Shown here in pieces: positions 1 to 64,000 of a DNA stretch of 64,000 nucleotides. The position numbers and the translations under genes were made by a program. This DNA comes from Athripsodes cinereus (lineage: Eukaryota > Arthropoda > Insecta > Trichoptera > Leptoceridae). The stretch lies in contig OX388305.1 in the NCBI GenBank assembly GCA_947579605.1, positions 38,949,542-39,013,541 of the forward strand, written 5' to 3'. How positions within the stretch are numbered: position 1 is the first letter of the stretch; each line of letters starts with the position of its first letter. The notes below the pieces were generated by a model, which was not told the DNA's origin, did no database searches, and saw only the letters and a list, made by a program, of their open reading frames with translations.

Positions 1-9
1 TTCTCCCTT

Positions 10-310
10 ATGCTTCTCTCATATCAATCAGAGCGGGTGACTGCATTCATCGCTGAAAAGCGACTTCATCCAACCAACCGCACCTACTGGGATTCGAACC
101 CATCATCTCTGTATTACGAGTCAAGTACTCGAACCATTAGGCTACAGGGGTGTGTGGGTAACCTGAGAACTGCTAAGCTGAGAAGGCAAAAGGAATTGGT
201 GAACGATGCCATGGTGTAAAGCGCTTAAGCCAGCCAAAGCCGATTCGTAAGCATCGGAACACCTAATACTCTCTTCTCTACCCTGCAAGTGATGCATAGA
301 TTGTGATTTG
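10..310 (-). repeat. tRNA-headed SINE-like repeat copy
   Basis: On the minus strand this holds Pol III promoter-like boxes: an A-box-like TAGCCTAATGG at 133-143 and a B box GGTTCGAATCC at 90-100, spaced as in a tRNA. The anticodon arm pairs poorly and the acceptor arms do not match, so it is a tRNA-derived element rather than a working tRNA gene. The part at 200-280 (CTTACGAATCGGCT, GGCTGGCTTAAG on the minus strand) recurs in diverged form near 30460-30500 and 31160-31200, so this is a dispersed family. The left boundary lies at or beyond the window edge. Confidence 0.5.
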
Positions 311-1935
311 GTTCATACCTATCGAAAAATACATCATATCAACACTTTCGTAGGTGTAAAAATTCCATGTAAGGAAAAAATCCAAAGTTATTATTGGTTA
401 GAAACAGTCAATGAAATAAATTTCATCAAATTTATGATTCAACGTTATTGAAAGTTCATTTCTGTAATTATATTACAAATTAGTTTTGGATGCAGTTTTA
501 TTTATAAAAGACACATGATTTCATACATAACTAGATTATCCTACAACAACCAGAGGCGTATCGAGATCAAATATTTTTACTGAACAAAAATTTTACAAAA
601 TTCAGTCACTGACTATTTTTGTTAATTTAACAATAAAATCTTGTTTTTTTAGTAGATCAAGCCCCTTCTCACGCTTAATCCGATCTGGACCAACCTGGCA
701 TTCGCTACGTCCAGCCTCATTAGTATACAATATGATAAATTAAGATAAAATATAATGCATAACATGCAAATAATATAAATATATATAAATATAATCTGTG
801 GGGTCAGAATTTTTTGTAGTGGGAAGGCACCATCACTTTCTGACTTGATCTTTTCACACTGGGAACTGTCGGCCCAATGACAGCCTTGTGGGTGGGTAAG
901 TGGGTAGTTAATTTATGATATAATAAGAGATATTTACATAAAATAAATATGACTTAAAATTCATGCTTGTGTTAGAATTCAAAATATCAGAAAATAAAAA
1001 TTTATAAATGTTTCTGAGTCCGTCCCTGTTCATATTATCAAGTAGTTTCTATAAATTTAATTTACAAATAATATTACTTATTCAAATTTTTATTAATTGT
1101 GGAAAATAAAATAAATTTATGTTCTGAATTCGACTCTGTTCACATAATTGAGTAATCCTCCACAAGTTAACCTTTAAATTACCGTGTTCAAAACAAAACA
1201 TACGGCCCCATGTGGTAAATTCAGTTTACCGCTAACTTTATCTATAAATATCAAGCTTATGGCTTGATGAATCAAAATTTAATTTATGTCATCTTGTAGA
1301 GAATTTCATTAGGAATCGATCGATATCTATAACATACATGGATTATGTGAAAAACATATCATTATCAGCTTTTTTCTGGAATCATGCGTTTCCGACATAG
1401 AATGATGAGACAGCAACCGCTAAATGTGAGCCTGTCTCGTCCTGTCGAGACATAACGACGTATTGTACCTACTTGCAGTAGTATGCACGGGTCGTGTTCA
1501 CACTTGTTATACAGCGTGTATAATAATTTATTTAATTATAAAAATATTTGATTTTGTAAAACAATTCATATACTCTTTTTTCGTGGTTCATATTCCAAAT
1601 CACTATTTTCTAAGTATTTTTCAATATCTGCATCAGTTAGGTTTCTTCCAGTCATTGTTATTAGTATTCAATTGGTATATAGGTTAGTTCTTGATTTCTA
1701 TTTTTCAACTTTCACTTTGATTTATACTCAACTAATATTATGCATTATTGGAAGAAGAACTAATATTATACTACGAATTATTACAACTATGTAACGAATT
1801 ATTTTTGTAAACACTAACTATAATTTTAACAAAAAATAGAGAACATTAAAAACTGACACTCAACTGCGTGAAAAATGAAAATACAGTATATTGTTATTTT
1901 TGAGGTATGAGGGATAGAAACTTTACAAAACGGCG
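311..1935. other. Intergenic, AT-rich, no gene seen
   Basis: No open frame with a recognisable product. Short less AT-rich islands at 650-720 and 800-905 may be very old transposon debris but could not be assigned. Confidence 0.5.
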
Positions 1936-2262
1936 CTATATAAATTGTTGAATTTGATTCACGTGGTCAAGCAATGTAGTTCTTGGACGTCCGCGCTTTC
2001 TCATACCCTCTCTATCAGATAAATACACCCTCTTCGTCAATCTAACACCATCAATTCGCTCCACATGACCAAACCATCTCAATTTATTTACACGCATTCT
2101 ATCCACAACACTCCTCTTGCATCCACTCATTCTTCTAATACCCTCATTTCCTACTCTATCACTCAATGTTTTACCTACCATTCTTCTCAGTGATCGCATC
2201 TCCACTGCATTTATTACACTCTCGTCCTTCTTCAGCCATGTCCAAGTTTCGCTTGCATACAT
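1936..2262 (-). pseudogene. RTE-type LINE ORF2 C-terminal fragment (copy 1)
   Basis: The translated minus strand carries the post-reverse-transcriptase tail typical of RTE-like endonuclease/reverse transcriptase proteins: ASETWTWLKKDES, INAVEMRSLRRM, LRWFGHVERID, KRGRPRTTLLDHV. The same segment recurs at 23.1, 24.2, 26.2, 27.8, 45.0, 45.2-45.8, 46.1, 46.4 and 51.6-52.1 kb. There is no RT or endonuclease domain here, so it is a 5'-truncated dead copy. A short TATG repeat lies beside it at 2263-2275. Confidence 0.8.
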
Positions 2263-3519
2263 GTATGTATGTATACAACGTAGATTCTGTTACCAGGATT
2301 CCAATAAAATAACAATAACGGTGATATTCACTGTACAGCAATAAAATTGACGGTTTATTATTTAACTGCAAATATGAAACATATACGAGACACTCTGTAC
2401 AACCCAAGGAATATGATTATGGCAATAAGATCTCAACATAATTATAACTTTGTGATATAGGTATAGTGTATAGTAAAAAGACTTTTAGTAAAATTTATAT
2501 TATTTATATAATGCTCAACGCAACAAGTGCGTATAAATAATTGATCCTTTTGATAAAGTGTTAATATTTTCATAGTTTTAAGTAATATTATTACGTTTCG
2601 TGTTGCTTTGCCATCTACCAAGGGGGTATCATTTTACGTAAGACAAAAGGCACTTAGCCAAACATATAATATGTTCAAAATAATGAGAATTTGTCACTTT
2701 TGATAAAGTTGTAAATATTAGCAATTCAAATTCTACCTTGACACGGATGAAAGTAAGGACAGTCTTTCAAAAATATTTTTTTTCGGGATGAAGAAAGAAA
2801 TTTTTTGCATTTTTTTTAATTGAGAAGTATTGAGAACACTTATTTATTTATTTATTTATTTATTTCTTTATTTATCTCTTGGTACAATTATAAATACAAA
2901 CATATGTATACATTTCATTATTATGCTTATCAAAATTAAATTACAAACAAATGTTACTATTACACTAAATACCTATACATACATACATACAATTATATCA
3001 GAAAATGAGATTACAACTTAATATTCTAATACATACATGTATACATACAATAGAACCATACATCATCTACCATGAGATCCCACCAGGCAGAGCCTGTATG
3101 TGGGAATACCTACTAATATCAAGTTTTATATTCCTACCTGTACGTAACTATAAACATGTATGTGTCCTTTAAAAGACTAAATAATTGCAGTGTACTGTGT
3201 ACTTTGTAGTATACTCTACATATTATATACACACAGATAAACATGTACCTATACATCGCTATGTTCGCAGGCCCACTCAGTAGGCTTAGTGAACAATAAA
3301 CAAGAAATTCACTATCCACCCTCATGGCAAAAAATAACAATGTTACAACTAAAACATTAGTACCTACTTTGTCAATCCAGCAAATCATTTAAAATTAATG
3401 TTACAGTATCACATTGAAATATGACTTATTCATGAAATGCCTACTCACCAAAACTATTAAACTGTGAGTTAGTTGATTTATTCAATCCTACATATACTTA
3501 TATACAAAAACAAAAGAAT
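2263..3519. other. Intergenic with (TTTA)n microsatellite
   Basis: AT-rich sequence. A TTTA run lies at about 2839-2875, followed by an A/T-rich stretch with ATAC repeats up to 3050. This layout recurs at 57545 and 62149, suggesting retroposon tails. No gene is supported. Confidence 0.5.
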
Positions 3520-3823
3520 CATGTTTGTTTCATATTACTCCTAACTGCACGTAATTTGTCGCTATAATAATCCTGCCTACATTTTTTAATTAAAGAGTTT
3601 AAAAGGTTCCGATATATATTAAAATTCCGTTTGATTGTTGAGCAAATTAGAATACTATTTACCTGACAGAATTTTTTTCATATTGACCATCTGTGTTTCT
3701 GTGAGTACAATTATATCAGGTTTAAAACTTAGACAATTTAAAAGGATACAAAACTCTTCCATGTGAAGATTAATAAGTACTTCGGATGTTCATATTAACC
3801 ATTGTAAAATTCGTATCCTTCAT
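3520..3823 (-). pseudogene. Decayed LINE ORF2, internally deleted
   Basis: Ninety bp downstream of the PHD-finger ORF1 an ATG at 3823 starts an endonuclease-like N-terminus (VNMNIRST, then after a frameshift LSFKPDIIVLTETQM, the usual first endonuclease motif with its Glu). The frame soon ends. About 80 bp later another frame reads YRNLLNSLIKKCRQDYY, which resembles the linker between endonuclease and reverse transcriptase. The catalytic endonuclease core and all of the RT are missing. This is an internally deleted ORF2 belonging to the same element as the upstream ORF1. Confidence 0.65.
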
Positions 3824-3912
3824 CAACGTGTTTATTTCTTCGATAGTTCCGTAATTCAGGTCCATAGATAGTCCGAGGTCAATTGAGTCGCCCTTTTCAC
3901 CAGATACATCTA

Positions 3913-4854
3913 TTACCGAGTGGGTATATCATTTGACCCCCTGATAACTAATGGTTTTTCACCTTCCGACTTCTTGATATAAATATTTCCGTGTCTGTAC
4001 CATGCAAACTTGTAACCAATTGCCCTGGTGGTTTTTGCCAGCCACAATAAATGCTTATTATAGCTCGTTAGTCTTTCATTAATGAAGATTCTCTCAGGGT
4101 CTTCTCGTTCTGGGGTTTTCAGACCCAAGTGTTGAGCTGTGAAAAATCCTTTAATTTTTTTCTGTTTCATAACTTCATCACGTATTGTTTTACTTGCAAA
4201 TTTTACGTTAATATTTTTCTTCCTCGAAAAGATACTTCTAGACACCTCCAAAACACTTTCAACTGGAAACTCTTCAAAACCAACGTACTTCAGAACAGAT
4301 TGAATCTTCGGCAGCAATTGTTCATTCACTTCATAAGGAATCCCCTGAATTTCAATACTAGTTTCCAAAGACTCTTGCTCTATTCTGTTAACAGTTTGTC
4401 TGAGTGATATGTTTTCCTTCTCTATATTTCGTACTCTTTCATTTATCTTTTCAATTTCATCATGTAGCTTAATTTGTAGAATATCAGTTTTTTCACTAAT
4501 TTCATTGACCTTAGCAGTACAATTCACCACAGACTCGTTGAGCATTAAAAATTCCTCTCTTTGCCTCTCAAAAGCACCCTCAAAATATGTTTTCAGCTCA
4601 GAAATTTCCCTTCTTATTAGGTTTAAAGACTTTACAACGTCAGCATCCGGAACTGCAGATACACCCTTCGGAGAATCATTATGATGTGTTCCCTTGCAAA
4701 CCGTGCACTTCCACTTAGCCTTATTCATCTTGAGCATATTTTTGAAATTTGACTCTGTCAGTCCACCACAAGAATAATGATACTTTCTTTGGCACTTCGA
4801 GCATACCATTGCATCCTCCAAGCCCAAAAGAGCCGTACACTTAAAGCAATCCAT
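3913..4854 (-). CDS. LINE ORF1 protein: PHD finger, coiled coil, RNA-binding-like domain
   Basis: A 313-aa open frame starting at ATG 4854. Residues 3-55 form a zinc-binding PHD-type finger (CFKC, CSKCQRKYHYSC, WKCTVC; C4HC3 spacing). Residues ~75-160 are heptad-rich and probably coiled coil (EISELKTYFEGAFERQREE through SLRQTVNRIEQ). Residues ~165-310 resemble the LINE ORF1 RRM/C-terminal domain (SIEIQGIPYEVNEQLLP, VNVKF-like strand, INERLTSYNKHLLWLAK). ORF1 proteins with an N-terminal PHD-type finger are known from CR1-like LINEs of insects; they coat the element RNA. The frame is intact although its ORF2 partner just downstream is decayed. Confidence is high that it is a transposon ORF1 and moderate for the CR1 assignment. 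Confidence 0.75.
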   Translation of the reverse strand: MDCFKCTALLGLEDAMVCSKCQRKYHYSCGGLTESNFKNMLKMNKAKWKCTVCKGTHHNDSPKGVSAVPDADVVKSLNLIRREISELKTYFEGAFERQREEFLMLNESVVNCTAKVNEISEKTDILQIKLHDEIEKINERVRNIEKENISLRQTVNRIEQESLETSIEIQGIPYEVNEQLLPKIQSVLKYVGFEEFPVESVLEVSRSIFSRKKNINVKFASKTIRDEVMKQKKIKGFFTAQHLGLKTPEREDPERIFINERLTSYNKHLLWLAKTTRAIGYKFAWYRHGNIYIKKSEGEKPLVIRGSNDIPTR

Positions 4855-7080
4855 GGTGTAAAAGTTTTTTTTTTAAATCAGAAACAAATAAATCAAAAAC
4901 ACTAGTCAAATTGATTATTGTCCGAAATAACTATTTTGCTCGTAACCTAGTAGAAGTAGTACGTCAGTAGTACGTTGGCGGATCAAATGGCATTTATAAC
5001 AAAGTATTTTTAAATTATTTTAAAATTGAGTTTTTGCCAAGATGCAGAGGTATTGTCCGAATTCTCACTCACCAAGTGGTAACCAGCGTTATGTTTAATC
5101 CGACAAATACTTTTCAGGCACAAAAGATCACTTTTAGAATAAAATATCAAGTAATTTACACAGAGACACTGATAACAAACCAGTTAACCTGACAGTAAGG
5201 TAGGAAGAGATGGAGGATTACAATTTTTTGGAAAATATTGGGATGCATAGGTTTTGAGAACATCTACTTTAAATTGGCAGCGAAAACTCAATTTACCACG
5301 TGGTTACGTGAGGGTTAAACTTGCAAACAATGCTAGTCTACAAATTTAACAATGTAGAAAATAAAATATTAAACAAAGTCAATCTCACAACATATCATCA
5401 AAACTTTACTTTAAAAGAGACATTTAATAAGATAAAAAAAAAATTAAAATAAAATATTCATAACAGTTAAATTCTATAAAATAAAAATAAAATTAAAAAT
5501 CTTAACTTTGCCGCAGGCAGGGTCACTGAAGCTAGTATTTAATTGCAATTATTATTTAGGATGTCTTTCTTACTCCCTCAAAAACAGAGATAATCACAAA
5601 AAAATATATATATTACTTAGAGAAAGGAAGTACACAAAATAAATCAACACAGAATTTAAATATTAACCTCTCTCCCCTGATTTCAAGAAAAAACTGTCCC
5701 GAGTTGAGTTGTTACATCATTTTTATAAACTCCATTTCTTTGTCTAAGTTCAATTAGGTACCTACTTTCTTCACCCAAGTAGATACTAGTATCTACTCTC
5801 CGTGTCGAAATATACTTCCATGAACCCAATAATTCCAGGGTTATAACGTTTCAACCAACTATTACCATCATTTCATATAAGTACTAAGTTATTATTTATA
5901 TAAACAATTCGTATTTATCAGTCAACTAAGATCCCAAAACTATAGATAATATTATGAAACTTCAATCTCAATAAAACAGTAAAAGTTGTTTATGATTTTG
6001 AATACAATTTCTTAGAACACATCATAAATACATACCCCAATCTTAATTACGTAATTTAAATTAAAACATCTATCCATTTACCTCACTTTGTCAAAATAAA
6101 TAACTGAATTGTTAATAAATGCTATTTTCTTATCTATTTAACATTCGGCGAATTTACTTATTCGAATAAATTCATTTTTATTGCAACCTACAATGAAACA
6201 AGTCATTATAATTTTCCTCATTTTGTACATAAATATCCTCGGAAAATCAAAATATAACACGCCTTTTATCCTTACAGTTTAAAAATCGATGGATATTTCA
6301 TGATATTCTTATAAACAGACGACACGTGTCAATAACTAGATCGAAGCGTTGGGTAACTTTTATCAGTTTTTCGTAAATCGAATTTCCTTAAGAAACATCA
6401 ATTTCATTGTAAGAATATCATTTCTATTTACAATATTTTACTTATTTATATATAAATAACTTTTACAAAATATCAAGCAGTTTTAATACTTCAATAAAAC
6501 CTAACTTCACTATTATAATTGCGAGGAATTTAATATTCAATACAATTTTACAAACATTTTCTTATTTGAAATGTTTACAATTGTTTATATATAACTTTAT
6601 AAAGTTTCAGACTAAGCAAATCCTAGGTAAACTATAGAATTTTCTATTCTCGTCTCCAGTAAATTATCAGTTCAACAAAAACCCGAATGCAGCTTACCTC
6701 ATCTTCCCCTCAAACATCTAGTTATTAGTCTTAACCTTTTTTATATAAACAATTATTAATGTTCATATCTTGATTCTTTGTCCATGTGTATCGTCAAGGA
6801 TTTTCTTTGTTCAAAAAATACCACACGTGTCTCCTTAGCAAGTGTCTACAAAGTTTTAACCTTGTACTAAAAAATCTTAACTCGTGTCTCTTTAATAACA
6901 CGTGTTAATTACTATGAGTTCAAAATTCAACACGTGCCTTTTATAAGTATCAACATATTGTTTATACATTTAAAATAGAGCTCCTATAATCTAACTTATA
7001 ATACCTATATATATTTAAAGATTTATTTGATTATTAATGAAACTTTGCAAAACTTTATCCATGTCACTATGTATATACAA
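4855..7080. other. Intergenic, AT-rich; CACGTG sites near 6.3-6.9 kb
   Basis: No coding region is supported. Four CACGTG hexamers occur at about 6323, 6824, 6899 and 6931; they are noted among the findings. Confidence 0.45.
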
Positions 7081-7156
7081 TGCACTAAACACATATAACA
7101 CCCATTTTGCCCTGGCCAGGAATCGAACCCGGTACTTCGTGACTAAATGGCAAGAG

Positions 7157-7958
7157 TAGAGGGTAATTTTTCCCGGATTATTTTCGTTCCCGGGAAACGG
7201 GAAATCTAAAAAATGTGTTTGCTGCTGCAAACTGATCCTGCTCCCTCTGAACGCCTACGTAAGTGAGCGGAGGATCCGCAAATAAGCGAACCTTTCCTAC
7301 CCCAAGAACACCTTGCTGCAGGAGGCGATCTAGACTATGGGACATGGAAAACCCTAAATCGACTGAGATCTGGTGTAGGAAACTGCCGCGACAATAGAGA
7401 ACGATGGGGCTTCCTACAGGACGAATCCGGAGCATGTGACTGTGGTGCAGCACAGACTATGCCACACTTGTTGGAATGTCCATTGTGCCCTGTCACTTGC
7501 ACTATGGAGGATATTTTTGACGCATCTCCACCTGCTGTGCGTTTTGCGCAGTACTGGAGATCAGTTTGATGGGTTTTTTTCACTGGGTTTCGACACGATA
7601 AATAATAATAATAATTTATTTTTGTTATGCGATGTTTTTCTATTTTTTATTTTATTCTAATAATTTTGATTTATAAAGTGATGAACGCTGATTTGATAAG
7701 TGCATTATAATAATATATGTTGATTATGAAATTTGATATTTATTACTATTACTCGTATTAGAACGACACGTTACGGAAAAATTACGATTCTACAGTTAAC
7801 TAAACAAAGATTTCGGTATCGGTGTGGCAATCGGCATGACCAATATTTTGTGTTTTTTTCCCGGGAAATGTTTGGCTTTTTTGCCGGGAAACGGGAAATA
7901 AAAATTAAAGAAATTTTCCGGAAATTCCCGGGCGGGAATTGCCGGGAATAGCCCTCTA
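7157..7958. mobile_element. hAT-like non-autonomous DNA transposon
   Basis: The ends are imperfect terminal inverted repeats: TAGAGGGTAATTTTTCCCGG on the left and, read from the right end inward, TAGAGGGCTATTCCCGGCAA. The element is flanked by an 8-bp direct repeat, GGCAAGAG, at 7149-7156 and 7959-7966. An 8-bp duplication and T/CAGNG-type ends suit the hAT superfamily. GGGAA/CCCGGG-rich subterminal tracts occur at both ends. There is no transposase; the interior holds a LINE fragment at 7338-7569. Confidence 0.7.
7338..7569 (+). pseudogene. LINE ORF2 C-terminus carried inside the hAT-like element
   Basis: The plus frame reads TWKTLNRLRSGVG, then CDCGAAQTMPHLLECP and ends FAQYWRSV followed by TGA at 7567. 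This is the C-terminal zinc-binding tail (C-x-C-x7-H-x4-C) found after the reverse transcriptase of several insect LINEs. Upstream sequence to about 7235 is in part translatable but has a stop. It is either a capture event or a nested insertion whose edges have decayed. Confidence 0.65.
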
Positions 7959-8104
7959 GGCAAGAGCATTTCCTCTGCGCCGCACCGACCGTCTAATTAG
8001 TAGTGTACATTCACTGCTTCATTATCATATAATTATTGTGTTCCTTAGTAGAATCAAATACAGTAGGTACTTGTTTCTGTTAAGTCAGTAATAATATTTG
8101 ACTA

Positions 8105-8162
8105 TGGTGAAGATCAAGATTAGATTAAGATTTGATTTAGATTTTGTCAAGAGTAACTCTGC
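8105..8162 (+). repeat. Partial copy of the 58.8-kb MITE
   Basis: GAAGATCAAGATTAGATTAAG through TTTTGTCAAGAGTAACTCTGC matches the right terminal half of the palindromic MITE at 58770-58944 (AAGATCAAGACTAGATTAAG, TTTTGTCAAGAGTAACCCTGC) with few mismatches. Only this half was found, so it is a truncated copy. Confidence 0.6.
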
Positions 8163-8493
8163 TGATGACAATATTAAATAAGTCAAAACAAATTAATGTT
8201 TGATTTCCAACGGGAGGGGGCAGTATCACTCTTTTCCAATTTTCCATAGATTTTTCATACTATAACACTAATTTGTATATCTTCCTGTTTGCTGCTTTCC
8301 CTTCTGCTTTCTACGCCATTGCTAAACATGTGCATGCATTACTGTAAAATAAGTACACTCCACTTTATTTGTCCTTCTTTGTCCTTGATATATGTGTATC
8401 ATCGAGTTAGTACCCATAATACAAGATTCAATCTTGGTTCGGGACTAGCTCGATCTGTGTGAATTGTTTATGCATGTTATGTTATGTTATAGG

Positions 8494-8679
8494 TGTTTGT
8501 TCCAAGCGTGGTGATGGGATAAAGTCGGGCTAGTTTAAATTAAAAAACGGGAGCGTTTTCAACACACAGCCAACTTTATTGAAGTTTTAACAGGAAGAGG
8601 AAATCACATAATTTTGACAATAGACATCACAGATAAAGATGTGGCAGTGTTGCCATGATAAATATTTGTTGCTTAAACA
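8494..8679 (-). repeat. 3' LTR of the BEL/Pao element
   Basis: 186 bp, matching 21423-21608 with at least two substitutions (GGTGATGGGATAAAG versus GGGGATGGGAGAAAG). In element orientation it starts TGTTTAAGC and ends CAAACA, a TG...CA structure. A short purine tract (GGGAAGA on the minus strand, 8680-8686) sits directly before it as polypurine tract. Confidence 0.9.
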
Positions 8680-9623
8680 TCTTCCCAAGGCGGGACAGAT
8701 GAAGGTGAGCAACTGCTCGAAATGATGGCTGACATGTGGAAGCAGGTGAACTTTAACATCGATATAGTGGACTGTATTTAGTATGAAATTGTTTATTCAC
8801 CGACCAATCAACCACCCTCTCGAGCATACTTAATTCAAACATTAAATCCCACTGACAAATCTCATTTATTTTTTACTTATTAAATCCCAATGATAAATCT
8901 TATTTGAATTTTATTTATTTTTTACCCCATCAACATTTTACAATTGCATTGAAGCTTAATAATTTGAACCCCAGCAATGATGTATTATTAACTTATACAT
9001 TTATGTACATAAACTATCACATTTCCTTTACATATTTATAACACTTATATAGTTATATTATATAGGTAAATTGATCACTTGAGATTAATATCTTAAACTA
9101 TAAACTTAAGTTATATTTGTTTTTGCCCCTAAATAAGTTAGTACTTGTTGGTACATTACATTAAGCTTATTAAATTAGGTATATTTAATGTTACTTTGAA
9201 ATCAATTTTATACTTAGTGTTACATTACCTACCTAGTACACATATTTAAATTATCATGACTCTATGTTAATTATCAAAGTATTATTTTTTACATAATTTT
9301 ACCAAGAATATTAATGATGTTGATCATCACTTCAACATCATCTAAATGGAGTATATTTCAATATTAAATTTCTTACATTATATTTCAACAAAATTATATA
9401 AATGATGTCAGTCATCACTCTTACATCATTTAACCTTAATTGTGTACAGAGATATATCGGGGAAGGGGGGGCTGTTTGACCTTGCTCTGCGCGTTACAAT
9501 TTAAAATTATACAAGATATTGGCTGTGTGCTAAGGAGCTCCCATTTTGTCGCGAGCGAGTGACCTCAAGGCAGTCACTCGCTCGGGACGAGCAAGGCAGG
9601 TCTGCGTCCCGCCATGGGAATTA
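8680..9623 (-). other. BEL/Pao 3' untranslated region
   Basis: A 944-bp AT-rich stretch between the integrase stop and the 3' LTR with no open frame of note. It belongs to the retrotransposon. Confidence 0.6.
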
Positions 9624-11780
9624 TTATTCCAATGGAAAGACACAGATCCTTCCAATGGAAGTGCGATGGCATTTTCCATCACTTTTCATAACTTCTATAG
9701 CCCTAACACATCCATCCCCTCCTGGATATATCTCCGTCACACGGGCCATTGGCCATGTCAAAGAGGGACCATCATTTTCCCTTAGAATTACAAGAGATCC
9801 TTTTTGAATGTTTGGAAGCTTATCTTTCCACTTAGGACGACTCTGGAGTTGGTTCAAGTATTGTTTAGACCAATCTTTCCAGAAACGTTCCTTCATGGCT
9901 GTACAACGTTGCCAAAATTGCAGCCTGTTTTCAGGTATCTTAGTTAAATTTTGTTCAGGAATCCCTGTTAGAGATTCTCCAGCTAAAAAGTGACCTGGTG
10001 TCAAATAAGAAAAGTCCTCAATGTCTGTGGACATATGCACAAGAGGGCGTGAATTTAAAATTTGTTCTATTTCAACTAAAACAGTATAAAATTGTTCGTA
10101 ATTAAGAACTTTGCTTCCCAGCACTCTTTTCAGGTGATATTTAGTGGCTTTAACGTTTGCCTCCCATAGCCCACCAAAGACCGGGGAATAGCTAGGTATG
10201 AAGTTAAATTTAATTCCAGATCTTTCTGAGTGTGTTAATACCTGTCTCCGGTGGGTGTCAGAGGCCTGCATTTTATACAATTCATTTAATTGATTATTAG
10301 CACCTTTAAATGTGCTGGCATTATCACAATAAACTTCTGTAGGGGTACCTCGCCTGCCAATAAATCTTTTAAAACTTGCCAAAAATGTTGAGGTTGTCAA
10401 ATCTGATACCAATTCTAAGTGTATAGCCTTTGTAGCAAAGCAAACAAAAACAGCTATGTAACCCTTTGATGTGGTTGTACCTCTTAAACGAGATTGTTTG
10501 ATTAAAATTGGTCCAGCGACATCTATACCGATCTTTTGAAAAGGTCGACTTATATTTACTCTATTGGCAGGCAAAGATCCCATCAGTTGCTTAGCAGTAT
10601 TTGCTTTTAATTTAAAACAAGTTATACATTTGTACAATATTCTTTTGATGACCCTTAGTCCATTTATAATCCAATATTTCTGTCTGATATTAAATAAAAC
10701 TAATTTTTGACCAGCATGTAATAATTTTCTATGTTCCTGTTCAATTATCAAATGAGTAATTTTTGAATCTGGAGGTAAAATAATTTGATGTTTATAAGAA
10801 TAATCAATATTTGCATTTTGTAACCTACCCCCAACTCTTAACAAGCCCTTTGAATCTAAAAATGGATTTAACCCTTTTAATTTACCTGAAAAATAACGAT
10901 TCTTTTTTAAGTTATTAATATCATCTTTAAAATAAATGTTTTGTTCGTGTAAAATTATAATATTCAAAGCATTATCTAGCTCCTCATATGACAATCTACC
11001 AATTATTTTTTCATTGTTCAATTTACATTTAAGGTTATTGCAAAATCTTAAAACATAACACAATACATGGATCATTTTTTCCAAACATGAAATGGATGTC
11101 AACCTATCAAATACATAATTATCAATTACACAATTATTAAATACATGACAATCAAAATTATTAGCGACAGATGCCATGCACAACGTATCAGTGGAAGCAT
11201 CCGATTCAAGCAGTTTGACATCACTTGCATCTAAATTACAATCTACAAAATTGTAATCCGAGCATTTTAAAAACTTAGGTCCATTCCACCAAAGTGGGTG
11301 GCCTTTTAAGTCCTGAGGGCTCACGCCTCGGCTGAGAGAGTCGGCTGGATTTTCTGTAGTGTTAACATATAACCATTTAAATGAAAGTGATAATTCACAT
11401 ATGAGGCTTACACGATTGGCAACGTATGCTTCTAATTTAATACATTTTGTTTTTATCCAAGATAAGACTACTTTAGAATCTACAAACAAATACACATGTC
11501 TTATTTTTAATTGTTCATTCAAAACATTATATACTCTATTCATTAATTTTGCTAATAAGACTGCTGCGTTTAATTCTAATCGTGGTACACTGAGCTTATT
11601 TTTAATTGGGTTGATTCTTGATTTTGAACAAAGCAAATTTATTTCTACTCGCCCATCTGCGAATATGGATCTCAGGTATACTGAACATCCATAGGCAGTA
11701 CTTGATGAAGCATCGGAAAATCCTATTAATTGATGTTCTAATATATTGTCTGAACAAATGCTTCTATTAACTTCTATGGG
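9624..11780 (-). pseudogene. BEL/Pao pol, RNase H and integrase part
   Basis: About 720 codons. RNase H-like start: LIGFSDASSSTAYG (first catalytic Asp), then VPRLELNAAVLL and FVDSKVVLSWI. Integrase: zinc-binding HRKLLHAGQ ... CITCFK (HHCC type), catalytic triad in GIDVAGPI, CDNASTFKG and FGGLWEAN, then the BEL-type C-terminal tail ending PGGDGCVRAIEV. The triad is complete and the frame is open. It is cut off from the upstream half only by the LINE, and the codon phase on both sides of the duplicated target (asparagine-methionine-lysine codons) agrees, so no frameshift was introduced. Classed as broken because the insertion separates the enzyme domains. Confidence 0.9.
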
Positions 11781-11892
11781 TTTCATATTTTTTTTTTTTT
11801 TTTTTTCCTTCATTTATGGCATAGCATCCTACGAGGATGATTTGTGCCAAAAACAGTCTCCAGGTATAGTTAAATAGTCAAGAAGATAGTCT

Positions 11893-12890
11893 TCACAGAA
11901 TAATAAAATTGGCTTTCATTGATTTGAGAAGAGACAAATGGATTGATTCGGATGTCATACTCAGCAATGATTCAATATTCAAAGGAAATTGGCAATCGTT
12001 CTGAAGAGCATCAACGAAAATATCATACGCATCCCTGATAGGGCACCCCAGGAAAACATGGTCAAGCGTCTCCTCGTCCAGGCCGCACTCGCAGTATGGA
12101 CTTTCAACAAGTTGGATTTTAAAAAGATGAGCGTCCAGTCTACAGTGTCCAAATCGCATTCGACATATGGCAGTAATTTCAGATCTGTTGAATTTCGATT
12201 TGTGGAACCAAGGTTTTCTTGCGATTTGGACCTGGATCGACCTATATCTTTTTCCTTTTATGAGTGATACGTCCATCCACAATTCACTCCACTTTTTACG
12301 AGCATCAGCTTCTACGGTTCGCTTTATGTCATCGTCTGGAAGGATGAAATCTTCCATCGTTGTTCCGAGGGTGCAAGCAGTTTTAGCCAATTCATCGACA
12401 GATTCGTTGTGGCGGATACCACAATGTGCCGGAATCCATGCGATAATGGTATCTTGATTGGATAAGGATCGATAGTACATAAGGTTTCTAATGCGCATAA
12501 TATTCGGATTATCACTGAGAGTCGAAGAAGGGGACATAAGAGTTTGAACAAGAGACAGAGAGTCAGTAAAAATGACGCATTTCATGATATTATGCGTATT
12601 TGATAGACACAAGGCTTCAATTATTGCAGCGCATTCCGCCGTGAAAACTGATTTAGATGTCAATTTCAATTGAGAGGAAATATTTAGAGAAGGTATGAGG
12701 GCTGCAGCTCCAGTGCATTCACTTGCAGAAAGCTTTGAACCATCTGTAAATATCGTTACGTGATTGGGCCACTTGTCGGCCACTATGGAAAGAAAATTTC
12801 GATTCATGCATTCTTCAGATAATTTAGTATATTTGTTCAATCCTATGTTATCAATCACATTAGGCATAAATTGTAGAAGTTCAAATGCGG
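11893..12890 (-). pseudogene. I-type LINE ORF2, RNase H domain (frame 2)
   Basis: Continuation of ORF2 after a frameshift near 12880-12920. It contains an RNase HI fold: TIFTDGSKLSASECTGAA (first Asp), FTAECAAIIEAL (Glu), CVIFTDSLSLVQ (second Asp) and WIPAHCGIRHNESVDELAK (His and last Asp), so all four catalytic residues are visible. The tail has the zinc-binding CECGLDEETLDHVFLGC. Its first methionine at 12867 is internal to the original ORF2 and is not a separate gene start. Confidence 0.85.
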
Positions 12891-15566
12891 AATCGTAAAA
12901 AGGTGAAGGGTTATGTTGAATGAAACATTATATTTATTTATACTATTGCATAGGTGAGGAGTAGGCTTATTAGACCAGTATCTGTTTGTTTCGTAGAGAG
13001 TTTTCAGAATATGAAGGCTTTTCAGAAGAGGATGATTGGAGTATTTAAGTCTTTTTAGAATAAAAGTGTCTGATAAGTATTGTCTTCTGAGTGGAAGTGG
13101 CATATCCACGCACTCTACTTGAAGCGAGTTAATAGGAGTAGACTGCATGGCTCCGACTATTAGTCTGAGGGATTTGGATTGAATTCTCTCCAACTTAGTT
13201 TCCAAATATTTCGGAAGTGGGCAAAAGAGGAAGCTCGCGTAATCCAAGTGACAACGAACAAGTGCATTGTAAATATTCTTCATAGAGGTGGGATGACTAC
13301 CCCAAGATACACCGGTGATCGCCCTCAGTAAATTTATAGAATTCTCGCATTTTTCTGCAACATGGTTAATTTGGGATCTCCAACATAGTTTTCGTTCCAT
13401 ATGTAGACCTAAAAATTTGAGTTCATTCACTTGGGGGATTGGTGTTCCATCCACATCAAGGGAAACGGAAGGAATGTTGTGTTTTCTTGAAAATAGAATA
13501 GATTTGGATTTGGAAGCAGAAATACAGAAAGAATTTTTATTCATCCAATTGTTAATGTTCTCCAAAGCTGTTTGTATTAGAGCAACTGCACTATCGATAT
13601 TTTTGTTTGCTGCATAGAGAGCCAGATCGTCTGCGTATTGAATTATTTTAACGCCACTAGGAAGGACTTGATCCAAGTCAGAGCAATAAATATTAAAAAG
13701 CACTGGGCTTAAAACAGAACCTTGCGGGAGACCCTTCCATACTTTTCTACGAGTGCCCCCAAGACCGTCATCGATGACTATTTCTCTGTCAGAGAACATG
13801 TTGTATATTATATTGCAAAATGGGAGAGGAAGATTAATATTTATGAGTTTTTGGTAAAGTGTGGAAATACATACGTTGTCAAAAGCTGAATTTATGTCCA
13901 AGAAAACGGCTGCTACGTGTTCTTTATTAGTAAAGGCAATATTTATGTCTGTGATGAGTATACTAAGATTATCTGCACATGAAAGTGATCTTCTGAAACC
14001 AAATTGATTTACAGAGAGCAAGCAATTATGCTCTATATACCAGACCAACCTATTTTTAATCAGATGTTCAAAGAGTTTTAGTGCACAGGAGGACATAGCT
14101 ATTGGTCGGTAAGAAGAGCCCGAATTGGGACCTTGTTTTAATATTGGTAATATCAAATGCTGCTTCCACGGTGTTGGAATTGTTCCTAAACAAAATATTT
14201 CGTTTAGAAAGCCAAGAAAGATATCAAGAAAATGCTTTGGGAATTTTTGGAAATATGTGTAAGGTATTTTATCAGTACCAGGAGAACTATTAGGTTTTAA
14301 CAAGTGAAGGCAAGTTTGAAGCTCGTTGAGTGAGAATGGAGAAGTTAAATTATCGGTGTTATTATTTGGTATTGACACAATAGGTGGGTCTTTGACGGGG
14401 ACGTGAGAAGGGGCCAATTTATCAACAAAGTTTGGAAGCCATGCTGATCTAAATCCGCATACTTTAGGAGGAATTAGATATCCTTTGAATCTCCTGATCA
14501 TCTGCCATACGATTGTTGAAGGTGTATGGGGAGATAAATTGGAACAAAAGGTCTGCCATCCTTTGCGCTTCTTCTGTCTTAATACTTTTTTAACTTTGGC
14601 TTGTATGGCTTTAGCTTGGAGGAAGGTGTGCATGCTAAATTTTTTTCGTAATTGATGCATAGCTTGTCTTCTCTCGTTTATCAGATTAGAACATTCATCA
14701 TCCCACCAGGGAGCATTTTTTGCTCGCTTGTGGTGAGTTTTAAGAGGCATACTACTGTCTGCCGCTTTATATATTTCGTCTGTTATATATTTGTACTTAG
14801 TATCTATACAATTCGATTGAGATAAACGAGATTCAAGAGTTGATGAACATAAATCCAGCTTTTTCTGGTAAACATCCCAGTTAGCCTTACGGGTGTTATA
14901 AAGAATTCTTGTGATTGGGATGTTCCTTATTGGTTTTGTGAGTAGAGTCATAAATATTGGATAGTGATCGCTTGAACAAGCGTCTTCCGAAATACGCCAG
15001 TCGATAGAGGGGAATAAATCACTTGTGCATATACTCAAATCAATAGCACTGAGGTTTTGAGATGGAGAGGTTATTCTAGTAGGCGAACCATCGTTTATGA
15101 TGCACAAATTGTGTTTATCCAAAAAGGAGAGGACACGATTTCCAGATCTGTCTGTTATTGAGCATCCCCAAGATGAGGAGTGGGCATTGAGATCTCCTAG
15201 AATCAGGAAACTAGATGGGAGAAGAGGAATGATAGAATCGAAATAGGAGATGTCGAAGCCAGAATTTGGGGGAATATATACAGATACGAAGCCAATGTCG
15301 TTAATTTTGATTGCTACTATTTCCAGAAAAGGATTGAGAGGAAGTGATATAATAGAAAAGAGAATTGAGCTGTTGATAATCACAGCAGCACCGCCACCGC
15401 GACCTACAGAACGATCTGCCCTTATACAGCTATATCCTGGGACTTTAAAGGTATAATGTGGTTGTAACCAAGTCTCACTTATGGCAGCTAAGTCTATGGA
15501 ATTTTGGTTTAATAATGTGATTATTTCATTCAAATTAAGTTTTGAACTACTATAGATGACTCGCAC
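12855..15566 (-). pseudogene. I-type LINE ORF2, endonuclease and reverse transcriptase
   Basis: About 900 codons. Apurinic-type endonuclease: AAISETWLQPHYTF, LILGDLNAHSSSWG, DLSICTS, SSDHYPIF (catalytic Glu, Asp/Asn and the DH pair present). Reverse transcriptase at roughly residues 400-680: SPGTDKIPYTYF, PNSGSSYRPIAMSS, AVFLDINSAFDN, GLPQGSVLSPVLFNIY and the catalytic IIQYADDLALYA. The expected N-terminus upstream of the KLNLNEII segment is replaced by the palindrome at 15531-15882, and the C-terminal RNase H lies in another frame, so this copy should not make a full ORF2 protein. Confidence 0.9.
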
Positions 15567-15882
15567 ACATTGAATTGCTCAGAAAAATGGACATTAATAT
15601 TTTTGCCCAGACTGAGGATCGAACCCACGACCCCTCGCTTGCCAGGCGAGTGTGTTAACCACTAGTCCAACCTAATTAGGTTACATACTAGTTAGGTATT
15701 ATATATACCGTGTGTGTACACATAAACCTAATTAGGTTGGACTAGTGGTTAACACACTCGCCTGGCAAGCGAGGGGTTGTGGGTTCGATCCTCAGTCTGG
15801 GCAAAAATATTAATGTCCATTTTTCTGAGCAATTCAATGTGTGCGAGTCATCTATAGTAGTTCAAAACTTAATTTGATTGAC
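15531..15882. repeat. Palindromic insertion with two tRNA-like heads
   Basis: Two nearly identical arms in inverted orientation (about 15531-15686 and 15718-15882) around a ~30-bp AT-rich centre. Each arm contains a tRNA-like module with the A-box-like TGGACTAGTGG and B box GGTTCGATCCT, and between them a perfect anticodon-type hairpin (CTCGC-CTGGCAA-GCGAG, alanine-like GGC). The acceptor arm is absent, so these are SINE heads or tRNA pseudogenes rather than tRNAs. One difference is GTCGTGGG versus GTTGTGGG. The arms end in CAAATTAAG/CTTAATTTG at the junctions with LINE sequence. Confidence 0.75.
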
Positions 15883-16023
15883 ATCCACACTTCTGAGTAA
15901 GTGAAAAATCCAGTTTTCAACACAACAGACTGTGTTACATACAATAATGATTATTTCATGTTTATTAGAGACTGCGCTACGGGCATTCCATTGCAGAAGG
16001 TTAACTGGTGTCTGATTACTCAT
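15883..16023 (-). pseudogene. ORF2 start fragment of the I-type LINE
   Basis: ATG at 16023 overlaps the ORF1 stop region (ORF1 ends ..NNNGNE at 16016), a common arrangement for ORF2 reinitiation. The peptide begins MSNQTPVNLLQWNARS, which matches the usual start of a LINE endonuclease domain (LQWN-x-RS). After about 45 codons it runs into the palindromic insertion. The downstream ORF2 piece carries what looks like a second copy of the segment that should follow (NKHEII here, NLNEII there), so the junction may join two related LINEs. Confidence 0.65.
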
Positions 16024-17347
16024 TGCCGTTATTGTTTGAAATTAAATTTAATAAATTCGTTAAGGAAGGAAAAATTTCTGTATTCAGTGTATTCTCAGAG
16101 TTGGATATCAGCATTGTTAATATTTGGACGAGCAAATTTATAATAATATGGGGTTCAGTACTTGTTGGAGTATTTTTAGTAGAAGAAAGAGTAGGTGGGG
16201 TTGAAGATGAGATTGAAGATGAGCTTGCATTCAAAGCACAACCATTTTGGGGATTCGATGGTTGTCCGTTTGTATAAGATAGAAGGCCATCGATCATCTT
16301 TTTGTCTAAGTTTTGCTTAAACGCAGAAGGCCGAGGGGTAGTTGTAGTTTTAGTGTCAGCTGAAGCTACTTTTGTGGAATTTCTTGTCACATTGCTATAC
16401 AAGTTACTGCGTTTTGGGATTATTTTTGCTGCGTAAGAGAAGGAGACATTTTCATCAGCCATGGTCTTCTTTATTTCTTTTTGTCGGAGAAATTCTGGAC
16501 ACGAATTGCTGGTGGCTACATGAGAACCTTTGCAGTTAACGCAGTTTGGTGTAGATTCTTTTAAAGGACAATCTGTATCTAAATGAGTATTACCACACCT
16601 TGCACATCTGGCGGTCGATGTACATCTAGCCTTAGTATGTCCATACCTCAGGCAATTGTGTTACATGTAGCTTGGGTATATGTACTGTTCAACTCTCAAA
16701 GAATTGTAAAACAAAAAGACGCGCTCTGGCAAAGATTGACCCTCAAACGTTAATAAGATCGTTGTGGAAGGTTTCCATTCTGACGAGTCAGAGGTAGTGA
16801 CTTTTCGGTTGAGCCTACGCAGTTTGACAACTTTGCCAAAAGGAGAAGGTACAACGATGTTTTGCAAAATATCCTCATCTGTAAGTTCAAGACGGACACC
16901 GCGGACGATACCTAGTTTGTGTAGCTTATAGTTTGGAATAAATGCTTTTAAGTGATTTTCAGTGATGATCTTATTCGATAGAAAGTTATTTGCATTTTGT
17001 GGGGAGTTGAAGGTAATGACGATTTTCGTTCTACTATCTGAACGCACGCCTCCGGGAACAATGCCGGTTATATTTCCCTTCGCGCATATTTCCCCGATAA
17101 ACATGGGATGTATAGGTTTGCCGCCCATCTCATTCTCTACCACTACTAGGTATGGAGACTGAGACATAAGAGAATACATATTGGAAGAGTTTGAATTGGC
17201 TTTGTTGGTCGCAGAATGCAGGGAGATATCATCTAAAGATAATGGCTTATTTTTGGAATCTTCAGCGAGATTACAGGCATCGATCGATTCAAATCTTCCG
17301 CGTTTTCGGTTAACACCCCCGGTGTCCGGGGGCTCTGTTTCATTCAT
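16016..17347 (-). pseudogene. I-type LINE ORF1 (gag-like) with a nonsense codon
   Basis: Reads from ATG 17347. The first part (228 codons) contains the ORF1 core (YLVVVENEMGGKPIHPMFIG, KIVITFNSPQNANNF, KLGIVRGVRLELTDEDIL). A TAA at about 16659-16661 interrupts it, but the same frame continues through three CCHC-type zinc knuckles (NCLRYGHTKARC, CARCGNTHLDTDC, CVNCKGSHVATSNSC) and a low-complexity tail ending at 16016. By CX2CX4HX4C spacing the stop replaces the first Cys of knuckle one. ORF1 would act as RNA-binding coat of the element; this copy makes at best a form without knuckles. Confidence 0.85.
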
Positions 17348-17811
17348 TACTAATAGTTTATTTTAACTCAGTGTATAAAACGATAATATAATAAAAGAAA
17401 AAATCCAGAGAAAAATCAAACAGAATTTGCAATCAAAATGCAAAAATAACAAAAAATATAAAAATTATGTTTATCGTACAAATTTTATTTGATCTGTTTG
17501 ACCGCACCGCGGTTCAATGACCTCTAAATAGGCGAACGCAGGCGCTCGCCGCTCTCGGTTGGTAAACAAACAATTATATTTCACGATATAAATGAAAAAT
17601 TAAACAAAATAAATTTATTAATAATAATTAAGTACGGAACTCGTACTGTTAGTATGGTTAGTACTAAGAAGAAAAGAAAAGAAGAAAAAAATATGTTAAA
17701 CTTATGTTAGTTTCAAAGTAATTATGTTATAATAATAAATCAAAATTTTATCTGAATGTTGTATCGTCGACACGTCCGCCTTCCACAGTGCTCCGATGCG
17801 AAAAAAAAAAA
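17348..17811 (-). other. 5' untranslated region of the I-type LINE
   Basis: A 464-bp leader between the target duplication and ORF1. In element orientation it begins with a run of T followed by CGCATCGGAGCACTGTGG. Pol II promoters of such LINEs usually lie in this leader; none is identified by motif here. Confidence 0.5.
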
Positions 17812-17812
17812 G

Positions 17813-20800
17813 TTTCATATTTATTAAACTATTAAAAAATGTTAACCACTGCTTTAATATATTTGAAGGAGGTATGTCATCCCATTCTTGTTTTTCTTTC
17901 CACAAAGATTGAATTAATGCTTTTGCTTGAACAAATATAGGTCCCATCAGGCCTAATGGATCATAAAATTTACTAATAAAACTTAAAATTGTTCTTTTTG
18001 TCCAAACAAATCTCTCAGCCGAAGGTGATGAAAACCTAAAAACATCTGCATTAACATCGAATGCTAGACCCAAGGTTTTGACTACAAAGTCACCCTCCTG
18101 CCAGTTCCGCTCGTCAAAGCACTGTAAGCTCCGTGGAATATCTGCAAGTATCGCTGAATGATTAGACGACCACTTGTGCAGTGAAAATCCTCCTAATTTT
18201 AATAATTCAATTAATTGCAATTTCATATCAATGATTACATCTAAAGAATTATTACTTAACAGCACATCATCTACATATGTGCAATTCATTAATATATATG
18301 AAGCCAATGGATATTTTTCTTGATACCTTATAGCAAGTTCTTTTAAACATCTAGTAGCCAGAAATGAAGAGCTTTTTAATCCATACGTAACAGTATGTAG
18401 TTGAATACATTTAATAGACTCATCTGGAGTGTCCCTCCATAAAATATTTTGAAGAGATCTTTGCTCTTCTTCAATTAAAATGTTTCTATACATTTGTTTG
18501 ATATCACAAGTAAATACAAATTTATTTAATCTAAATAATAATATATCAAATAGTTCTCTCTGCACAACAGGTCCATTCAACATTAAATCATTCAGCGAGA
18601 CCTTGTTGGAAGTTTTCATGGAAGCGTCAAAAACTACTCTGAGCTTTGTTGATATTGCATTTTCTTTTATGATAGGATGATGTGGCAAAAAATATACAGC
18701 ATCTCTAGTAAGATCATAATTACTGATATCAAAATATTCAGCATGTTTTAAATTTACATACTCATCAATAAAATCTTTGTATGAGTCAAACAATTTTCTA
18801 TTAGATTTAAATCTTTTTTCTAAATTATTAAATCTTTTCAAAGCTAAGGAAAAGGATCCTCCAAGAAATTTATTTATTTCCTGATGAGGTACCTTGAAAG
18901 GTATAGCAACTTTAAATTTATTATCTTGTAAGGTTACACTACTTTTATATACCTCTTCAGCCCTTTCATTTTCCATGAACATCTCCGGAACAGATTCCTC
19001 CTGCCAAAACCTTGACATGTGTTTACTGATGTCAGTCTCACACTCCTGGCAGAAGAGGTTGACAGTTCCTTGACGAGCAGATCCTCGGATGCTTCCAGTG
19101 ACGACGTCTCCGAACTGCGTCGGGATGATTCTCATGGCACCCGCAGCAACATCTAGGCAGCTATTGAGGGACCCCAGCGACTGAAAGAAAATATTTGAAC
19201 TGAGCAACAGATCTATTTTTCCAGGTACATTAAATGTATCATCTGCCAACTTGATGGCTTTGGGCAATTCAAGATGATCTAATTCAACGAGGGTGCTTGG
19301 CAATTTATTGGCTATTATCTCATCAACGACCAAGCATTCTGTACTGACACGATAAGGATGTACTAAAGAAAACAAATTCAGATGCACAGAACCTTTTACT
19401 CTCGCTTGAGTGTTGGATATGCCATTCACACTCTTGTTGTTTTTTAAAACTTTCCTTTCTAGTGAATTAACTAAATCTTGAGAGATAAAAGTAGCTTCGC
19501 TCCCACTATCCAATATTGCCCTGGCAATAATTTCTTGATTATCTTTTCCAAGTATTTTTACCTTTATTGTTGGAAGAAAGATTTGATTATAGGAAACTTT
19601 GTTTCCAGAAATTAATGTAATAAACTCACCCTGTTCACCACTGTCTGTTGAACGAGGTACATGCAATAATACATTGTGCCTTTCATTGCAAGTTTGACAT
19701 GTAAGCTGTCGCTTACATTTTTTTCCCTGATGCCAGTTCAGACACATAATACATCTGCCTTGTTTTCCAATAAATTCCTTTCTTTCAACTGGTGTAGCCA
19801 GAATAAATAGTGGACATTCAACTAGTCTATGATTACCCTTTTGACAAAAATATAATTTTTTAATAACCCTTGCTGCAAAAGAAGCTTTATTCTTTGAGAA
19901 ATTATTTGTATGAAAGTTACTTTGTCCCTGGACATGTTCGTCAGAGTTCTCAAAGGCATTTAGTCTTGTTTCCATGATACAGTAAAATTCTTTGATGGTA
20001 GGCATTTGGCTAGAATCTCTTTCAAGATGAAAGGCCTTTACTGAATTTACATCAAGTTTATTTAAAATGTGAGACAGCAATAATGTGTCCCAATATTCTA
20101 CTGGCTGACCCAGATTTTTTAATGCTTCTAAATGTTGCTTAATTTGACTAAGCATTTTTCTAATATCACCAACATTTGTTCTTTTGATGACCGGTAGGTC
20201 AATAAGAGCTTTTACATGTTCATTAATTATTTTAAATTTATTATTATACCTATCATCTAACAACTGCAAGGCCCCCCTATAGCTGCCCGCTACTATTGGT
20301 AAGTGCTTTATCAAATCAAAGGCCTCACCCTGTAAATGTGATCTAAGATACAAAAACTTTTGAATGTCTTCCAACCTACTATCTTTATCTATGACAGAAA
20401 AGAAAAATTCTTGAAAAGTATTGAAGTCACTGTACTTCCCTGTAAAGACCGGTATGTTGACTTGAGGCAGCTTCAGGCGACTGCTGGGCCCTGCCTCCGT
20501 AGACTGCGATGTATCATGGACGGCGGACTCAGACACCCTGGACTCGTTGGCTTGTCGATCAATCGCCTGGAGCTGCGCCATCCTGGTCCTCAGAACCCTC
20601 ATGATTTCAAAGTAGGTGTCTAATACGTTGGATTCATCCTCTTCATCCATAAGCTCCATGTTTAAGACCTCATATTTTTCATGTAGATGTTGCGCTCTTT
20701 CAATTCTCAGAGCCAAATCCTGTTCACTGGCTCCTTGCAAGAATTCAGCGTGAATAGAATTCTTCAATTTAGTAAGGCTAGATTTAATAAATCCCCTTTG

Positions 20801-20836
20801 GGCAATCAGCCCTTTTTCCTTCTCTTCTGTCGGCAT
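17813..20836 (-). pseudogene. BEL/Pao gag-protease-reverse transcriptase part
   Basis: About 1008 codons from ATG 20836. Residues ~125-290 form the BEL gag-like region (FTGKYSDFNTFQEFFFSVID, FLYLRSHLQGEAFDLI). Zinc-binding cysteines follow at ~330-400 (CQKGNHRLVECPLF, CIMCLNWHQGKKC, CQTCNERHN). The aspartic protease active site is ILDSGSEATFIS at ~440. Reverse transcriptase includes RVVFDASMKTSNKVSLND, TCDIKQMYRNIL and the catalytic YVDDVLLS. The frame runs into LINE sequence after the target site at 17812-17822; the last ~35 codons before the stop at 17702 are LINE-derived. No other inactivating change was seen. Confidence 0.9.
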
Positions 20837-21422
20837 ATTTTCGCCTTTTTATATTTATATTTATTTTTAATTATATTTATTTTTAATATTTAATTACTTT
20901 AATTGTTATATTTAATTGTTTATTATATTTATTTATTATTGTTTATTGTTACATAGTCCTCTTTTTTTTAGAACACTTTTAGTAGGTAATATTAACCTAG
21001 TTTTTTAATATTTTTTATGGGTAAAACCCTTATTTATTTTCAAATGTAGACATCACCACATTTAATATTTATTTTAATTTTTATTTTCTAATGTAGACAT
21101 CACTACATGAGTTCTTGTTAAGAACACTTTATTAAGTAGGTTATGTTAACCTAATTATTTTTATGGGTGAAACCCTTTATTATTTAAAAATAATAATGTA
21201 GACGTTACTACATATTAGTTTTGTTATTATTAGAAACACTTACTCGTTCATCCATATTCGGATGCACTTTATTTAAGTGGATTCACTGTGTATTGTCCAT
21301 CTTGTTCGAACACGCCATTGTAGGTTGACATCAATTTCGAACACTTAATTTTGCTCCATTTCTAGCGAGACCAATCCCATCCTCACACTGGTTCATTTAA
21401 AAAATCCGGTTCGAAGGACCAA
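20837..21422 (-). other. BEL/Pao leader with primer-binding site
   Basis: Sequence between the 5' LTR and the gag ATG. Directly after the LTR, on the minus strand, TGGTCCTTCGAACCGG (21406-21421) is the presumed tRNA primer-binding site. The leader has several near-repeats with TGTAGA(C/T)(A/G)T(C/T)ACTACA (21042-21060, 21090-21110, 21195-21215), so it is internally repetitive. Confidence 0.65.
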
Positions 21423-21608
21423 TGTTTGTTCCAAGCGTGGGGATGGGAGAAAGTCGGGCTAGTTTAAATTAAAAAACGGGAGCGTTTTCAACACACAGCC
21501 AACTTTATTGAAGTTTTAACAGGAAGAGGAAATCACATAATTTTGACAATAGACATCACAGATAAAGATGTGGCAGTGTTGCCATGATAAATATTTGTTG
21601 CTTAAACA
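21423..21608 (-). repeat. 5' LTR of the BEL/Pao element
   Basis: 186 bp, same length and nearly the same sequence as 8494-8679, in direct orientation. It borders the primer-binding site on its inner side, which identifies it as the 5' LTR of a minus-strand element. Confidence 0.9.
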
Positions 21609-21980
21609 TCAGGAGTGGATGTCCACTAAACATAAAATGGAATAGATTTTTTGTAATAACGGGTATAAGAAAACGAATATTTTTAATATAGGTATTTATA
21701 TTTATTAATGTGTAAAATAATGTTTCCAAATGCCAAAAGTAAAGCCACAAATTATAAGAAAAAATACTAAACAAAATACGAAATAACACAAAGTGTAGTG
21801 AAGTATGGTAGTTGCTATTCAATGCCGTACCATTTTTTGATACAAAAGTGAAAAATTCAGTATTGATTTCACAGAGATGCTGAAAAAATGTATGGTAAGT
21901 TTTCGAAATCCCAAAACTATGAAATTAATAAGATAAGTTTTTTTTTGACAAAATCGTTCAATGAAGCAACGTTTTTTTGT

Positions 21981-23662
21981 TTATTTGTTCTTTTTTGCCA
22001 TAGGAGGCATTCCACTTGCAGCGGGATGGCCTCTTGGAGGGGGATTGTAGCTATTTGGATTGGCACGACCTCTTGAATTCCCAGGCCAGCAATCAGTTGG
22101 AGGATCTGTGGGGCATTCACAAGGAGGATCGGTAGGAGGATCTGTGGGGCATTCACAAGGAGGATCGGTAGGAGGATCTGTGGGGCAATCAGTAGGAGGA
22201 TCGGTAGGAGGATCTGTGGGGCAATCAGTAGGAGGATCGGTAGGAGGATCGGTAGGAGGATCGGTAGGAGGATCTGTGGGGCAATCAGTAGGAGGATCGG
22301 TAGGAGGATCGGTAGGAGGATCGGTAGGAGGATCGGTAGGAGGATCGGTAGGAGGATCGGTAGGGCCGCAAGCTTTTGTGTTTATTCCCTGCAAAAAATA
22401 AAACAATTTTTTTTTATCATATTGAGAATACAGGAACACAACTTATTTAATGACAGTTTTTTTCCCATTACACATATTCTAACATAACACAATTAAATAC
22501 TTCTATATAAAATTCCTCATCACAATTTCGAGTAATTTTTTCTTATCTCAAAATCTTAAAAAACCTGCGAAACCATTACGCGAATAATATTCTTAGCCGG
22601 CTTTTTTATCGGTAACAAACCACATGCAATGGCCTTGAGATGAAGTTTTGATACTTTTCAAAATATATAATGGAAAATCAAAAAACATTTAAATTTACAT
22701 TTCTTTACAACTTGTTTTAATTATTTCGATGCTTTTACAAATTTTTCGAAAGATCTTTTTTCTTATTTTTATTTATTTATTCTTTTAGCACATCATCATA
22801 TAACAGGGTTAACAAAACAATATAAAATTTAATAAAAACTAGGACGACATGCAGTGGCGAGATTATCACTATAAAGTGATTTCTTCCATCTTTCAAAACT
22901 TCCCACGACACGATAGAAAAATGACCGCCCGAAAAAAAATAGAGAGTAAAAAGTAATAATACTTGTTTGAATGTCTCAACATATCAGGCAAAATATAAAA
23001 AAAATCAAAAACATCGTGCAACGATTTTTTCCATTTTCTGGCTGCTTACAAATGGATTCATACTGGAGCAACTGGCTGTCCTGAAATGGATAACTTCACA
23101 TGAACGCCATATTGCTTTATCCTTTCATACTTCTTATACATTCGTGCAATTTTTCATACACGCACGTCGATTTTTCTTAATCAACACACACCTGTCATTG
23201 AAAATTTATCCACGTGATCAAGCCACGTAGTTCCTGGACGCCCGTGCTTTCTCTCACCCCCTACTTTTATAATAAAATAATTACATAACAAATACATTAT
23301 TAGGAATACTTTAATTATGTTCGATTTTAAAAAGGAAATATTTTTTGGTATATTTTGTGAGATTTCAGAGATAATAATTGGGTCATATCAAAAGGTTTTT
23401 CAACGTCATCCATGATGTCATAAAGACCATGGTCCTAGCGGATTGGACATTTAAATAAAACGTGATCTGGAATCTCTGCATTTAATATTGGATATACCAA
23501 ACCTGTTAAGGTAAGAAGTCACAATACAGAGACCTAAACCCATTCTAGAAATTGGTAAAATACCAGTAAATAATGAAATGAGGACATTTTGATAAAAATA
23601 AATAAAAATATTCTTACCTGTAACAGGAATAAAACCAAAAACACCCCAACGAACTTCTTCAT
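21981..23662 (-). CDS. Gene A: secreted Pro/Thr/Asp repeat protein, two exons
   Basis: Exon 1 is 23618-23662 (45 nt, MKKFVGVFLVLFLLQ, a signal peptide), ending CAG before donor GTAAGA. Exon 2 is 21981-22388, preceded by a T-rich tract and TTTTTTGCAG. Both junctions are phase 0. The mature protein (about 135 aa) starts GINTKACG, then consists of PTDP units (12 bp each) with Cys placed periodically (PTDC, PTDPPCEC), and ends DCWPGNSRGRANPNS...GMPPMAKKNK. Stop TAA is at 21981, overlapping an AATAAA signal. No known domain is recognised. The composition suggests an extracellular structural or glue protein; function is inferred from similarity of plan to gene B and of motif to gene C. The exon model is strong; expression is unproven. 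Confidence 0.75.
22785..22905 (-). repeat. LINE 3' fragment (pair of 51.1 kb)
   Basis: Within the gene A intron. The minus strand matches 51090-51205 (GATCACTTTATAGTGATAATC, CTCGCCACTGCAT, CGTCCTAGTTTTT, ATATTGTTTTGTT), continuing into GATGATGTGCTAAAAGAATAAA. Probably the 3' end of a non-LTR element. Confidence 0.6.
23098..23265 (-). pseudogene. RTE-type LINE C-terminal fragment (copy 2)
   Basis: Within the gene A intron. The minus strand matches the end of the RTE family (GRPGTTWLDHV, then the MRHCMT-like segment in decayed form). Frameshifts are present. Confidence 0.6.
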
Positions 23663-23760
23663 GATTACGTTTTATGAAAATGTTTCAACTGTTATTCCTT
23701 GCTGATTGTCCCCAAGCTGGTAGACCACCTCAGGCTGTAAAGAATTTGCTGAATACGACC

Positions 23761-23770
23761 TTTATATATA
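23761..23770 (-). promoter_or_regulatory. TATA box of gene A
   Basis: TATATATAAA on the minus strand, 99 bp upstream of the gene A ATG. With the usual ~30-bp spacing, transcription would start near 23740, giving an 80-nt 5' leader without an earlier ATG. A forkhead-type TGTTTAT core lies further upstream at 23843-23849 on the plus strand. Confidence 0.55.
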
Positions 23771-24103
23771 TAATTATCGACACAAAAATATTTAAAATAA
23801 AATTGTCGAATATTAGAAAATATATTAATCGGCTTATATATATGTTTATGATAATGTTCTCAAAATAATCCAAAATTATATTATAAGACACCTTAGGTCA
23901 ATCTATGGGCAGTTTTCAGCCTGAAAATATTAGGGAAATGTTTAAATGGGCATCCGAAAAAACAAATGGTCGACTAACATTGAACTGACTGCAATACCTA
24001 TTATTTATGATACTACAAAAAACATTGCAAAAAATGGGTGACAGATTGACGTATTGCAAAAAATGGGTGACAGCTTTATTGTGCGAGCGACTGAAAATAC
24101 ATT

Positions 24104-24196
24104 AATGGGGTGTTCACATTAAATTTGGCGAATATAGCCAGGCGAAATTTAAAATATATCGCCAGGCGAAAAAACAAAATTCGCCGGACACCCATT
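24104..24196. mobile_element. Possible short MITE
   Basis: A 93-bp stretch with ends AATGGGGTGTTC on the left and, from the right end inward, CAATGGGTGTCCGGCG, enclosing repeated GGCGAA/TTCGCC motifs. It lies directly upstream of an RTE fragment. No clear target duplication was found, so this is tentative. Confidence 0.3.
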
Positions 24197-24221
24197 GATC
24201 GTCACACCTGTTCACGCAATC

Positions 24222-24377
24222 CACAGATATAGAAACGATCTGTCAGATGCGCCTGCATGGCGCGGGAGAGCATGCATGAGGAATTGTATGACAGTGACGG
24301 AAGCGAAAGATGTATGCAAGGATAGAAGGAAGTGGCGCTCGATCCTTTCTGCCTACCCCGCGAGGGAAGCGGAGTGA
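24222..24377 (+). pseudogene. RTE-type LINE C-terminal fragment (copy 3)
   Basis: The plus frame reads GRACMRNCMTVTEAKDVC then RRKWRSILSAYPAREAE and TGA, the very end of the family ORF2, followed by TGGTATGTATGTATG, a short tetranucleotide tail. The same tail follows copy 7 at 45150-45165. Confidence 0.75.
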
Positions 24378-24499
24378 TGGTATGTATGTATGTATTTGTT
24401 TGCGTTGTTTGACATGACAGAATCGGCCTTCACAGTCACCTTAGATGGCACCGTCGGCAGGATGCTCGATTAAATTCAGTCTCTCAATAATACCCGGCA

Positions 24500-25300
24500 A
24501 CGGGTACAAGGCATTATTATTATTTCGTATCTCATTTATTTTACAAAACAATATTGGATTCTACATTTTAAACACAATATAAGATTAACAATAAAATTTA
24601 AAAATAACATTAAATAACAAAAACCTTATTAAAATAAATATATACCTATTCAAATTCAAATTCGAATGTTTTTTATTTAAATAAAATTTACAATTGAACA
24701 ATATTACATACACACCTTATTACTAAAAAAGCACATTTATTACATATTTGACCCTCAAAATTGCAAAATCGTGCTCAAATGTAGAACCCCAACATTATTC
24801 GAGTTGATTCTTCCATGATGTTCTATGAAATAGTACAATCATGGGAGATCACTTACAGAGCTACAGGGACAAAAACCTTCTTACTATCCTGGTGGACGAT
24901 AGAAGTACGGCCTTCTGCATGCTGTATTTGAGCCTGTCATCTACTCCTAGTTTTCTGAGATTGCTTGACAGACTCTTAGGTATTAAACCATTCACAGACA
25001 ACACTATAGGCACGATGATTGTGGTAGGTGTTCTCCACATATCCTTGATTTATTTGAGTGCGGTATAGTGATGTCAATGATGTATGTTTTACGGCATCTG
25101 CGATCAACCAACACAATATCTGGTCGATTAGCTAGAATAGTTCGATCAGTTTGAATTGGTCGATCCCAGTAGAGTTTAGTGTCATTGTTTTCAAGTACCG
25201 ATACTGGACAATAATAATTATAGTATGGTAATTTTGATTCCTGTTCAATTAAATTAATTTTCAAAGCTAAATTTTGATGTATTATTATTATTATTATGAC
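24500..25300 (-). pseudogene. LINE 3' end, copy 1 of a two-copy family
   Basis: Shares strong identity with 50256-50985. The minus strand encodes YWDRPIQTDRTILANRPDIVLVDRR and YIIDITIPH, a segment common near the ORF2 C-terminus of some non-LTR elements, continuing into KSLSNNLRKLGV-type residues and a 3' untranslated part that ends in AAT repeats at about 24505. This copy lacks a ~60-bp stretch near 25055 that copy 2 retains, so it is deleted as well as 5'-truncated. The clade is not assigned. Confidence 0.7.
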
Positions 25301-26170
25301 ATGTAGGTGAGAAGCTAACGCCGTAGATAATGTTGGATTAATGAATAACTAATATAATCTCGATTATGTTGGGTAACAAAAACTAGTTTGAAATTTTATT
25401 TCTTCAAGTGTGACGAATCTGAAAACTTTGCAAAACAATCGAATGTAATGTTTCTTTTAATATTTGCTTTATTATGCCTACATACTGTACATTTATTTAT
25501 GATTATTATAACAGATGCATTAATATGCTAATGCATTAAATAATAACCTGTCTACAAAAATCGTCTATGTTTCGGATTCAATCTAAACGTAAATCAGTAG
25601 ACTTAAGTTTTACTGGCCGATATTGTTTCCCTGTCCATCCACAATGCATCATGACTTCTTCTACAAGTGGAATGCCCAGCAATTTATTGCAGTAAATAAA
25701 TATGCATGTTTTCCTCTCCATGTGCACGTACAGCACGAATTATTTGATTTTTTTGACCGATTCAAAATAGTGCATTGTTCAAATTTATTTAATTTATGTT
25801 ATTTTAATAAGTGTGTGTGTAAGGGTGTTTTTATTTGTATTGATCTCTCTTCTTTTTGCTTTTAATTGTAATGAATTTTTTGACACAATTGGATGTCGGG
25901 AACTGGATTTTACTTACTAGAAATGTAGATGTTTATCATATTTTGGACCACTCTAGATTAATTATTCCAGTTGATCACACTCACCGATAGTCAACCTATT
26001 TGAATAGGTATTAAAAAGGTAGGTATGTTGTATATGGTACACATCCATAATATGGACACACATATTATGTGAACTTCCTAAAGGAGTACATGACACAGAG
26101 TTTTGACGCTTATGAATCGACTCAATGCTTGGTTAATCATGCAATTAAGTCCTAACTGAAAAAAACATTT
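25301..26170. other. Intergenic, no gene seen
   Basis: AT-rich. A plus-strand frame at 25623-25865 (80 codons) has no recognisable features and is not called. Confidence 0.4.
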
Positions 26171-26174
26171 CACC

Positions 26175-26290
26175 TTTCTTTCCGTCACAGTCATACAATT
26201 CCTCATTAATGCTCTCCTGTTCAATGTGCTCGACTCGTGACCGTCCTGTGGAATCTGGTTTATATGATCTTGCCATTTGATCCTCGTTCC
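26175..26290 (-). pseudogene. RTE-type LINE C-terminal fragment (copy 4)
   Basis: The minus strand aligns to the 45-kb copy over the DNA for WQDHLNQFLQDG through MRNCMTVT, but the frame is shifted, so it translates as an unrelated Ser/Arg/Glu-rich peptide. Best recognised at nucleotide level. Confidence 0.65.
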
Positions 26291-26439
26291 ATAAAATAGA
26301 ATAAGATCTCTGTTTGCGCCAAAGATTGGTGTACTGTGGAGTGAAGGAGAGATGACATATTAGAATTTGTATAATTATAGGAATTAAGAAATTATTCCTG
26401 TCTCTCTTCCTTCCATTCCCTTTTCCCATGTGTATCAAT

Positions 26440-27429
26440 GTTTCCTTTTCGCTACCTTACCTTGGAATCGACTGAACGAGTACGTCAAGGTCATCAGTAC
26501 AATTTGATACGCGCTAAGTTACCGTCGCATACTCGCATTCGTACTAACGCATTAAAAAATATTATTACCGCATCGCATATTTCAAAAAATACTTTCATCA
26601 ACGCAGCATCATTCTCTTTACAATTCTTAAAAATATCATATATTTTAAATTTTGTCGTGTTATGCAAAAGGACGGAAGGGATTCAAGGATTTCCATCTTT
26701 CCACTTCTCCTTGAACAAAGGTAGGAATTTTATGTTTCTTGATTCTTGCTAGATGTCCAAATTTCTTTGAGTGTCTTTCTTTCCTACATTCCGCAAATAC
26801 AGTCCACTTAATCTCCGCGCCAACAGTCTCACTGAATTTGAAAAAAGGAGAATTTAGCCTTCCAAACTTACAATTAAGAGTCTGAGACCTATTCTTTACC
26901 GGAAACTCTGTGGGAAACCTCAGAGAATTGTATTTTTAAAACCAGAAATACTTTTGTTTTCATTTCGGGCTGCGATTTATTCGGTCTTTTTATTATGCTT
27001 CTTCAACAAGTTGTGTAAATGTAATATAGGATTATATAATCGTAATATAAACCCTAATACATCATTCGGCGCAAGTAATTAAACTTTTGTAAAGCATAAA
27101 CCATCTGACCAACTGTTTTCTGACTTTAATACTTAAGAGAAAAGCTGTAATGCCCATTTACAAGGAATATAGTAGGTATAACTGATCTGATCCACCCGGC
27201 GGAGCGCATTAGTCTAAAAAAAATACCAAAAAATACGTCATTTGCGCAAAACCTCTTTTACTGAATATTAGTCCCACCATGGAGTGAAGTGGTATAATGC
27301 TTTACCGGTGGATTGCAAGGATCTGGCAAATATTGGTGTAGCTAGTTTTGGAAATATTTCTTAAGTAGATTTTTTAGATACAGATTTATTAGCTAAAACA
27401 AAATCCGTGTTGCAGCACAGCATTCTTAC
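26440..27429. other. Intergenic, no gene seen
   Basis: AT-rich sequence with a short plus frame (26438-26752) of no recognisable type. No repeat was identified. Confidence 0.35.
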
Positions 27430-27770
27430 TTTACTTTTCGTATGGCTTGGTGTATCGATAAATCTTAACCCATGTGTCTGGGCTGCAGCGCTGATAGCCA
27501 GCTCACCGCCTCCGGTCCAGCTTCATGGATGTCCTACAAGACCCCGCTGTTTTCTTTGAGATGGCAGCCCTGCACTTTGTGTTTCAGCGTTTGCAAATCT
27601 CCACATTCACAATCAGGGGTATCTCTTTTTCCCCACCTCGACAGAATGTAGTTACAGCATCCATATTCTGTCCTGACTCTATTTTGCTGTACCCAAACCT
27701 TTCCCGGCAGATCAAAACCAGGTACAGTATTCTGAGTATAATTTATGTTATAAAGTGAAATATCCATCCA
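27430..27770 (-). pseudogene. LINE ORF2 C-terminal zinc-tail fragment
   Basis: The minus strand reads PGFDLPGKVWVQQNRVRTEYG, RWGKRDTPDCECGDLQTLKH and then IHEAGPEA-type residues in a second frame. This is the C-terminal Cys/His tail of a non-LTR element of another family than the RTE copies. At least one frameshift. Confidence 0.65.
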
Positions 27771-27774
27771 CTCA

Positions 27775-27990
27775 TTCCCTCACGCCGTATCCCAAGTGGG
27801 GTAGGCAGAGAGAACGGAACGCCATATAGATTGGTCCTTACATACTTCTTTCGCTTCTTCTACAGTCATACAATGTCTCATGCATGCACGTCGATTTCTC
27901 TTACTCAAAACACGACCATCCTTAAGAATTTGATCTACATGATCAAGCCATGTAGTTCTCGGACGCCCGCGCTTCCTCACACTCACATTG
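27775..27990 (-). pseudogene. RTE-type LINE C-terminal fragment (copy 5)
   Basis: The minus frame reads VRKRGRPRTTWLDHVDQIL, RRACMRHCMTVEEAKEVC and SIWRSVLSAYPTWDTA. It differs from copy 7 in several residues shared with copies 8 and 9, suggesting at least two subfamilies. Confidence 0.75.
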
Positions 27991-27999
27991 AAATATGGT

Positions 28000-29790
28000 A
28001 TTTATGTAGAAATATCGACTCGACGCATATGACCAATATTTAGTGATAAGTGAATTAGTTCTGGTCGGTCGGCCTTTTAGGCCTGCACAATGACCCGCCC
28101 GTCAGGGCAATGAAGGTTTGAATGTACAGATGAATAGGTCTACGAGGTCCGAGTGTGAGATGGATCTCTCTTCAATTTATCTAAAAAAACACTTATTCAT
28201 AGAACACAAAAAATATTTATCTTTTTGAAAACATAATATTTAAATTAATTGTCAATATTAGTGTTAAGGCACTGACAAGATCAACCTCCTGAATCCTCCA
28301 AAAAAATATTCCAACATCATCTAACACTTTTTAACTATAATTCTTCAATACTCCTGTACATGAATCTTTGTATAACACATTGTTTATGGCAAAACTAGCG
28401 AATAGTTCTAAAAATGTGATAATTTGCTTAAAATGGCGAATAAAGTGATATGTGAGGCTTATCATTAACTACTTCTGTTATAAATACTAGAAGGAGGCAT
28501 ATCCGAGATAGAACCTGTGTGCGCTCTAGAGTTGCAACGAGGGGACAAAAAAAACGGGAGACCTGTGCAAACTCAAATCAACATGTGGAATGGAGATTAT
28601 GTCCGCGCTCCTATTAAATTTTCTTTATTTTGATTTTTTTTTATTTTTAATGATATTAAAATTTTCCAATACATTACAACTTTTACTTTGTTATGTTTAG
28701 GTAAGATTAGGTTAGTTATATAGAAATAGGATATAGAAAAATCTATTTGTCCTGTCCCTTATGTTATATGTTCTGTGCATTATTTCATATGCACCTTTCT
28801 AAATCATCATAATGGTCCTTCGAACCGGATCGTGATTTTGTAGGTTGGTTGGTTATGGTCTTCAGAGCCGAATCATAATCAATAATTATAGATAAGTTGT
28901 GTTCCTCAAGCCTAACCACGATTTATGGTAAATGGTCGTGGTCCTTCGAACCGGATGATGATTTATTAATTTTCTGGTTTGCTAAAGTGTGGTGCCATAT
29001 ATAATACATTTTTTATGCGCACTAGAATTTTATACAACGCATTCTTGAATAAAATTACAGTCACCATAAGTTTCTCAGATACCATCAATTTTATATGAAA
29101 ACAAGCAAAGACACCAGAAAAAGATGGATAAACAACCCGGGGAGGAAAAAAGAAGATTCTGGGATTTCCATGACAAAAACTACACAGGATAAAATCGATT
29201 ACTGTATATCTTAACTTACGTGACTTTTAATAAATTAGAATATTTAAACTATTATTGTAGCTGTTTCGATTAATGTTAAAATAAAATTTGTACTGATTAT
29301 AATACAGATTCTTTACTTATCTTATTTTAGTCAAAAATAACATCATATTGAACTGATAACACAATATGCCTACTAATACACTCTTGCACACAACTGTGGT
29401 GTAAGAGTGCGCATTTGAGGGTGTTTTTGTTTTATTATTTTTTGTATATAATAGTATCTTAGGAAATTTTACTATAAATATCTAAGAGACAATATACCAA
29501 ACTACTTAAAGACATTACTAAGCAGGTATTTTTTTTTAAATTATCCGTAAAAAATCAAATAATATCTTAAGTGCGCACTCTTGTACCGATCTACCCTATC
29601 GTTATTAAAATAAAAATATACAGTGATGAATAAACTGGTTGGTTGCCAGAAATTGCCTGCAGGCAATAAACCCTACTTTTTACTAGGTACTTAAAAAATG
29701 TACAATAAAGATCATTTTATTTTATTTTAATAAAAAAAAAACTAAATAAAACAAAGAAAGAGTCAGATGACGTAACATTCTACAAACTTA
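28000..29790. other. Intergenic with two BEL-type primer-site motifs
   Basis: Mostly AT-rich. TGGTCCTTCGAACCGG occurs at 28813-28828 and 28939-28954 on the plus strand, identical to the primer-binding site of the BEL/Pao element at 21406-21421. The surrounding sequence has no coding region or LTR pair that I could find, so it is probably leader remnant of another BEL element. Confidence 0.45.
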
Positions 29791-29794
29791 AGAA

Positions 29795-30060
29795 GTGTTA
29801 ACCAGGGTTGGCGAAAAAAGGCAACTCCTCAAAAGAATCTGCCAACAACGAGCTACCTGGATTGGCCCCAACATCAGGCACCCAGGACTGCTCATCGCAA
29901 TCGCAGAGGGTAGGACCGAAGGCACAAATGGCAGAGGCCGACCGGGAGCAGCCTATATGGACCAACTGAAGAGGGAAAGAGGGACATGAGCTGTGGCTCA
30001 TACATGGAGTTGAAGAGACTGGCTGAGAATAGGGAGGAAGGGAGAAGAAAGATCAAACTC
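29795..30060 (+). pseudogene. LINE ORF2 C-terminal fragment
   Basis: The plus frame includes KRQLLKRICQQRATWIGPNIR and GRTEGTNGRGRPGAAYMDQL, with later pieces in other frames. It resembles the basic, Arg/Gly-rich segment near the end of non-LTR ORF2 proteins. It ends without an RT domain. Confidence 0.5.
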
Positions 30061-30391
30061 GTTGCAGACCAATCCAATGGATTGTAATTCATTATTTATA
30101 GATGGTTAATAGAGACATTAATTGATCTTTGTTTAAATCATACCATTAATTATTGATCTATGTTCGAATCAAGTCGCAAGATGAAAGGGTTATAAAAATA
30201 ATACTGTACAATAATAGTAATTGTTGGAAGCAAATGTGCATATATAATTAATAAATTGTTTACAATACTACACGTGCAGTTTAATTTAGATAGAAATACA
30301 TAATTAATATTATAATTTATTGTTTGATAACCTTTGTTAGATCGCACCTGTACAATTAATATGAATAAAATAAGAAAAAGGAATCAGAAAC

Positions 30392-30584
30392 CTCGATTGG
30401 AGAACCATGTCGTCACAATGCAACATTGTGTAAAATCTAATCGGAAGAAGTGAGAAAGGTGTCCCAACGCTTACGAATTGGCTCTAGGCTGGCTTAAGTG
30501 ATCACTTCTGGTGTCCATGGACAACGTTCACCAATTCCACCATTCTCACTGTCACGATTTAAGGTCCACCAATCGAGAGACGCT
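30392..30584. mobile_element. Palindromic MITE-like repeat
   Basis: Ends are inverted: CTCGATTGGAGAACC on the left and, from the right end inward, CTCGATTGGTGGACC. Inner parts are also partly self-complementary (GTGAGAAAGGTG versus CACCATTCTCAC in inverse order). A rearranged copy lies at 31085-31240. No coding capacity. Confidence 0.5.
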
Positions 30585-30744
30585 TTATGCAAACCTTAGA
30601 AGCAACCATCTTTTTGGGATCTCATTTTTCAGAAAAAGGAGTAGGTATATAAAGATTGTAAATGTGGCGTTTCGTCTTTTCTGCCTACTCCATTTGTGAT
30701 TCAGTGTGAGGGTATAGTACAATACCTGAAGCATTAAATTTATC

Positions 30745-30812
30745 ACATATTACTATCTTTGACTCAGATATAGTAATGTGTAATATTACTATCTTTGACT
30801 CAGATATAGTTA
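30745..30812. repeat. Short tandem duplication
   Basis: ATTACTATCTTTGACTCAGA followed by TATAGT occurs twice, at about 30748 and 30785. A third partial copy of CATATCTTTGACTCA lies at 30953. Confidence 0.6.
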
Positions 30813-30972
30813 GTAATCTGTAATTCGGAGATGCCAACATTGGTATAGCGGTACTAGACTAGAGAGAGTTGAAATATAAGTAAATTGTCACCTAAACGGA
30901 TAAATAGGAGTTCTCGGATTCCAGAAATATCCGACAAATAAAGATATTTCAACATATCTTTGACTCAAACCA

Positions 30973-31085
30973 ATCTGGGTACCTAGACTACAAACGAACT
31001 TTTCGACAATGTACCTATGTATGGTACATTGTAGATAAGTTCGTTTGTAGTTGATCGCCAAATGCAATTTGTCTAGGTAACCAGA
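30973..31085. repeat. Near-perfect hairpin, 28-bp arms plus 15-bp outer arms
   Basis: Inner arms 30988-31015 and 31023-31050 pair with two or three mismatches around a 7-nt loop (TATGTAT). Outer arms TCTGGGTACCTAGAC (30973-30987) and GTCTAGGTAACCAGA (31071-31085) also pair after a 20-nt bulge. It could be a foldback element or a small-RNA hairpin. Confidence 0.65.
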
Positions 31086-31245
31086 TATCTCGATCGGTGA
31101 ACCATGTTTACTTAATAAAGTAAGATAGTGATAATGACGGAATTAGTAAACGTTATCTACTGACACCGACAGCTATCACTTAAATCAGCCTAGAGTCAAT
31201 TCGTATGCCTTTTGACACCACATTGGATTAAATTTTGCATGATGT
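31085..31245. repeat. Second copy of the 30.4-kb MITE-like repeat
   Basis: Begins TCTCGATCGGTGAACCATG, matching the left end at 30392 in direct orientation. The middle (GACTCTAGGCTGATTTAAG on the minus strand) matches 30494-30520 in inverse orientation. Diverged. Confidence 0.45.
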
Positions 31246-31671
31246 TACATCGTTTATTATCGTTGTGTTTAAAGTGATCGCAACTATTTAAGATAAATTG
31301 AAAAAAAAAAAAACAGTATGTTTAACTTCCAAATGACTTTTATTAACATCGCTTACTAGTATTTAGAGACACTCGACTACATCTTCAGGCGGTTAGAACA
31401 TTTTTTTTTCAATTATCTTAGCATCTATTTAAACTGAGTGATTTCGACGATCATAAGTCACACGCCCTTTCAATAATTTGTATTGCAACTGTTTATTACA
31501 AACAGTTAGTCATATCTGGCTACCCCATTTAAGAAAAATACCGTATTGTTTAGACAGATATGTATTACCATATTAATTGTCGGAGATGTGCGATATCGAG
31601 ATCAGCAGTAAAAGACGGCACATGCTTCGCTCTTATGCGGATTTTTTTGTTTGTTTAAATTTAAAAGATCG

Positions 31672-31850
31672 ATATGTCTGGGATCTTTGTTATAATTCCA
31701 AATACAACCTTATACACCTTTCACAGTAAGCTTAATTAAAGCTTGTGTCGTGAAAGGGGAAATTGCCGGCACCTGGAATCGAACCACGGACCCCATATTC
31801 ACGAGGCCGAGACTCTACCTCCAGACTACTGACGAACTCTTTGAAAAATG
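31672..31850 (-). mobile_element. tRNA-headed SINE, copy 1
   Basis: Minus-strand order: head GAGTTCGTCAGTAG...GGTAGAGTCTCGGCC (A box), GGTTCGATTCC (B box), CAGGTGCCGGC, body ending CTTTCACGACACAAGC, CTGTGAAAGGTGTATAAGG, then an AT-rich tail. The same family is at 60117-60286 and 61983-62147. Confidence 0.75.
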
Positions 31851-32688
31851 TTTGATTGGTCTTACTAAACATGCCACACATGAGTCAAGTTTTCGAACAT
31901 CCATGAGCTTTCTGATAACTACATCCAATTCACTTTCATTCATTGTTTAGGTAGTAGAATTCCATAACAAAATTATAAAACAGAGGTTTTCTTCAACTGT
32001 GTGATTTATTCTCAAGAAAGACGCTCAAGAGATTGACAATATCTTAATAAGACAAAAGAGGTCTCTCTGAAGAATAATATATCACATTTATGTAGTATAA
32101 GAACACATTTTTGTTTTTTTTTTTTTAATTTCATTAATACATCCACTTTGATATGAAGTGAGTCTTTCTTTAATTTAATGTATGAAAAACAACACTTATG
32201 CACGGAACACAAAAAATATGTTTATTTTTTTAAATTAAATAAAATACATAATTATATCAATATGCATAAGTGTTTAGATACTGGCAATGTATTTTAATAC
32301 AATTAAATTATAATAATTAATTGATGAAGCAATACAAAACAAAAATGTGGTTTCATATAATATAAAAATGTAATAATTTAAATGAACAAACAAAATAATC
32401 TTTCTACTATATTCTTGAATAATTTTTAAAATAAAACACGATATATAGTTATTCTACTATTGACTTTATTTATTTTTGCGAGCCGGCTTTCAAGAGCTTC
32501 CGCTCTCATCGTCAGGCAAAAGTAAAGTGAAGCTTCATTACAAGTTAAGTATGTGACAAACAGAAAACAAATTAAAATTAAAGAGATGTGTTATTGTCAT
32601 GTAACTCTATATCGTGTTTCATTTAAAAAAATATTAACATGAACTTCCACCAAGAACCGTCGGTCGATAAATTAAACTTTATATATTC
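31851..32688. other. Intergenic, no gene seen
   Basis: AT-rich. Around 32478-32520 a GC-richer island (GAGCCGGCTTTCAAGAGC, CGCTCTCATCGTCAGG) may be transposon-derived but was not assigned. Confidence 0.35.
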
Positions 32689-33063
32689 TTGAATACTGTA
32701 TTACAGTATATGGATAATTTGGACGAGACTATTGTTAACCCTCTTGCTACCAGTGTGCCCGTACGGGAACATGAAGAGTTTAATTTACGAAAAATCGCCT
32801 GGTTAGAAAAGAATTTATATTTTATGCGGAAATTATTAAGAAAACTTGACTTGATAAAATGGAATAAGAATTTTTCTGATAAAGTCACTTATTTGATGTG
32901 TAATTTATTCACAAACTTTTATTTTATTTTTTGGTCACAATTTCCACATTTAGAATCTTTAATTAGAAAATTGAAATGGGTGCTATTATTTTATGCGTCC
33001 ATATTTTCTAAATTTTATTATTGTGTATTTTTTGTAATGATTTATATGAAAAAAACAATATAA
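32689..33063 (+). CDS. Unassigned open frame, 124 codons
   Basis: An open frame from ATG 32689. The N-terminal half is charged (NLDETIVNPLATSVPVREHE, LRKIAWLEKN), followed by hydrophobic stretches (NLFTNFYFIFW, KWVLLFYASIFSKFYYCVFF) that could form one or two membrane segments. No family is recognised, no promoter or splice context is convincing, and AT-rich DNA readily gives such frames. It may be chance or a decayed element piece. Reported only because it is longer than expected for its surroundings. Confidence 0.2.
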   Translation: MNTVLQYMDNLDETIVNPLATSVPVREHEEFNLRKIAWLEKNLYFMRKLLRKLDLIKWNKNFSDKVTYLMCNLFTNFYFIFWSQFPHLESLIRKLKWVLLFYASIFSKFYYCVFFVMIYMKKTI

Positions 33064-33111
33064 ATAACAGCTTCATAGAATTTGTAACGCGTTTTTAAAC
33101 TGTTTTTATCT

Positions 33112-33291
33112 TTGGAGGCTGTGGGAGAGGGCAGAAGACCGGTTGGCCGTCCTAGAAGAAGCTGGCAAGGGCAGGTGTCAAACTTGTGTGTTGAAAGGTT
33201 TGGTTTGGAGTGGCCAGAGGTCCTGGAAGCAGCAGTGGACAGGGATCTCTGGAGGAAGTACCTAGGCGCAATGGGCCCCCGACCCAACTAG
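33112..33291 (+). pseudogene. LINE ORF2 C-terminal fragment
   Basis: Frame: GEGRRPVGRPRRSWQGQV, LEWPEVLEAAVDRDLWRKYL, ending GPRPN and TAG, then GTATGTATGTATG as a short tail. This is the extreme C-terminus of a non-LTR ORF2, distinct from the RTE copies listed above. Confidence 0.7.
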
Positions 33292-33419
33292 GACAAGGGG
33301 AAGAAGATGTATGTATGTATGTTTTTAAACTGATGATATCCTTGTACAAACAAATGCGCCTCGCTCAAAAACGGTAAGCGATAGTTAAAAAATTATTTCA
33401 CCAAAAATCATCTTTTTTT

Positions 33420-34326
33420 TGTTTATTCATTGTTTATGATTATAAAGAATGATTCCAGGACTCTTGAATTTAATTTGGTAGTGAGAGGGTTTTAATGATG
33501 TGCCTTCAAGTTTGTTTTTATTTTTTTTTATTTTATAGAGACACTCACAGAAAACTGACAACACAATACATAACTAGTAATGTTTTATTGTTAAAAAACT
33601 AGTAATATAAAATATAGATAAAGATAATGTCAAAACTATAATCAACTAAATAAATAATAACACTTATAAATATAAATAATAATAACATAATCAGACCATA
33701 AATACATACATAACAATATAATAACAACACAAAACAAATAACACATACAAACAACTCACACAATAATTAATATTAAAAAATGTACCCATTAATTTTAAGA
33801 TAAAATTATACGTGCACAATCAAAATCTTTACATTGTCTAGAATAGAATTATTAACATTGCTTCACTTTTGATGATCATGCAGAGTGTCAGAGTCAAACC
33901 TGCTCATCAAAAGTGAACACGTCTGTTCACACTTGTTCATCCTATGCTTTCACTGCCATGTCAACACTCTCGGTCATGTTGTATGTAGTTTGACGTATAT
34001 TCGTAAAAAAAATCATTAAATCAATAAAAAAAATTATAATTACACTTATTAAAAATTAAAAAAAAAATATATAATTCTCCACAGCATGATAAATTTGTGT
34101 ATGATTCTGACGTACAATAGAAATTCATAGAGAATAAGACAAATAATAGGATAAAACTTGTTTATGGTGGTTTCAGTGATACGATCTAAAAAATAATAAT
34201 ATTAAAAACAAAAACAAGAGGAGAAAATTAAATAATTTTAATATCACTATTTCAAAAATATAAGAACTGTAACATCAAAGCACAATAAAATTCATTTGAA
34301 TAAATTAATATGCTTTGGAGAACGTT
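33420..34326. other. Intergenic, AT-rich
   Basis: No coding signal. On the minus strand this lies downstream of gene B. The first AATAAA for gene B is at about 34327-34332. Confidence 0.4.
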
Positions 34327-34395
34327 TTTATTCCTTAAACGAAGCAAATATCCGATGTTAGATATAAAAATAATATTTTTTTCTGGTGAGGATTT

Positions 34396-34655
34396 TTTTT
34401 TATCCCGTGGAGCACCCGGTAAAGAATTGGTCTCCCGCTCTTCTCTGTAAGTTTTCGAGTGTCCTGTAAAAGGCAGGTGTTCGAAAAAATTAAGACATTT
34501 TACATCTACATTCAGCGATGAGGTTTGCCACCCATCCTGAATGTCTTGATTTTATATTGGCACGGAGAGGACAGCTTGCATGTTTCTTACATGCAGCTGG
34601 TCTGCTGGCTACCCCACTTGTGGGATATGCCGTGATGGTATAGTAGTAGTAGTAG
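34396..34655 (+). repeat. Retroposon-like repeat in the gene B 3' region
   Basis: Starts CCCGTGGAGCACCCGG and ends GGGATATGCCGTGATGG followed by a TAG repeat. It matches 58197-58454 closely over its whole length. It lies between the gene B stop codon and the nearest downstream AATAAA, so it may be transcribed as part of the gene B 3' UTR. Confidence 0.7.
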
Positions 34656-34677
34656 TAGGATTTTTTTTTAAATAATT

Positions 34678-37600
34678 CTAATTTTTTCTAAGATTACCCA
34701 AAAATTTTCCAGTGTTGTTCATTATTTTTGCTTTTGACTCCTTACTATTTGATTTTGAATTTTTGCCCTTTGATGAATTGTGAGATGGATTGTTGGATTT
34801 CGAATTACATGCTGAATTCGATTTTTCATTAGATAACTTACACATTTGGCGGATTGATTCCACAGATTTGCTAGTTGATTTACTTTTAGAAGAGAATTTT
34901 CTAGATGCATTAGAATTATTACTGTTGGAAACGGAGCTAGTAGATGCATTTGATTTGTTGTTCGAAGACGCTGAATTGTTAGATGCATTAGAATTATTGC
35001 TATTAGAGGCGGAGTTGCTAGATGCTTTTGATTTTTTGTTTACAGAAGCTGAATTATTGCTAGAAGCGGAACTGCTTGATGCATTAGATTTACTGTTAAT
35101 AGACGCTGAATTATTGGATGCATTTGAGTTATTATTCGAAACAGAGTTATTTGATTTGACGTTTGCAGAAGCTGAATTATTTTTGGAAGCAGAGTTGCTT
35201 GCATTCGATTTATTGTTCGAAGACGCTGAACTATTAGATGCGTTAGAATTGTTACTGTTAGAGACGGAGTTGCTAGATGCATTAGATTTATTGTTCGAAG
35301 ACGCTGAATTATTAGACGCGTTAAAATTATTACTATTGGAGGCGGAATTGCTAGATCCATTTGATTTGTTGTTTACAGAAGCTGAATTATTGCTAGAAGC
35401 GGAACTGCTTGATGCATTAGATTTACTGTTTATAGACGCTGAATTATTGGATGCATTTGAGTTATTATTCAAAACAGAGTTATTTGATTTGATGTTTGCA
35501 GAAGCTGAATTATTTTTGGAAGCAGAGTTGCTTGATGCATTCGATTTATTGTTTGAAGACGCTGAACTATTAGAGGCGGAGTTGCTAACTGCATTGGATT
35601 TGTTGTTTACAGAAGCTGAATTACTACTAGAAGCGGAACTGCTTGATGCTTTAGATTTACTGTTTATAAACGCTGAATTATTGGATGCATTTGAGCTTTT
35701 ATTAGAAACAAAGTTATTTGATTTGACGTTTGCAGTAGCTGAATTATTTTTGGAAGCAGAGTTGCTTGATGCATTCGATTTATTGTCTGAAGACGCTGAA
35801 CTATTTGATGCGTTAGAATTGTTATTACTCGAGGCGGAGTTGCTTGATGCATTGGATTTGTTGTTTACAGAAGATGAATTATTACTAGAAGCGGAACTGC
35901 TTGATGCATTAGACTTACTGTTAATAGACGCTGAATTATTGGATGAATTTGAGTTATTATTGGAAACAGAGTAATTTGATTTGACGTTTGCAGAAGCTGA
36001 ATTATTGTTGGAAGCAGAGTTACAAGATGCATTTGATTTATTGTTCGAAGATCCTGAATTATAAGATGCATTAGAATTGTTACTGTTAGAGGCGGAGTTG
36101 CTAGTTGCATTAGATTTATTGTTCGAAGACGCTGAATTCTTAGACGCGTTAGAATTATTACTATTGAAGGCGGATTTGCTAGATGCATTTGATTTGTTGT
36201 TTTGAGACGCTGAGTTATAAGATGCATTAGAATTATTATTGTTGGAAACAGAGCTTTTCGATGCATTCGATTTATTGTTCGAAGACGTTGAATTATTAGA
36301 TGCGCTAGAATTATAACTATTTGAGGCGGAGTTGTTAGATGCATTTGATTTGTTGTTATTGACTGCTGAATTATTAGATGCATTAGAATTATTACTATTG
36401 GAAGTCAAAATAGAGGAAAAACCTGATATAACATCTGCATTTGAACAAGAGGAAGAGTTTGATGAAGCGTCTGGAATCAAACTTGATAAAGAGCTGGATG
36501 AAGCATCTAAATTACAAGTAGAGGGATAACTTGAAGAGGTATCTGCACTTGAACTAGAAGATGAGTTTGACGAAGCATCTGAGTTCGAACTAGATGAAGA
36601 GCTGGATGAAGCTTCTGAATTAGAAAACGAGGAAGAACTTGAAGAGGTATCTGCACATGAAATAGATGAAGAGCTTAATGAAGCATCTGCACTTGAACTA
36701 AAAGATGAGTTTGACGAAGCATCTGAGTTCGAACTAGTTGGAGAGCTGGATGAAGCATCTGAATCAGAAGTAGAGGAAGTACTTGAAGAAGCATCTGCAC
36801 ATGAACTAGATGAAGAGTTTGATGAAGCATCTGCACCTGAACTAGAACACGAACTCAATGATGTACCTGCATTTGAGCTAGAGGAAGAACTTGAAGCGGC
36901 ATCTGAAGTTGAACTAGATGAAGAGCTGGATGAAGCATCTGAATCAGAAGTAGAGGAAGTACTTGAATAGGCATCTGCACTTGAACAAGATGAAGAGCTG
37001 GATGAAGCATCTGCATTTGAACTAGAAGATGAGTTTGACGAAGCATCTGTGTTCGAACTAGAAGAGCTGCATGAAGCTTCTGAATAAGAAGTAGAGGAAG
37101 AACCGGCACCTGCACTTTTACCAGATGAAGAGTTTGATGAAGCATCTGCACTTGAACTAAAAGATGAGTTTGACGAAGCATCTGAGTTCGAACTAGTTGA
37201 AGAACTGGATGAAGCATCTGAATCAGAAGTAGAGGAAGTACTTGAAGAGGCATCTGCACATGAACTAGATGAAGAGTTTGATGAAGCATCTGCACTTGAA
37301 CTAGAAGATGAGTTTGACGAAGCATCTGAATTTGAACTAGATGATGAACTTGACAAAGCATCTGAAGTTGAACTAGATGAAGAGCTGGATGAAGCTTCTG
37401 AATTAGAAGTAGAGGAAGAACTTGGAGAGGTATCTGCACTTGAACTAGAAGATGAGTTTGACGAAGCATCTGAGTTCGAACTAGATGAAGAGCTGGATGA
37501 AGCATCTGAATTAGAAGTAGAGGAAGTACTTGAAGAGGCATCTGCACATGAACTTGATGAAGAGTTTGATGAAGCATCTGCACTTGAACTAGAAGATGAG

Positions 37601-40600
37601 TTTGACGAAGCATCTGAATTTGAACTAGATGATGAGTTTGACGAAGCATCTGAGTTCGAACTAGTCGAAGAGCTGGATGAAGCATCTGAATTAGAAGTAG
37701 AGGAAGTACTTGAAGAGGCATCTGCACTTGAACTAGATGAAGAATTTGATGAAGCATCTGCACTTGAACTAGAAGACGAGCTCAATGATGTACCTGCATT
37801 TGAGCTAGAGGAAGAACTTGAAGGGGCATCTGATATTGAACTAGATGAAGAGTTTGATGAAGCATCTGCACATGAACTAGAAGATGAGTTTGACGAAGTA
37901 TCTGAGTTCGAAGTAGATGATGAACTTGACAAAGCATCTGAAGTTGAACTAGATGAAGAGCTGGATGAAGCATCTGAAGTAGAAGTAGAGGAAGTACTTG
38001 AAGAGGCATCTGCACATGAACTTGATGAAGAGTTTGATGAAGCATCTGCACTTGGACTAGAAGATGAGTTTGACGAAGCATCTGAATTTGAACTAGATGA
38101 TGAGTTTGACGAAGCATCTGAGTTCGAACTAGTTGAAGAGCTGGATGAAGCATCTGAATTAGAAGTAGAGGAAGTACTTGAAGAGGCATCTGCACATGAA
38201 CTAGATGAAGAGTTTGATGAAGCATCTGACTTTGAACTAGATGATGAACTTGACAAAGCATCTGAAGTTGAACTAGATGAAGAGCTGGATGAAGCTTCTG
38301 AATTAGAAGTAGAGGAAGAACTTGGAGAGGTATCTGCACTTGAACGAGAAGATGAGTTTGACGAAGCATCTGAATTTGAACTAGATGATGAGTTTGACGA
38401 AGCATCTGAGTTCGAACTAGTCGAAGAGCTGGATGAAGCATCTGAATTAGAAGTAGAGGAAGTACTTGAAGAGGCATCTGCACATGAACTAGATGAAGAG
38501 TTTGATGAAGCATCTGAATTTGAACTTGGTGATGAACTTGACAAAGCATCTGACGTGGAACTAGATGAAGAGCTGGATGAAGCTTCTGAATTAGAAGTAG
38601 AGGAAGAACTGGTACCTGCACTTGAACTACATGAAGAGCTTGATGAAGCATCTGCACTTGAACTAGATGATGAACTTGACAAATCATCTGAAGTTGAACT
38701 AGATGAAGAGCTGGATGAAGCTTCTGAATTAGAAATAGAGGAAGAACTTGGAGAGGTATCTGCACTTGAACTAGAAGATGAGTTTGACGAAGCATCTGAG
38801 TTCGAACTAGATGAAGAGCTGGATGAAGCATCTGAATTAGAAGTAGAGGAAGTACTTGAAGAGGCATCTGCACATGAACTTGATGAAGGGTTTGATGAAG
38901 CATCTGCACTTGAGCTAGAAGATGAGTTTGACGAAGCATCTGAATTTGAACTAGATGATGAGTTTGACGAAGCATCTGAGTTCGAACTAGTCGAAGAGCT
39001 GGATGAAGCATCTGAATTAGAAGTAGAGGAAGTACTTGAAGAGGCATCTGCACTTGAACTAGATAAAGAGTTTGATGAAGCATCTGCACTTGAACTAGAA
39101 GATGAGTTTGACGAAGCATCTGAATTTGAACTAGATGATGAGTTTGACGAAGCATCTGAGTTCGAACTAGTCGAAGAGCTGGATGAAGCATCTGAATTAG
39201 AAGTAGAGGAAGAACTGGTACCTGCACTTGAACTACATGAAGAGCTTGATGAAGCATCTGCACTTGAACTAGATGATGAACTTGACAAATCATCTGAAGT
39301 TGAACTAGATGAAGAGCTGGATGAAGCTTCTGAATTAGAAGTAGGGGAAGAACTTGGAGAGGTATCTGCACATGAACTAGAAGATGAGTTTGACGAAACA
39401 TCTGAGTTCGAACTAGTTGAAGAGCTGGATGAAGCATCTGAATTAGAAGTAGAGGAAGTACTTGAAGAGGCATCTGCACATGAACTTGATGAAGAGTTTG
39501 ATGAAGCATCTGCACTTGAACTAGAAGATGAGTTTGACGAAGCATTTGAATTTGAACTAGATGATGAGTTTGACGAAGCATCTGAATTTGAACTAGATGA
39601 AGAGTTTGACGAAGCATCTGAGTTCGAACTAGTTGAAGAGCTGGATGAAGCATCTGAATTAGAAGTAGAGGAAGTACTTGAAGAGGCATCTGCACATGAA
39701 CTTGATGAAGAGTTTGATGAAGCATCTGCACTTGAACTAGAAGATGAGTTTGACGAAGCATCTGAATTTGAACTAGATGATGAGTTTGACGAAGCATCTG
39801 AGTTCGAACTAGTTGAAGAGCTGGATGAAGCATCTGAATTAGAAGTAGAGGAAGTACTTGAGGAGGCATCTGCACATGAACTTGATGAAGGGTTTGATAA
39901 AGCATCTGAATTTGAACTTGGTGATGAACTTGACAAAGCATCTGACGTGGAACTAGATGAAGAGCTGGATGAAGCTTCTGAATTAGAAGTAGAGGAAGAA
40001 CTGGTACCTGCACTTGAACTACATGAAGAGCTTGATGAAGCATCTGCACTTGAACTAGATGATGAACTTGACAAATCATCTGAAGTTGAACTAGATGAAG
40101 AGCTGGATGAAGCTTCTGAATTAGAAGTAGGGGAAGAACTTGGAGAGGTATCTGCACATGAACTAGAAGATGAGTTTGACGAAACATCTGAGTTCGAACT
40201 AGTTGAAGAGCTGGATGAAGCATCTGAATTAGAAGTAGAGGAAGTACTTGAAGAGGCATCTGCACATGAACTTGATGAAGAGTTTGATGAAGCATCTGCA
40301 CTTGAACTAGAAGATGAGTTTGACGAAGCATTTGAATTTGAACTAGATGATGAGTTTGACGAAGCATCTGAATTTGAACTAGATGAAGAGTTTGACGAAG
40401 CATCTGAGTTCGAACTAGTTGAAGAGCTGGATGAAGCATCTGAATTAGAAGTAGAGGAAGTACTTGAAGAGGCATCTGCACATGAACTTGATGAAGAGTT
40501 TGATGAAGCATCTGCACTTGAACTAGAAGATGAGTTTGACGAAGCATCTGAATTTGAACTAGATGATGAGTTTGACGAAGCATCTGAGTTCGAACTAGTT

Positions 40601-43600
40601 GAAGAGCTGGATGAAGCATCTGAATTAGAAGTAGAGGAAGTACTTGAGGAGGCATCTGCACATGAACTTGATGAAGGGTTTGATGAAGCATCTGCACTTG
40701 AGCTAGAAGATGAGTTTGACGAAGCATCTGAATTTGAACTAGATGATGAGTTTGACGAAGCATCTGAGTTCGAACTAGTCGAAGAGCTGGATGAAGCATC
40801 TGAATTAGAAGTAGAGGAAGTACTTGAAGAGGCATCTGCACTTGAACTAGATAAAGAGTTTGATGAAGCATCTGCACTTGAACTAGAAGATGAGTTTGAC
40901 GAAGCATCTGAATTTGAACTAGATGATGAGTTTGACGAAGCATCTGAGTTCGAACTAGTCGAAGAGCTGGATGAAGCATCTGAATTAGAAGTAGAGGAAG
41001 TACTTGAAGAGGCATCTGCACATGAACTAGATGAAGAGTTTGATGAAGCATCTGAATTTGAACTTGGTGATGAACTTGACAAAGCATCTGACGTGGAACT
41101 AGATGAAGAGCTGGATGAAGCTTCTGAATTAGAAGTAGAGGAAGAACTGGTACCTGCACTTGAACTACATGAAGAGCTTGATGAAGCATCTGCACTTGAA
41201 CTAGATGATGAACTTGACAAATCATCTGAAGTTGAACTAGATGAAGAGCTGGATGAAGCTTCTGAATTAGAAGTAGAGGAAGAACTTGGAGAGGTATCTG
41301 CACTTGAACTAGAAGATGAGTTTGACAAAGTATCTGAGTTCGAACTAGATGAAGAGCTGGATGAAGCATCTGAATTAGAAGTAGAGGAAGAACTTGAAGA
41401 GGCATCTGCACATGAACTAGATAAAGAGTTTGACGAAACATCTGAATTTGAACTAGATGATGAGTTTGACGAAGCATCTGAATTTGAACTAGATGATGAG
41501 TTTGACGAAGCATCTGAGTTCGAACTAGTTGAAGAGCTGGATGAAGCATCTGAATTAGAAGTAGAGGAAGTACTTGAAGAGGCATCTGACGTGGAACTAG
41601 ATGAAGAGCTGGATGAAGCTTCTGAATTAGAAGTAGAGGAAGAACTGGTACCTGCACTTGAACTACATGAAGAGCTTGATGAAGCATCTGCACTTGAACT
41701 AGATGATGAACTTGACAAATCATCTGAAGTTGAACTAGATGAAGAGCTGGATGAAGCTTCTGAATTAGAAGTAGGGGAAGAACTTGGAGAGGTATCTGCA
41801 CATGAACTAGAAGATGAGTTTGACGAAACATCTGAGTTCGAACTAGTTGAAGAGCTGGATGAAGCATCTGAATTAGAAGTAGAGGAAGTACTTGAAGAGG
41901 CATCTGCACATGAACTTGATGAAGAGTTTGATGAAGCATCTGCACTTGAACTAGAAGATGAGTTTGACGAAGCATCTGAATTTGAACTAGATGATGAGTT
42001 TGTCGAAGCATCTGAGTTCGAACTAGTTGAAGAGCTGGATGAAGCATCTGAATTAGAAGCAGAGGAAGTACTTGAAGAGGCATCTGCACATGAACTAGAT
42101 GAAGAGTTTGATGAAGCATCTGACTTTGAACTAGATGATGAACTTGACAAAGTATCTGAAGTTGAACTAGATGAAGAGCTGGATGAAGCTTCTGAATTAG
42201 AAGTAGAAGGCGAACTTGAAGAGGTATCTGCACTTGAACTAGAAGATGAGTTTGACAAAGCATCTGAGTTCGAACTAGATGAAGAGCTGGATGAAGCTTC
42301 TGAATTAGAAGTAGAGGAAGTACTTGAAGAGGCATCTGCACATGAACTAGATGATGAGTTTGATGAAGCATCTGCACTTGAACTAGAAGATGAGTTTGAC
42401 GAAGCATCTGAATTTGAACTAGATGAAGAGCTGGATGAAGCTTCTGAATTAGAAGTAGAGGAAGAACTTGGAGAGGTATCTGCACTTGAACTAGAAGATG
42501 AGTTTGACGAAGCATCTGAGTTCGAACTAGATGAAGAGCTGGATGAAGCATCTGAATAAGAAGTAGAGAAAGTACTTGAAGAGGCATCTGCACATGAACT
42601 TGATGAAGAGTTTGATGAAGCATCTGCACTTGAACTAGAAGATGAGTTTGACGAAGCATCTGAATTTGAACTAGATGATGAGTTTGACGAAGCATCTGAG
42701 TTCGAACTAGTTGAAGAGCTGGATGAAGCTTCTGAATTATAAGTAGAGGAAGTACTTGAAGAGGCATCTGCACATGAACTAGATGAAGAGTTTGATGAAG
42801 CATCTGACTTTGAACTAGATGATGAACTTGACAAAGCATCTGAAGGTGAACTAGATGAAGAGCTGGATGAAGCTTCTGAATTAGAAGTAGTGGAAGAACT
42901 TGGAGAGGTATCTGCACTTGAACTAGAAGATGAGTTTGACAAAGCATCTGAGTTCGAACTAGATGAAGCGCTGGATGAAGCTTCTGAATTATAAGTAGAG
43001 GAAGTACTTGAAGAGGCATCTGCACATGAACTAGATGAAGAGTTTGATGAAGCATCTGACTTTGAACTAGATGATGAACTTGACAAAGCATCTGAAGGTG
43101 AACTAGATGAAGACCTGGATGAAGCTTCTGAATTAGAAGTAGAGGAAGAACTTGGAGAGGTATCTGCACTTGAACTAGAAGATGAGTTTGACAAAGCATC
43201 TGAGTTCGAACTAGATGAAGAGCTGGATGAAGCTTCTGAATTAGAAGTAGAGGAAGTACTTGAAGAGGCATCTGCACATGAACTAGATGATGAGTTTGAT
43301 GAAGCATCTGCACTTGAACTAGAAGATGAGTTTGACGAAGCATCTGAGTTCGAACTAGATGAAGAGCTGGATGAAGCATCTGAATCAGAAGTAGAGGAAG
43401 TACTTGAAGAGGCATCTGCACATGAACTTGATGAAGAGTTTGATGAAGCATCTGCACTTGAACTAGAAGATAAGTTTGACGAAGCATCTGAGTTCGAACT
43501 AGATGAAGAGCTAGATGAAGCATCTGAATTAGAAGTAGAGGAAGAACTTGAAGATGTATCTGCACATGAACTAGATGAAGAGTTTGATGAAGTCTTAGTT

Positions 43601-46600
43601 GAATAGGTATCCTTAGATTTATTTTTGCCCATGGAATCTGACGATTTAGATTTATTCTTATTGTTTTTGTTTTTATTTGTATTGCATTTGGAACTACTAT
43701 TTGAATTGTTATTTGCAGATTTTGAGTCATTAGCTATAGTTTCTGCACTACTCTTGCTGGAACGTGTATTCTTCGATTTATTGTTGCTTACAGATTCTGA
43801 TAATTCTGATTTATTGTTGGTTTCTTTGGTTTTTTTGTTATTTTCTTTGGCTTTGGATGTATAATTTGATTTCTCTTTTAAAGATGTTGAATCTTTGTCT
43901 TTGATTTCTGCACTTTTCTCACTTAAAGTTATATCCTTACATTTATTTCTGCTTGTAGATTCTGACGATTCTGATTTATTGTTGTTGTCTTTGCCTTTTT
44001 TGTTATTTTCATTGAATTTGGATGTACAATTTGATTTCTTCATTAAATATTTTGAATCTTTGTCCTTGATTTCTGCATTATTAGTGATAGAGCAGCTATC
44101 TTCTGATTTCTTTTTGTCTTGAAATTCTGATGAAGTGTTTTTTTTTTTAATGATTTTATCTTTGTTCTCACCCTCATTTGAATTGGATGATGTTTTCGTT
44201 TTCTGATTGGACGATTGTAATTTATTATTATTTATAATTTCACTTTTACCTTTGAAGCTTTCTTTTTTGACTTCACTAGTTTCGTAAGAATTTGATGTAT
44301 CTGATTTTTTAGTAGTTTTTGATCGATGATTTTTTTCGTTTGATGTTGATTTCAATTTATTTTTACAAACTTCAACTGAACTTGATGTTTTGGAATATTT
44401 CGCTGAAATATCTTTGTTAGTAGTAGTATTACTATCTGGCTTCTTAGAAGCATTCGTAAATATTTTATTAGGTGCTTTGCTATTACTTTCTTTGGAAGAA
44501 ATAGTTTCTTCTGAGTTTTTTGACGGACTGCTGATTGATTTTAATGATTTAAAATTTGTTTTAAATATTCCTGATGTCGATTTGATTTCTTTTGATGAGC
44601 TCTTTGAGTTCGAATTTCTGTTTGATATCAATTTTGGTTGTGGAAGGCTGCGTCCTGCTTGTATTGTTTGACAAGGTAAACCATTGAACTCCTGAGAAAA
44701 ATAATGTTTTTTTTTTATATATATACAAGTGTTAAATTGAACGATGCTTTTAGCCACATGCCAATATGGCAAAAATGTTAGTGCACAAAACCATTCTGAT
44801 CCAATACTTAAATATACAAAAAAGACATTCACATGGTTGAAAAATTGTTATTTTCTCTAATTCACAATGCACTGCGATGATATATGCTGCGAGTAGATTA
44901 ATAAGAAAATTTGCTTTCACATGAAAAAATGCTGGTGCACAACTACGTTCTGATGCCAACACGTAAGCAAGTGAAACTTGGACATGGTTGAAGAAAACAA
45001 AAATTGAATAAATGCTATGGAGATGCAATCGCTGAGAAGAATGTTTTAAAACTATTGTGTTAAGAAATGAAGAAAGAGAATATTACGAAAGTGAGCGGAT
45101 GCAAGAGGAGAATTGTGAACAAGATACAATTGTTTAGATAATATTTAAACATACATACATACCATCACGCCGCTTCCCTCGCGGGGTAGGCAGAAAGGAT
45201 CGAGCGCCACTTCCTTCTATCCTTGCATACATCTTTCGTTTCCGTCACTGTCATACAATTCCTCATGCATGCTCTCCTGTTCAATGTGCTCAACACCTGA
45301 CCGTCCTGTAGGAATTGATTTAAATGATCTTGCCATTTAATCCTAGGACGCCCACATCTCCGAGCACCATTCCTCTCAGCCAAATATATCTTCTTAGTCA
45401 TTCTATCCTCATTCATTCTTTCCACGTGCCCGAACCATCTTAACTTATTTACATTCATCCTTGTTATTACACCCACTTTCATTCCACATTCCTTTCGTAT
45501 ATCACTGTTACGCACACGATCTCTCAGACTTTTACCACACATCCTTCTCAACGATCTCATTTCTACTGCATTAATGCCACTTTCATCTTTCTTTAACCAT
45601 GTCCACGTCTCACTTGCATACATAAGTGTTGGCACTAAGATAGCAGAGTGCACCAACCTTTTAGCTGTGGTAGATATGTTTCTATTTGCAATTATTGGTC
45701 GGATTGCACCATTTACCTTATTGCCAGCAACTTTTCTCCTTTCAATATCGCTTTCACACTTCCCATCTCTCGTGAACAAACTACCTAATGATTGACAACG
45801 AAGTGTTAGAGCAAGTTGAAGAATATTTAAACAATTTTATCTTATTCACAATACTCCTCTTGCACATATAATGTGGAACGAATGGTTGATGCAAAGATGA
45901 TATAAAAAATGTATGTAGGTATCTTAAAAAAAAATATTTTTGTTTTGGTTTATGTAATTATATTGTTTAATTTTTAATGTTTTAATCGTTTAATTAGGGT
46001 TTTGTTTTTTGTTTTTTTTTTATATTATATTGGTTGATTTTTGTAAAAACCTTACTTTTGTAAAAAGGCTATTTGCTGTCAATGATAATAAAATTAAATT
46101 AAATTAAAAATCGTGGCTTGACAGCGTAGATCAAATTCTGGAGGACGGGCGTAGGTCCATAAAAAGAAATTGTAGTAAGCGTACGAGAAATTGCATACGT
46201 ACGATGCCGGAGAGTCGTCATGTCGACTACCCAGTTCCATAACTTATTTCACAAGTGTGGTAGCCAGCAGACCAGCTGCATGCAAAAAATATGCGATTTT
46301 CAATTTTATAAATATATTAACATAAAATATCATTACACACTATACTATACTATACCCTCACGCCGTGTCCCAGATGGGGTAGGCAGAGAGAACGGAACGA
46401 CATGTCGATCTATCCTTACATACTTCTTTCGTTTTCTCTACATTCATCCAGTTTCTCATACATGCACGCCGATTCCTCTTACTTAACACGCGACCGTCCT
46501 TGAGAATTTAATCCACGTGGTTAAGCCACGTAGTTCTTGGACGTCCGCGCTTTCTCACACCCTCTCTTTCAGATAAATACACCCTCTTCGCCAATCTTTA

Positions 46601-46801
46601 TTTGACTTTAATTGTTTCTTTGATTGACTGTATTTGAAATTATTAAATTATGATTAATTATATGAAATGTATATATGACGAGTCCAAGTGCCTCCATAAT
46701 AGGGGCCTAGGGACAATAAGAAACAATAAAACAATATAGGTATAAAAAAAACTCACCTCAATGGCCATCAAAAATAAAAACAATAAAAAAATTAACTTCA
46801 T
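34678..46801 (-). CDS. Gene B: giant serine-rich secreted repeat protein (sericin-like)
   Basis: Exon 1 is 46757-46801 (45 nt, MKLIFLLFLFLMAIE, signal peptide), donor GTGAGT. Exon 2 is 34678-44691 after TTTTTCTCAG. Both are phase 0, giving about 3352 aa. The mature N-terminus EFNGLPCQTIQAGRS leads a ~360-residue Ser/Lys/Asn-rich region. It is followed by about 200 tandem 12-residue units of the type SSSSSxxDASSx (x often NS, SA, CA), acidic and nearly Lys-free. Next comes a ~500-residue Asn/Ser/Ala/Lys repeat region and a basic 75-residue tail with two Cys (ESIRQMCKLSNEKSNSAC). No stop breaks the 10-kb exon. Composition and design match lepidopteran sericins (silk glue made in the middle silk gland). 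Alternatives are a salivary or eggshell mucin. Identity as sericin-like is inference. Confidence 0.8.
34905..36395 (-). repeat. Asn/Ser/Ala/Lys repeat array of gene B
   Basis: Coding repeat translating as SASSNNKSNASS, NSASNSNNSNASN and variants, with longer composite units containing SASANVKSNNSVSNNNSN and SASINSKSNASS. Units are less regular than in the 12-mer array. Lys recurs in almost every unit, so this block is basic. Confidence 0.8.
36480..43600 (-). repeat. 36-bp (12-residue) Ser/Asp/Ala array of gene B
   Basis: About 200 units of 36 bp. Main types: SSSSSNSDASSN, SSSSSSADASSN, SSSSSCADASSS, TSSTSNSDASSS, SSTSSNSDASSN and SCSSSAGTSSSS. Asp or Glu falls once per unit and Cys about every five units. 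Higher-order blocks are duplicated: GGTACC-marked units recur at about 38610, 39217, 40003, 41149 and 41648, and the ~680 bp from 39200 recurs almost unchanged 786 bp further on. Since 36 is divisible by 3, antisense frames stay open by chance. Confidence 0.9.
44945..45130 (+). pseudogene. RTE-type LINE fragment (copy 6), intronic
   Basis: At nucleotide level the plus strand matches the YASETWTW through VSGCKR part of the family (GTGAAACTTGGACATGG, GTGAGCGGATGCAAGAG) with many indels. Confidence 0.6.
45165..45800 (-). pseudogene. RTE-type LINE C-terminal copy (copy 7), longest open
   Basis: 204 open codons on the minus strand: FTRDGKCESDIERRKVAGN, LMYASETWTWLKKDES, LRWFGHVERMNEDRMTKK, CGRPRIKWQDHLNQFLQ, CMRNCMTVTETKDVC, WRSILSAYPAREAA. 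It is 5'-truncated (no RT motifs) and ends with a TGGTATG tetranucleotide tail. It is the best copy here for defining the family. It lies in the gene B intron in gene orientation, so it is probably transcribed and spliced out with it. Confidence 0.85.
46110..46235 (+). pseudogene. RTE-type LINE fragment (copy 8), intronic
   Basis: The plus frame reads WLDSVDQILEDGRRSIKRN, then CIRTMPESRHVDYP in decayed form. It matches the WLDHVDQIL subfamily of copy 5. Confidence 0.6.
46355..46600 (-). pseudogene. RTE-type LINE fragment (copy 9), intronic
   Basis: The minus strand matches the region from VYLSERE through GRPRTTWLNHV, RRACMRNWMNVE and SYPIWDTA, with a frame break near 46510. Confidence 0.65.
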
Positions 46802-46944
46802 TTTATATTTTGTAACGTAAGGTCTTATTTTTATCCAATATTGATAATGATTTGCGATGTCAAAAAAGGGAAAAAAATTAAACACTTTAACACAGTTTGA
46901 AGTGAAACTGAGTCACCGTTATTTTTTTTAAACCACGTTTGCCC

Positions 46945-46985
46945 TTTTTATACAAAATGAAGAATAAATAAGCCTATATTAGCAT
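46945..46985 (-). promoter_or_regulatory. Gene B promoter: TATA box and POU-like site
   Basis: TATAAAAA on the minus strand at 46945-46952, 150 bp upstream of the ATG; transcription should start near 46920. ATGCTAAT, an octamer-type POU motif, lies at 46978-46985, and a match to the forkhead/SGF-1 consensus (ATGTTTGTTT on the plus strand) at 47115-47124. Sericin promoters of Bombyx are known to use SGF-1 and the POU factor SGF-3. The match here is by motif only. Confidence 0.5.
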
Positions 46986-46989
46986 CAAT

Positions 46990-48090
46990 ATGGACTTATC
47001 GAATTACTAAAAATACCTTTTGTACTCAACACAAAGGAATGTGCTAATAATATAATGAGTTATGTCATTTTGTTGTTTTGGATCAATAAATAAAATTTTA
47101 CATAATTGATAATTATGTTTGTTTTATTACCTTTGTCAATCAATATGCATGAAAATGTATTAATTGTGAACGATGTGTTAATTTGTTTATTTTTCTAGTT
47201 ATTCATTAAATAATAATTGGTGAGTATATTGAAAACACGACGTTGCTTGGAAAATATCAGCTATGCTCACGACATCTGTCAAAAGTGAAGGAACATGTGG
47301 ACAAACTGATGCAAAGTTTATATTTTTTTATAATACTCCATAGCTTTATGGAGTATTATTTATCCCACTTTATGGGATTTATTCGGTTACTCGGAGATGG
47401 CTGATCATTTCATTAATTTAATCATAATTTTGATATAAAAAAAATAAAAGTCTTATATCCAGAAAACTGATAAAGAAAACAAATTTCTTTGGGAATACTG
47501 GAAAAGCACTAAAATGAAACTTGTAAAGAGGTTATTAATATTAATCATTGTTTTTAGATAGAGAGTAAATGTTAATTTTCTTTTACCTAAATATTGACAC
47601 TCATTGATTTTTCGGCGGTCCGAAGATCGCTGGGTCAGCTAGTAAGTCATAAAATATCGCCAAACATTTTAATTTTCCATTAAATACACTTCTGCTTCAT
47701 AACAAACAAAGAGATGTATCAATATCATTGTTGGGTTCGTGGAATCTCCCATGTTTCAGTTTGTTTCAAAAAGGAGTTTTTTTTGTTATACGACTATCTT
47801 CCCGAAAAAAATAAGTTATTTGACCCAAATTGGTTATTTTGAAGTATTAGATATTGATATTATTTTATCTTATTTTATTTATATGATTTGGTTTTTTTTT
47901 ATTTTTGCTTGGTTATTTTTTATGAGCGTGTAAGTGTAAGAAATTTTAGAAATATCCCTCAAAGCACGAGCATTGCTAAATTTTGAGGGAACTGATTGAT
48001 TTTTTACTGTATATTAATAAATAAATGATAATTATAGTGAAATTTATTTATTCCTAAATAAGCAATATGTTAATTTGACAAAAATTAACA
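46990..48090. other. Upstream flank of gene B, AT-rich
   Basis: No gene. A perfect 12-bp-arm hairpin lies at about 47328-47357 (ATAATACTCCAT, 6-nt loop, ATGGAGTATTAT). An open frame at 47739-47933 has no recognisable features. Confidence 0.4.
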
Positions 48091-48094
48091 TAAT

Positions 48095-48255
48095 GCTTAC
48101 TTACTTACTGCTAGCCCTCTTCTCTCCACTGCTGGATATTGGCCTCTTCAAAACTTTTCCACATTTTCCTATCTCGAGCAACACGATACCACTGTTTCCC
48201 CATCATCTGGACAATATCATCAACCCATCTTTTTTGGGGTCTTCCTACGCTTCTT
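48095..48255 (-). pseudogene. LINE ORF2 C-terminal fragment
   Basis: The minus strand reads KRSVGRPQKRWVDDIVQMMG, WYRVARDRKMWKSFEEANIQQ, a typical non-LTR ORF2 C-terminus (GRP-x-RW and W-R-x-A-x-DR motifs), followed by a short ACTTA-type repeat at 48096-48106. Confidence 0.65.
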
Positions 48256-48582
48256 TTGTCCATAATGCTTATTTAGGAATTGTTTGGGCCAATTCTAATT
48301 TATTTGATTTCGGGTTATTCCTATGTGGAGGTGAAAGAGTTTGTGCGAAATGTTTCATTTATCAAAAAATTGTCACAATTCTTCCGAGCCTTGCAGCAAT
48401 CATATATTGTAGTCCTATCATTTTTCCATTCCCCATTATTATTCATTGTGAATCAGTATCCATCGCATCGCCTATAACTCGTTACCGCATCAATATATTT
48501 AACCGATTATAAATAATATATAAATTTACAAACCCGCATAAATTAATATTAAAAATTACCGCACATTAAATCAATTACTATT

Positions 48583-48933
48583 ATATATATAAAAGAAGTG
48601 AATTTGTGTGAGAGGCAAGGCGAATTCCAGGTTCCAGACTCCTCATCCAGAAGGTAAGTGGAACATTCTTGCATTTCTTATCATTTTCATCTTTGGACAA
48701 CGCATCCGCATCACCAGGAATAAATAAGCAATATTTTAATTTTTTTAACAAAAAAAAACAAAATTATTCGTCTCGTCAAACCGTATTTACCGAATTATAC
48801 GCTGAAATATCCACGGAAAGATTTATTGAGAAAAATTAAATCTCTTGGAAAATTCCTAAAAACTCACACGTGCTTTAAAAAATATTTTGTGAAATTTCTC
48901 GAATCATTAGGTATATCTGGAAACACAATATAA
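48583..48933 (+). other. Possible promoter, noncoding first exon and small downstream frame
   Basis: TATATATAAAAG at 48583-48594 and a strong donor AAG-GTAAGT at 48651-48659 are spaced as a TATA box and a ~40-nt untranslated first exon. An open frame without ATG at 48724-48933 encodes a Lys-rich 69-residue peptide (IIRLVKPYLPNYTLKY, LLRKIKSLGKFLKTHTC, YFVKFLESLGISGNTI). No link between the two is proven. Confidence 0.2.
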
Positions 48934-49248
48934 CAAACATGCTATAGAACTTTCAGACATCTTTCTCGGATCAGACACACATATATTGAAGGACCCACCG
49001 TCCACCCGGATACCGCAGAAGTCTGGAGACTTCCATTTATCCGAAAATCTACCCTTAACAAATCTTGTCCACACCGAAGGTGCCATAGTGGACAGCCTGA
49101 AGTGCTGGCCGGCCAAAATAGCTCCGTGTGTGGAATCTTTTGACTACACTCCTTTGATGTCTCTCTAGCTGAGAGAAGCAAACGTAGTAATAATTCATAT
49201 ATCTATACAAAAAAATAATCAAATAAACAAGTTTTCTTAACCATCTCA
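48934..49248. other. Unassigned, more balanced base composition
   Basis: Several short overlapping frames on both strands, none recognised. The composition suggests former coding or transposon sequence. Confidence 0.3.
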
Positions 49249-49545
49249 AGGGTGCAACTTTTCTTGAAAATCAATGTTTTCAGCTTACTCCTGAATGTTG
49301 CAGTGGGTTGATTTCGTCTTAAATCCGCTGGTAATCGGTTGCAGGTAGTTGACCCAGCAACGTTGACGCTCTTCCCTGCTAATTTGGAAATATTTACCCT
49401 ATTGGGTTCTACAAGTTTATTGACAGCGGTGGAAGCTGATTGCAGTGGTCGTCTCAGAGTTTCGTCGAAGGGACAAAGTTAATAAGCGAGGCATAGAGGT
49501 GCTATACCGTTCAAGGCCTTATGGACCATGAGGCACAGTTTGAAC
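49249..49545 (-). pseudogene. CR1-like LINE ORF2 C-terminus
   Basis: The minus strand reads LCLMVHKALNGIAPLCLAY, a stop, then LCPFDETLRRPLQS, VNVAGSTTCNRLPADLRRN and TATFRSKLKTLIF. This is the characteristic end of CR1-like reverse transcriptases (KALNGIAP... W/TNxLPxDLR... FKxxLKTxLF). One nonsense codon and no RT core. Confidence 0.75.
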
Positions 49546-49548
49546 TCC

Positions 49549-49606
49549 GTTGATGGATTTATGAAACCGCCTAAATGTACATAGGAGGTATCATAAATCC
49601 ATCAAC
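49549..49606. repeat. Near-perfect 25-bp-arm hairpin
   Basis: GTTGATGGATTTATGA at 49549-49564 pairs exactly with TCATAAATCCATCAAC at 49591-49606. The arms continue inwards for nine more bases with two mismatches, leaving an 8-nt loop around TGTACA. Confidence 0.75.
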
Positions 49607-49609
49607 GAT

Positions 49610-50255
49610 ATGCATCGAATAAAATGTGTATGTACAGGTGAAAAAATCATACCTGTTAGTTAATCAATAAGACCATCTGTACAGTCAAGTTTATAAGATA
49701 TGTTATTACATTAACAATACACGAAACATATTTTTCTTATGTTATAGTTGATTCTTTTAACTTTAGCTAAATGCCTATTTATTATTATTGTTAGCAAATA
49801 TTTTATTTTCAGCAAAATGATCAATATTCTTTTGAATATGTTTATATATCGTAAACAGTGGTGTAACGATATCATCTGAGGTCCGTGGCAAATTCATTGG
49901 ACGGGGGCCCCAGTAAAAATCGTCGCGTTGAAATTTAATTTTAATAACATACTTAAGTAATTACTTTACAGTATTAACAATATTGTGTGCATTTAACGAA
50001 ATGATACATAAATATTAAAAAATCTTTTAAATATTAAGAAACTTATGAAATTCTTTTCTCCAAGCTTTCAACACAAATGCTGCATACGATGCAGTCAGGG
50101 GGAAGAGAAGTAAACTCTTCTAACTCAGTATCCATTTCCTAGCCCCTCCCCCTCCTCTGATCCATAATCCCTACCACATGTTGGGTGTGTGTTAAATATT
50201 ATTTTTAATTTTGTTTTTTTTTTTTTTGAGTATGTAAGTCAATTTGTTTTAACTA
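49610..50255. other. Intergenic, no gene seen
   Basis: AT-rich. A GC-richer patch at 49870-49930 and 50080-50190 was not assigned. Confidence 0.35.
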
Positions 50256-50985
50256 GGTATTATTATTATCTCATATCTCATTTATTTAACAAAACAATAT
50301 TAGATTCTACATTTTGAACACAATATAAGATTAACAATAAAATTTATATATAACATTAAATAGCAAAAACCATAAAATATTAAAATAAATTTAGGTATAT
50401 ACAAAATGTACAACCCCAACATTATTCGAGTTGATTCTTCCATGATGTTCTATGAAATAGTAAAATCATGGGAGATCACTTACAGAGCTACAGGGACAAA
50501 AACCTTCTTACTATCCTGGTGGACGATAGAAGTACGGCCTTCTGCATGCTGTATTTGAGCCTGTCATCTACTCCCAGTTTTCTGAGATTGTTTGACAGAC
50601 TCTTATGTAGGTATTAAACCATTCACAGACAACACTATAGGCACGATGATTGTGGTAGGTGTTCTCCACATATCTTTGATTTCGTGTGCAAGATCAAGAT
50701 ATTTTATTATCTTATCTTGCTCAGCTTTATTTAAATTTTCATCGTGCGGTATAGTGATGTCTATGATGTATGTTTTACGGCATCTGCGATCAACCAACAC
50801 AATATCTGGTCGATTAGCTAGAATAGTTCGATCAGTTTGTATTGGTCGATCCCAGTAGAGTTTAGTGTCATTGTTTTCAAGTACCGATACTGGACAATAA
50901 TATTATAGTATAGTAATTTTGATTCCGGTTCAATTAATTTAAATTTCAAAGCTAAATTTTGATGTAATTATTATTATTATTATTA
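50256..50985 (-). pseudogene. LINE 3' end, copy 2 of a two-copy family
   Basis: Closely matches 24500-25300 from the AAT-repeat 3' end to the 5' truncation. The minus strand encodes LVDRRCRKTYIIDITIPHDE, LAHEIKDMWRTPTTIIVPIV and LSVNGLIPT. It retains the ~60-bp stretch missing from copy 1. A TAT/AAT repeat tract ends the copy at 50965-50985. Confidence 0.75.
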
Positions 50986-50999
50986 CTGACAATAAGACG

Positions 51000-51205
51000 A
51001 TTCTTACAAGGATCATTACAGCTGAAGGCCAATGCGATCCCAGAAGAAAACAAGATATCTCAATATGTCGTGGTTAGTTGGAAGTTGGAAGAGATCACTT
51101 TATAGTGATAATCTCGCCACTGCATATCGTCCTAGTTTTTTAAATTTTATATTGTTTTGTTGACAATGTTATATAATGATGATGTGCAAAAAGAATAAAC
51201 AGATA
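51000..51205 (+). repeat. LINE 3' fragment (pair of 22.8 kb)
   Basis: AGATCACTTTATAGTGATAA, CTCGCCACTGCATATCGTCC and the following AT-rich part match 22785-22905 in inverse orientation, ending in an AATAAA-rich tail (51193-51215). Confidence 0.6.
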
Positions 51206-51595
51206 AATAAAGAGAGATAAACTTAAATTGTTTTAGGGGTCATCAATATTTCTCTGTGCTAAAGATTGCGTTTGGCATTAAGTTTGAAAACAATATAATT
51301 CTAAGCATTAATCTTTTGGCATATGTGCATTTTTGCATGTATGGGAAGCATACCTTTGGTGTGTATGTATTCTTATACAATTTTAAATGTTGCTTTCAAT
51401 GATTGGTACCTATTTAAGATTCTTACGAGTATAATATGGTTTCAAATGTTTTTAATTTATACCTTATGACTTTTGTTAAAAAAAACATATTTATGTTTCT
51501 TTCTATAATAATTTGAAAACCGTGAGAAAAACGTCTTTCATCTTAGATGAAGACCTGAAAGTCAAAAGACGTCTATATATTTCTTATTCTATTCT

Positions 51596-52165
51596 ATCCC
51601 CTTACGTCACGTCCCTCACGGGGTAGGCAAAGAGAACGGAACGCCATATAGAGCTGTCCCCACATACTGCATTCATCTCCTCTACATTAATAGGTGATAT
51701 AGCCACATATTTCTTGGACGCCCGTGCTTCCTCACACCCCTTATTTCAGACAACTATATCCTCTTTGTCATCTTATCCCTTTCCATTCGTTCCACTTGAC
51801 CAAACCATCTTAATTTAATTACACGTATTCTATCCACAACACTTCTCTTGCATCCACTCATTTTCCTTACATCCTCATTCCTCACTCTATCACATAAGGT
51901 TTTATAACCATTCTCCTCAGCGATCGCAGTATTTATCTCTACAGCATTTATTCTAATTTCATCCATCTTCAACCATGTCCAAGTTTCGCTTGTATACATG
52001 AGTGATGGTACCTGAATGGTATTGTGCACTAGCACTTTCGCCATGTTCGACATATTGCCATTTCTGACAATCTGTCAAAGTGCACCGGCCACATTTCTTC
52101 TTTCAATATCCCTGTCACATCTTCCATCCCTCGCAAACGAAGTTCCAAAAGAAGTCTCTCTCACA
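51596..52165 (-). pseudogene. RTE-type LINE C-terminal copy (copy 10)
   Basis: The minus strand reads ARDGRCDRDIERRNVAG, MYTSETWTWLKMDEIRIN, SGCKRSVVDRIRVIKLRWFG, RKHGRPRNMWLYHL, with a frame break and an internal indel. The mariner at 52171 begins right at its upstream end; decayed sequence at 53101-53150 may be the rest of this copy on the far side. Confidence 0.7.
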
Positions 52166-52170
52166 ATGTA

Positions 52171-53099
52171 TAGGGTGTCTCAAAATTAACGCAAGATTTG
52201 AATTTGCCGCCATTTTCACAGTAAGTTGTTGGCAACCCTGAAAAAAGAGCGGTTTGACAGATGAGAGTTTAAGGTTGGTAAAAATGGAAGCCTAATGACA
52301 ATGAACAGCGAAGAGAGTTCGTGGAATGGATTATAAATCATCAACAAGTAGATGCTGATTTTTCGAGTAAAATAATCCTAAGCGATGACGTACATTTTGA
52401 CCTCGATGGCTTTGTTAACCGCCAAAATTGCCGTGTTTGGGGTTCCAGAACCCACGTGTGATTGGCGAACAACAAATGCACCAACAATGTGTCACTGTTT
52501 GGTGCGGATTTTGGGCAGGAGACATCATTGGACCATACTTTTTTGAAAATGAGGCTGGTCAAGCAGCAATTGTTACTGGTGCTCGATATCGCGACATGAT
52601 AAAACTGGTTTTTCTGTCGAAGTTGGATGCCATTGATGTGGTCAATATGTGGTTTTAACAAGACGATGACACATGCCATACAGCCAATAAAACCATTCAA
52701 TTACTGCATGAGACGTTTCCTGGTCGTGCACTCTCTCGTTTCGGTGATCAGAATTGGCCCCCTAGATCATGTGATTTAACACCATTAGATTTCTTCTTAA
52801 GGGTTTATTTGAAGTCAAAGGTCTTTGTCAACAAGCCCACGACCACACGTGCATTACAAGAGGAAATTAAACGCTGCATCAACGAAATTCAGCCACAATT
52901 ATGCAGAAAGCTCATGAAAAATTTCTACGAAAGGGTTCTATGTGCCTGCAAAGCCTTGGAGGCCATTTGCCCGATGTGTTATTACATAAGTAACCCTATC
53001 CTATGCACTTCATGATTCAATAAAAAAATAAAAATTTTAAGGCTTATAACTCTCTTTTATACTTATTTCAAATCTTGCGTTAATTATGAGACACCCTTT
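52171..53099 (+). mobile_element. Mariner-type element, broken, DD41D-like
   Basis: Terminal inverted repeats of about 33 bp: GGGTGTCTCAAAATTAACGC on the left and, read inward from the right, GGGTGTCTCATAATTAACGC, both continuing AAGATTTGAA. TA dinucleotides flank the ends. The interior contains a transposase remnant. Confidence 0.85.
52300..53014 (+). pseudogene. Mariner transposase remnant
   Basis: Catalytic domain pieces: LSDDVHFDLDGFVNRQNCRVWG (first Asp), then after a frameshift RVIGEQQMHQQCVTVWCGF, a TAA at about 52656, QDDDTCHTANKTIQLL (second Asp) and WPPRSCDLTPLDFFL (third Asp), ending near 53013. By my count 41 residues separate the second and third catalytic Asp, the spacing of the rosa (DD41D) group of mariners. 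The N-terminal DNA-binding region is almost wholly deleted. Not functional. Confidence 0.8.
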
Positions 53100-53133
53100 A
53101 TAACCAAAAACAAGATGAAACACTTGTTTCAAT

Positions 53134-53640
53134 TTGCCAATCTTAAATGAACCGCTGGAGAGGGTGGATCGATTTAAGTACCTGGATAGTATGATTACGT
53201 CGTCTGTGGACCCAGATGTGGAAGTGAAGTACAAGATTGAAGCAGCCCGTAGTTCATTCAACAAAATGAGATCAATATTCTGCAAAGAAAATTTAAATTT
53301 GAAACTTAGGCAGAGTATGTTGAAGTGCTATGGCTCGGAAACTTGGACTCTGAAAGTGTACACTATGAACCGGTTGGAAGCATTCGAGATGTGGTTGCAC
53401 AGCAGAATGCTTCGCATACCATGAACAGATTTGGTCAGCAACTCGGAGGTTTTGAGAAGAGCCAATTGCAGTAGACAGCGTGGTCCTGGTAGAAGGCAAA
53501 CGTCTTGGTTGCGCAACATAAGAGACTGGACCGGGATGAGACATGTGAGGGAGCTGTTCCGGTGTTGTCGTGCAGGATAGAGAAGTCTTTGCCAGAGTGA
53601 TTGCCAACGTCGGGGGGACCTGATACGATATGAAAAGAAG
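53134..53640 (+). pseudogene. LINE ORF2 C-terminal region (second family)
   Basis: The plus strand reads ERVDRFKYLDSMITSSVDPD, KIEAARSSFNKMRSIFC, KCYGSETWTLKVYTMNRLEA, RMLRIP, then after a stop RRQTSWLRNIRDWTGMRHV. This is the post-RT part of an endonuclease/reverse-transcriptase LINE. A related end lies at 60760-61050. Stops and frameshifts are present. Confidence 0.75.
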
Positions 53641-53659
53641 AATATTTATGCATGAAAAA

Positions 53660-54620
53660 CATACATTTTCATTTTCTTAGGATAACCATTGGCTTGTCAA
53701 GTTATTCAAGTGTGAATATGTTGGTATATATTATTTTCTTTGTCATCACAGCTGCTTGTTTCTACATTTGCATAATACGGGTACCTAATATCTAATAATA
53801 ATCTAGATAATTTATTTAGCGCCATTTTTACCGACATTTTGACTTTTTTTATTTATTTATTAAAATTATCTAAATTTTGTGTGTTCACAATGTGAAAAGA
53901 CATTTTAAACATATTTGATATTAACAAAAACACTGTTTACTTTTCACTATTGAATTATTATACGATTTTCAAGAGAATCAGTATATTTTTTTTTCTTAAA
54001 GTCACATGCAATAGGTAACAAATATTTATGAAGGTACTTAAAAATGCAAAGTACTATTTAATAATAAGGACGTAACAATAGAAATAATGCATAGCTCGAA
54101 CTTATACGCACAAACTCTTTTTCAGATCATAATGCATGCTGTTGGAATTGTTTGCCTTCTAGATTAAGATTGCTTTATATTTTATACGCTTTCATGCAGA
54201 CGATAAAGTGTGGCAACCAGCGATGCTTGCCATCCTTAATTTATTATTTTTATTCTTTAATGTGTTGTAAAAATGTTATGTTTTAGAAAATTAACTGGAA
54301 AAGTCTACATGGAATAAATGCCATCTATGGAAATTATGGAGAAGTATTTGGATAAATGGCTATACCAAACAAATACAATTAACTACAGTACTAGGAATAT
54401 TGATAAAGTGTTTTGGGATATATTTCAATAGGGGATTCTAGCCATCCGAGTAGATAATTTTTTGAAGATTTAGTTGAATTTTAGTAGTGGCTTTATTAAC
54501 TTTTAATTATTATTTTCTCTTTAGATTTTCATTAATTTAACTATTAAGAATTGTTACATTTACTTGTAAAATATTTGTGTTTTGATTAAATAAAAGTATA
54601 GTGATAAATTCAATCTTTAT
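53660..54620. other. Intergenic, AT-rich
   Basis: No gene or repeat recognised. Confidence 0.4.
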
Positions 54621-54633
54621 TATTTAAATATAG

Positions 54634-56630
54634 TTGCAGGCCATAGTTGAGGGTCTACTAGAAAAAATTGCAAAAACACAATACATACCGAGTCCATGCA
54701 ATGCAATACAAATACAGACATATGCAACGAAGAAAAACATAGGAATGCAATTGGAAACCTATATGAAGACATTGTGCATTCCATTAGAAACGCAGCAACT
54801 ACCGCATTCAATAGGGAAAGACAAAGGGCACTAACATACAAATATCAAAAGACTGGTTGGAACACCTTAGTAGCAGTACACTATCAAAAGTCAAGAGAAG
54901 CTCTTCAACAATGGATACAAGAAGGAAAACCAGCACACGGAAGGGTTGCAGACGAAAGAAAATATTACAGGAGAATATTTAAGAAGGCCTTGAAACAATC
55001 TCAACAAAATATTGAACAGAATATTATTGATAATATAGTCATGAATGCTAATAATAAGCAATTTAAAAAATTCTGGAAAAAGAGTAATGATATGCTGAAG
55101 CCTCGAAAAACGAATGCAGGTCAAATAGATGGATGCAACGACGCGAAAGTAATAGCAAACTCTTTCAGGGACATATTCTGCGAGATCTCAGGAAATGATA
55201 CACCAAATAAATGTTTACCTATTCCATGTGACAATCAAAAAGTTGTGATAGAAGAAAGTGATGTGGAAACTGCGATACGATCTATTAAATCGGGTAAGTC
55301 ACCAGGACATGATAATTTGAGTATTGAACACATAAAATATGCTGGCGCATATCCCAAAAAAGTATTATCGAGACTTTTCAATATGATAATAAGACACAAC
55401 CATCTTCCTGAAAGTATGATTAAAACTATCATCATACCAATACCAAAGTCAGCACAACTTGATATGACGTCATCCAACAACTACAGACCGATCTCTCTCT
55501 CTACTATCATTGCACGGATACTGGAAAAAACTATACTTTTAAAAATTGAACAAAAACTTTATACTAATGATAGTCAAATGGGATTCAAAGCAGACTTATC
55601 AACGGACAACGCAATCTATACAGCCAAGCAGGTGATAGAAAGATACCGCAAGAAGAAAACCACAGTGTATGCGTGTTTTTTAGATCTAAGCAAAGCATTT
55701 GACAAGGTGTCACATAAGCTCCTGTGGGAAAAACTGAAAACAAGAGAGGTTCCTAATAGCATAATAAACCTACTCAACCTGTGGCACACTCAGCAAAAAA
55801 ACGTAGTAAAATGGAACGACGAGATGTCAAAGCCAATGTACCTAAGAACAGGTCTGAGGCAAGGAGGATGTATGTCTCCAGTATTGTTCAGTGTGTACAT
55901 GGACGGTCTTAGTCAGCAGCTTTCCAATTCAAGAACTGGATGCCATCTTGGAGATGTGCCAGCAAACCATGTATGCTATGCCGATGACATGGTTCTTTTG
56001 TCACCTTCCATCAAAGGATTAAGAAAACTGATTCAAATATGCGAAATTTATGCCCAAGACCACAACATGACGTACAACGCAAAAAAGACTGAATTGATAG
56101 TGTTTAAATCGGTAGGACTAGACGAATGTATGTTACCTGTAAAAATTAATGGCACCACACTGATACGGACGCATAAAGTTAAATATTTAGGACATATAAT
56201 AAACAGTGACCTAACGGACGATGACGACATAGACAGACAAAGACGTAGTATTAGTATTATATCGAACATGCTTGCTAGGAAATTTTTCAAATGTAGCGCA
56301 CATGTAAAAAGAATTCTCTTTAACGCTTTTTGCACAAACTTGTACACATGTCAACTATGGACGAATTACAGACTTTCTACTTTAAATAAACTTAGAGTAC
56401 AATACAATGACGCATACCGCATACTTTTCGGATACAGACGATACAGCAGCGCAACACAAATGTTCGCAGAAGGAAGGACAAAAGACTTTGTAGCCACATT
56501 AAGGCAAAAAATTTATAGCACTAGGGCTAAATTAATAACACACAATAATGCCCTAGTGCGAGCCGCATTTGACCGCCAGACACCACAACTAACAAGAAGA
56601 TGGAACACCCATCTTAACCAAGTGCCATAG
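54634..56630 (+). CDS. LINE reverse transcriptase, 5'-truncated but open
   Basis: A continuous frame of at least 644 codons ending TAG at 56628. A basic linker (WNTLVAVHYQKSREALQQWI) precedes a complete reverse transcriptase: SGKSPGHDNLSIEHIKYA, SSNNYRPISLSTIIARILEK, ACFLDLSKAFDKVSH, LRTGLRQGGCMSPVLFSVYM and the catalytic VCYADDMVLLSPS, then the thumb (KVKYLGHIINSDLTDDDD). The endonuclease domain expected upstream is absent, so the copy is 5'-truncated. It ends 130 bp later in a (TTA)n tail at 56769-56800. The clade is probably near L2/Daphne, from the linker and simple-repeat tail. The YADD motif is intact, but without endonuclease or promoter it is unlikely to move by itself. Confidence 0.85.
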
Positions 56631-56809
56631 ATAATTGTGTTTTTATGTATAATAATTATTATGATTTTTTTTTTTTGTTTTATTTTTATTTCTGTATTTT
56701 TACTTATAATATGTATTTAATATGGACCTGAGAGGCTTGCACAACCCACCTTCAGATCTGGAATAAAAATTATTATTATTATTATTATTATATTATTATT
56801 AAATACCAC

Positions 56810-57540
56810 ACACAATATTGTAAGTTACATAAAATAAAATATATTAATTTAAGGTCGTTGGTAGTTCTTTGCATGAAAGATTATTTTCATATTCACTGTA
56901 TGTGAAGGAAATTATAATCTAAAGAATTCCTTTACCTCTTAAAGGTATAAAAACCACAAAAGTATCATTGCTCTATCACCCGAAATTTGGCCAAAGTGTA
57001 TTAAGCCTATTTACTGCCAATTGTCATCCTTAAGACAATTTCCCTCCTACCTAAACGATATTACTTGTAAGCAACATAAGATTTAGTAGATCTTTACTTC
57101 AATAACACTTACCTCAAACTGCTATTGAAAATAGGTCTATCAGCTAACAGTTGGACGAATTCAGCAAGAGAAACTCATATGTCGTAATCACCCCCCCCCT
57201 CCCTCTATCCTTCCTCTTGATTTGTGATAAATGACTTGTATGTTGTGCTAGCGTAATGATTCAGTGAGCGAGCGACATATTATGGACGTTGGGTTCATTG
57301 AACTCAATGTCCTTGTATTGTACTTGCAGCGTGTAGTGTAGGAGATTACGGAGAGTACCTACCACGCTGCGAAATTACCTACACATTTAACTGTAACTAC
57401 TGGTATTCTTGTCAACAAACAGGCATAATTCACTCGGTATCGGGTGCCTTGCCTCAAGGAAAAGAAAGAAAGAGACTGTGTGTATTATGTACGGATGTTA
57501 AGATGACCGGATTGTTAGGTGCCTACTATATCTTTTAAAT
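56810..57540. other. Intergenic, no gene seen
   Basis: Contains a C-run at 57190-57200 and a short GC-richer part at 57235-57460 with no identified coding. Confidence 0.35.
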
Positions 57541-57915
57541 TAATTTTATTTATTTATTTATTTATTAAATAAACGGCTAATGCCTTTTACAAACATAAAA
57601 TATAATAAAACAGAACAAAAAAATACACATTTCACATTAAATCCAAATAGGCTAATAAAAAACAAACCATGTAAAAAATAACTTAATAGCAAAACAAGAC
57701 AATACATATTGCCATTTTAAAAAAAGTATGCACTTAATAATAAAAGTAATAATCTACATATATAAGTAGGTATCTAATAATAAAAAGTAATAATAGTAAT
57801 TTCATGATTAACAAAAATAGTCTAAAGATATGTACATGCAGATATCACTATGTATGTATGTATAGAGTAGTAAATTAATGCAAGCGTTGCCAAAAATTAT
57901 AATTATCAAAAAATA
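57541..57915. repeat. (TTTA)n followed by A/T-rich retroposon-like tail
   Basis: TTTA units at 57546-57572 are followed by ACGGCTAATGCCTTTTACAA, resembling CACGGCCTGGGCCTTTTACAT after the TTTA tract at 62240. This suggests a dispersed repeat with TTTA at one end. Confidence 0.4.
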
Positions 57916-58196
57916 ATGTCGCATAATAAATTGTGGCGCATAGTGTTGGATGACAGTTTATCTCTAAAAGATTTACCTTTTTTCTGTACTTTTTATATGG
58001 TAGGCTGGAAAATGTTACTGCAACAAGTCCGCCATTTGACAGAACACTGTTTTTTATTAATTCTTATGTGTAGTATGTGTAAGTTTGGTATATTATGTCT
58101 CGTCAAGGTTATTACTAAAAATTGGGGGAAGATGTACTGGACCTTCTCGTGGTCTTCCTCGTGAGTAGCGCAATAAAAGAGATAAATTAGAAATTT

Positions 58197-58454
58197 TTCC
58201 CGTGGAGCACCCGGTAAAGAATTGGTCTCCCACTTTTCTGCGTAAGTTTTCGAGTGTCCTGTAAAAGGCAGGTGTTCGAAAAAATTAAGACATTTAACAT
58301 CTTAAATTCAGCGATGAGGCTTGCCACCCATCCTGAATGTCTTGGTTTTATATTGGCACGAAGAGGACGGTTTGCATGTTCCTTACATGCAGCTGATCTG
58401 CTGGCTACCCCACTTGTGGGATATGCCGTGATGGTATAGGTATAGGTAGGTAGG
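58197..58454 (+). mobile_element. Retroposon with 14-bp target duplication
   Basis: Full copy of the repeat seen at 34396-34655. It is flanked by the direct repeat TAAATTAGAAATTT at 58183-58196 and 58455-58468 and ends in a GGTATA/TAGG simple-repeat tail, the marks of target-primed reverse transcription. No open frame; length about 258 bp. A diverged piece lies at 60385-60490 and another at 46240-46300. No Pol III boxes were recognised, so it may be a 3' end of an unknown LINE rather than a SINE. Confidence 0.75.
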
Positions 58455-58639
58455 TAAATTAGAAATTTGAACCAAAAGAAGAAAGTGAAGCGATCAATGA
58501 GAAGAAACTGAAAAAAAAAATTAAACAAACCAGCAATTCGAGGCGGCCGAACATCGAAAGATCTCACGACCAAACCGGTGAAAAAAAACTCCTTTTTAGG
58601 ACCAAAACAACGAACACAGTACTGAGAAAAAATAAATTG

Positions 58640-59090
58640 TAAGTATGAAAAATAAAATGGTATGGTCATGTGGCCAGGAGACCACCTGAGTATGTAGGCA
58701 ATTAAGTTCAATGTATCGAGGTTACCGGCAAGAGACCAAGAGGAAAGCCAAAGCGCAGATGGCCTGCAGGGCTACTTTTGACAAAACTAAACACGATCTT
58801 AATCTAGTCTTGATCTTAATCATACGACGCACGAAGTGACTATTGGCCAAAAATACACGCAAACCGATCGCGCGTTAGCGGTAGCGCGGTATGATCAAGA
58901 TCAAGACTAGATTAAGATCGTGTTTAGTTTTGTCAAGAGTAACCCTGCAGAAGTAGTGAGACAAGACGTGCGGAACTGCGATGTTTCCCATGAGGATGCG
59001 CTCGACAGAACCAAGTGGAGAAATGAGACAAAAAAGGTAGACTCCCCACCATGTGGGACCAATAATTGCCCAAGAAGAAGAAGAAGAAGT
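58640..59090 (+). pseudogene. LINE ORF2 C-terminal fragment split by a MITE
   Basis: Before the MITE the plus strand encodes WYGHVARRPPEYVGN-like and GKRPRGKPKRRW-like residues (with frameshifts). After it the frame continues VVRQDVRNCDVSHEDALDRTKWRNE and ends near PPCGTN. This is the end of a non-LTR ORF2, interrupted at 58770-58944. Confidence 0.65.
58770..58944. mobile_element. 175-bp palindromic MITE
   Basis: Inverted repeats of roughly 55 bp: GGCTACTTTTGACAAAACTA on the left and, from the right end inward, GGTTACTCTTGACAAAACTA, both continuing AACACGATCTTAATCTAGTC. The flank CTGCAG is present on both sides (58764-58769, 58945-58950) and is probably the target duplication. The middle is GC-richer (CGATCGCGCGTTAGCGGTAG). 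A partial copy is at 8105-8162. Confidence 0.8.
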
Positions 59091-59633
59091 ATGAAAAATA
59101 AAAACTGTATAGGATACGACTCAGCCGACAAGGGTTTGTCAACGCACCAAGCCAGACGAAAAGTAAATAGAGTGAGAACGCCTTTCAAAAGCCTTTTTAA
59201 AAAAATATGTTAAAGTGACGCAATTTTAATAAATCTTACGTGTTCATTTTTCACAAAATTCTTGTTGTTTTTTTCATTCGTTTTCAGTTGGGAAAACGTC
59301 GTACGTGCATTTAAGCATGTGTGTCTTTTATAACAAAAATAAAATAGTTATAGGTATCTGTAGCATAATTTATTGCTTGTTTGTTTTTAATATCTCGTAC
59401 ACAGTGTAAATGATAAGCTTGTCGTAGAAGTGAAGGCTGGCTTCTGGACTACTGCGCAACTCATGATTAGGTAAATAGTGAGCTTAAAAATAAATAAGAA
59501 ACTAAAGACACTTGTTTTTATAAAAGACATACAATTAAAAACCAACTGACCACCCTGATAAAACACCATCAAGTTGTTTAAATGTTTTTATGTCTAGCCT
59601 TAACTGTTTAATTCACCATCATCATCGCTCTCA

Positions 59634-59918
59634 ACCCTCCTCTCGGGAGCACAGGGCAGAAACCAGCCTCCTCCATTCATAGTGTCTCAGTGTCAATCGC
59701 GTCGCCTCTTCCCACGACATTCCCTGCGCTCTGATTTCGTTATTGTCATATGAACGGTGTATTGTGAAAGAGGGACGCCCGGGCTGACAGAACCTTTGAA
59801 AGAGCAGTGCTCTTTTTGGCCAACTATCATTGGGCATTCTCAGAACATGACCCAGCCAGGACCATGGCCTCTCCTGTATCACGGAGATTACAGATCTCTG
59901 CCGGGTGCGTCGGCGCAC
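59634..59918 (-). pseudogene. LINE ORF2 C-terminal fragment
   Basis: The minus frame (95 codons) reads VIQERPWSWLGHVLRMPND, PGRPSFTIHRSYDNNEI, RAQGMSWEEATRLTLRHYEW, RRLVSALCSREEG. The WLGHVLRM motif and the tail are typical of non-LTR ORF2 C-termini. 5'-truncated. Confidence 0.7.
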
Positions 59919-60116
59919 AGCATCATTATTGTGACATATTCATACCATTTTACATCCAAAATCCTCCTAGGACACTTTGTTTTCAAAGCTTAGTGTTTAA
60001 ATACACTGAATCAATTATTTTACTATTTTTATCTTCTCTTTTAAGTTTCATGATATCCCCAATGACGGTCTATTATCTGATATTTCTTACTGCTAAATAT
60101 ATATATTTTTTTTATT

Positions 60117-60286
60117 AATATATCTGTGTTTAGTTATAAACACAAATACAACCTTATACACCTTTCACAGCAAGCTAAAAGCTTAAAGCTTGTGCCGTGA
60201 AAGAGGAGTTTGCCGGCACCTGGGATCGAACCGCGGACGCTTTGTTCATGAGAACGAGACTCTATCTCCAGGCTACCGACGAACTC
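60117..60286 (-). mobile_element. tRNA-headed SINE, copy 2
   Basis: Same order as copy 1: GAGTTCGTCGGTAGCCTGGA head, B box GGTTCGATCCC, CAGGTGCCGGCAAACTCC, CTGTGAAAGGTGTATAAGG, and a tail with TTATAACTAAACACAG. Confidence 0.75.
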
Positions 60287-60384
60287 AATATACGTGTAAA
60301 AGGATAACACTCTGTAAAATTTTGAATAATTATGTAAATAAATAAGACATTACAAATCGTCAGTTCAACGATGAAGTATCATAC

Positions 60385-60490
60385 CAGCCATCCCGAGTTT
60401 CTCATCTTTTACTGGCACAAAGAGAAATGTTTGCATGTTTTTTTATGTGTCAGCTGGCTGCCTCATTTTTGTGAAATGTCATGATGGTTT
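60385..60490 (+). repeat. Diverged copy of the 58.2-kb retroposon
   Basis: CCATCCCGAGTTTCTCATCT through TGCATG, CAGCTGGCTGCC and GTGAAATGTCATGATGG aligns with the second half of 58197-58454. Confidence 0.55.
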
Positions 60491-60759
60491 CAATATTGTA
60501 TGAACGAATTAACGAGATGTTAATCTGAGAAATGCCCCAACTGTACGAGTATAAAAGTTTATTCGAGATCCCACTTGTTGAGTATTAAAATTTGGCAACG
60601 AGAATTGTGTGGCTTGCAATAGTGTACTTTATTTTTGGGTCTGGCAAAAAAGTTATTATACATATTAAATTACTTTTTGGTTCAAATTGAACAGGTTAAC
60701 CTTGAAAGGTATTGTTTAATTACTACTATATCTTTCACCAACCATATTTTTGAAAGATG

Positions 60760-61050
60760 TGGTTTGAAATATGGTTTTCTTCTTCTTCTGTAGGTGCTTT
60801 ATCAGATCCCTCTGACGTTGGCGATCAATCTGGCATAGGCTTCTCGGTCCTGCGATATCTGGAACAACTCCTCCACACCTCTCATTCCAGTCCAATCTCG
60901 TATATTGCGCAGCCACGATATCTGCCTTCTGCCAGCCCCCCGGTGTCCCTCTATTTTGCCTGTCATAATCAAACGCAAAATGTGGTACTTTTCTCCTCGT
61001 ATTATGCAACGTTTTACCAAATATTCTCCTCAGCGATCTCATCTCCACAG
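60760..61050 (-). pseudogene. LINE ORF2 C-terminal fragment (second family)
   Basis: Minus-strand frames include LIMTGKIEGHRGAGRRQISW, LRNIRDWTGMRGVEELFQ, AYARLIANVRG and MEMRSLRRIFGKTLHN. Related to 53134-53640 through LRNIRDWTGMR. Frameshifted. Confidence 0.7.
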
Positions 61051-61715
61051 CATTTGTGTATTGTAAGCGTAGTGTGTGTAATTTAATAAATACAATATAA
61101 TATAAAAATTAAACAGTATTATTATATATATATATATATATTAGACTCAAATAGAGGATATTATGATGATACGTACTCGAGAAAAGGTGCAATTGAAACA
61201 ACGATGAATCAATATGGGTACAGTGATATGTTATACCTAGATTTGTAATATGAATCTCAAACATGTACCATCAATAAAATCTCTTTGCGGTCCTTGGTGC
61301 CGCAGTTTTTAGTTTGAAAAAAAGCGACGCACATATAAATTGTTTGTAGATAACAAGAGATAGACAATATGAGAATGGGGATTATAATTACAGACGACAA
61401 AGGCCGGTAGATAGAGATGAATATATACATAAGAAAAGAGATGAATATATATTACTCAGGTATTGTATGTACCTCGACGGGTGGGTACACATTTTTAGAG
61501 AATATTTTGTATGACATTGCGAATCTAGTTGTAACATATCACTGTATGGGTAGTCATACCTTCGCGATCCAACAGAGAGCGACTTCTAGCAATACACACG
61601 GTACACGCTGCAGAGTATTTTTATTATAAAAACAACATGTTTTGGCATTGTATAGATTTAGGATGTAAACTTGTACCGAGTATTTGTAAAGTATTCAAAC
61701 TCAAAAAGCTAGATA

Positions 61716-61717
61716 AT

Positions 61718-61812
<95 letters not shown>

Positions 61813-61818
61813 TTAGTT

Positions 61819-61858
<40 letters not shown>

Positions 61859-61859
61859 T
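61716..61859. repeat. (TTTA)n microsatellite, about 140 bp
   Basis: Nearly uninterrupted TTTA/ATTT repeats with one break at about 61814-61822. A (TTA)n tract follows at 61929-61957. Confidence 0.95.
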
Positions 61860-61926
61860 GTATTAGTAAAATAAATGTATTGTGTTATTGTTCGATTATT
61901 GTAAAATGATATTGTGTTTAATAAAC

Positions 61927-61957
<31 letters not shown>

Positions 61958-61982
61958 TATTTTTTTTTTTTTTTTTTTTAAA

Positions 61983-62147
61983 AAAGATATATCTGGGTTT
62001 TTGTTATAAACCCAAATACAACCTTATACACCTTTCACAGTAAGCTAAAAGCTTGTGTCGTGAAAGGGGAGTTTGCCGGCACCTGGGATCGAACCCCGGA
62101 CTCCTTGTTCACAAGGCCGAGACTCTACCTCCAGGCTACCGACGAAC
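61983..62147 (-). mobile_element. tRNA-headed SINE, copy 3, with poly(A)
   Basis: Best preserved copy: GGTAGCCTGGAGGTAGAGTC, B box GGGTTCGATCCC, CAGGTGCCGGC, CTTTCACGACACAAGC, GGTTGTATTTGGGTTTATAA, AAGATATATC, then a T run (61957-61979) on the plus strand that is the poly(A) tail. Confidence 0.8.
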
Positions 62148-62148
62148 C

Positions 62149-62151
62149 TAT

Positions 62152-62238
<87 letters not shown>

Positions 62239-62239
62239 T
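62149..62239. repeat. (TTTA)n microsatellite next to SINE head
   Basis: About 91 bp of pure TTTA, starting directly at the SINE 5' end. The SINE either inserted into a TTTA tract or seeded it; the tract at 61716-61859 lies on its other side. Confidence 0.95.
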
Positions 62240-63440
62240 CTATTCACGGCCTGGGCCTTTTACATATAAATATTAACATAGGTATAATGTCATAATGAAA
62301 AAAAATATAGGGTAATTATAGTAATCAACTAATCATTTAGTTTAATCATTTACTTTAACCGGTTATTTAAAGATACCTATCACAATAATTTATTCCTTCA
62401 TTAGGGACTAAAATATTTTTATTATACAAAAGAAACACAAATGTTTAAGTACTTAAGTGCTTCTATAAAAAGACGCCAGTCAAATAATAATAAAAATATT
62501 TATTTATTTAAGTACATATACAATTTTCGCTTTTACATGTTGACAAATTTAATAAATTATAACAACAATAATAACAAAAATACAGGTAATAAAAGCAATA
62601 AAAAAATAATAATAAAAACAATTATGTATGAAAAAAAGAGGAAGCAACAAATCAAAATGGCTACTTGGAAACTAGTCGCGTATAGATTTTAAGAATGTTG
62701 CCTTGTGTTTGTGTAGCGCTTAGAAAATGTACACGATTATTCCGCAATGGAAACTAGTGCAGTATGTTTTTTGCACAAGTTTTAGTGTACGTTATTGGAA
62801 AATATACACGATAAGAGCGTAGTAATCATGTATAGTGTCTTAAAATATTTATGCTTATTACTACTTGAAACTATACGCGAGCAGTCCCAAACTGTGCGTA
62901 ATGGCATTGTATACTTTCAAAATACGCCACGCTGCAATATTAAATGTTCTACTTTTTATTAATATATGTGTCCATAAGTACATTGTTGCTTGCTTGTGTC
63001 TTTTTCTTCTTTTTTTGCTTTATTTTTATTTCTATTATTACTGTTGATATGTATGTAGGTATATGTCTGTTTATTTTTTTAATAACCGAGTTAGTTGGAA
63101 GATATTATATATATTTACTTTTAATAAATTCTTTAATCTTTAATATCGCATTTTAGCGATAAACTCGCCATCTGTACATTGATTTGTAAATCTGATATTT
63201 TTTATGTTACTGTTTTAAATTGTATTATTGTAAACAATGTACAGTGAAGAATAAAACACAAAAATAAATAAATAAATAATGCTGTTTGATTGACACGAAA
63301 ATATTTATGATTATAACATTTTTGGAAAATGAATCAAGAGAACATTGCCGAGTGGTACCTCATTCTGTTCTACTATTTACACATTTGGATCTAAAATAGT
63401 ATTTTTTAACAATATATTTGTACTTTCTGGGAAGATAAAA
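62240..63440. other. Intergenic downstream of gene C, AT-rich
   Basis: No gene. At 62665-62880 a loose motif (GGAAACTAGT, GTATA, ACACGAT) recurs four times. On the minus strand this is the region downstream of gene C; forward TTTATT (minus AATAAA) occurs at about 63070. Confidence 0.4.
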
Positions 63441-63444
63441 TTGC

Positions 63445-63999
63445 CTAATAATATTCACATGGTGGGTCTGTTAAGCACGGTGGATCTGTTGGACATTCAG
63501 TGGTTGTGCATTCTGTAGTCGTGCATTCTGTAGTTGGAGTGCATGTTGTTGTAGTGCATGGTGGCTCGGTTGTGCATTCAGTAGTCGTGCATTCTGTAGT
63601 TGTACACTCGGTAGTTGGAGTGCATGTTGTTGTAGTACATGGTGTTGTTGTTGTGCATGTTGTTGTAGTACATGGTGTAGTGGTGGTACAAGTTGTTGTG
63701 GTACATGTTGGCTTTCTAGTGGTACATTTGGTTGTGGTACATTTTGGTTTTCTAGTGGTACATGTGGTTGTGGTACATTTTGGCTTCTTGGTAGTACATG
63801 TTGTGGTACATTTTGGTTTTTTAGTAGTACATGTAGTGGTGGTACACTTTGGTTTCTTGGTGGTACATGTGGTTGTGGTACATTTTGGTTTACAAGTTGT
63901 CTTGCATTGTGGTTTATGGCAATGATGTCCATGGTGGTTACCGTGGTGCTTATCACTTCCGGCCACAGCTGTAGCATATGCATTAGCATTTGAACCAGC
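63445..63999 (-). CDS. Gene C: Cys/Thr/Lys-rich repeat protein, 3' exon (partial)
   Basis: 184 open codons to TAG at 63445, with the 5' part outside the window. It starts AGSNANAYATAVAGSDKHHG, then a His/Gly segment (KHHGNHHGHHCHKPQC) and CKTTCKPKC. About five 12-residue units CTTTTCTTKKPK follow, then CTTTTP and CTPTTECTTTECTTTEC repeats, ending TECPTDPPCLTDPPCEYY. No ATG start is visible, so exon 1 (perhaps a 15-codon signal exon as in genes A and B) is likely to the right. Even Cys spacing suggests disulfide-linked secreted protein; dense Thr suggests mucin-type O-glycosylation. The closing PTDPPC motif links it to gene A. No domain family recognised; a peritrophic or salivary mucin is an alternative. 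Confidence 0.7.
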   Translation of the reverse strand, partial: AGSNANAYATAVAGSDKHHGNHHGHHCHKPQCKTTCKPKCTTTTCTTKKPKCTTTTCTTKKPKCTTTCTTKKPKCTTTTCTTRKPKCTTTKCTTRKPTCTTTTCTTTTPCTTTTCTTTTPCTTTTCTPTTECTTTECTTTECTTEPPCTTTTCTPTTECTTTECTTTECPTDPPCLTDPPCEYY

Positions 64000-64000
64000 A

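What the first reader, a model, noticed from the sequence alone, without database searches (positions are those of the whole stretch)
21981..63999. Three collinear secreted repeat-protein genes: a candidate silk (sericin/mucin-like) gene cluster
Genes A, B and C lie on the same strand within 42 kb, separated only by transposon-rich DNA, and all encode low-complexity proteins built from short in-frame repeats with spaced cysteines. Genes A and B have an almost identical plan (TATA box, 45-nt signal exon, phase-0 intron, single repeat exon); A and C share the ECPTDPPC-type motif. Known from Lepidoptera: sericins and silk mucins are encoded by genes with a short signal exon and long repetitive exons. 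Inference: an undescribed silk cluster diverging by repeat replacement from a common two-exon ancestor.
Basis: partly seen in the sequence, partly recalled or inferred. Interest (0 to 1): 0.9.

Follow-up and report, generated by a model that had tools for sequence, protein, structure and literature searches.

The report
Clustered two-exon silk-glue-like repeat genes
A stretch of moth or caddisfly DNA carries three neighbouring genes for repetitive, apparently secreted proteins that resemble the sticky coat proteins of insect silk; it looks like a new example of a known kind of gene cluster, and whether these genes are used in silk has not been shown.

Summary
Genes A and B are well supported; gene C is only partly visible; the silk reading is likely but unproven. 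Gene A (minus strand, exons 23662-23618 and 22388-21981) encodes 150 aa of TDPP/Cys repeats. Gene B (exons 46801-46757 and 44691-34678) encodes 3,352 aa, 53.7% Ser. Each has a 45-nt hydrophobic signal-type exon, a phase-0 intron and one repeat exon. At strict settings these are the only such exons in the window. Gene C is cut by the window end (184 codons seen). B has oppositely charged blocks: basic, long acidic core, basic. A and C share a CPTDPP..TDPPCE motif beyond shuffles. A and B show no similarity in 5' or 3' flanks, and their introns share only a dispersed transposon, so the 'common two-exon ancestor' is unsupported. The closest plan found in print is the clustered two-exon 'cadhesin' genes of a caddisfly and the sericin-like cluster of a primitive moth; C's composition resembles caddisfly Caz1. 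The host is probably a moth or a caddisfly; 'moth' is not shown. There are no expression data.

The parts
23618..23662 (-). Gene A exon 1, coding part, 45 nt: MKKFVGVFLVLFLLQ, donor GTAAGA, phase 0
   Evidence: signal character from hydropathy only, no signal-peptide predictor was run
23759..23768 (-). Gene A TATA-like box TATATAAAGG, 106 nt before the ATG
   Evidence: consensus match only
22389..23617 (-). Gene A intron, 1,229 nt, phase 0, holding a fragment of a dispersed non-LTR-type transposon
21981..22388 (-). Gene A exon 2: TDPP repeats with Cys; 408 nt including the stop; protein of 150 aa with exon 1 (P 32.0, T 14.7, D 14.0, C 6.0 %)
46757..46801 (-). Gene B exon 1, coding part, 45 nt: MKLIFLLFLFLMAIE, donor GTGAGT, phase 0
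46943..46952 (-). Gene B TATA-like box TATAAAAAGG, 151 nt before the ATG
   Evidence: consensus match only
44692..46756 (-). Gene B intron, 2,065 nt, phase 0, holding fragments of the same dispersed transposon family
34678..44691 (-). Gene B exon 2, 10,014 nt including the stop; protein of 3,352 aa with exon 1 (S 53.7, N 12.1, A 9.8 %): basic N-domain (res. 14-382, +37), acidic core of 12-residue period (383-2770, -192), basic 13-residue-period block (2771-3277, +31), basic tail (3278-3352, +15)
63445..64000 (-). Gene C, 3' part only: 184 codons plus stop, T 42.4, C 15.8, K 9.8, P 9.8 %, ends ECPTDPPCLTDPPCEYY; runs off the window end
   Evidence: no upstream part obtained

Best explanation
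The locus is part of a cluster of genes for secreted silk-coat (adhesive) proteins of the short-signal-exon, single-repeat-exon type called cadhesins or pseudofibroins in caddisflies and sericin-like genes in a primitive moth. SHOWN here: the gene models of A and B, their signal-type exons, coding constraint on B, the repeat and charge architecture, and the motif shared by A and C. INFERRED: the proteins are made in the larval silk (labial) gland, stored as a concentrated solution and laid on the fibre. B would be the bulk glue: a very long hydrophilic Ser-rich chain, possibly O-glycosylated or phosphorylated (189 SxxD/E sites in the core), whose basic ends bind the acidic core of other chains or compete with divalent ions, so that it condenses and gels on spinning; the 39 core cysteines could lock the network by disulfides. 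A and C would be smaller Cys-rich Pro/Thr partners. Each gene diversifies by tandem repeat turnover inside one exon.
For: Signal-type exons of equal length and phase in A and B. B: 61% synonymous differences between repeats against 26% expected. Composition of B within the published range of sericin-like proteins (Neomicropteryx Srcl2 S 57.4; Yponomeuta Ser3 S 62.4; caddisfly Caz9 S 47.2). C resembles Caz1 (T 32.7, C and K 15.9, P 10.0). [quoted passage not shown] Charge blocks: 0 of 2,000 permutations as segregated. A-C motif: 0 of 500 and 0 of 1,000 shuffles.
Against: No expression or proteomic evidence. No sequence homologue found for A (compositional hits only; none of the 120 listed of 223 has CPTDPP) or for B's N-terminal region. 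No silk-gland landmark gene or synteny visible in the window. No flank similarity between A and B. The Sericin-1 CxC motif near the C-terminus is absent from B and C; A's two CxC lie inside its repeats. Pure composition also fits other secreted mucin-like proteins. The residue shuffles used for A-C do not keep repeat periodicity, so they overstate significance.
Confidence: 0.65

Rival explanations
1. The three are secreted low-complexity proteins of another tissue: peritrophic-matrix or gut mucins, eggshell or accessory-gland glue, or salivary proteins not used in silk.
For: Ser-, Thr- or Pro-rich Cys-bearing secreted proteins occur in many tissues (general knowledge). No expression evidence here. 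No Pfam, NCBIfam or close homologue ties them to silk.
Against: Cluster plus short signal exon plus single giant repeat exon matches published silk-gland gene clusters closely, and no peritrophin or other gut or cuticle domain was found in the pieces scanned.
Confidence: 0.24
2. Some of the three are not working genes: A (short, tandem repeat) or C could be satellite-like repeats that happen to be open, or decayed copies.
For: For A and C the synonymous-change test is as good on a frame of the other strand; tandem repeats whose period is a multiple of three can stay open by periodicity alone.
Against: A has a strong signal exon, TATA-like box and clean acceptor in register. C's minus frame stays open through a non-repeat stretch to the window end, while the plus-strand ORF in the mirror frame ends at 63925, inside the repeat-bearing part.
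Confidence: 0.08
3. A, B and C are paralogues that come from one two-exon silk gene by repeat replacement.
For: A and B share exon length (45 nt) and phase; A and C share CPTDPP..TDPPCE.
Against: Upstream 400 nt of A and B: score 23, reached by 137 of 200 shuffles; 3' flanks reached by 36, 63 and 37 of 200 for A-B, A-C and B-C. Signal exons match at only 24 of 45 bases. Intron similarity is one 176-nt transposon stretch that also matches three places outside the two introns, and it lies at different distances from exon 1. This does not exclude an old common origin.
Confidence: 0.2

Closest known systems
Cadhesin (Caz) gene clusters of the caddisfly Limnephilus lunatus (PMC11092239)
   Same: Clustered; mostly two exons, first always short and encoding part of the signal peptide, second long and often repetitive; Ser- or Thr-rich. 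Caz1 (T 32.7, C and K 15.9, P 10.0) is close in composition to gene C; Caz3A (S 37.5, A 21.7, N 13.6) uses the same three main residues as B.
   Different: B is far larger (about 320 kDa against 18-222 kDa in the table).
Sericin-like cluster of the primitive moth Neomicropteryx cornuta (PMC11906653)
   Same: Three genes on one contig; Srcl2 and Srcl3 have two exons; hydrophilic, up to 57.4% Ser.
   Different: Srcl1 has 4 exons; Srcl2 and Srcl3 are basic (pI 12.37 and 9.84) and larger; B is acidic overall (pI 4.26). Sequences not compared.
Ditrysian moth sericins (Yponomeuta Ser2, Ser3; Ephestia and Galleria clusters; PMC9684489, PMC9745057)
   Same: Clustered or adjacent; very Ser-rich hydrophilic repeats; Ser3 62.4% Ser, pI 3.78.
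   Different: Three or more exons in the Yponomeuta genes; Ser1 has a C-terminal CxC motif that B lacks.
Pseudofibroins of Plectrocnemia conspersa (PMC9432349) and fibroin heavy chain
   Same: Two exons, very short first exon within the signal peptide, long repeat exon.
   Different: Ser-Ala/Ser-Gly motifs and FibH-like hydropathy in those; B is strongly hydrophilic (GRAVY -0.98).

Membership tests
Two-exon silk adhesive genes (cadhesin / pseudofibroin / sericin-like) | Short first coding exon within the signal peptide, one long repeat exon | tested here: met
   Met for A and B; not visible for C
Two-exon silk adhesive genes (cadhesin / pseudofibroin / sericin-like) | Several such genes clustered | tested here: met
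   A, B and the end of C on one strand within 42 kb; C's gene plan unknown
Two-exon silk adhesive genes (cadhesin / pseudofibroin / sericin-like) | Ser- or Thr-rich hydrophilic repeats | tested here: met
   B S 53.7, GRAVY -0.98; C T 42.4, GRAVY -0.83; A is Pro-rich (32.0) with T 14.7, GRAVY -1.11
Two-exon silk adhesive genes (cadhesin / pseudofibroin / sericin-like) | Silk-gland expression or presence in silk | not testable with these tools
   No RNA or proteome data
Two-exon silk adhesive genes (cadhesin / pseudofibroin / sericin-like) | Sequence homology or synteny with described members | not tested
   Caz and Srcl sequences not available; 12 requests for the window's own genome unanswered; protein search with B found nothing
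Sericin 1 | CxC(x) motif near the C-terminus | tested here: not met
   B and the visible C have no CxC; A has two CxC at residues 93 and 105 of 150, inside repeats
[quoted passage not shown]
   No CxCxC in A, B or visible C (CxC positions); A and B have two coding exons; C's exons unseen
Fibroin heavy chain | Conserved N- and C-terminal domains | tested here: inconclusive
   B's N-terminal region matched nothing at E <= 1 among 7,976 scored candidates of limited length; no alignment to a FibH was run
Zonadhesin-like silk proteins | TIL/EGF-type Cys domains | tested here: not met
   No Pfam domain in A or C except a sub-threshold PT repeat in A, none in the B pieces scanned

The most novel reading that the evidence does not exclude
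The locus may be the counterpart, across the moth-caddisfly split, of the cadhesin cluster: an ancestral silk-adhesive cluster from which caddisfly cadhesins and moth sericins both come. In it, gene B would be a single-chain triblock glue (basic end, long acidic Ser-rich core, basic end) that condenses with itself by charge pairing, with Cys-rich Pro/Thr partners encoded next door.
Probability: 0.12. Interest if true: 0.65.

Novelty: new member of a known kind. Interest (0 to 1): 0.4.

Why it matters
The passages read leave open whether moth sericins and caddisfly adhesive proteins share an origin: they note alike composition and exon plan without enough conserved sequence. Loci with visible gene order, orientation, exon length and phase could test this by synteny where repeats cannot. 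Gene B also offers a testable design: a 3,352-residue chain with blocks of net charge +37, -192, +31 and +15 as a candidate self-condensing bioadhesive.

Tried and rejected
Common ancestry of A and B from flanks: no signal above shuffles; the intron hit is a dispersed transposon. Homologues of A: 223 proteins at E <= 1 among 7,995 scored, 120 listed; none of the 120 has CPTDPP, two have one TDPPC; compositional hits. Homologues of B's first 370 exon-2 residues: none at E <= 1. Pfam: a sub-threshold PT repeat in A (17.8 bits, cut-off 26.2), nothing in C, nothing in three pieces of B. NCBIfam on four pieces: nothing. PDB, gene C only: nothing. Rfam and tRNA scans: nothing. Antisense ORF of 1,823 aa over B: rejected, since its frame has 20 stops over the exon and a lower synonymous share (37% against 61%). 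Host order: tree of the query plus 79 of the 120 listed Bel-Pao hits (41 left out: 4 named moth proteins under 600 aa and 37 without an organism name); quick method; no caddisfly is among the named rows, so moth versus caddisfly stays open. Motif search in papers: 513 papers, 15 listed, all matching only the DNA-like string; inconclusive. Search for sericin with charge-block terms: 205 papers held at least 4 of 6 terms and the 10 listed are mostly general polymer and biomaterial reviews; no claim is made about what is not in print.

Papers seen: PMC11092239 (sections 9 and 13, part 1 of 2 of section 6, passages); PMC11906653 (section 7, passages); PMC9745057 (section 20, passages); PMC9684489, PMC12661448, PMC9432349, PMC12976744 (passages only). 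Others: search listings or starts of abstracts only.
Full report
WHAT IS THERE. The window holds three long repeat ORFs on the minus strand. Gene A: coding exon 1 23662-23618 (MKKFVGVFLVLFLLQ, donor GTAAGA), intron of 1,229 nt, exon 2 22388-21981, 150 aa. Gene B: coding exon 1 46801-46757 (MKLIFLLFLFLMAIE, donor GTGAGT), intron of 2,065 nt, exon 2 44691-34678, 3,352 aa. Both introns are phase 0 and both first coding exons are 45 nt. Gene C: 184 codons before a stop at 63447-63445, cut by the window end. Gaps are 11,015 nt (A-B) and 16,643 nt (B to the visible end of C). No signal-peptide predictor was at hand; 'signal' rests on hydropathy and position.

MORE THAN CHANCE. Neither exon-2 frame has an ATG before its acceptor, so each needs a spliced start. 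In a scan of both strands for ATG, hydrophobic stretch and donor (exon 30-90 nt), these two are the only hits at donor score >=6. The null, 20 simulated sequences of 128 kb, averages 0.15 at hydropathy >=3 and 0.0 at >=3.4; with K/R near the start 0.3 to 0.0. Against this: at hydropathy >=2 without the K/R rule the null is 1.85 (max 4), so there is no excess, and at the loosest setting 91 hits stand against 72.6. Thresholds were set after a first look, so these figures are descriptive. In B, single-base codon differences between units 36 nt apart are 61% synonymous (760 of 1,246) against 26% expected; the other frames give 4-37%, the highest being the plus-strand mirror frame (expected 21%). 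Repeat pairs are not independent, so no p-value is given. For A and C this test does not choose the strand; A rests on its signal exon and acceptor, C on its open non-repeat stretch.

ARCHITECTURE. B is 53.7% Ser, 12.1% Asn, 9.8% Ala, pI 4.26. Blocks: basic N-domain (residues 14-382, net +37), acidic core (383-2770, 2,388 residues of 12-residue period such as SSNSSSSSSADA, Ser 62.7%, net -192), basic block of 13-residue period (2771-3277, +31), basic tail (+15). None of 2,000 permutations of the charge signs is as segregated. The core has 39 Cys, 22 of 38 spacings being multiples of 12, and 189 SxxD/E sites. A is TDPP repeats with Cys; C is CTTTT and TTEC repeats ending ECPTDPPCLTDPPCEYY. The A-C alignment score of 135 is reached by 0 of 500 residue shuffles of C (max 129) and the score of C's last 30 residues (88) by 0 of 1,000 (max 76); such shuffles do not keep periodicity. 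At DNA level the best A-C match is 18 of 21 bases (E 0.008).

ANCESTRY CLAIM. Upstream 400 nt of A and B: score 23, shuffle mean 24.3, 137 of 200 shuffles as good; nearest 150 nt: 160 of 200. The 3' flanks are also ordinary (36, 63 and 37 of 200). The 45-nt exons match at 24 of 45 bases. The introns share one clear hit (176 nt, 77%), a transposon stretch that also matches three places outside these introns. The shared plan is real; homology is not shown.

WHAT IT IS. The closest plan found is not ditrysian sericin (Yponomeuta sericins 3-8 exons, mucins 24-32) but the caddisfly cadhesin group: 15 genes in two clusters on chromosome 12, mostly two-exon, the first exon always short and encoding part of the signal peptide, mostly rich in Ser and Thr (PMC11092239). 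Caz1 (T 32.7, C and K 15.9, P 10.0) is close in composition to the visible part of C (T 42.4, C 15.8, K 9.8, P 9.8). Plectrocnemia pseudofibroins and Neomicropteryx Srcl2 and Srcl3 are also two-exon; Srcl1 has four. Sericin clusters are known in pyralid moths. No sequence of these genes was at hand, so membership by descent is untested.

HOST. The Bel-Pao half at 9.6-11.8 kb has lepidopteran best named hits: all 26 organism-named proteins among the first 28 listed are from moths or butterflies, the best 57% identical over 97%. A quick tree of 80 rows puts it as sister to a Plutella plus Leguminivora pair (SH-aLRT 99), on an end branch of 0.52 against 0.22 and 0.25 for those two. This fits a less-sampled moth lineage or a caddisfly; transposons can also move between species, and no caddisfly is among the named rows.

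MECHANISM (inference). Secretion is likely from the signal-type exons. Coat function is by analogy with sericins and cadhesins. Charge pairing of basic ends with an acidic, possibly phosphorylated core, with Ca2+ (as passages of PMC12976744 describe for caddisfly fibroin) and disulfides, is the proposed gelling route; no step of it was tested.

VERDICT. A real cluster with good gene models for A and B and a partial C. Silk-coat assignment 0.65. New member of a known kind. Interest 0.4, for its bearing on the link between moth sericins and caddisfly adhesives and for B's block design.

Noticed in passing
window 9624-20848 (minus): A Bel-Pao retrotransposon appears split in two: one ORF ends at position 66 of the Peptidase_A17 profile, the other starts at position 57, and a non-LTR element (reverse transcriptase, endonuclease, RNase H) lies between, as if it had inserted there. 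Not joined.
   Followed up: partly
window about 1945-2274, 23101-23276, 24186-24371, 26165-26284, 27783-27983, 45168-45836, 46361-46597, 51608-52164: C-terminal part of one reverse-transcriptase-type family (YASETWTWLKKDE...) occurs at about eight places, including inside both gene introns.
   Followed up: partly
window 3913-4872 (minus): ORF of 319 aa with a baculovirus FP domain (PF25298, E 7.5e-13) and a sub-threshold PHD-type match, probably a transposon ORF.
   Followed up: no
window 54651-56630 (plus): Reverse transcriptase ORF of 659 aa (RVT_1, E 4.1e-37) between genes B and C on the opposite strand.
   Followed up: no
window about 34490-34690 and 58190-58770 (minus): A repeated element just downstream of gene B's stop resembles one at 58 kb (alike ORF pieces, 45-nt matches).
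   Followed up: no
window 61716-61864 and 62149-62244: Long tetranucleotide microsatellites (ATTT)n and (TATT)n.
   Followed up: no
window 37088-42559 (plus): Antisense ORF of 1,823 aa (DELDEASELE-type) across gene B's repeats, a by-product of the 36-nt period.
   Followed up: yes
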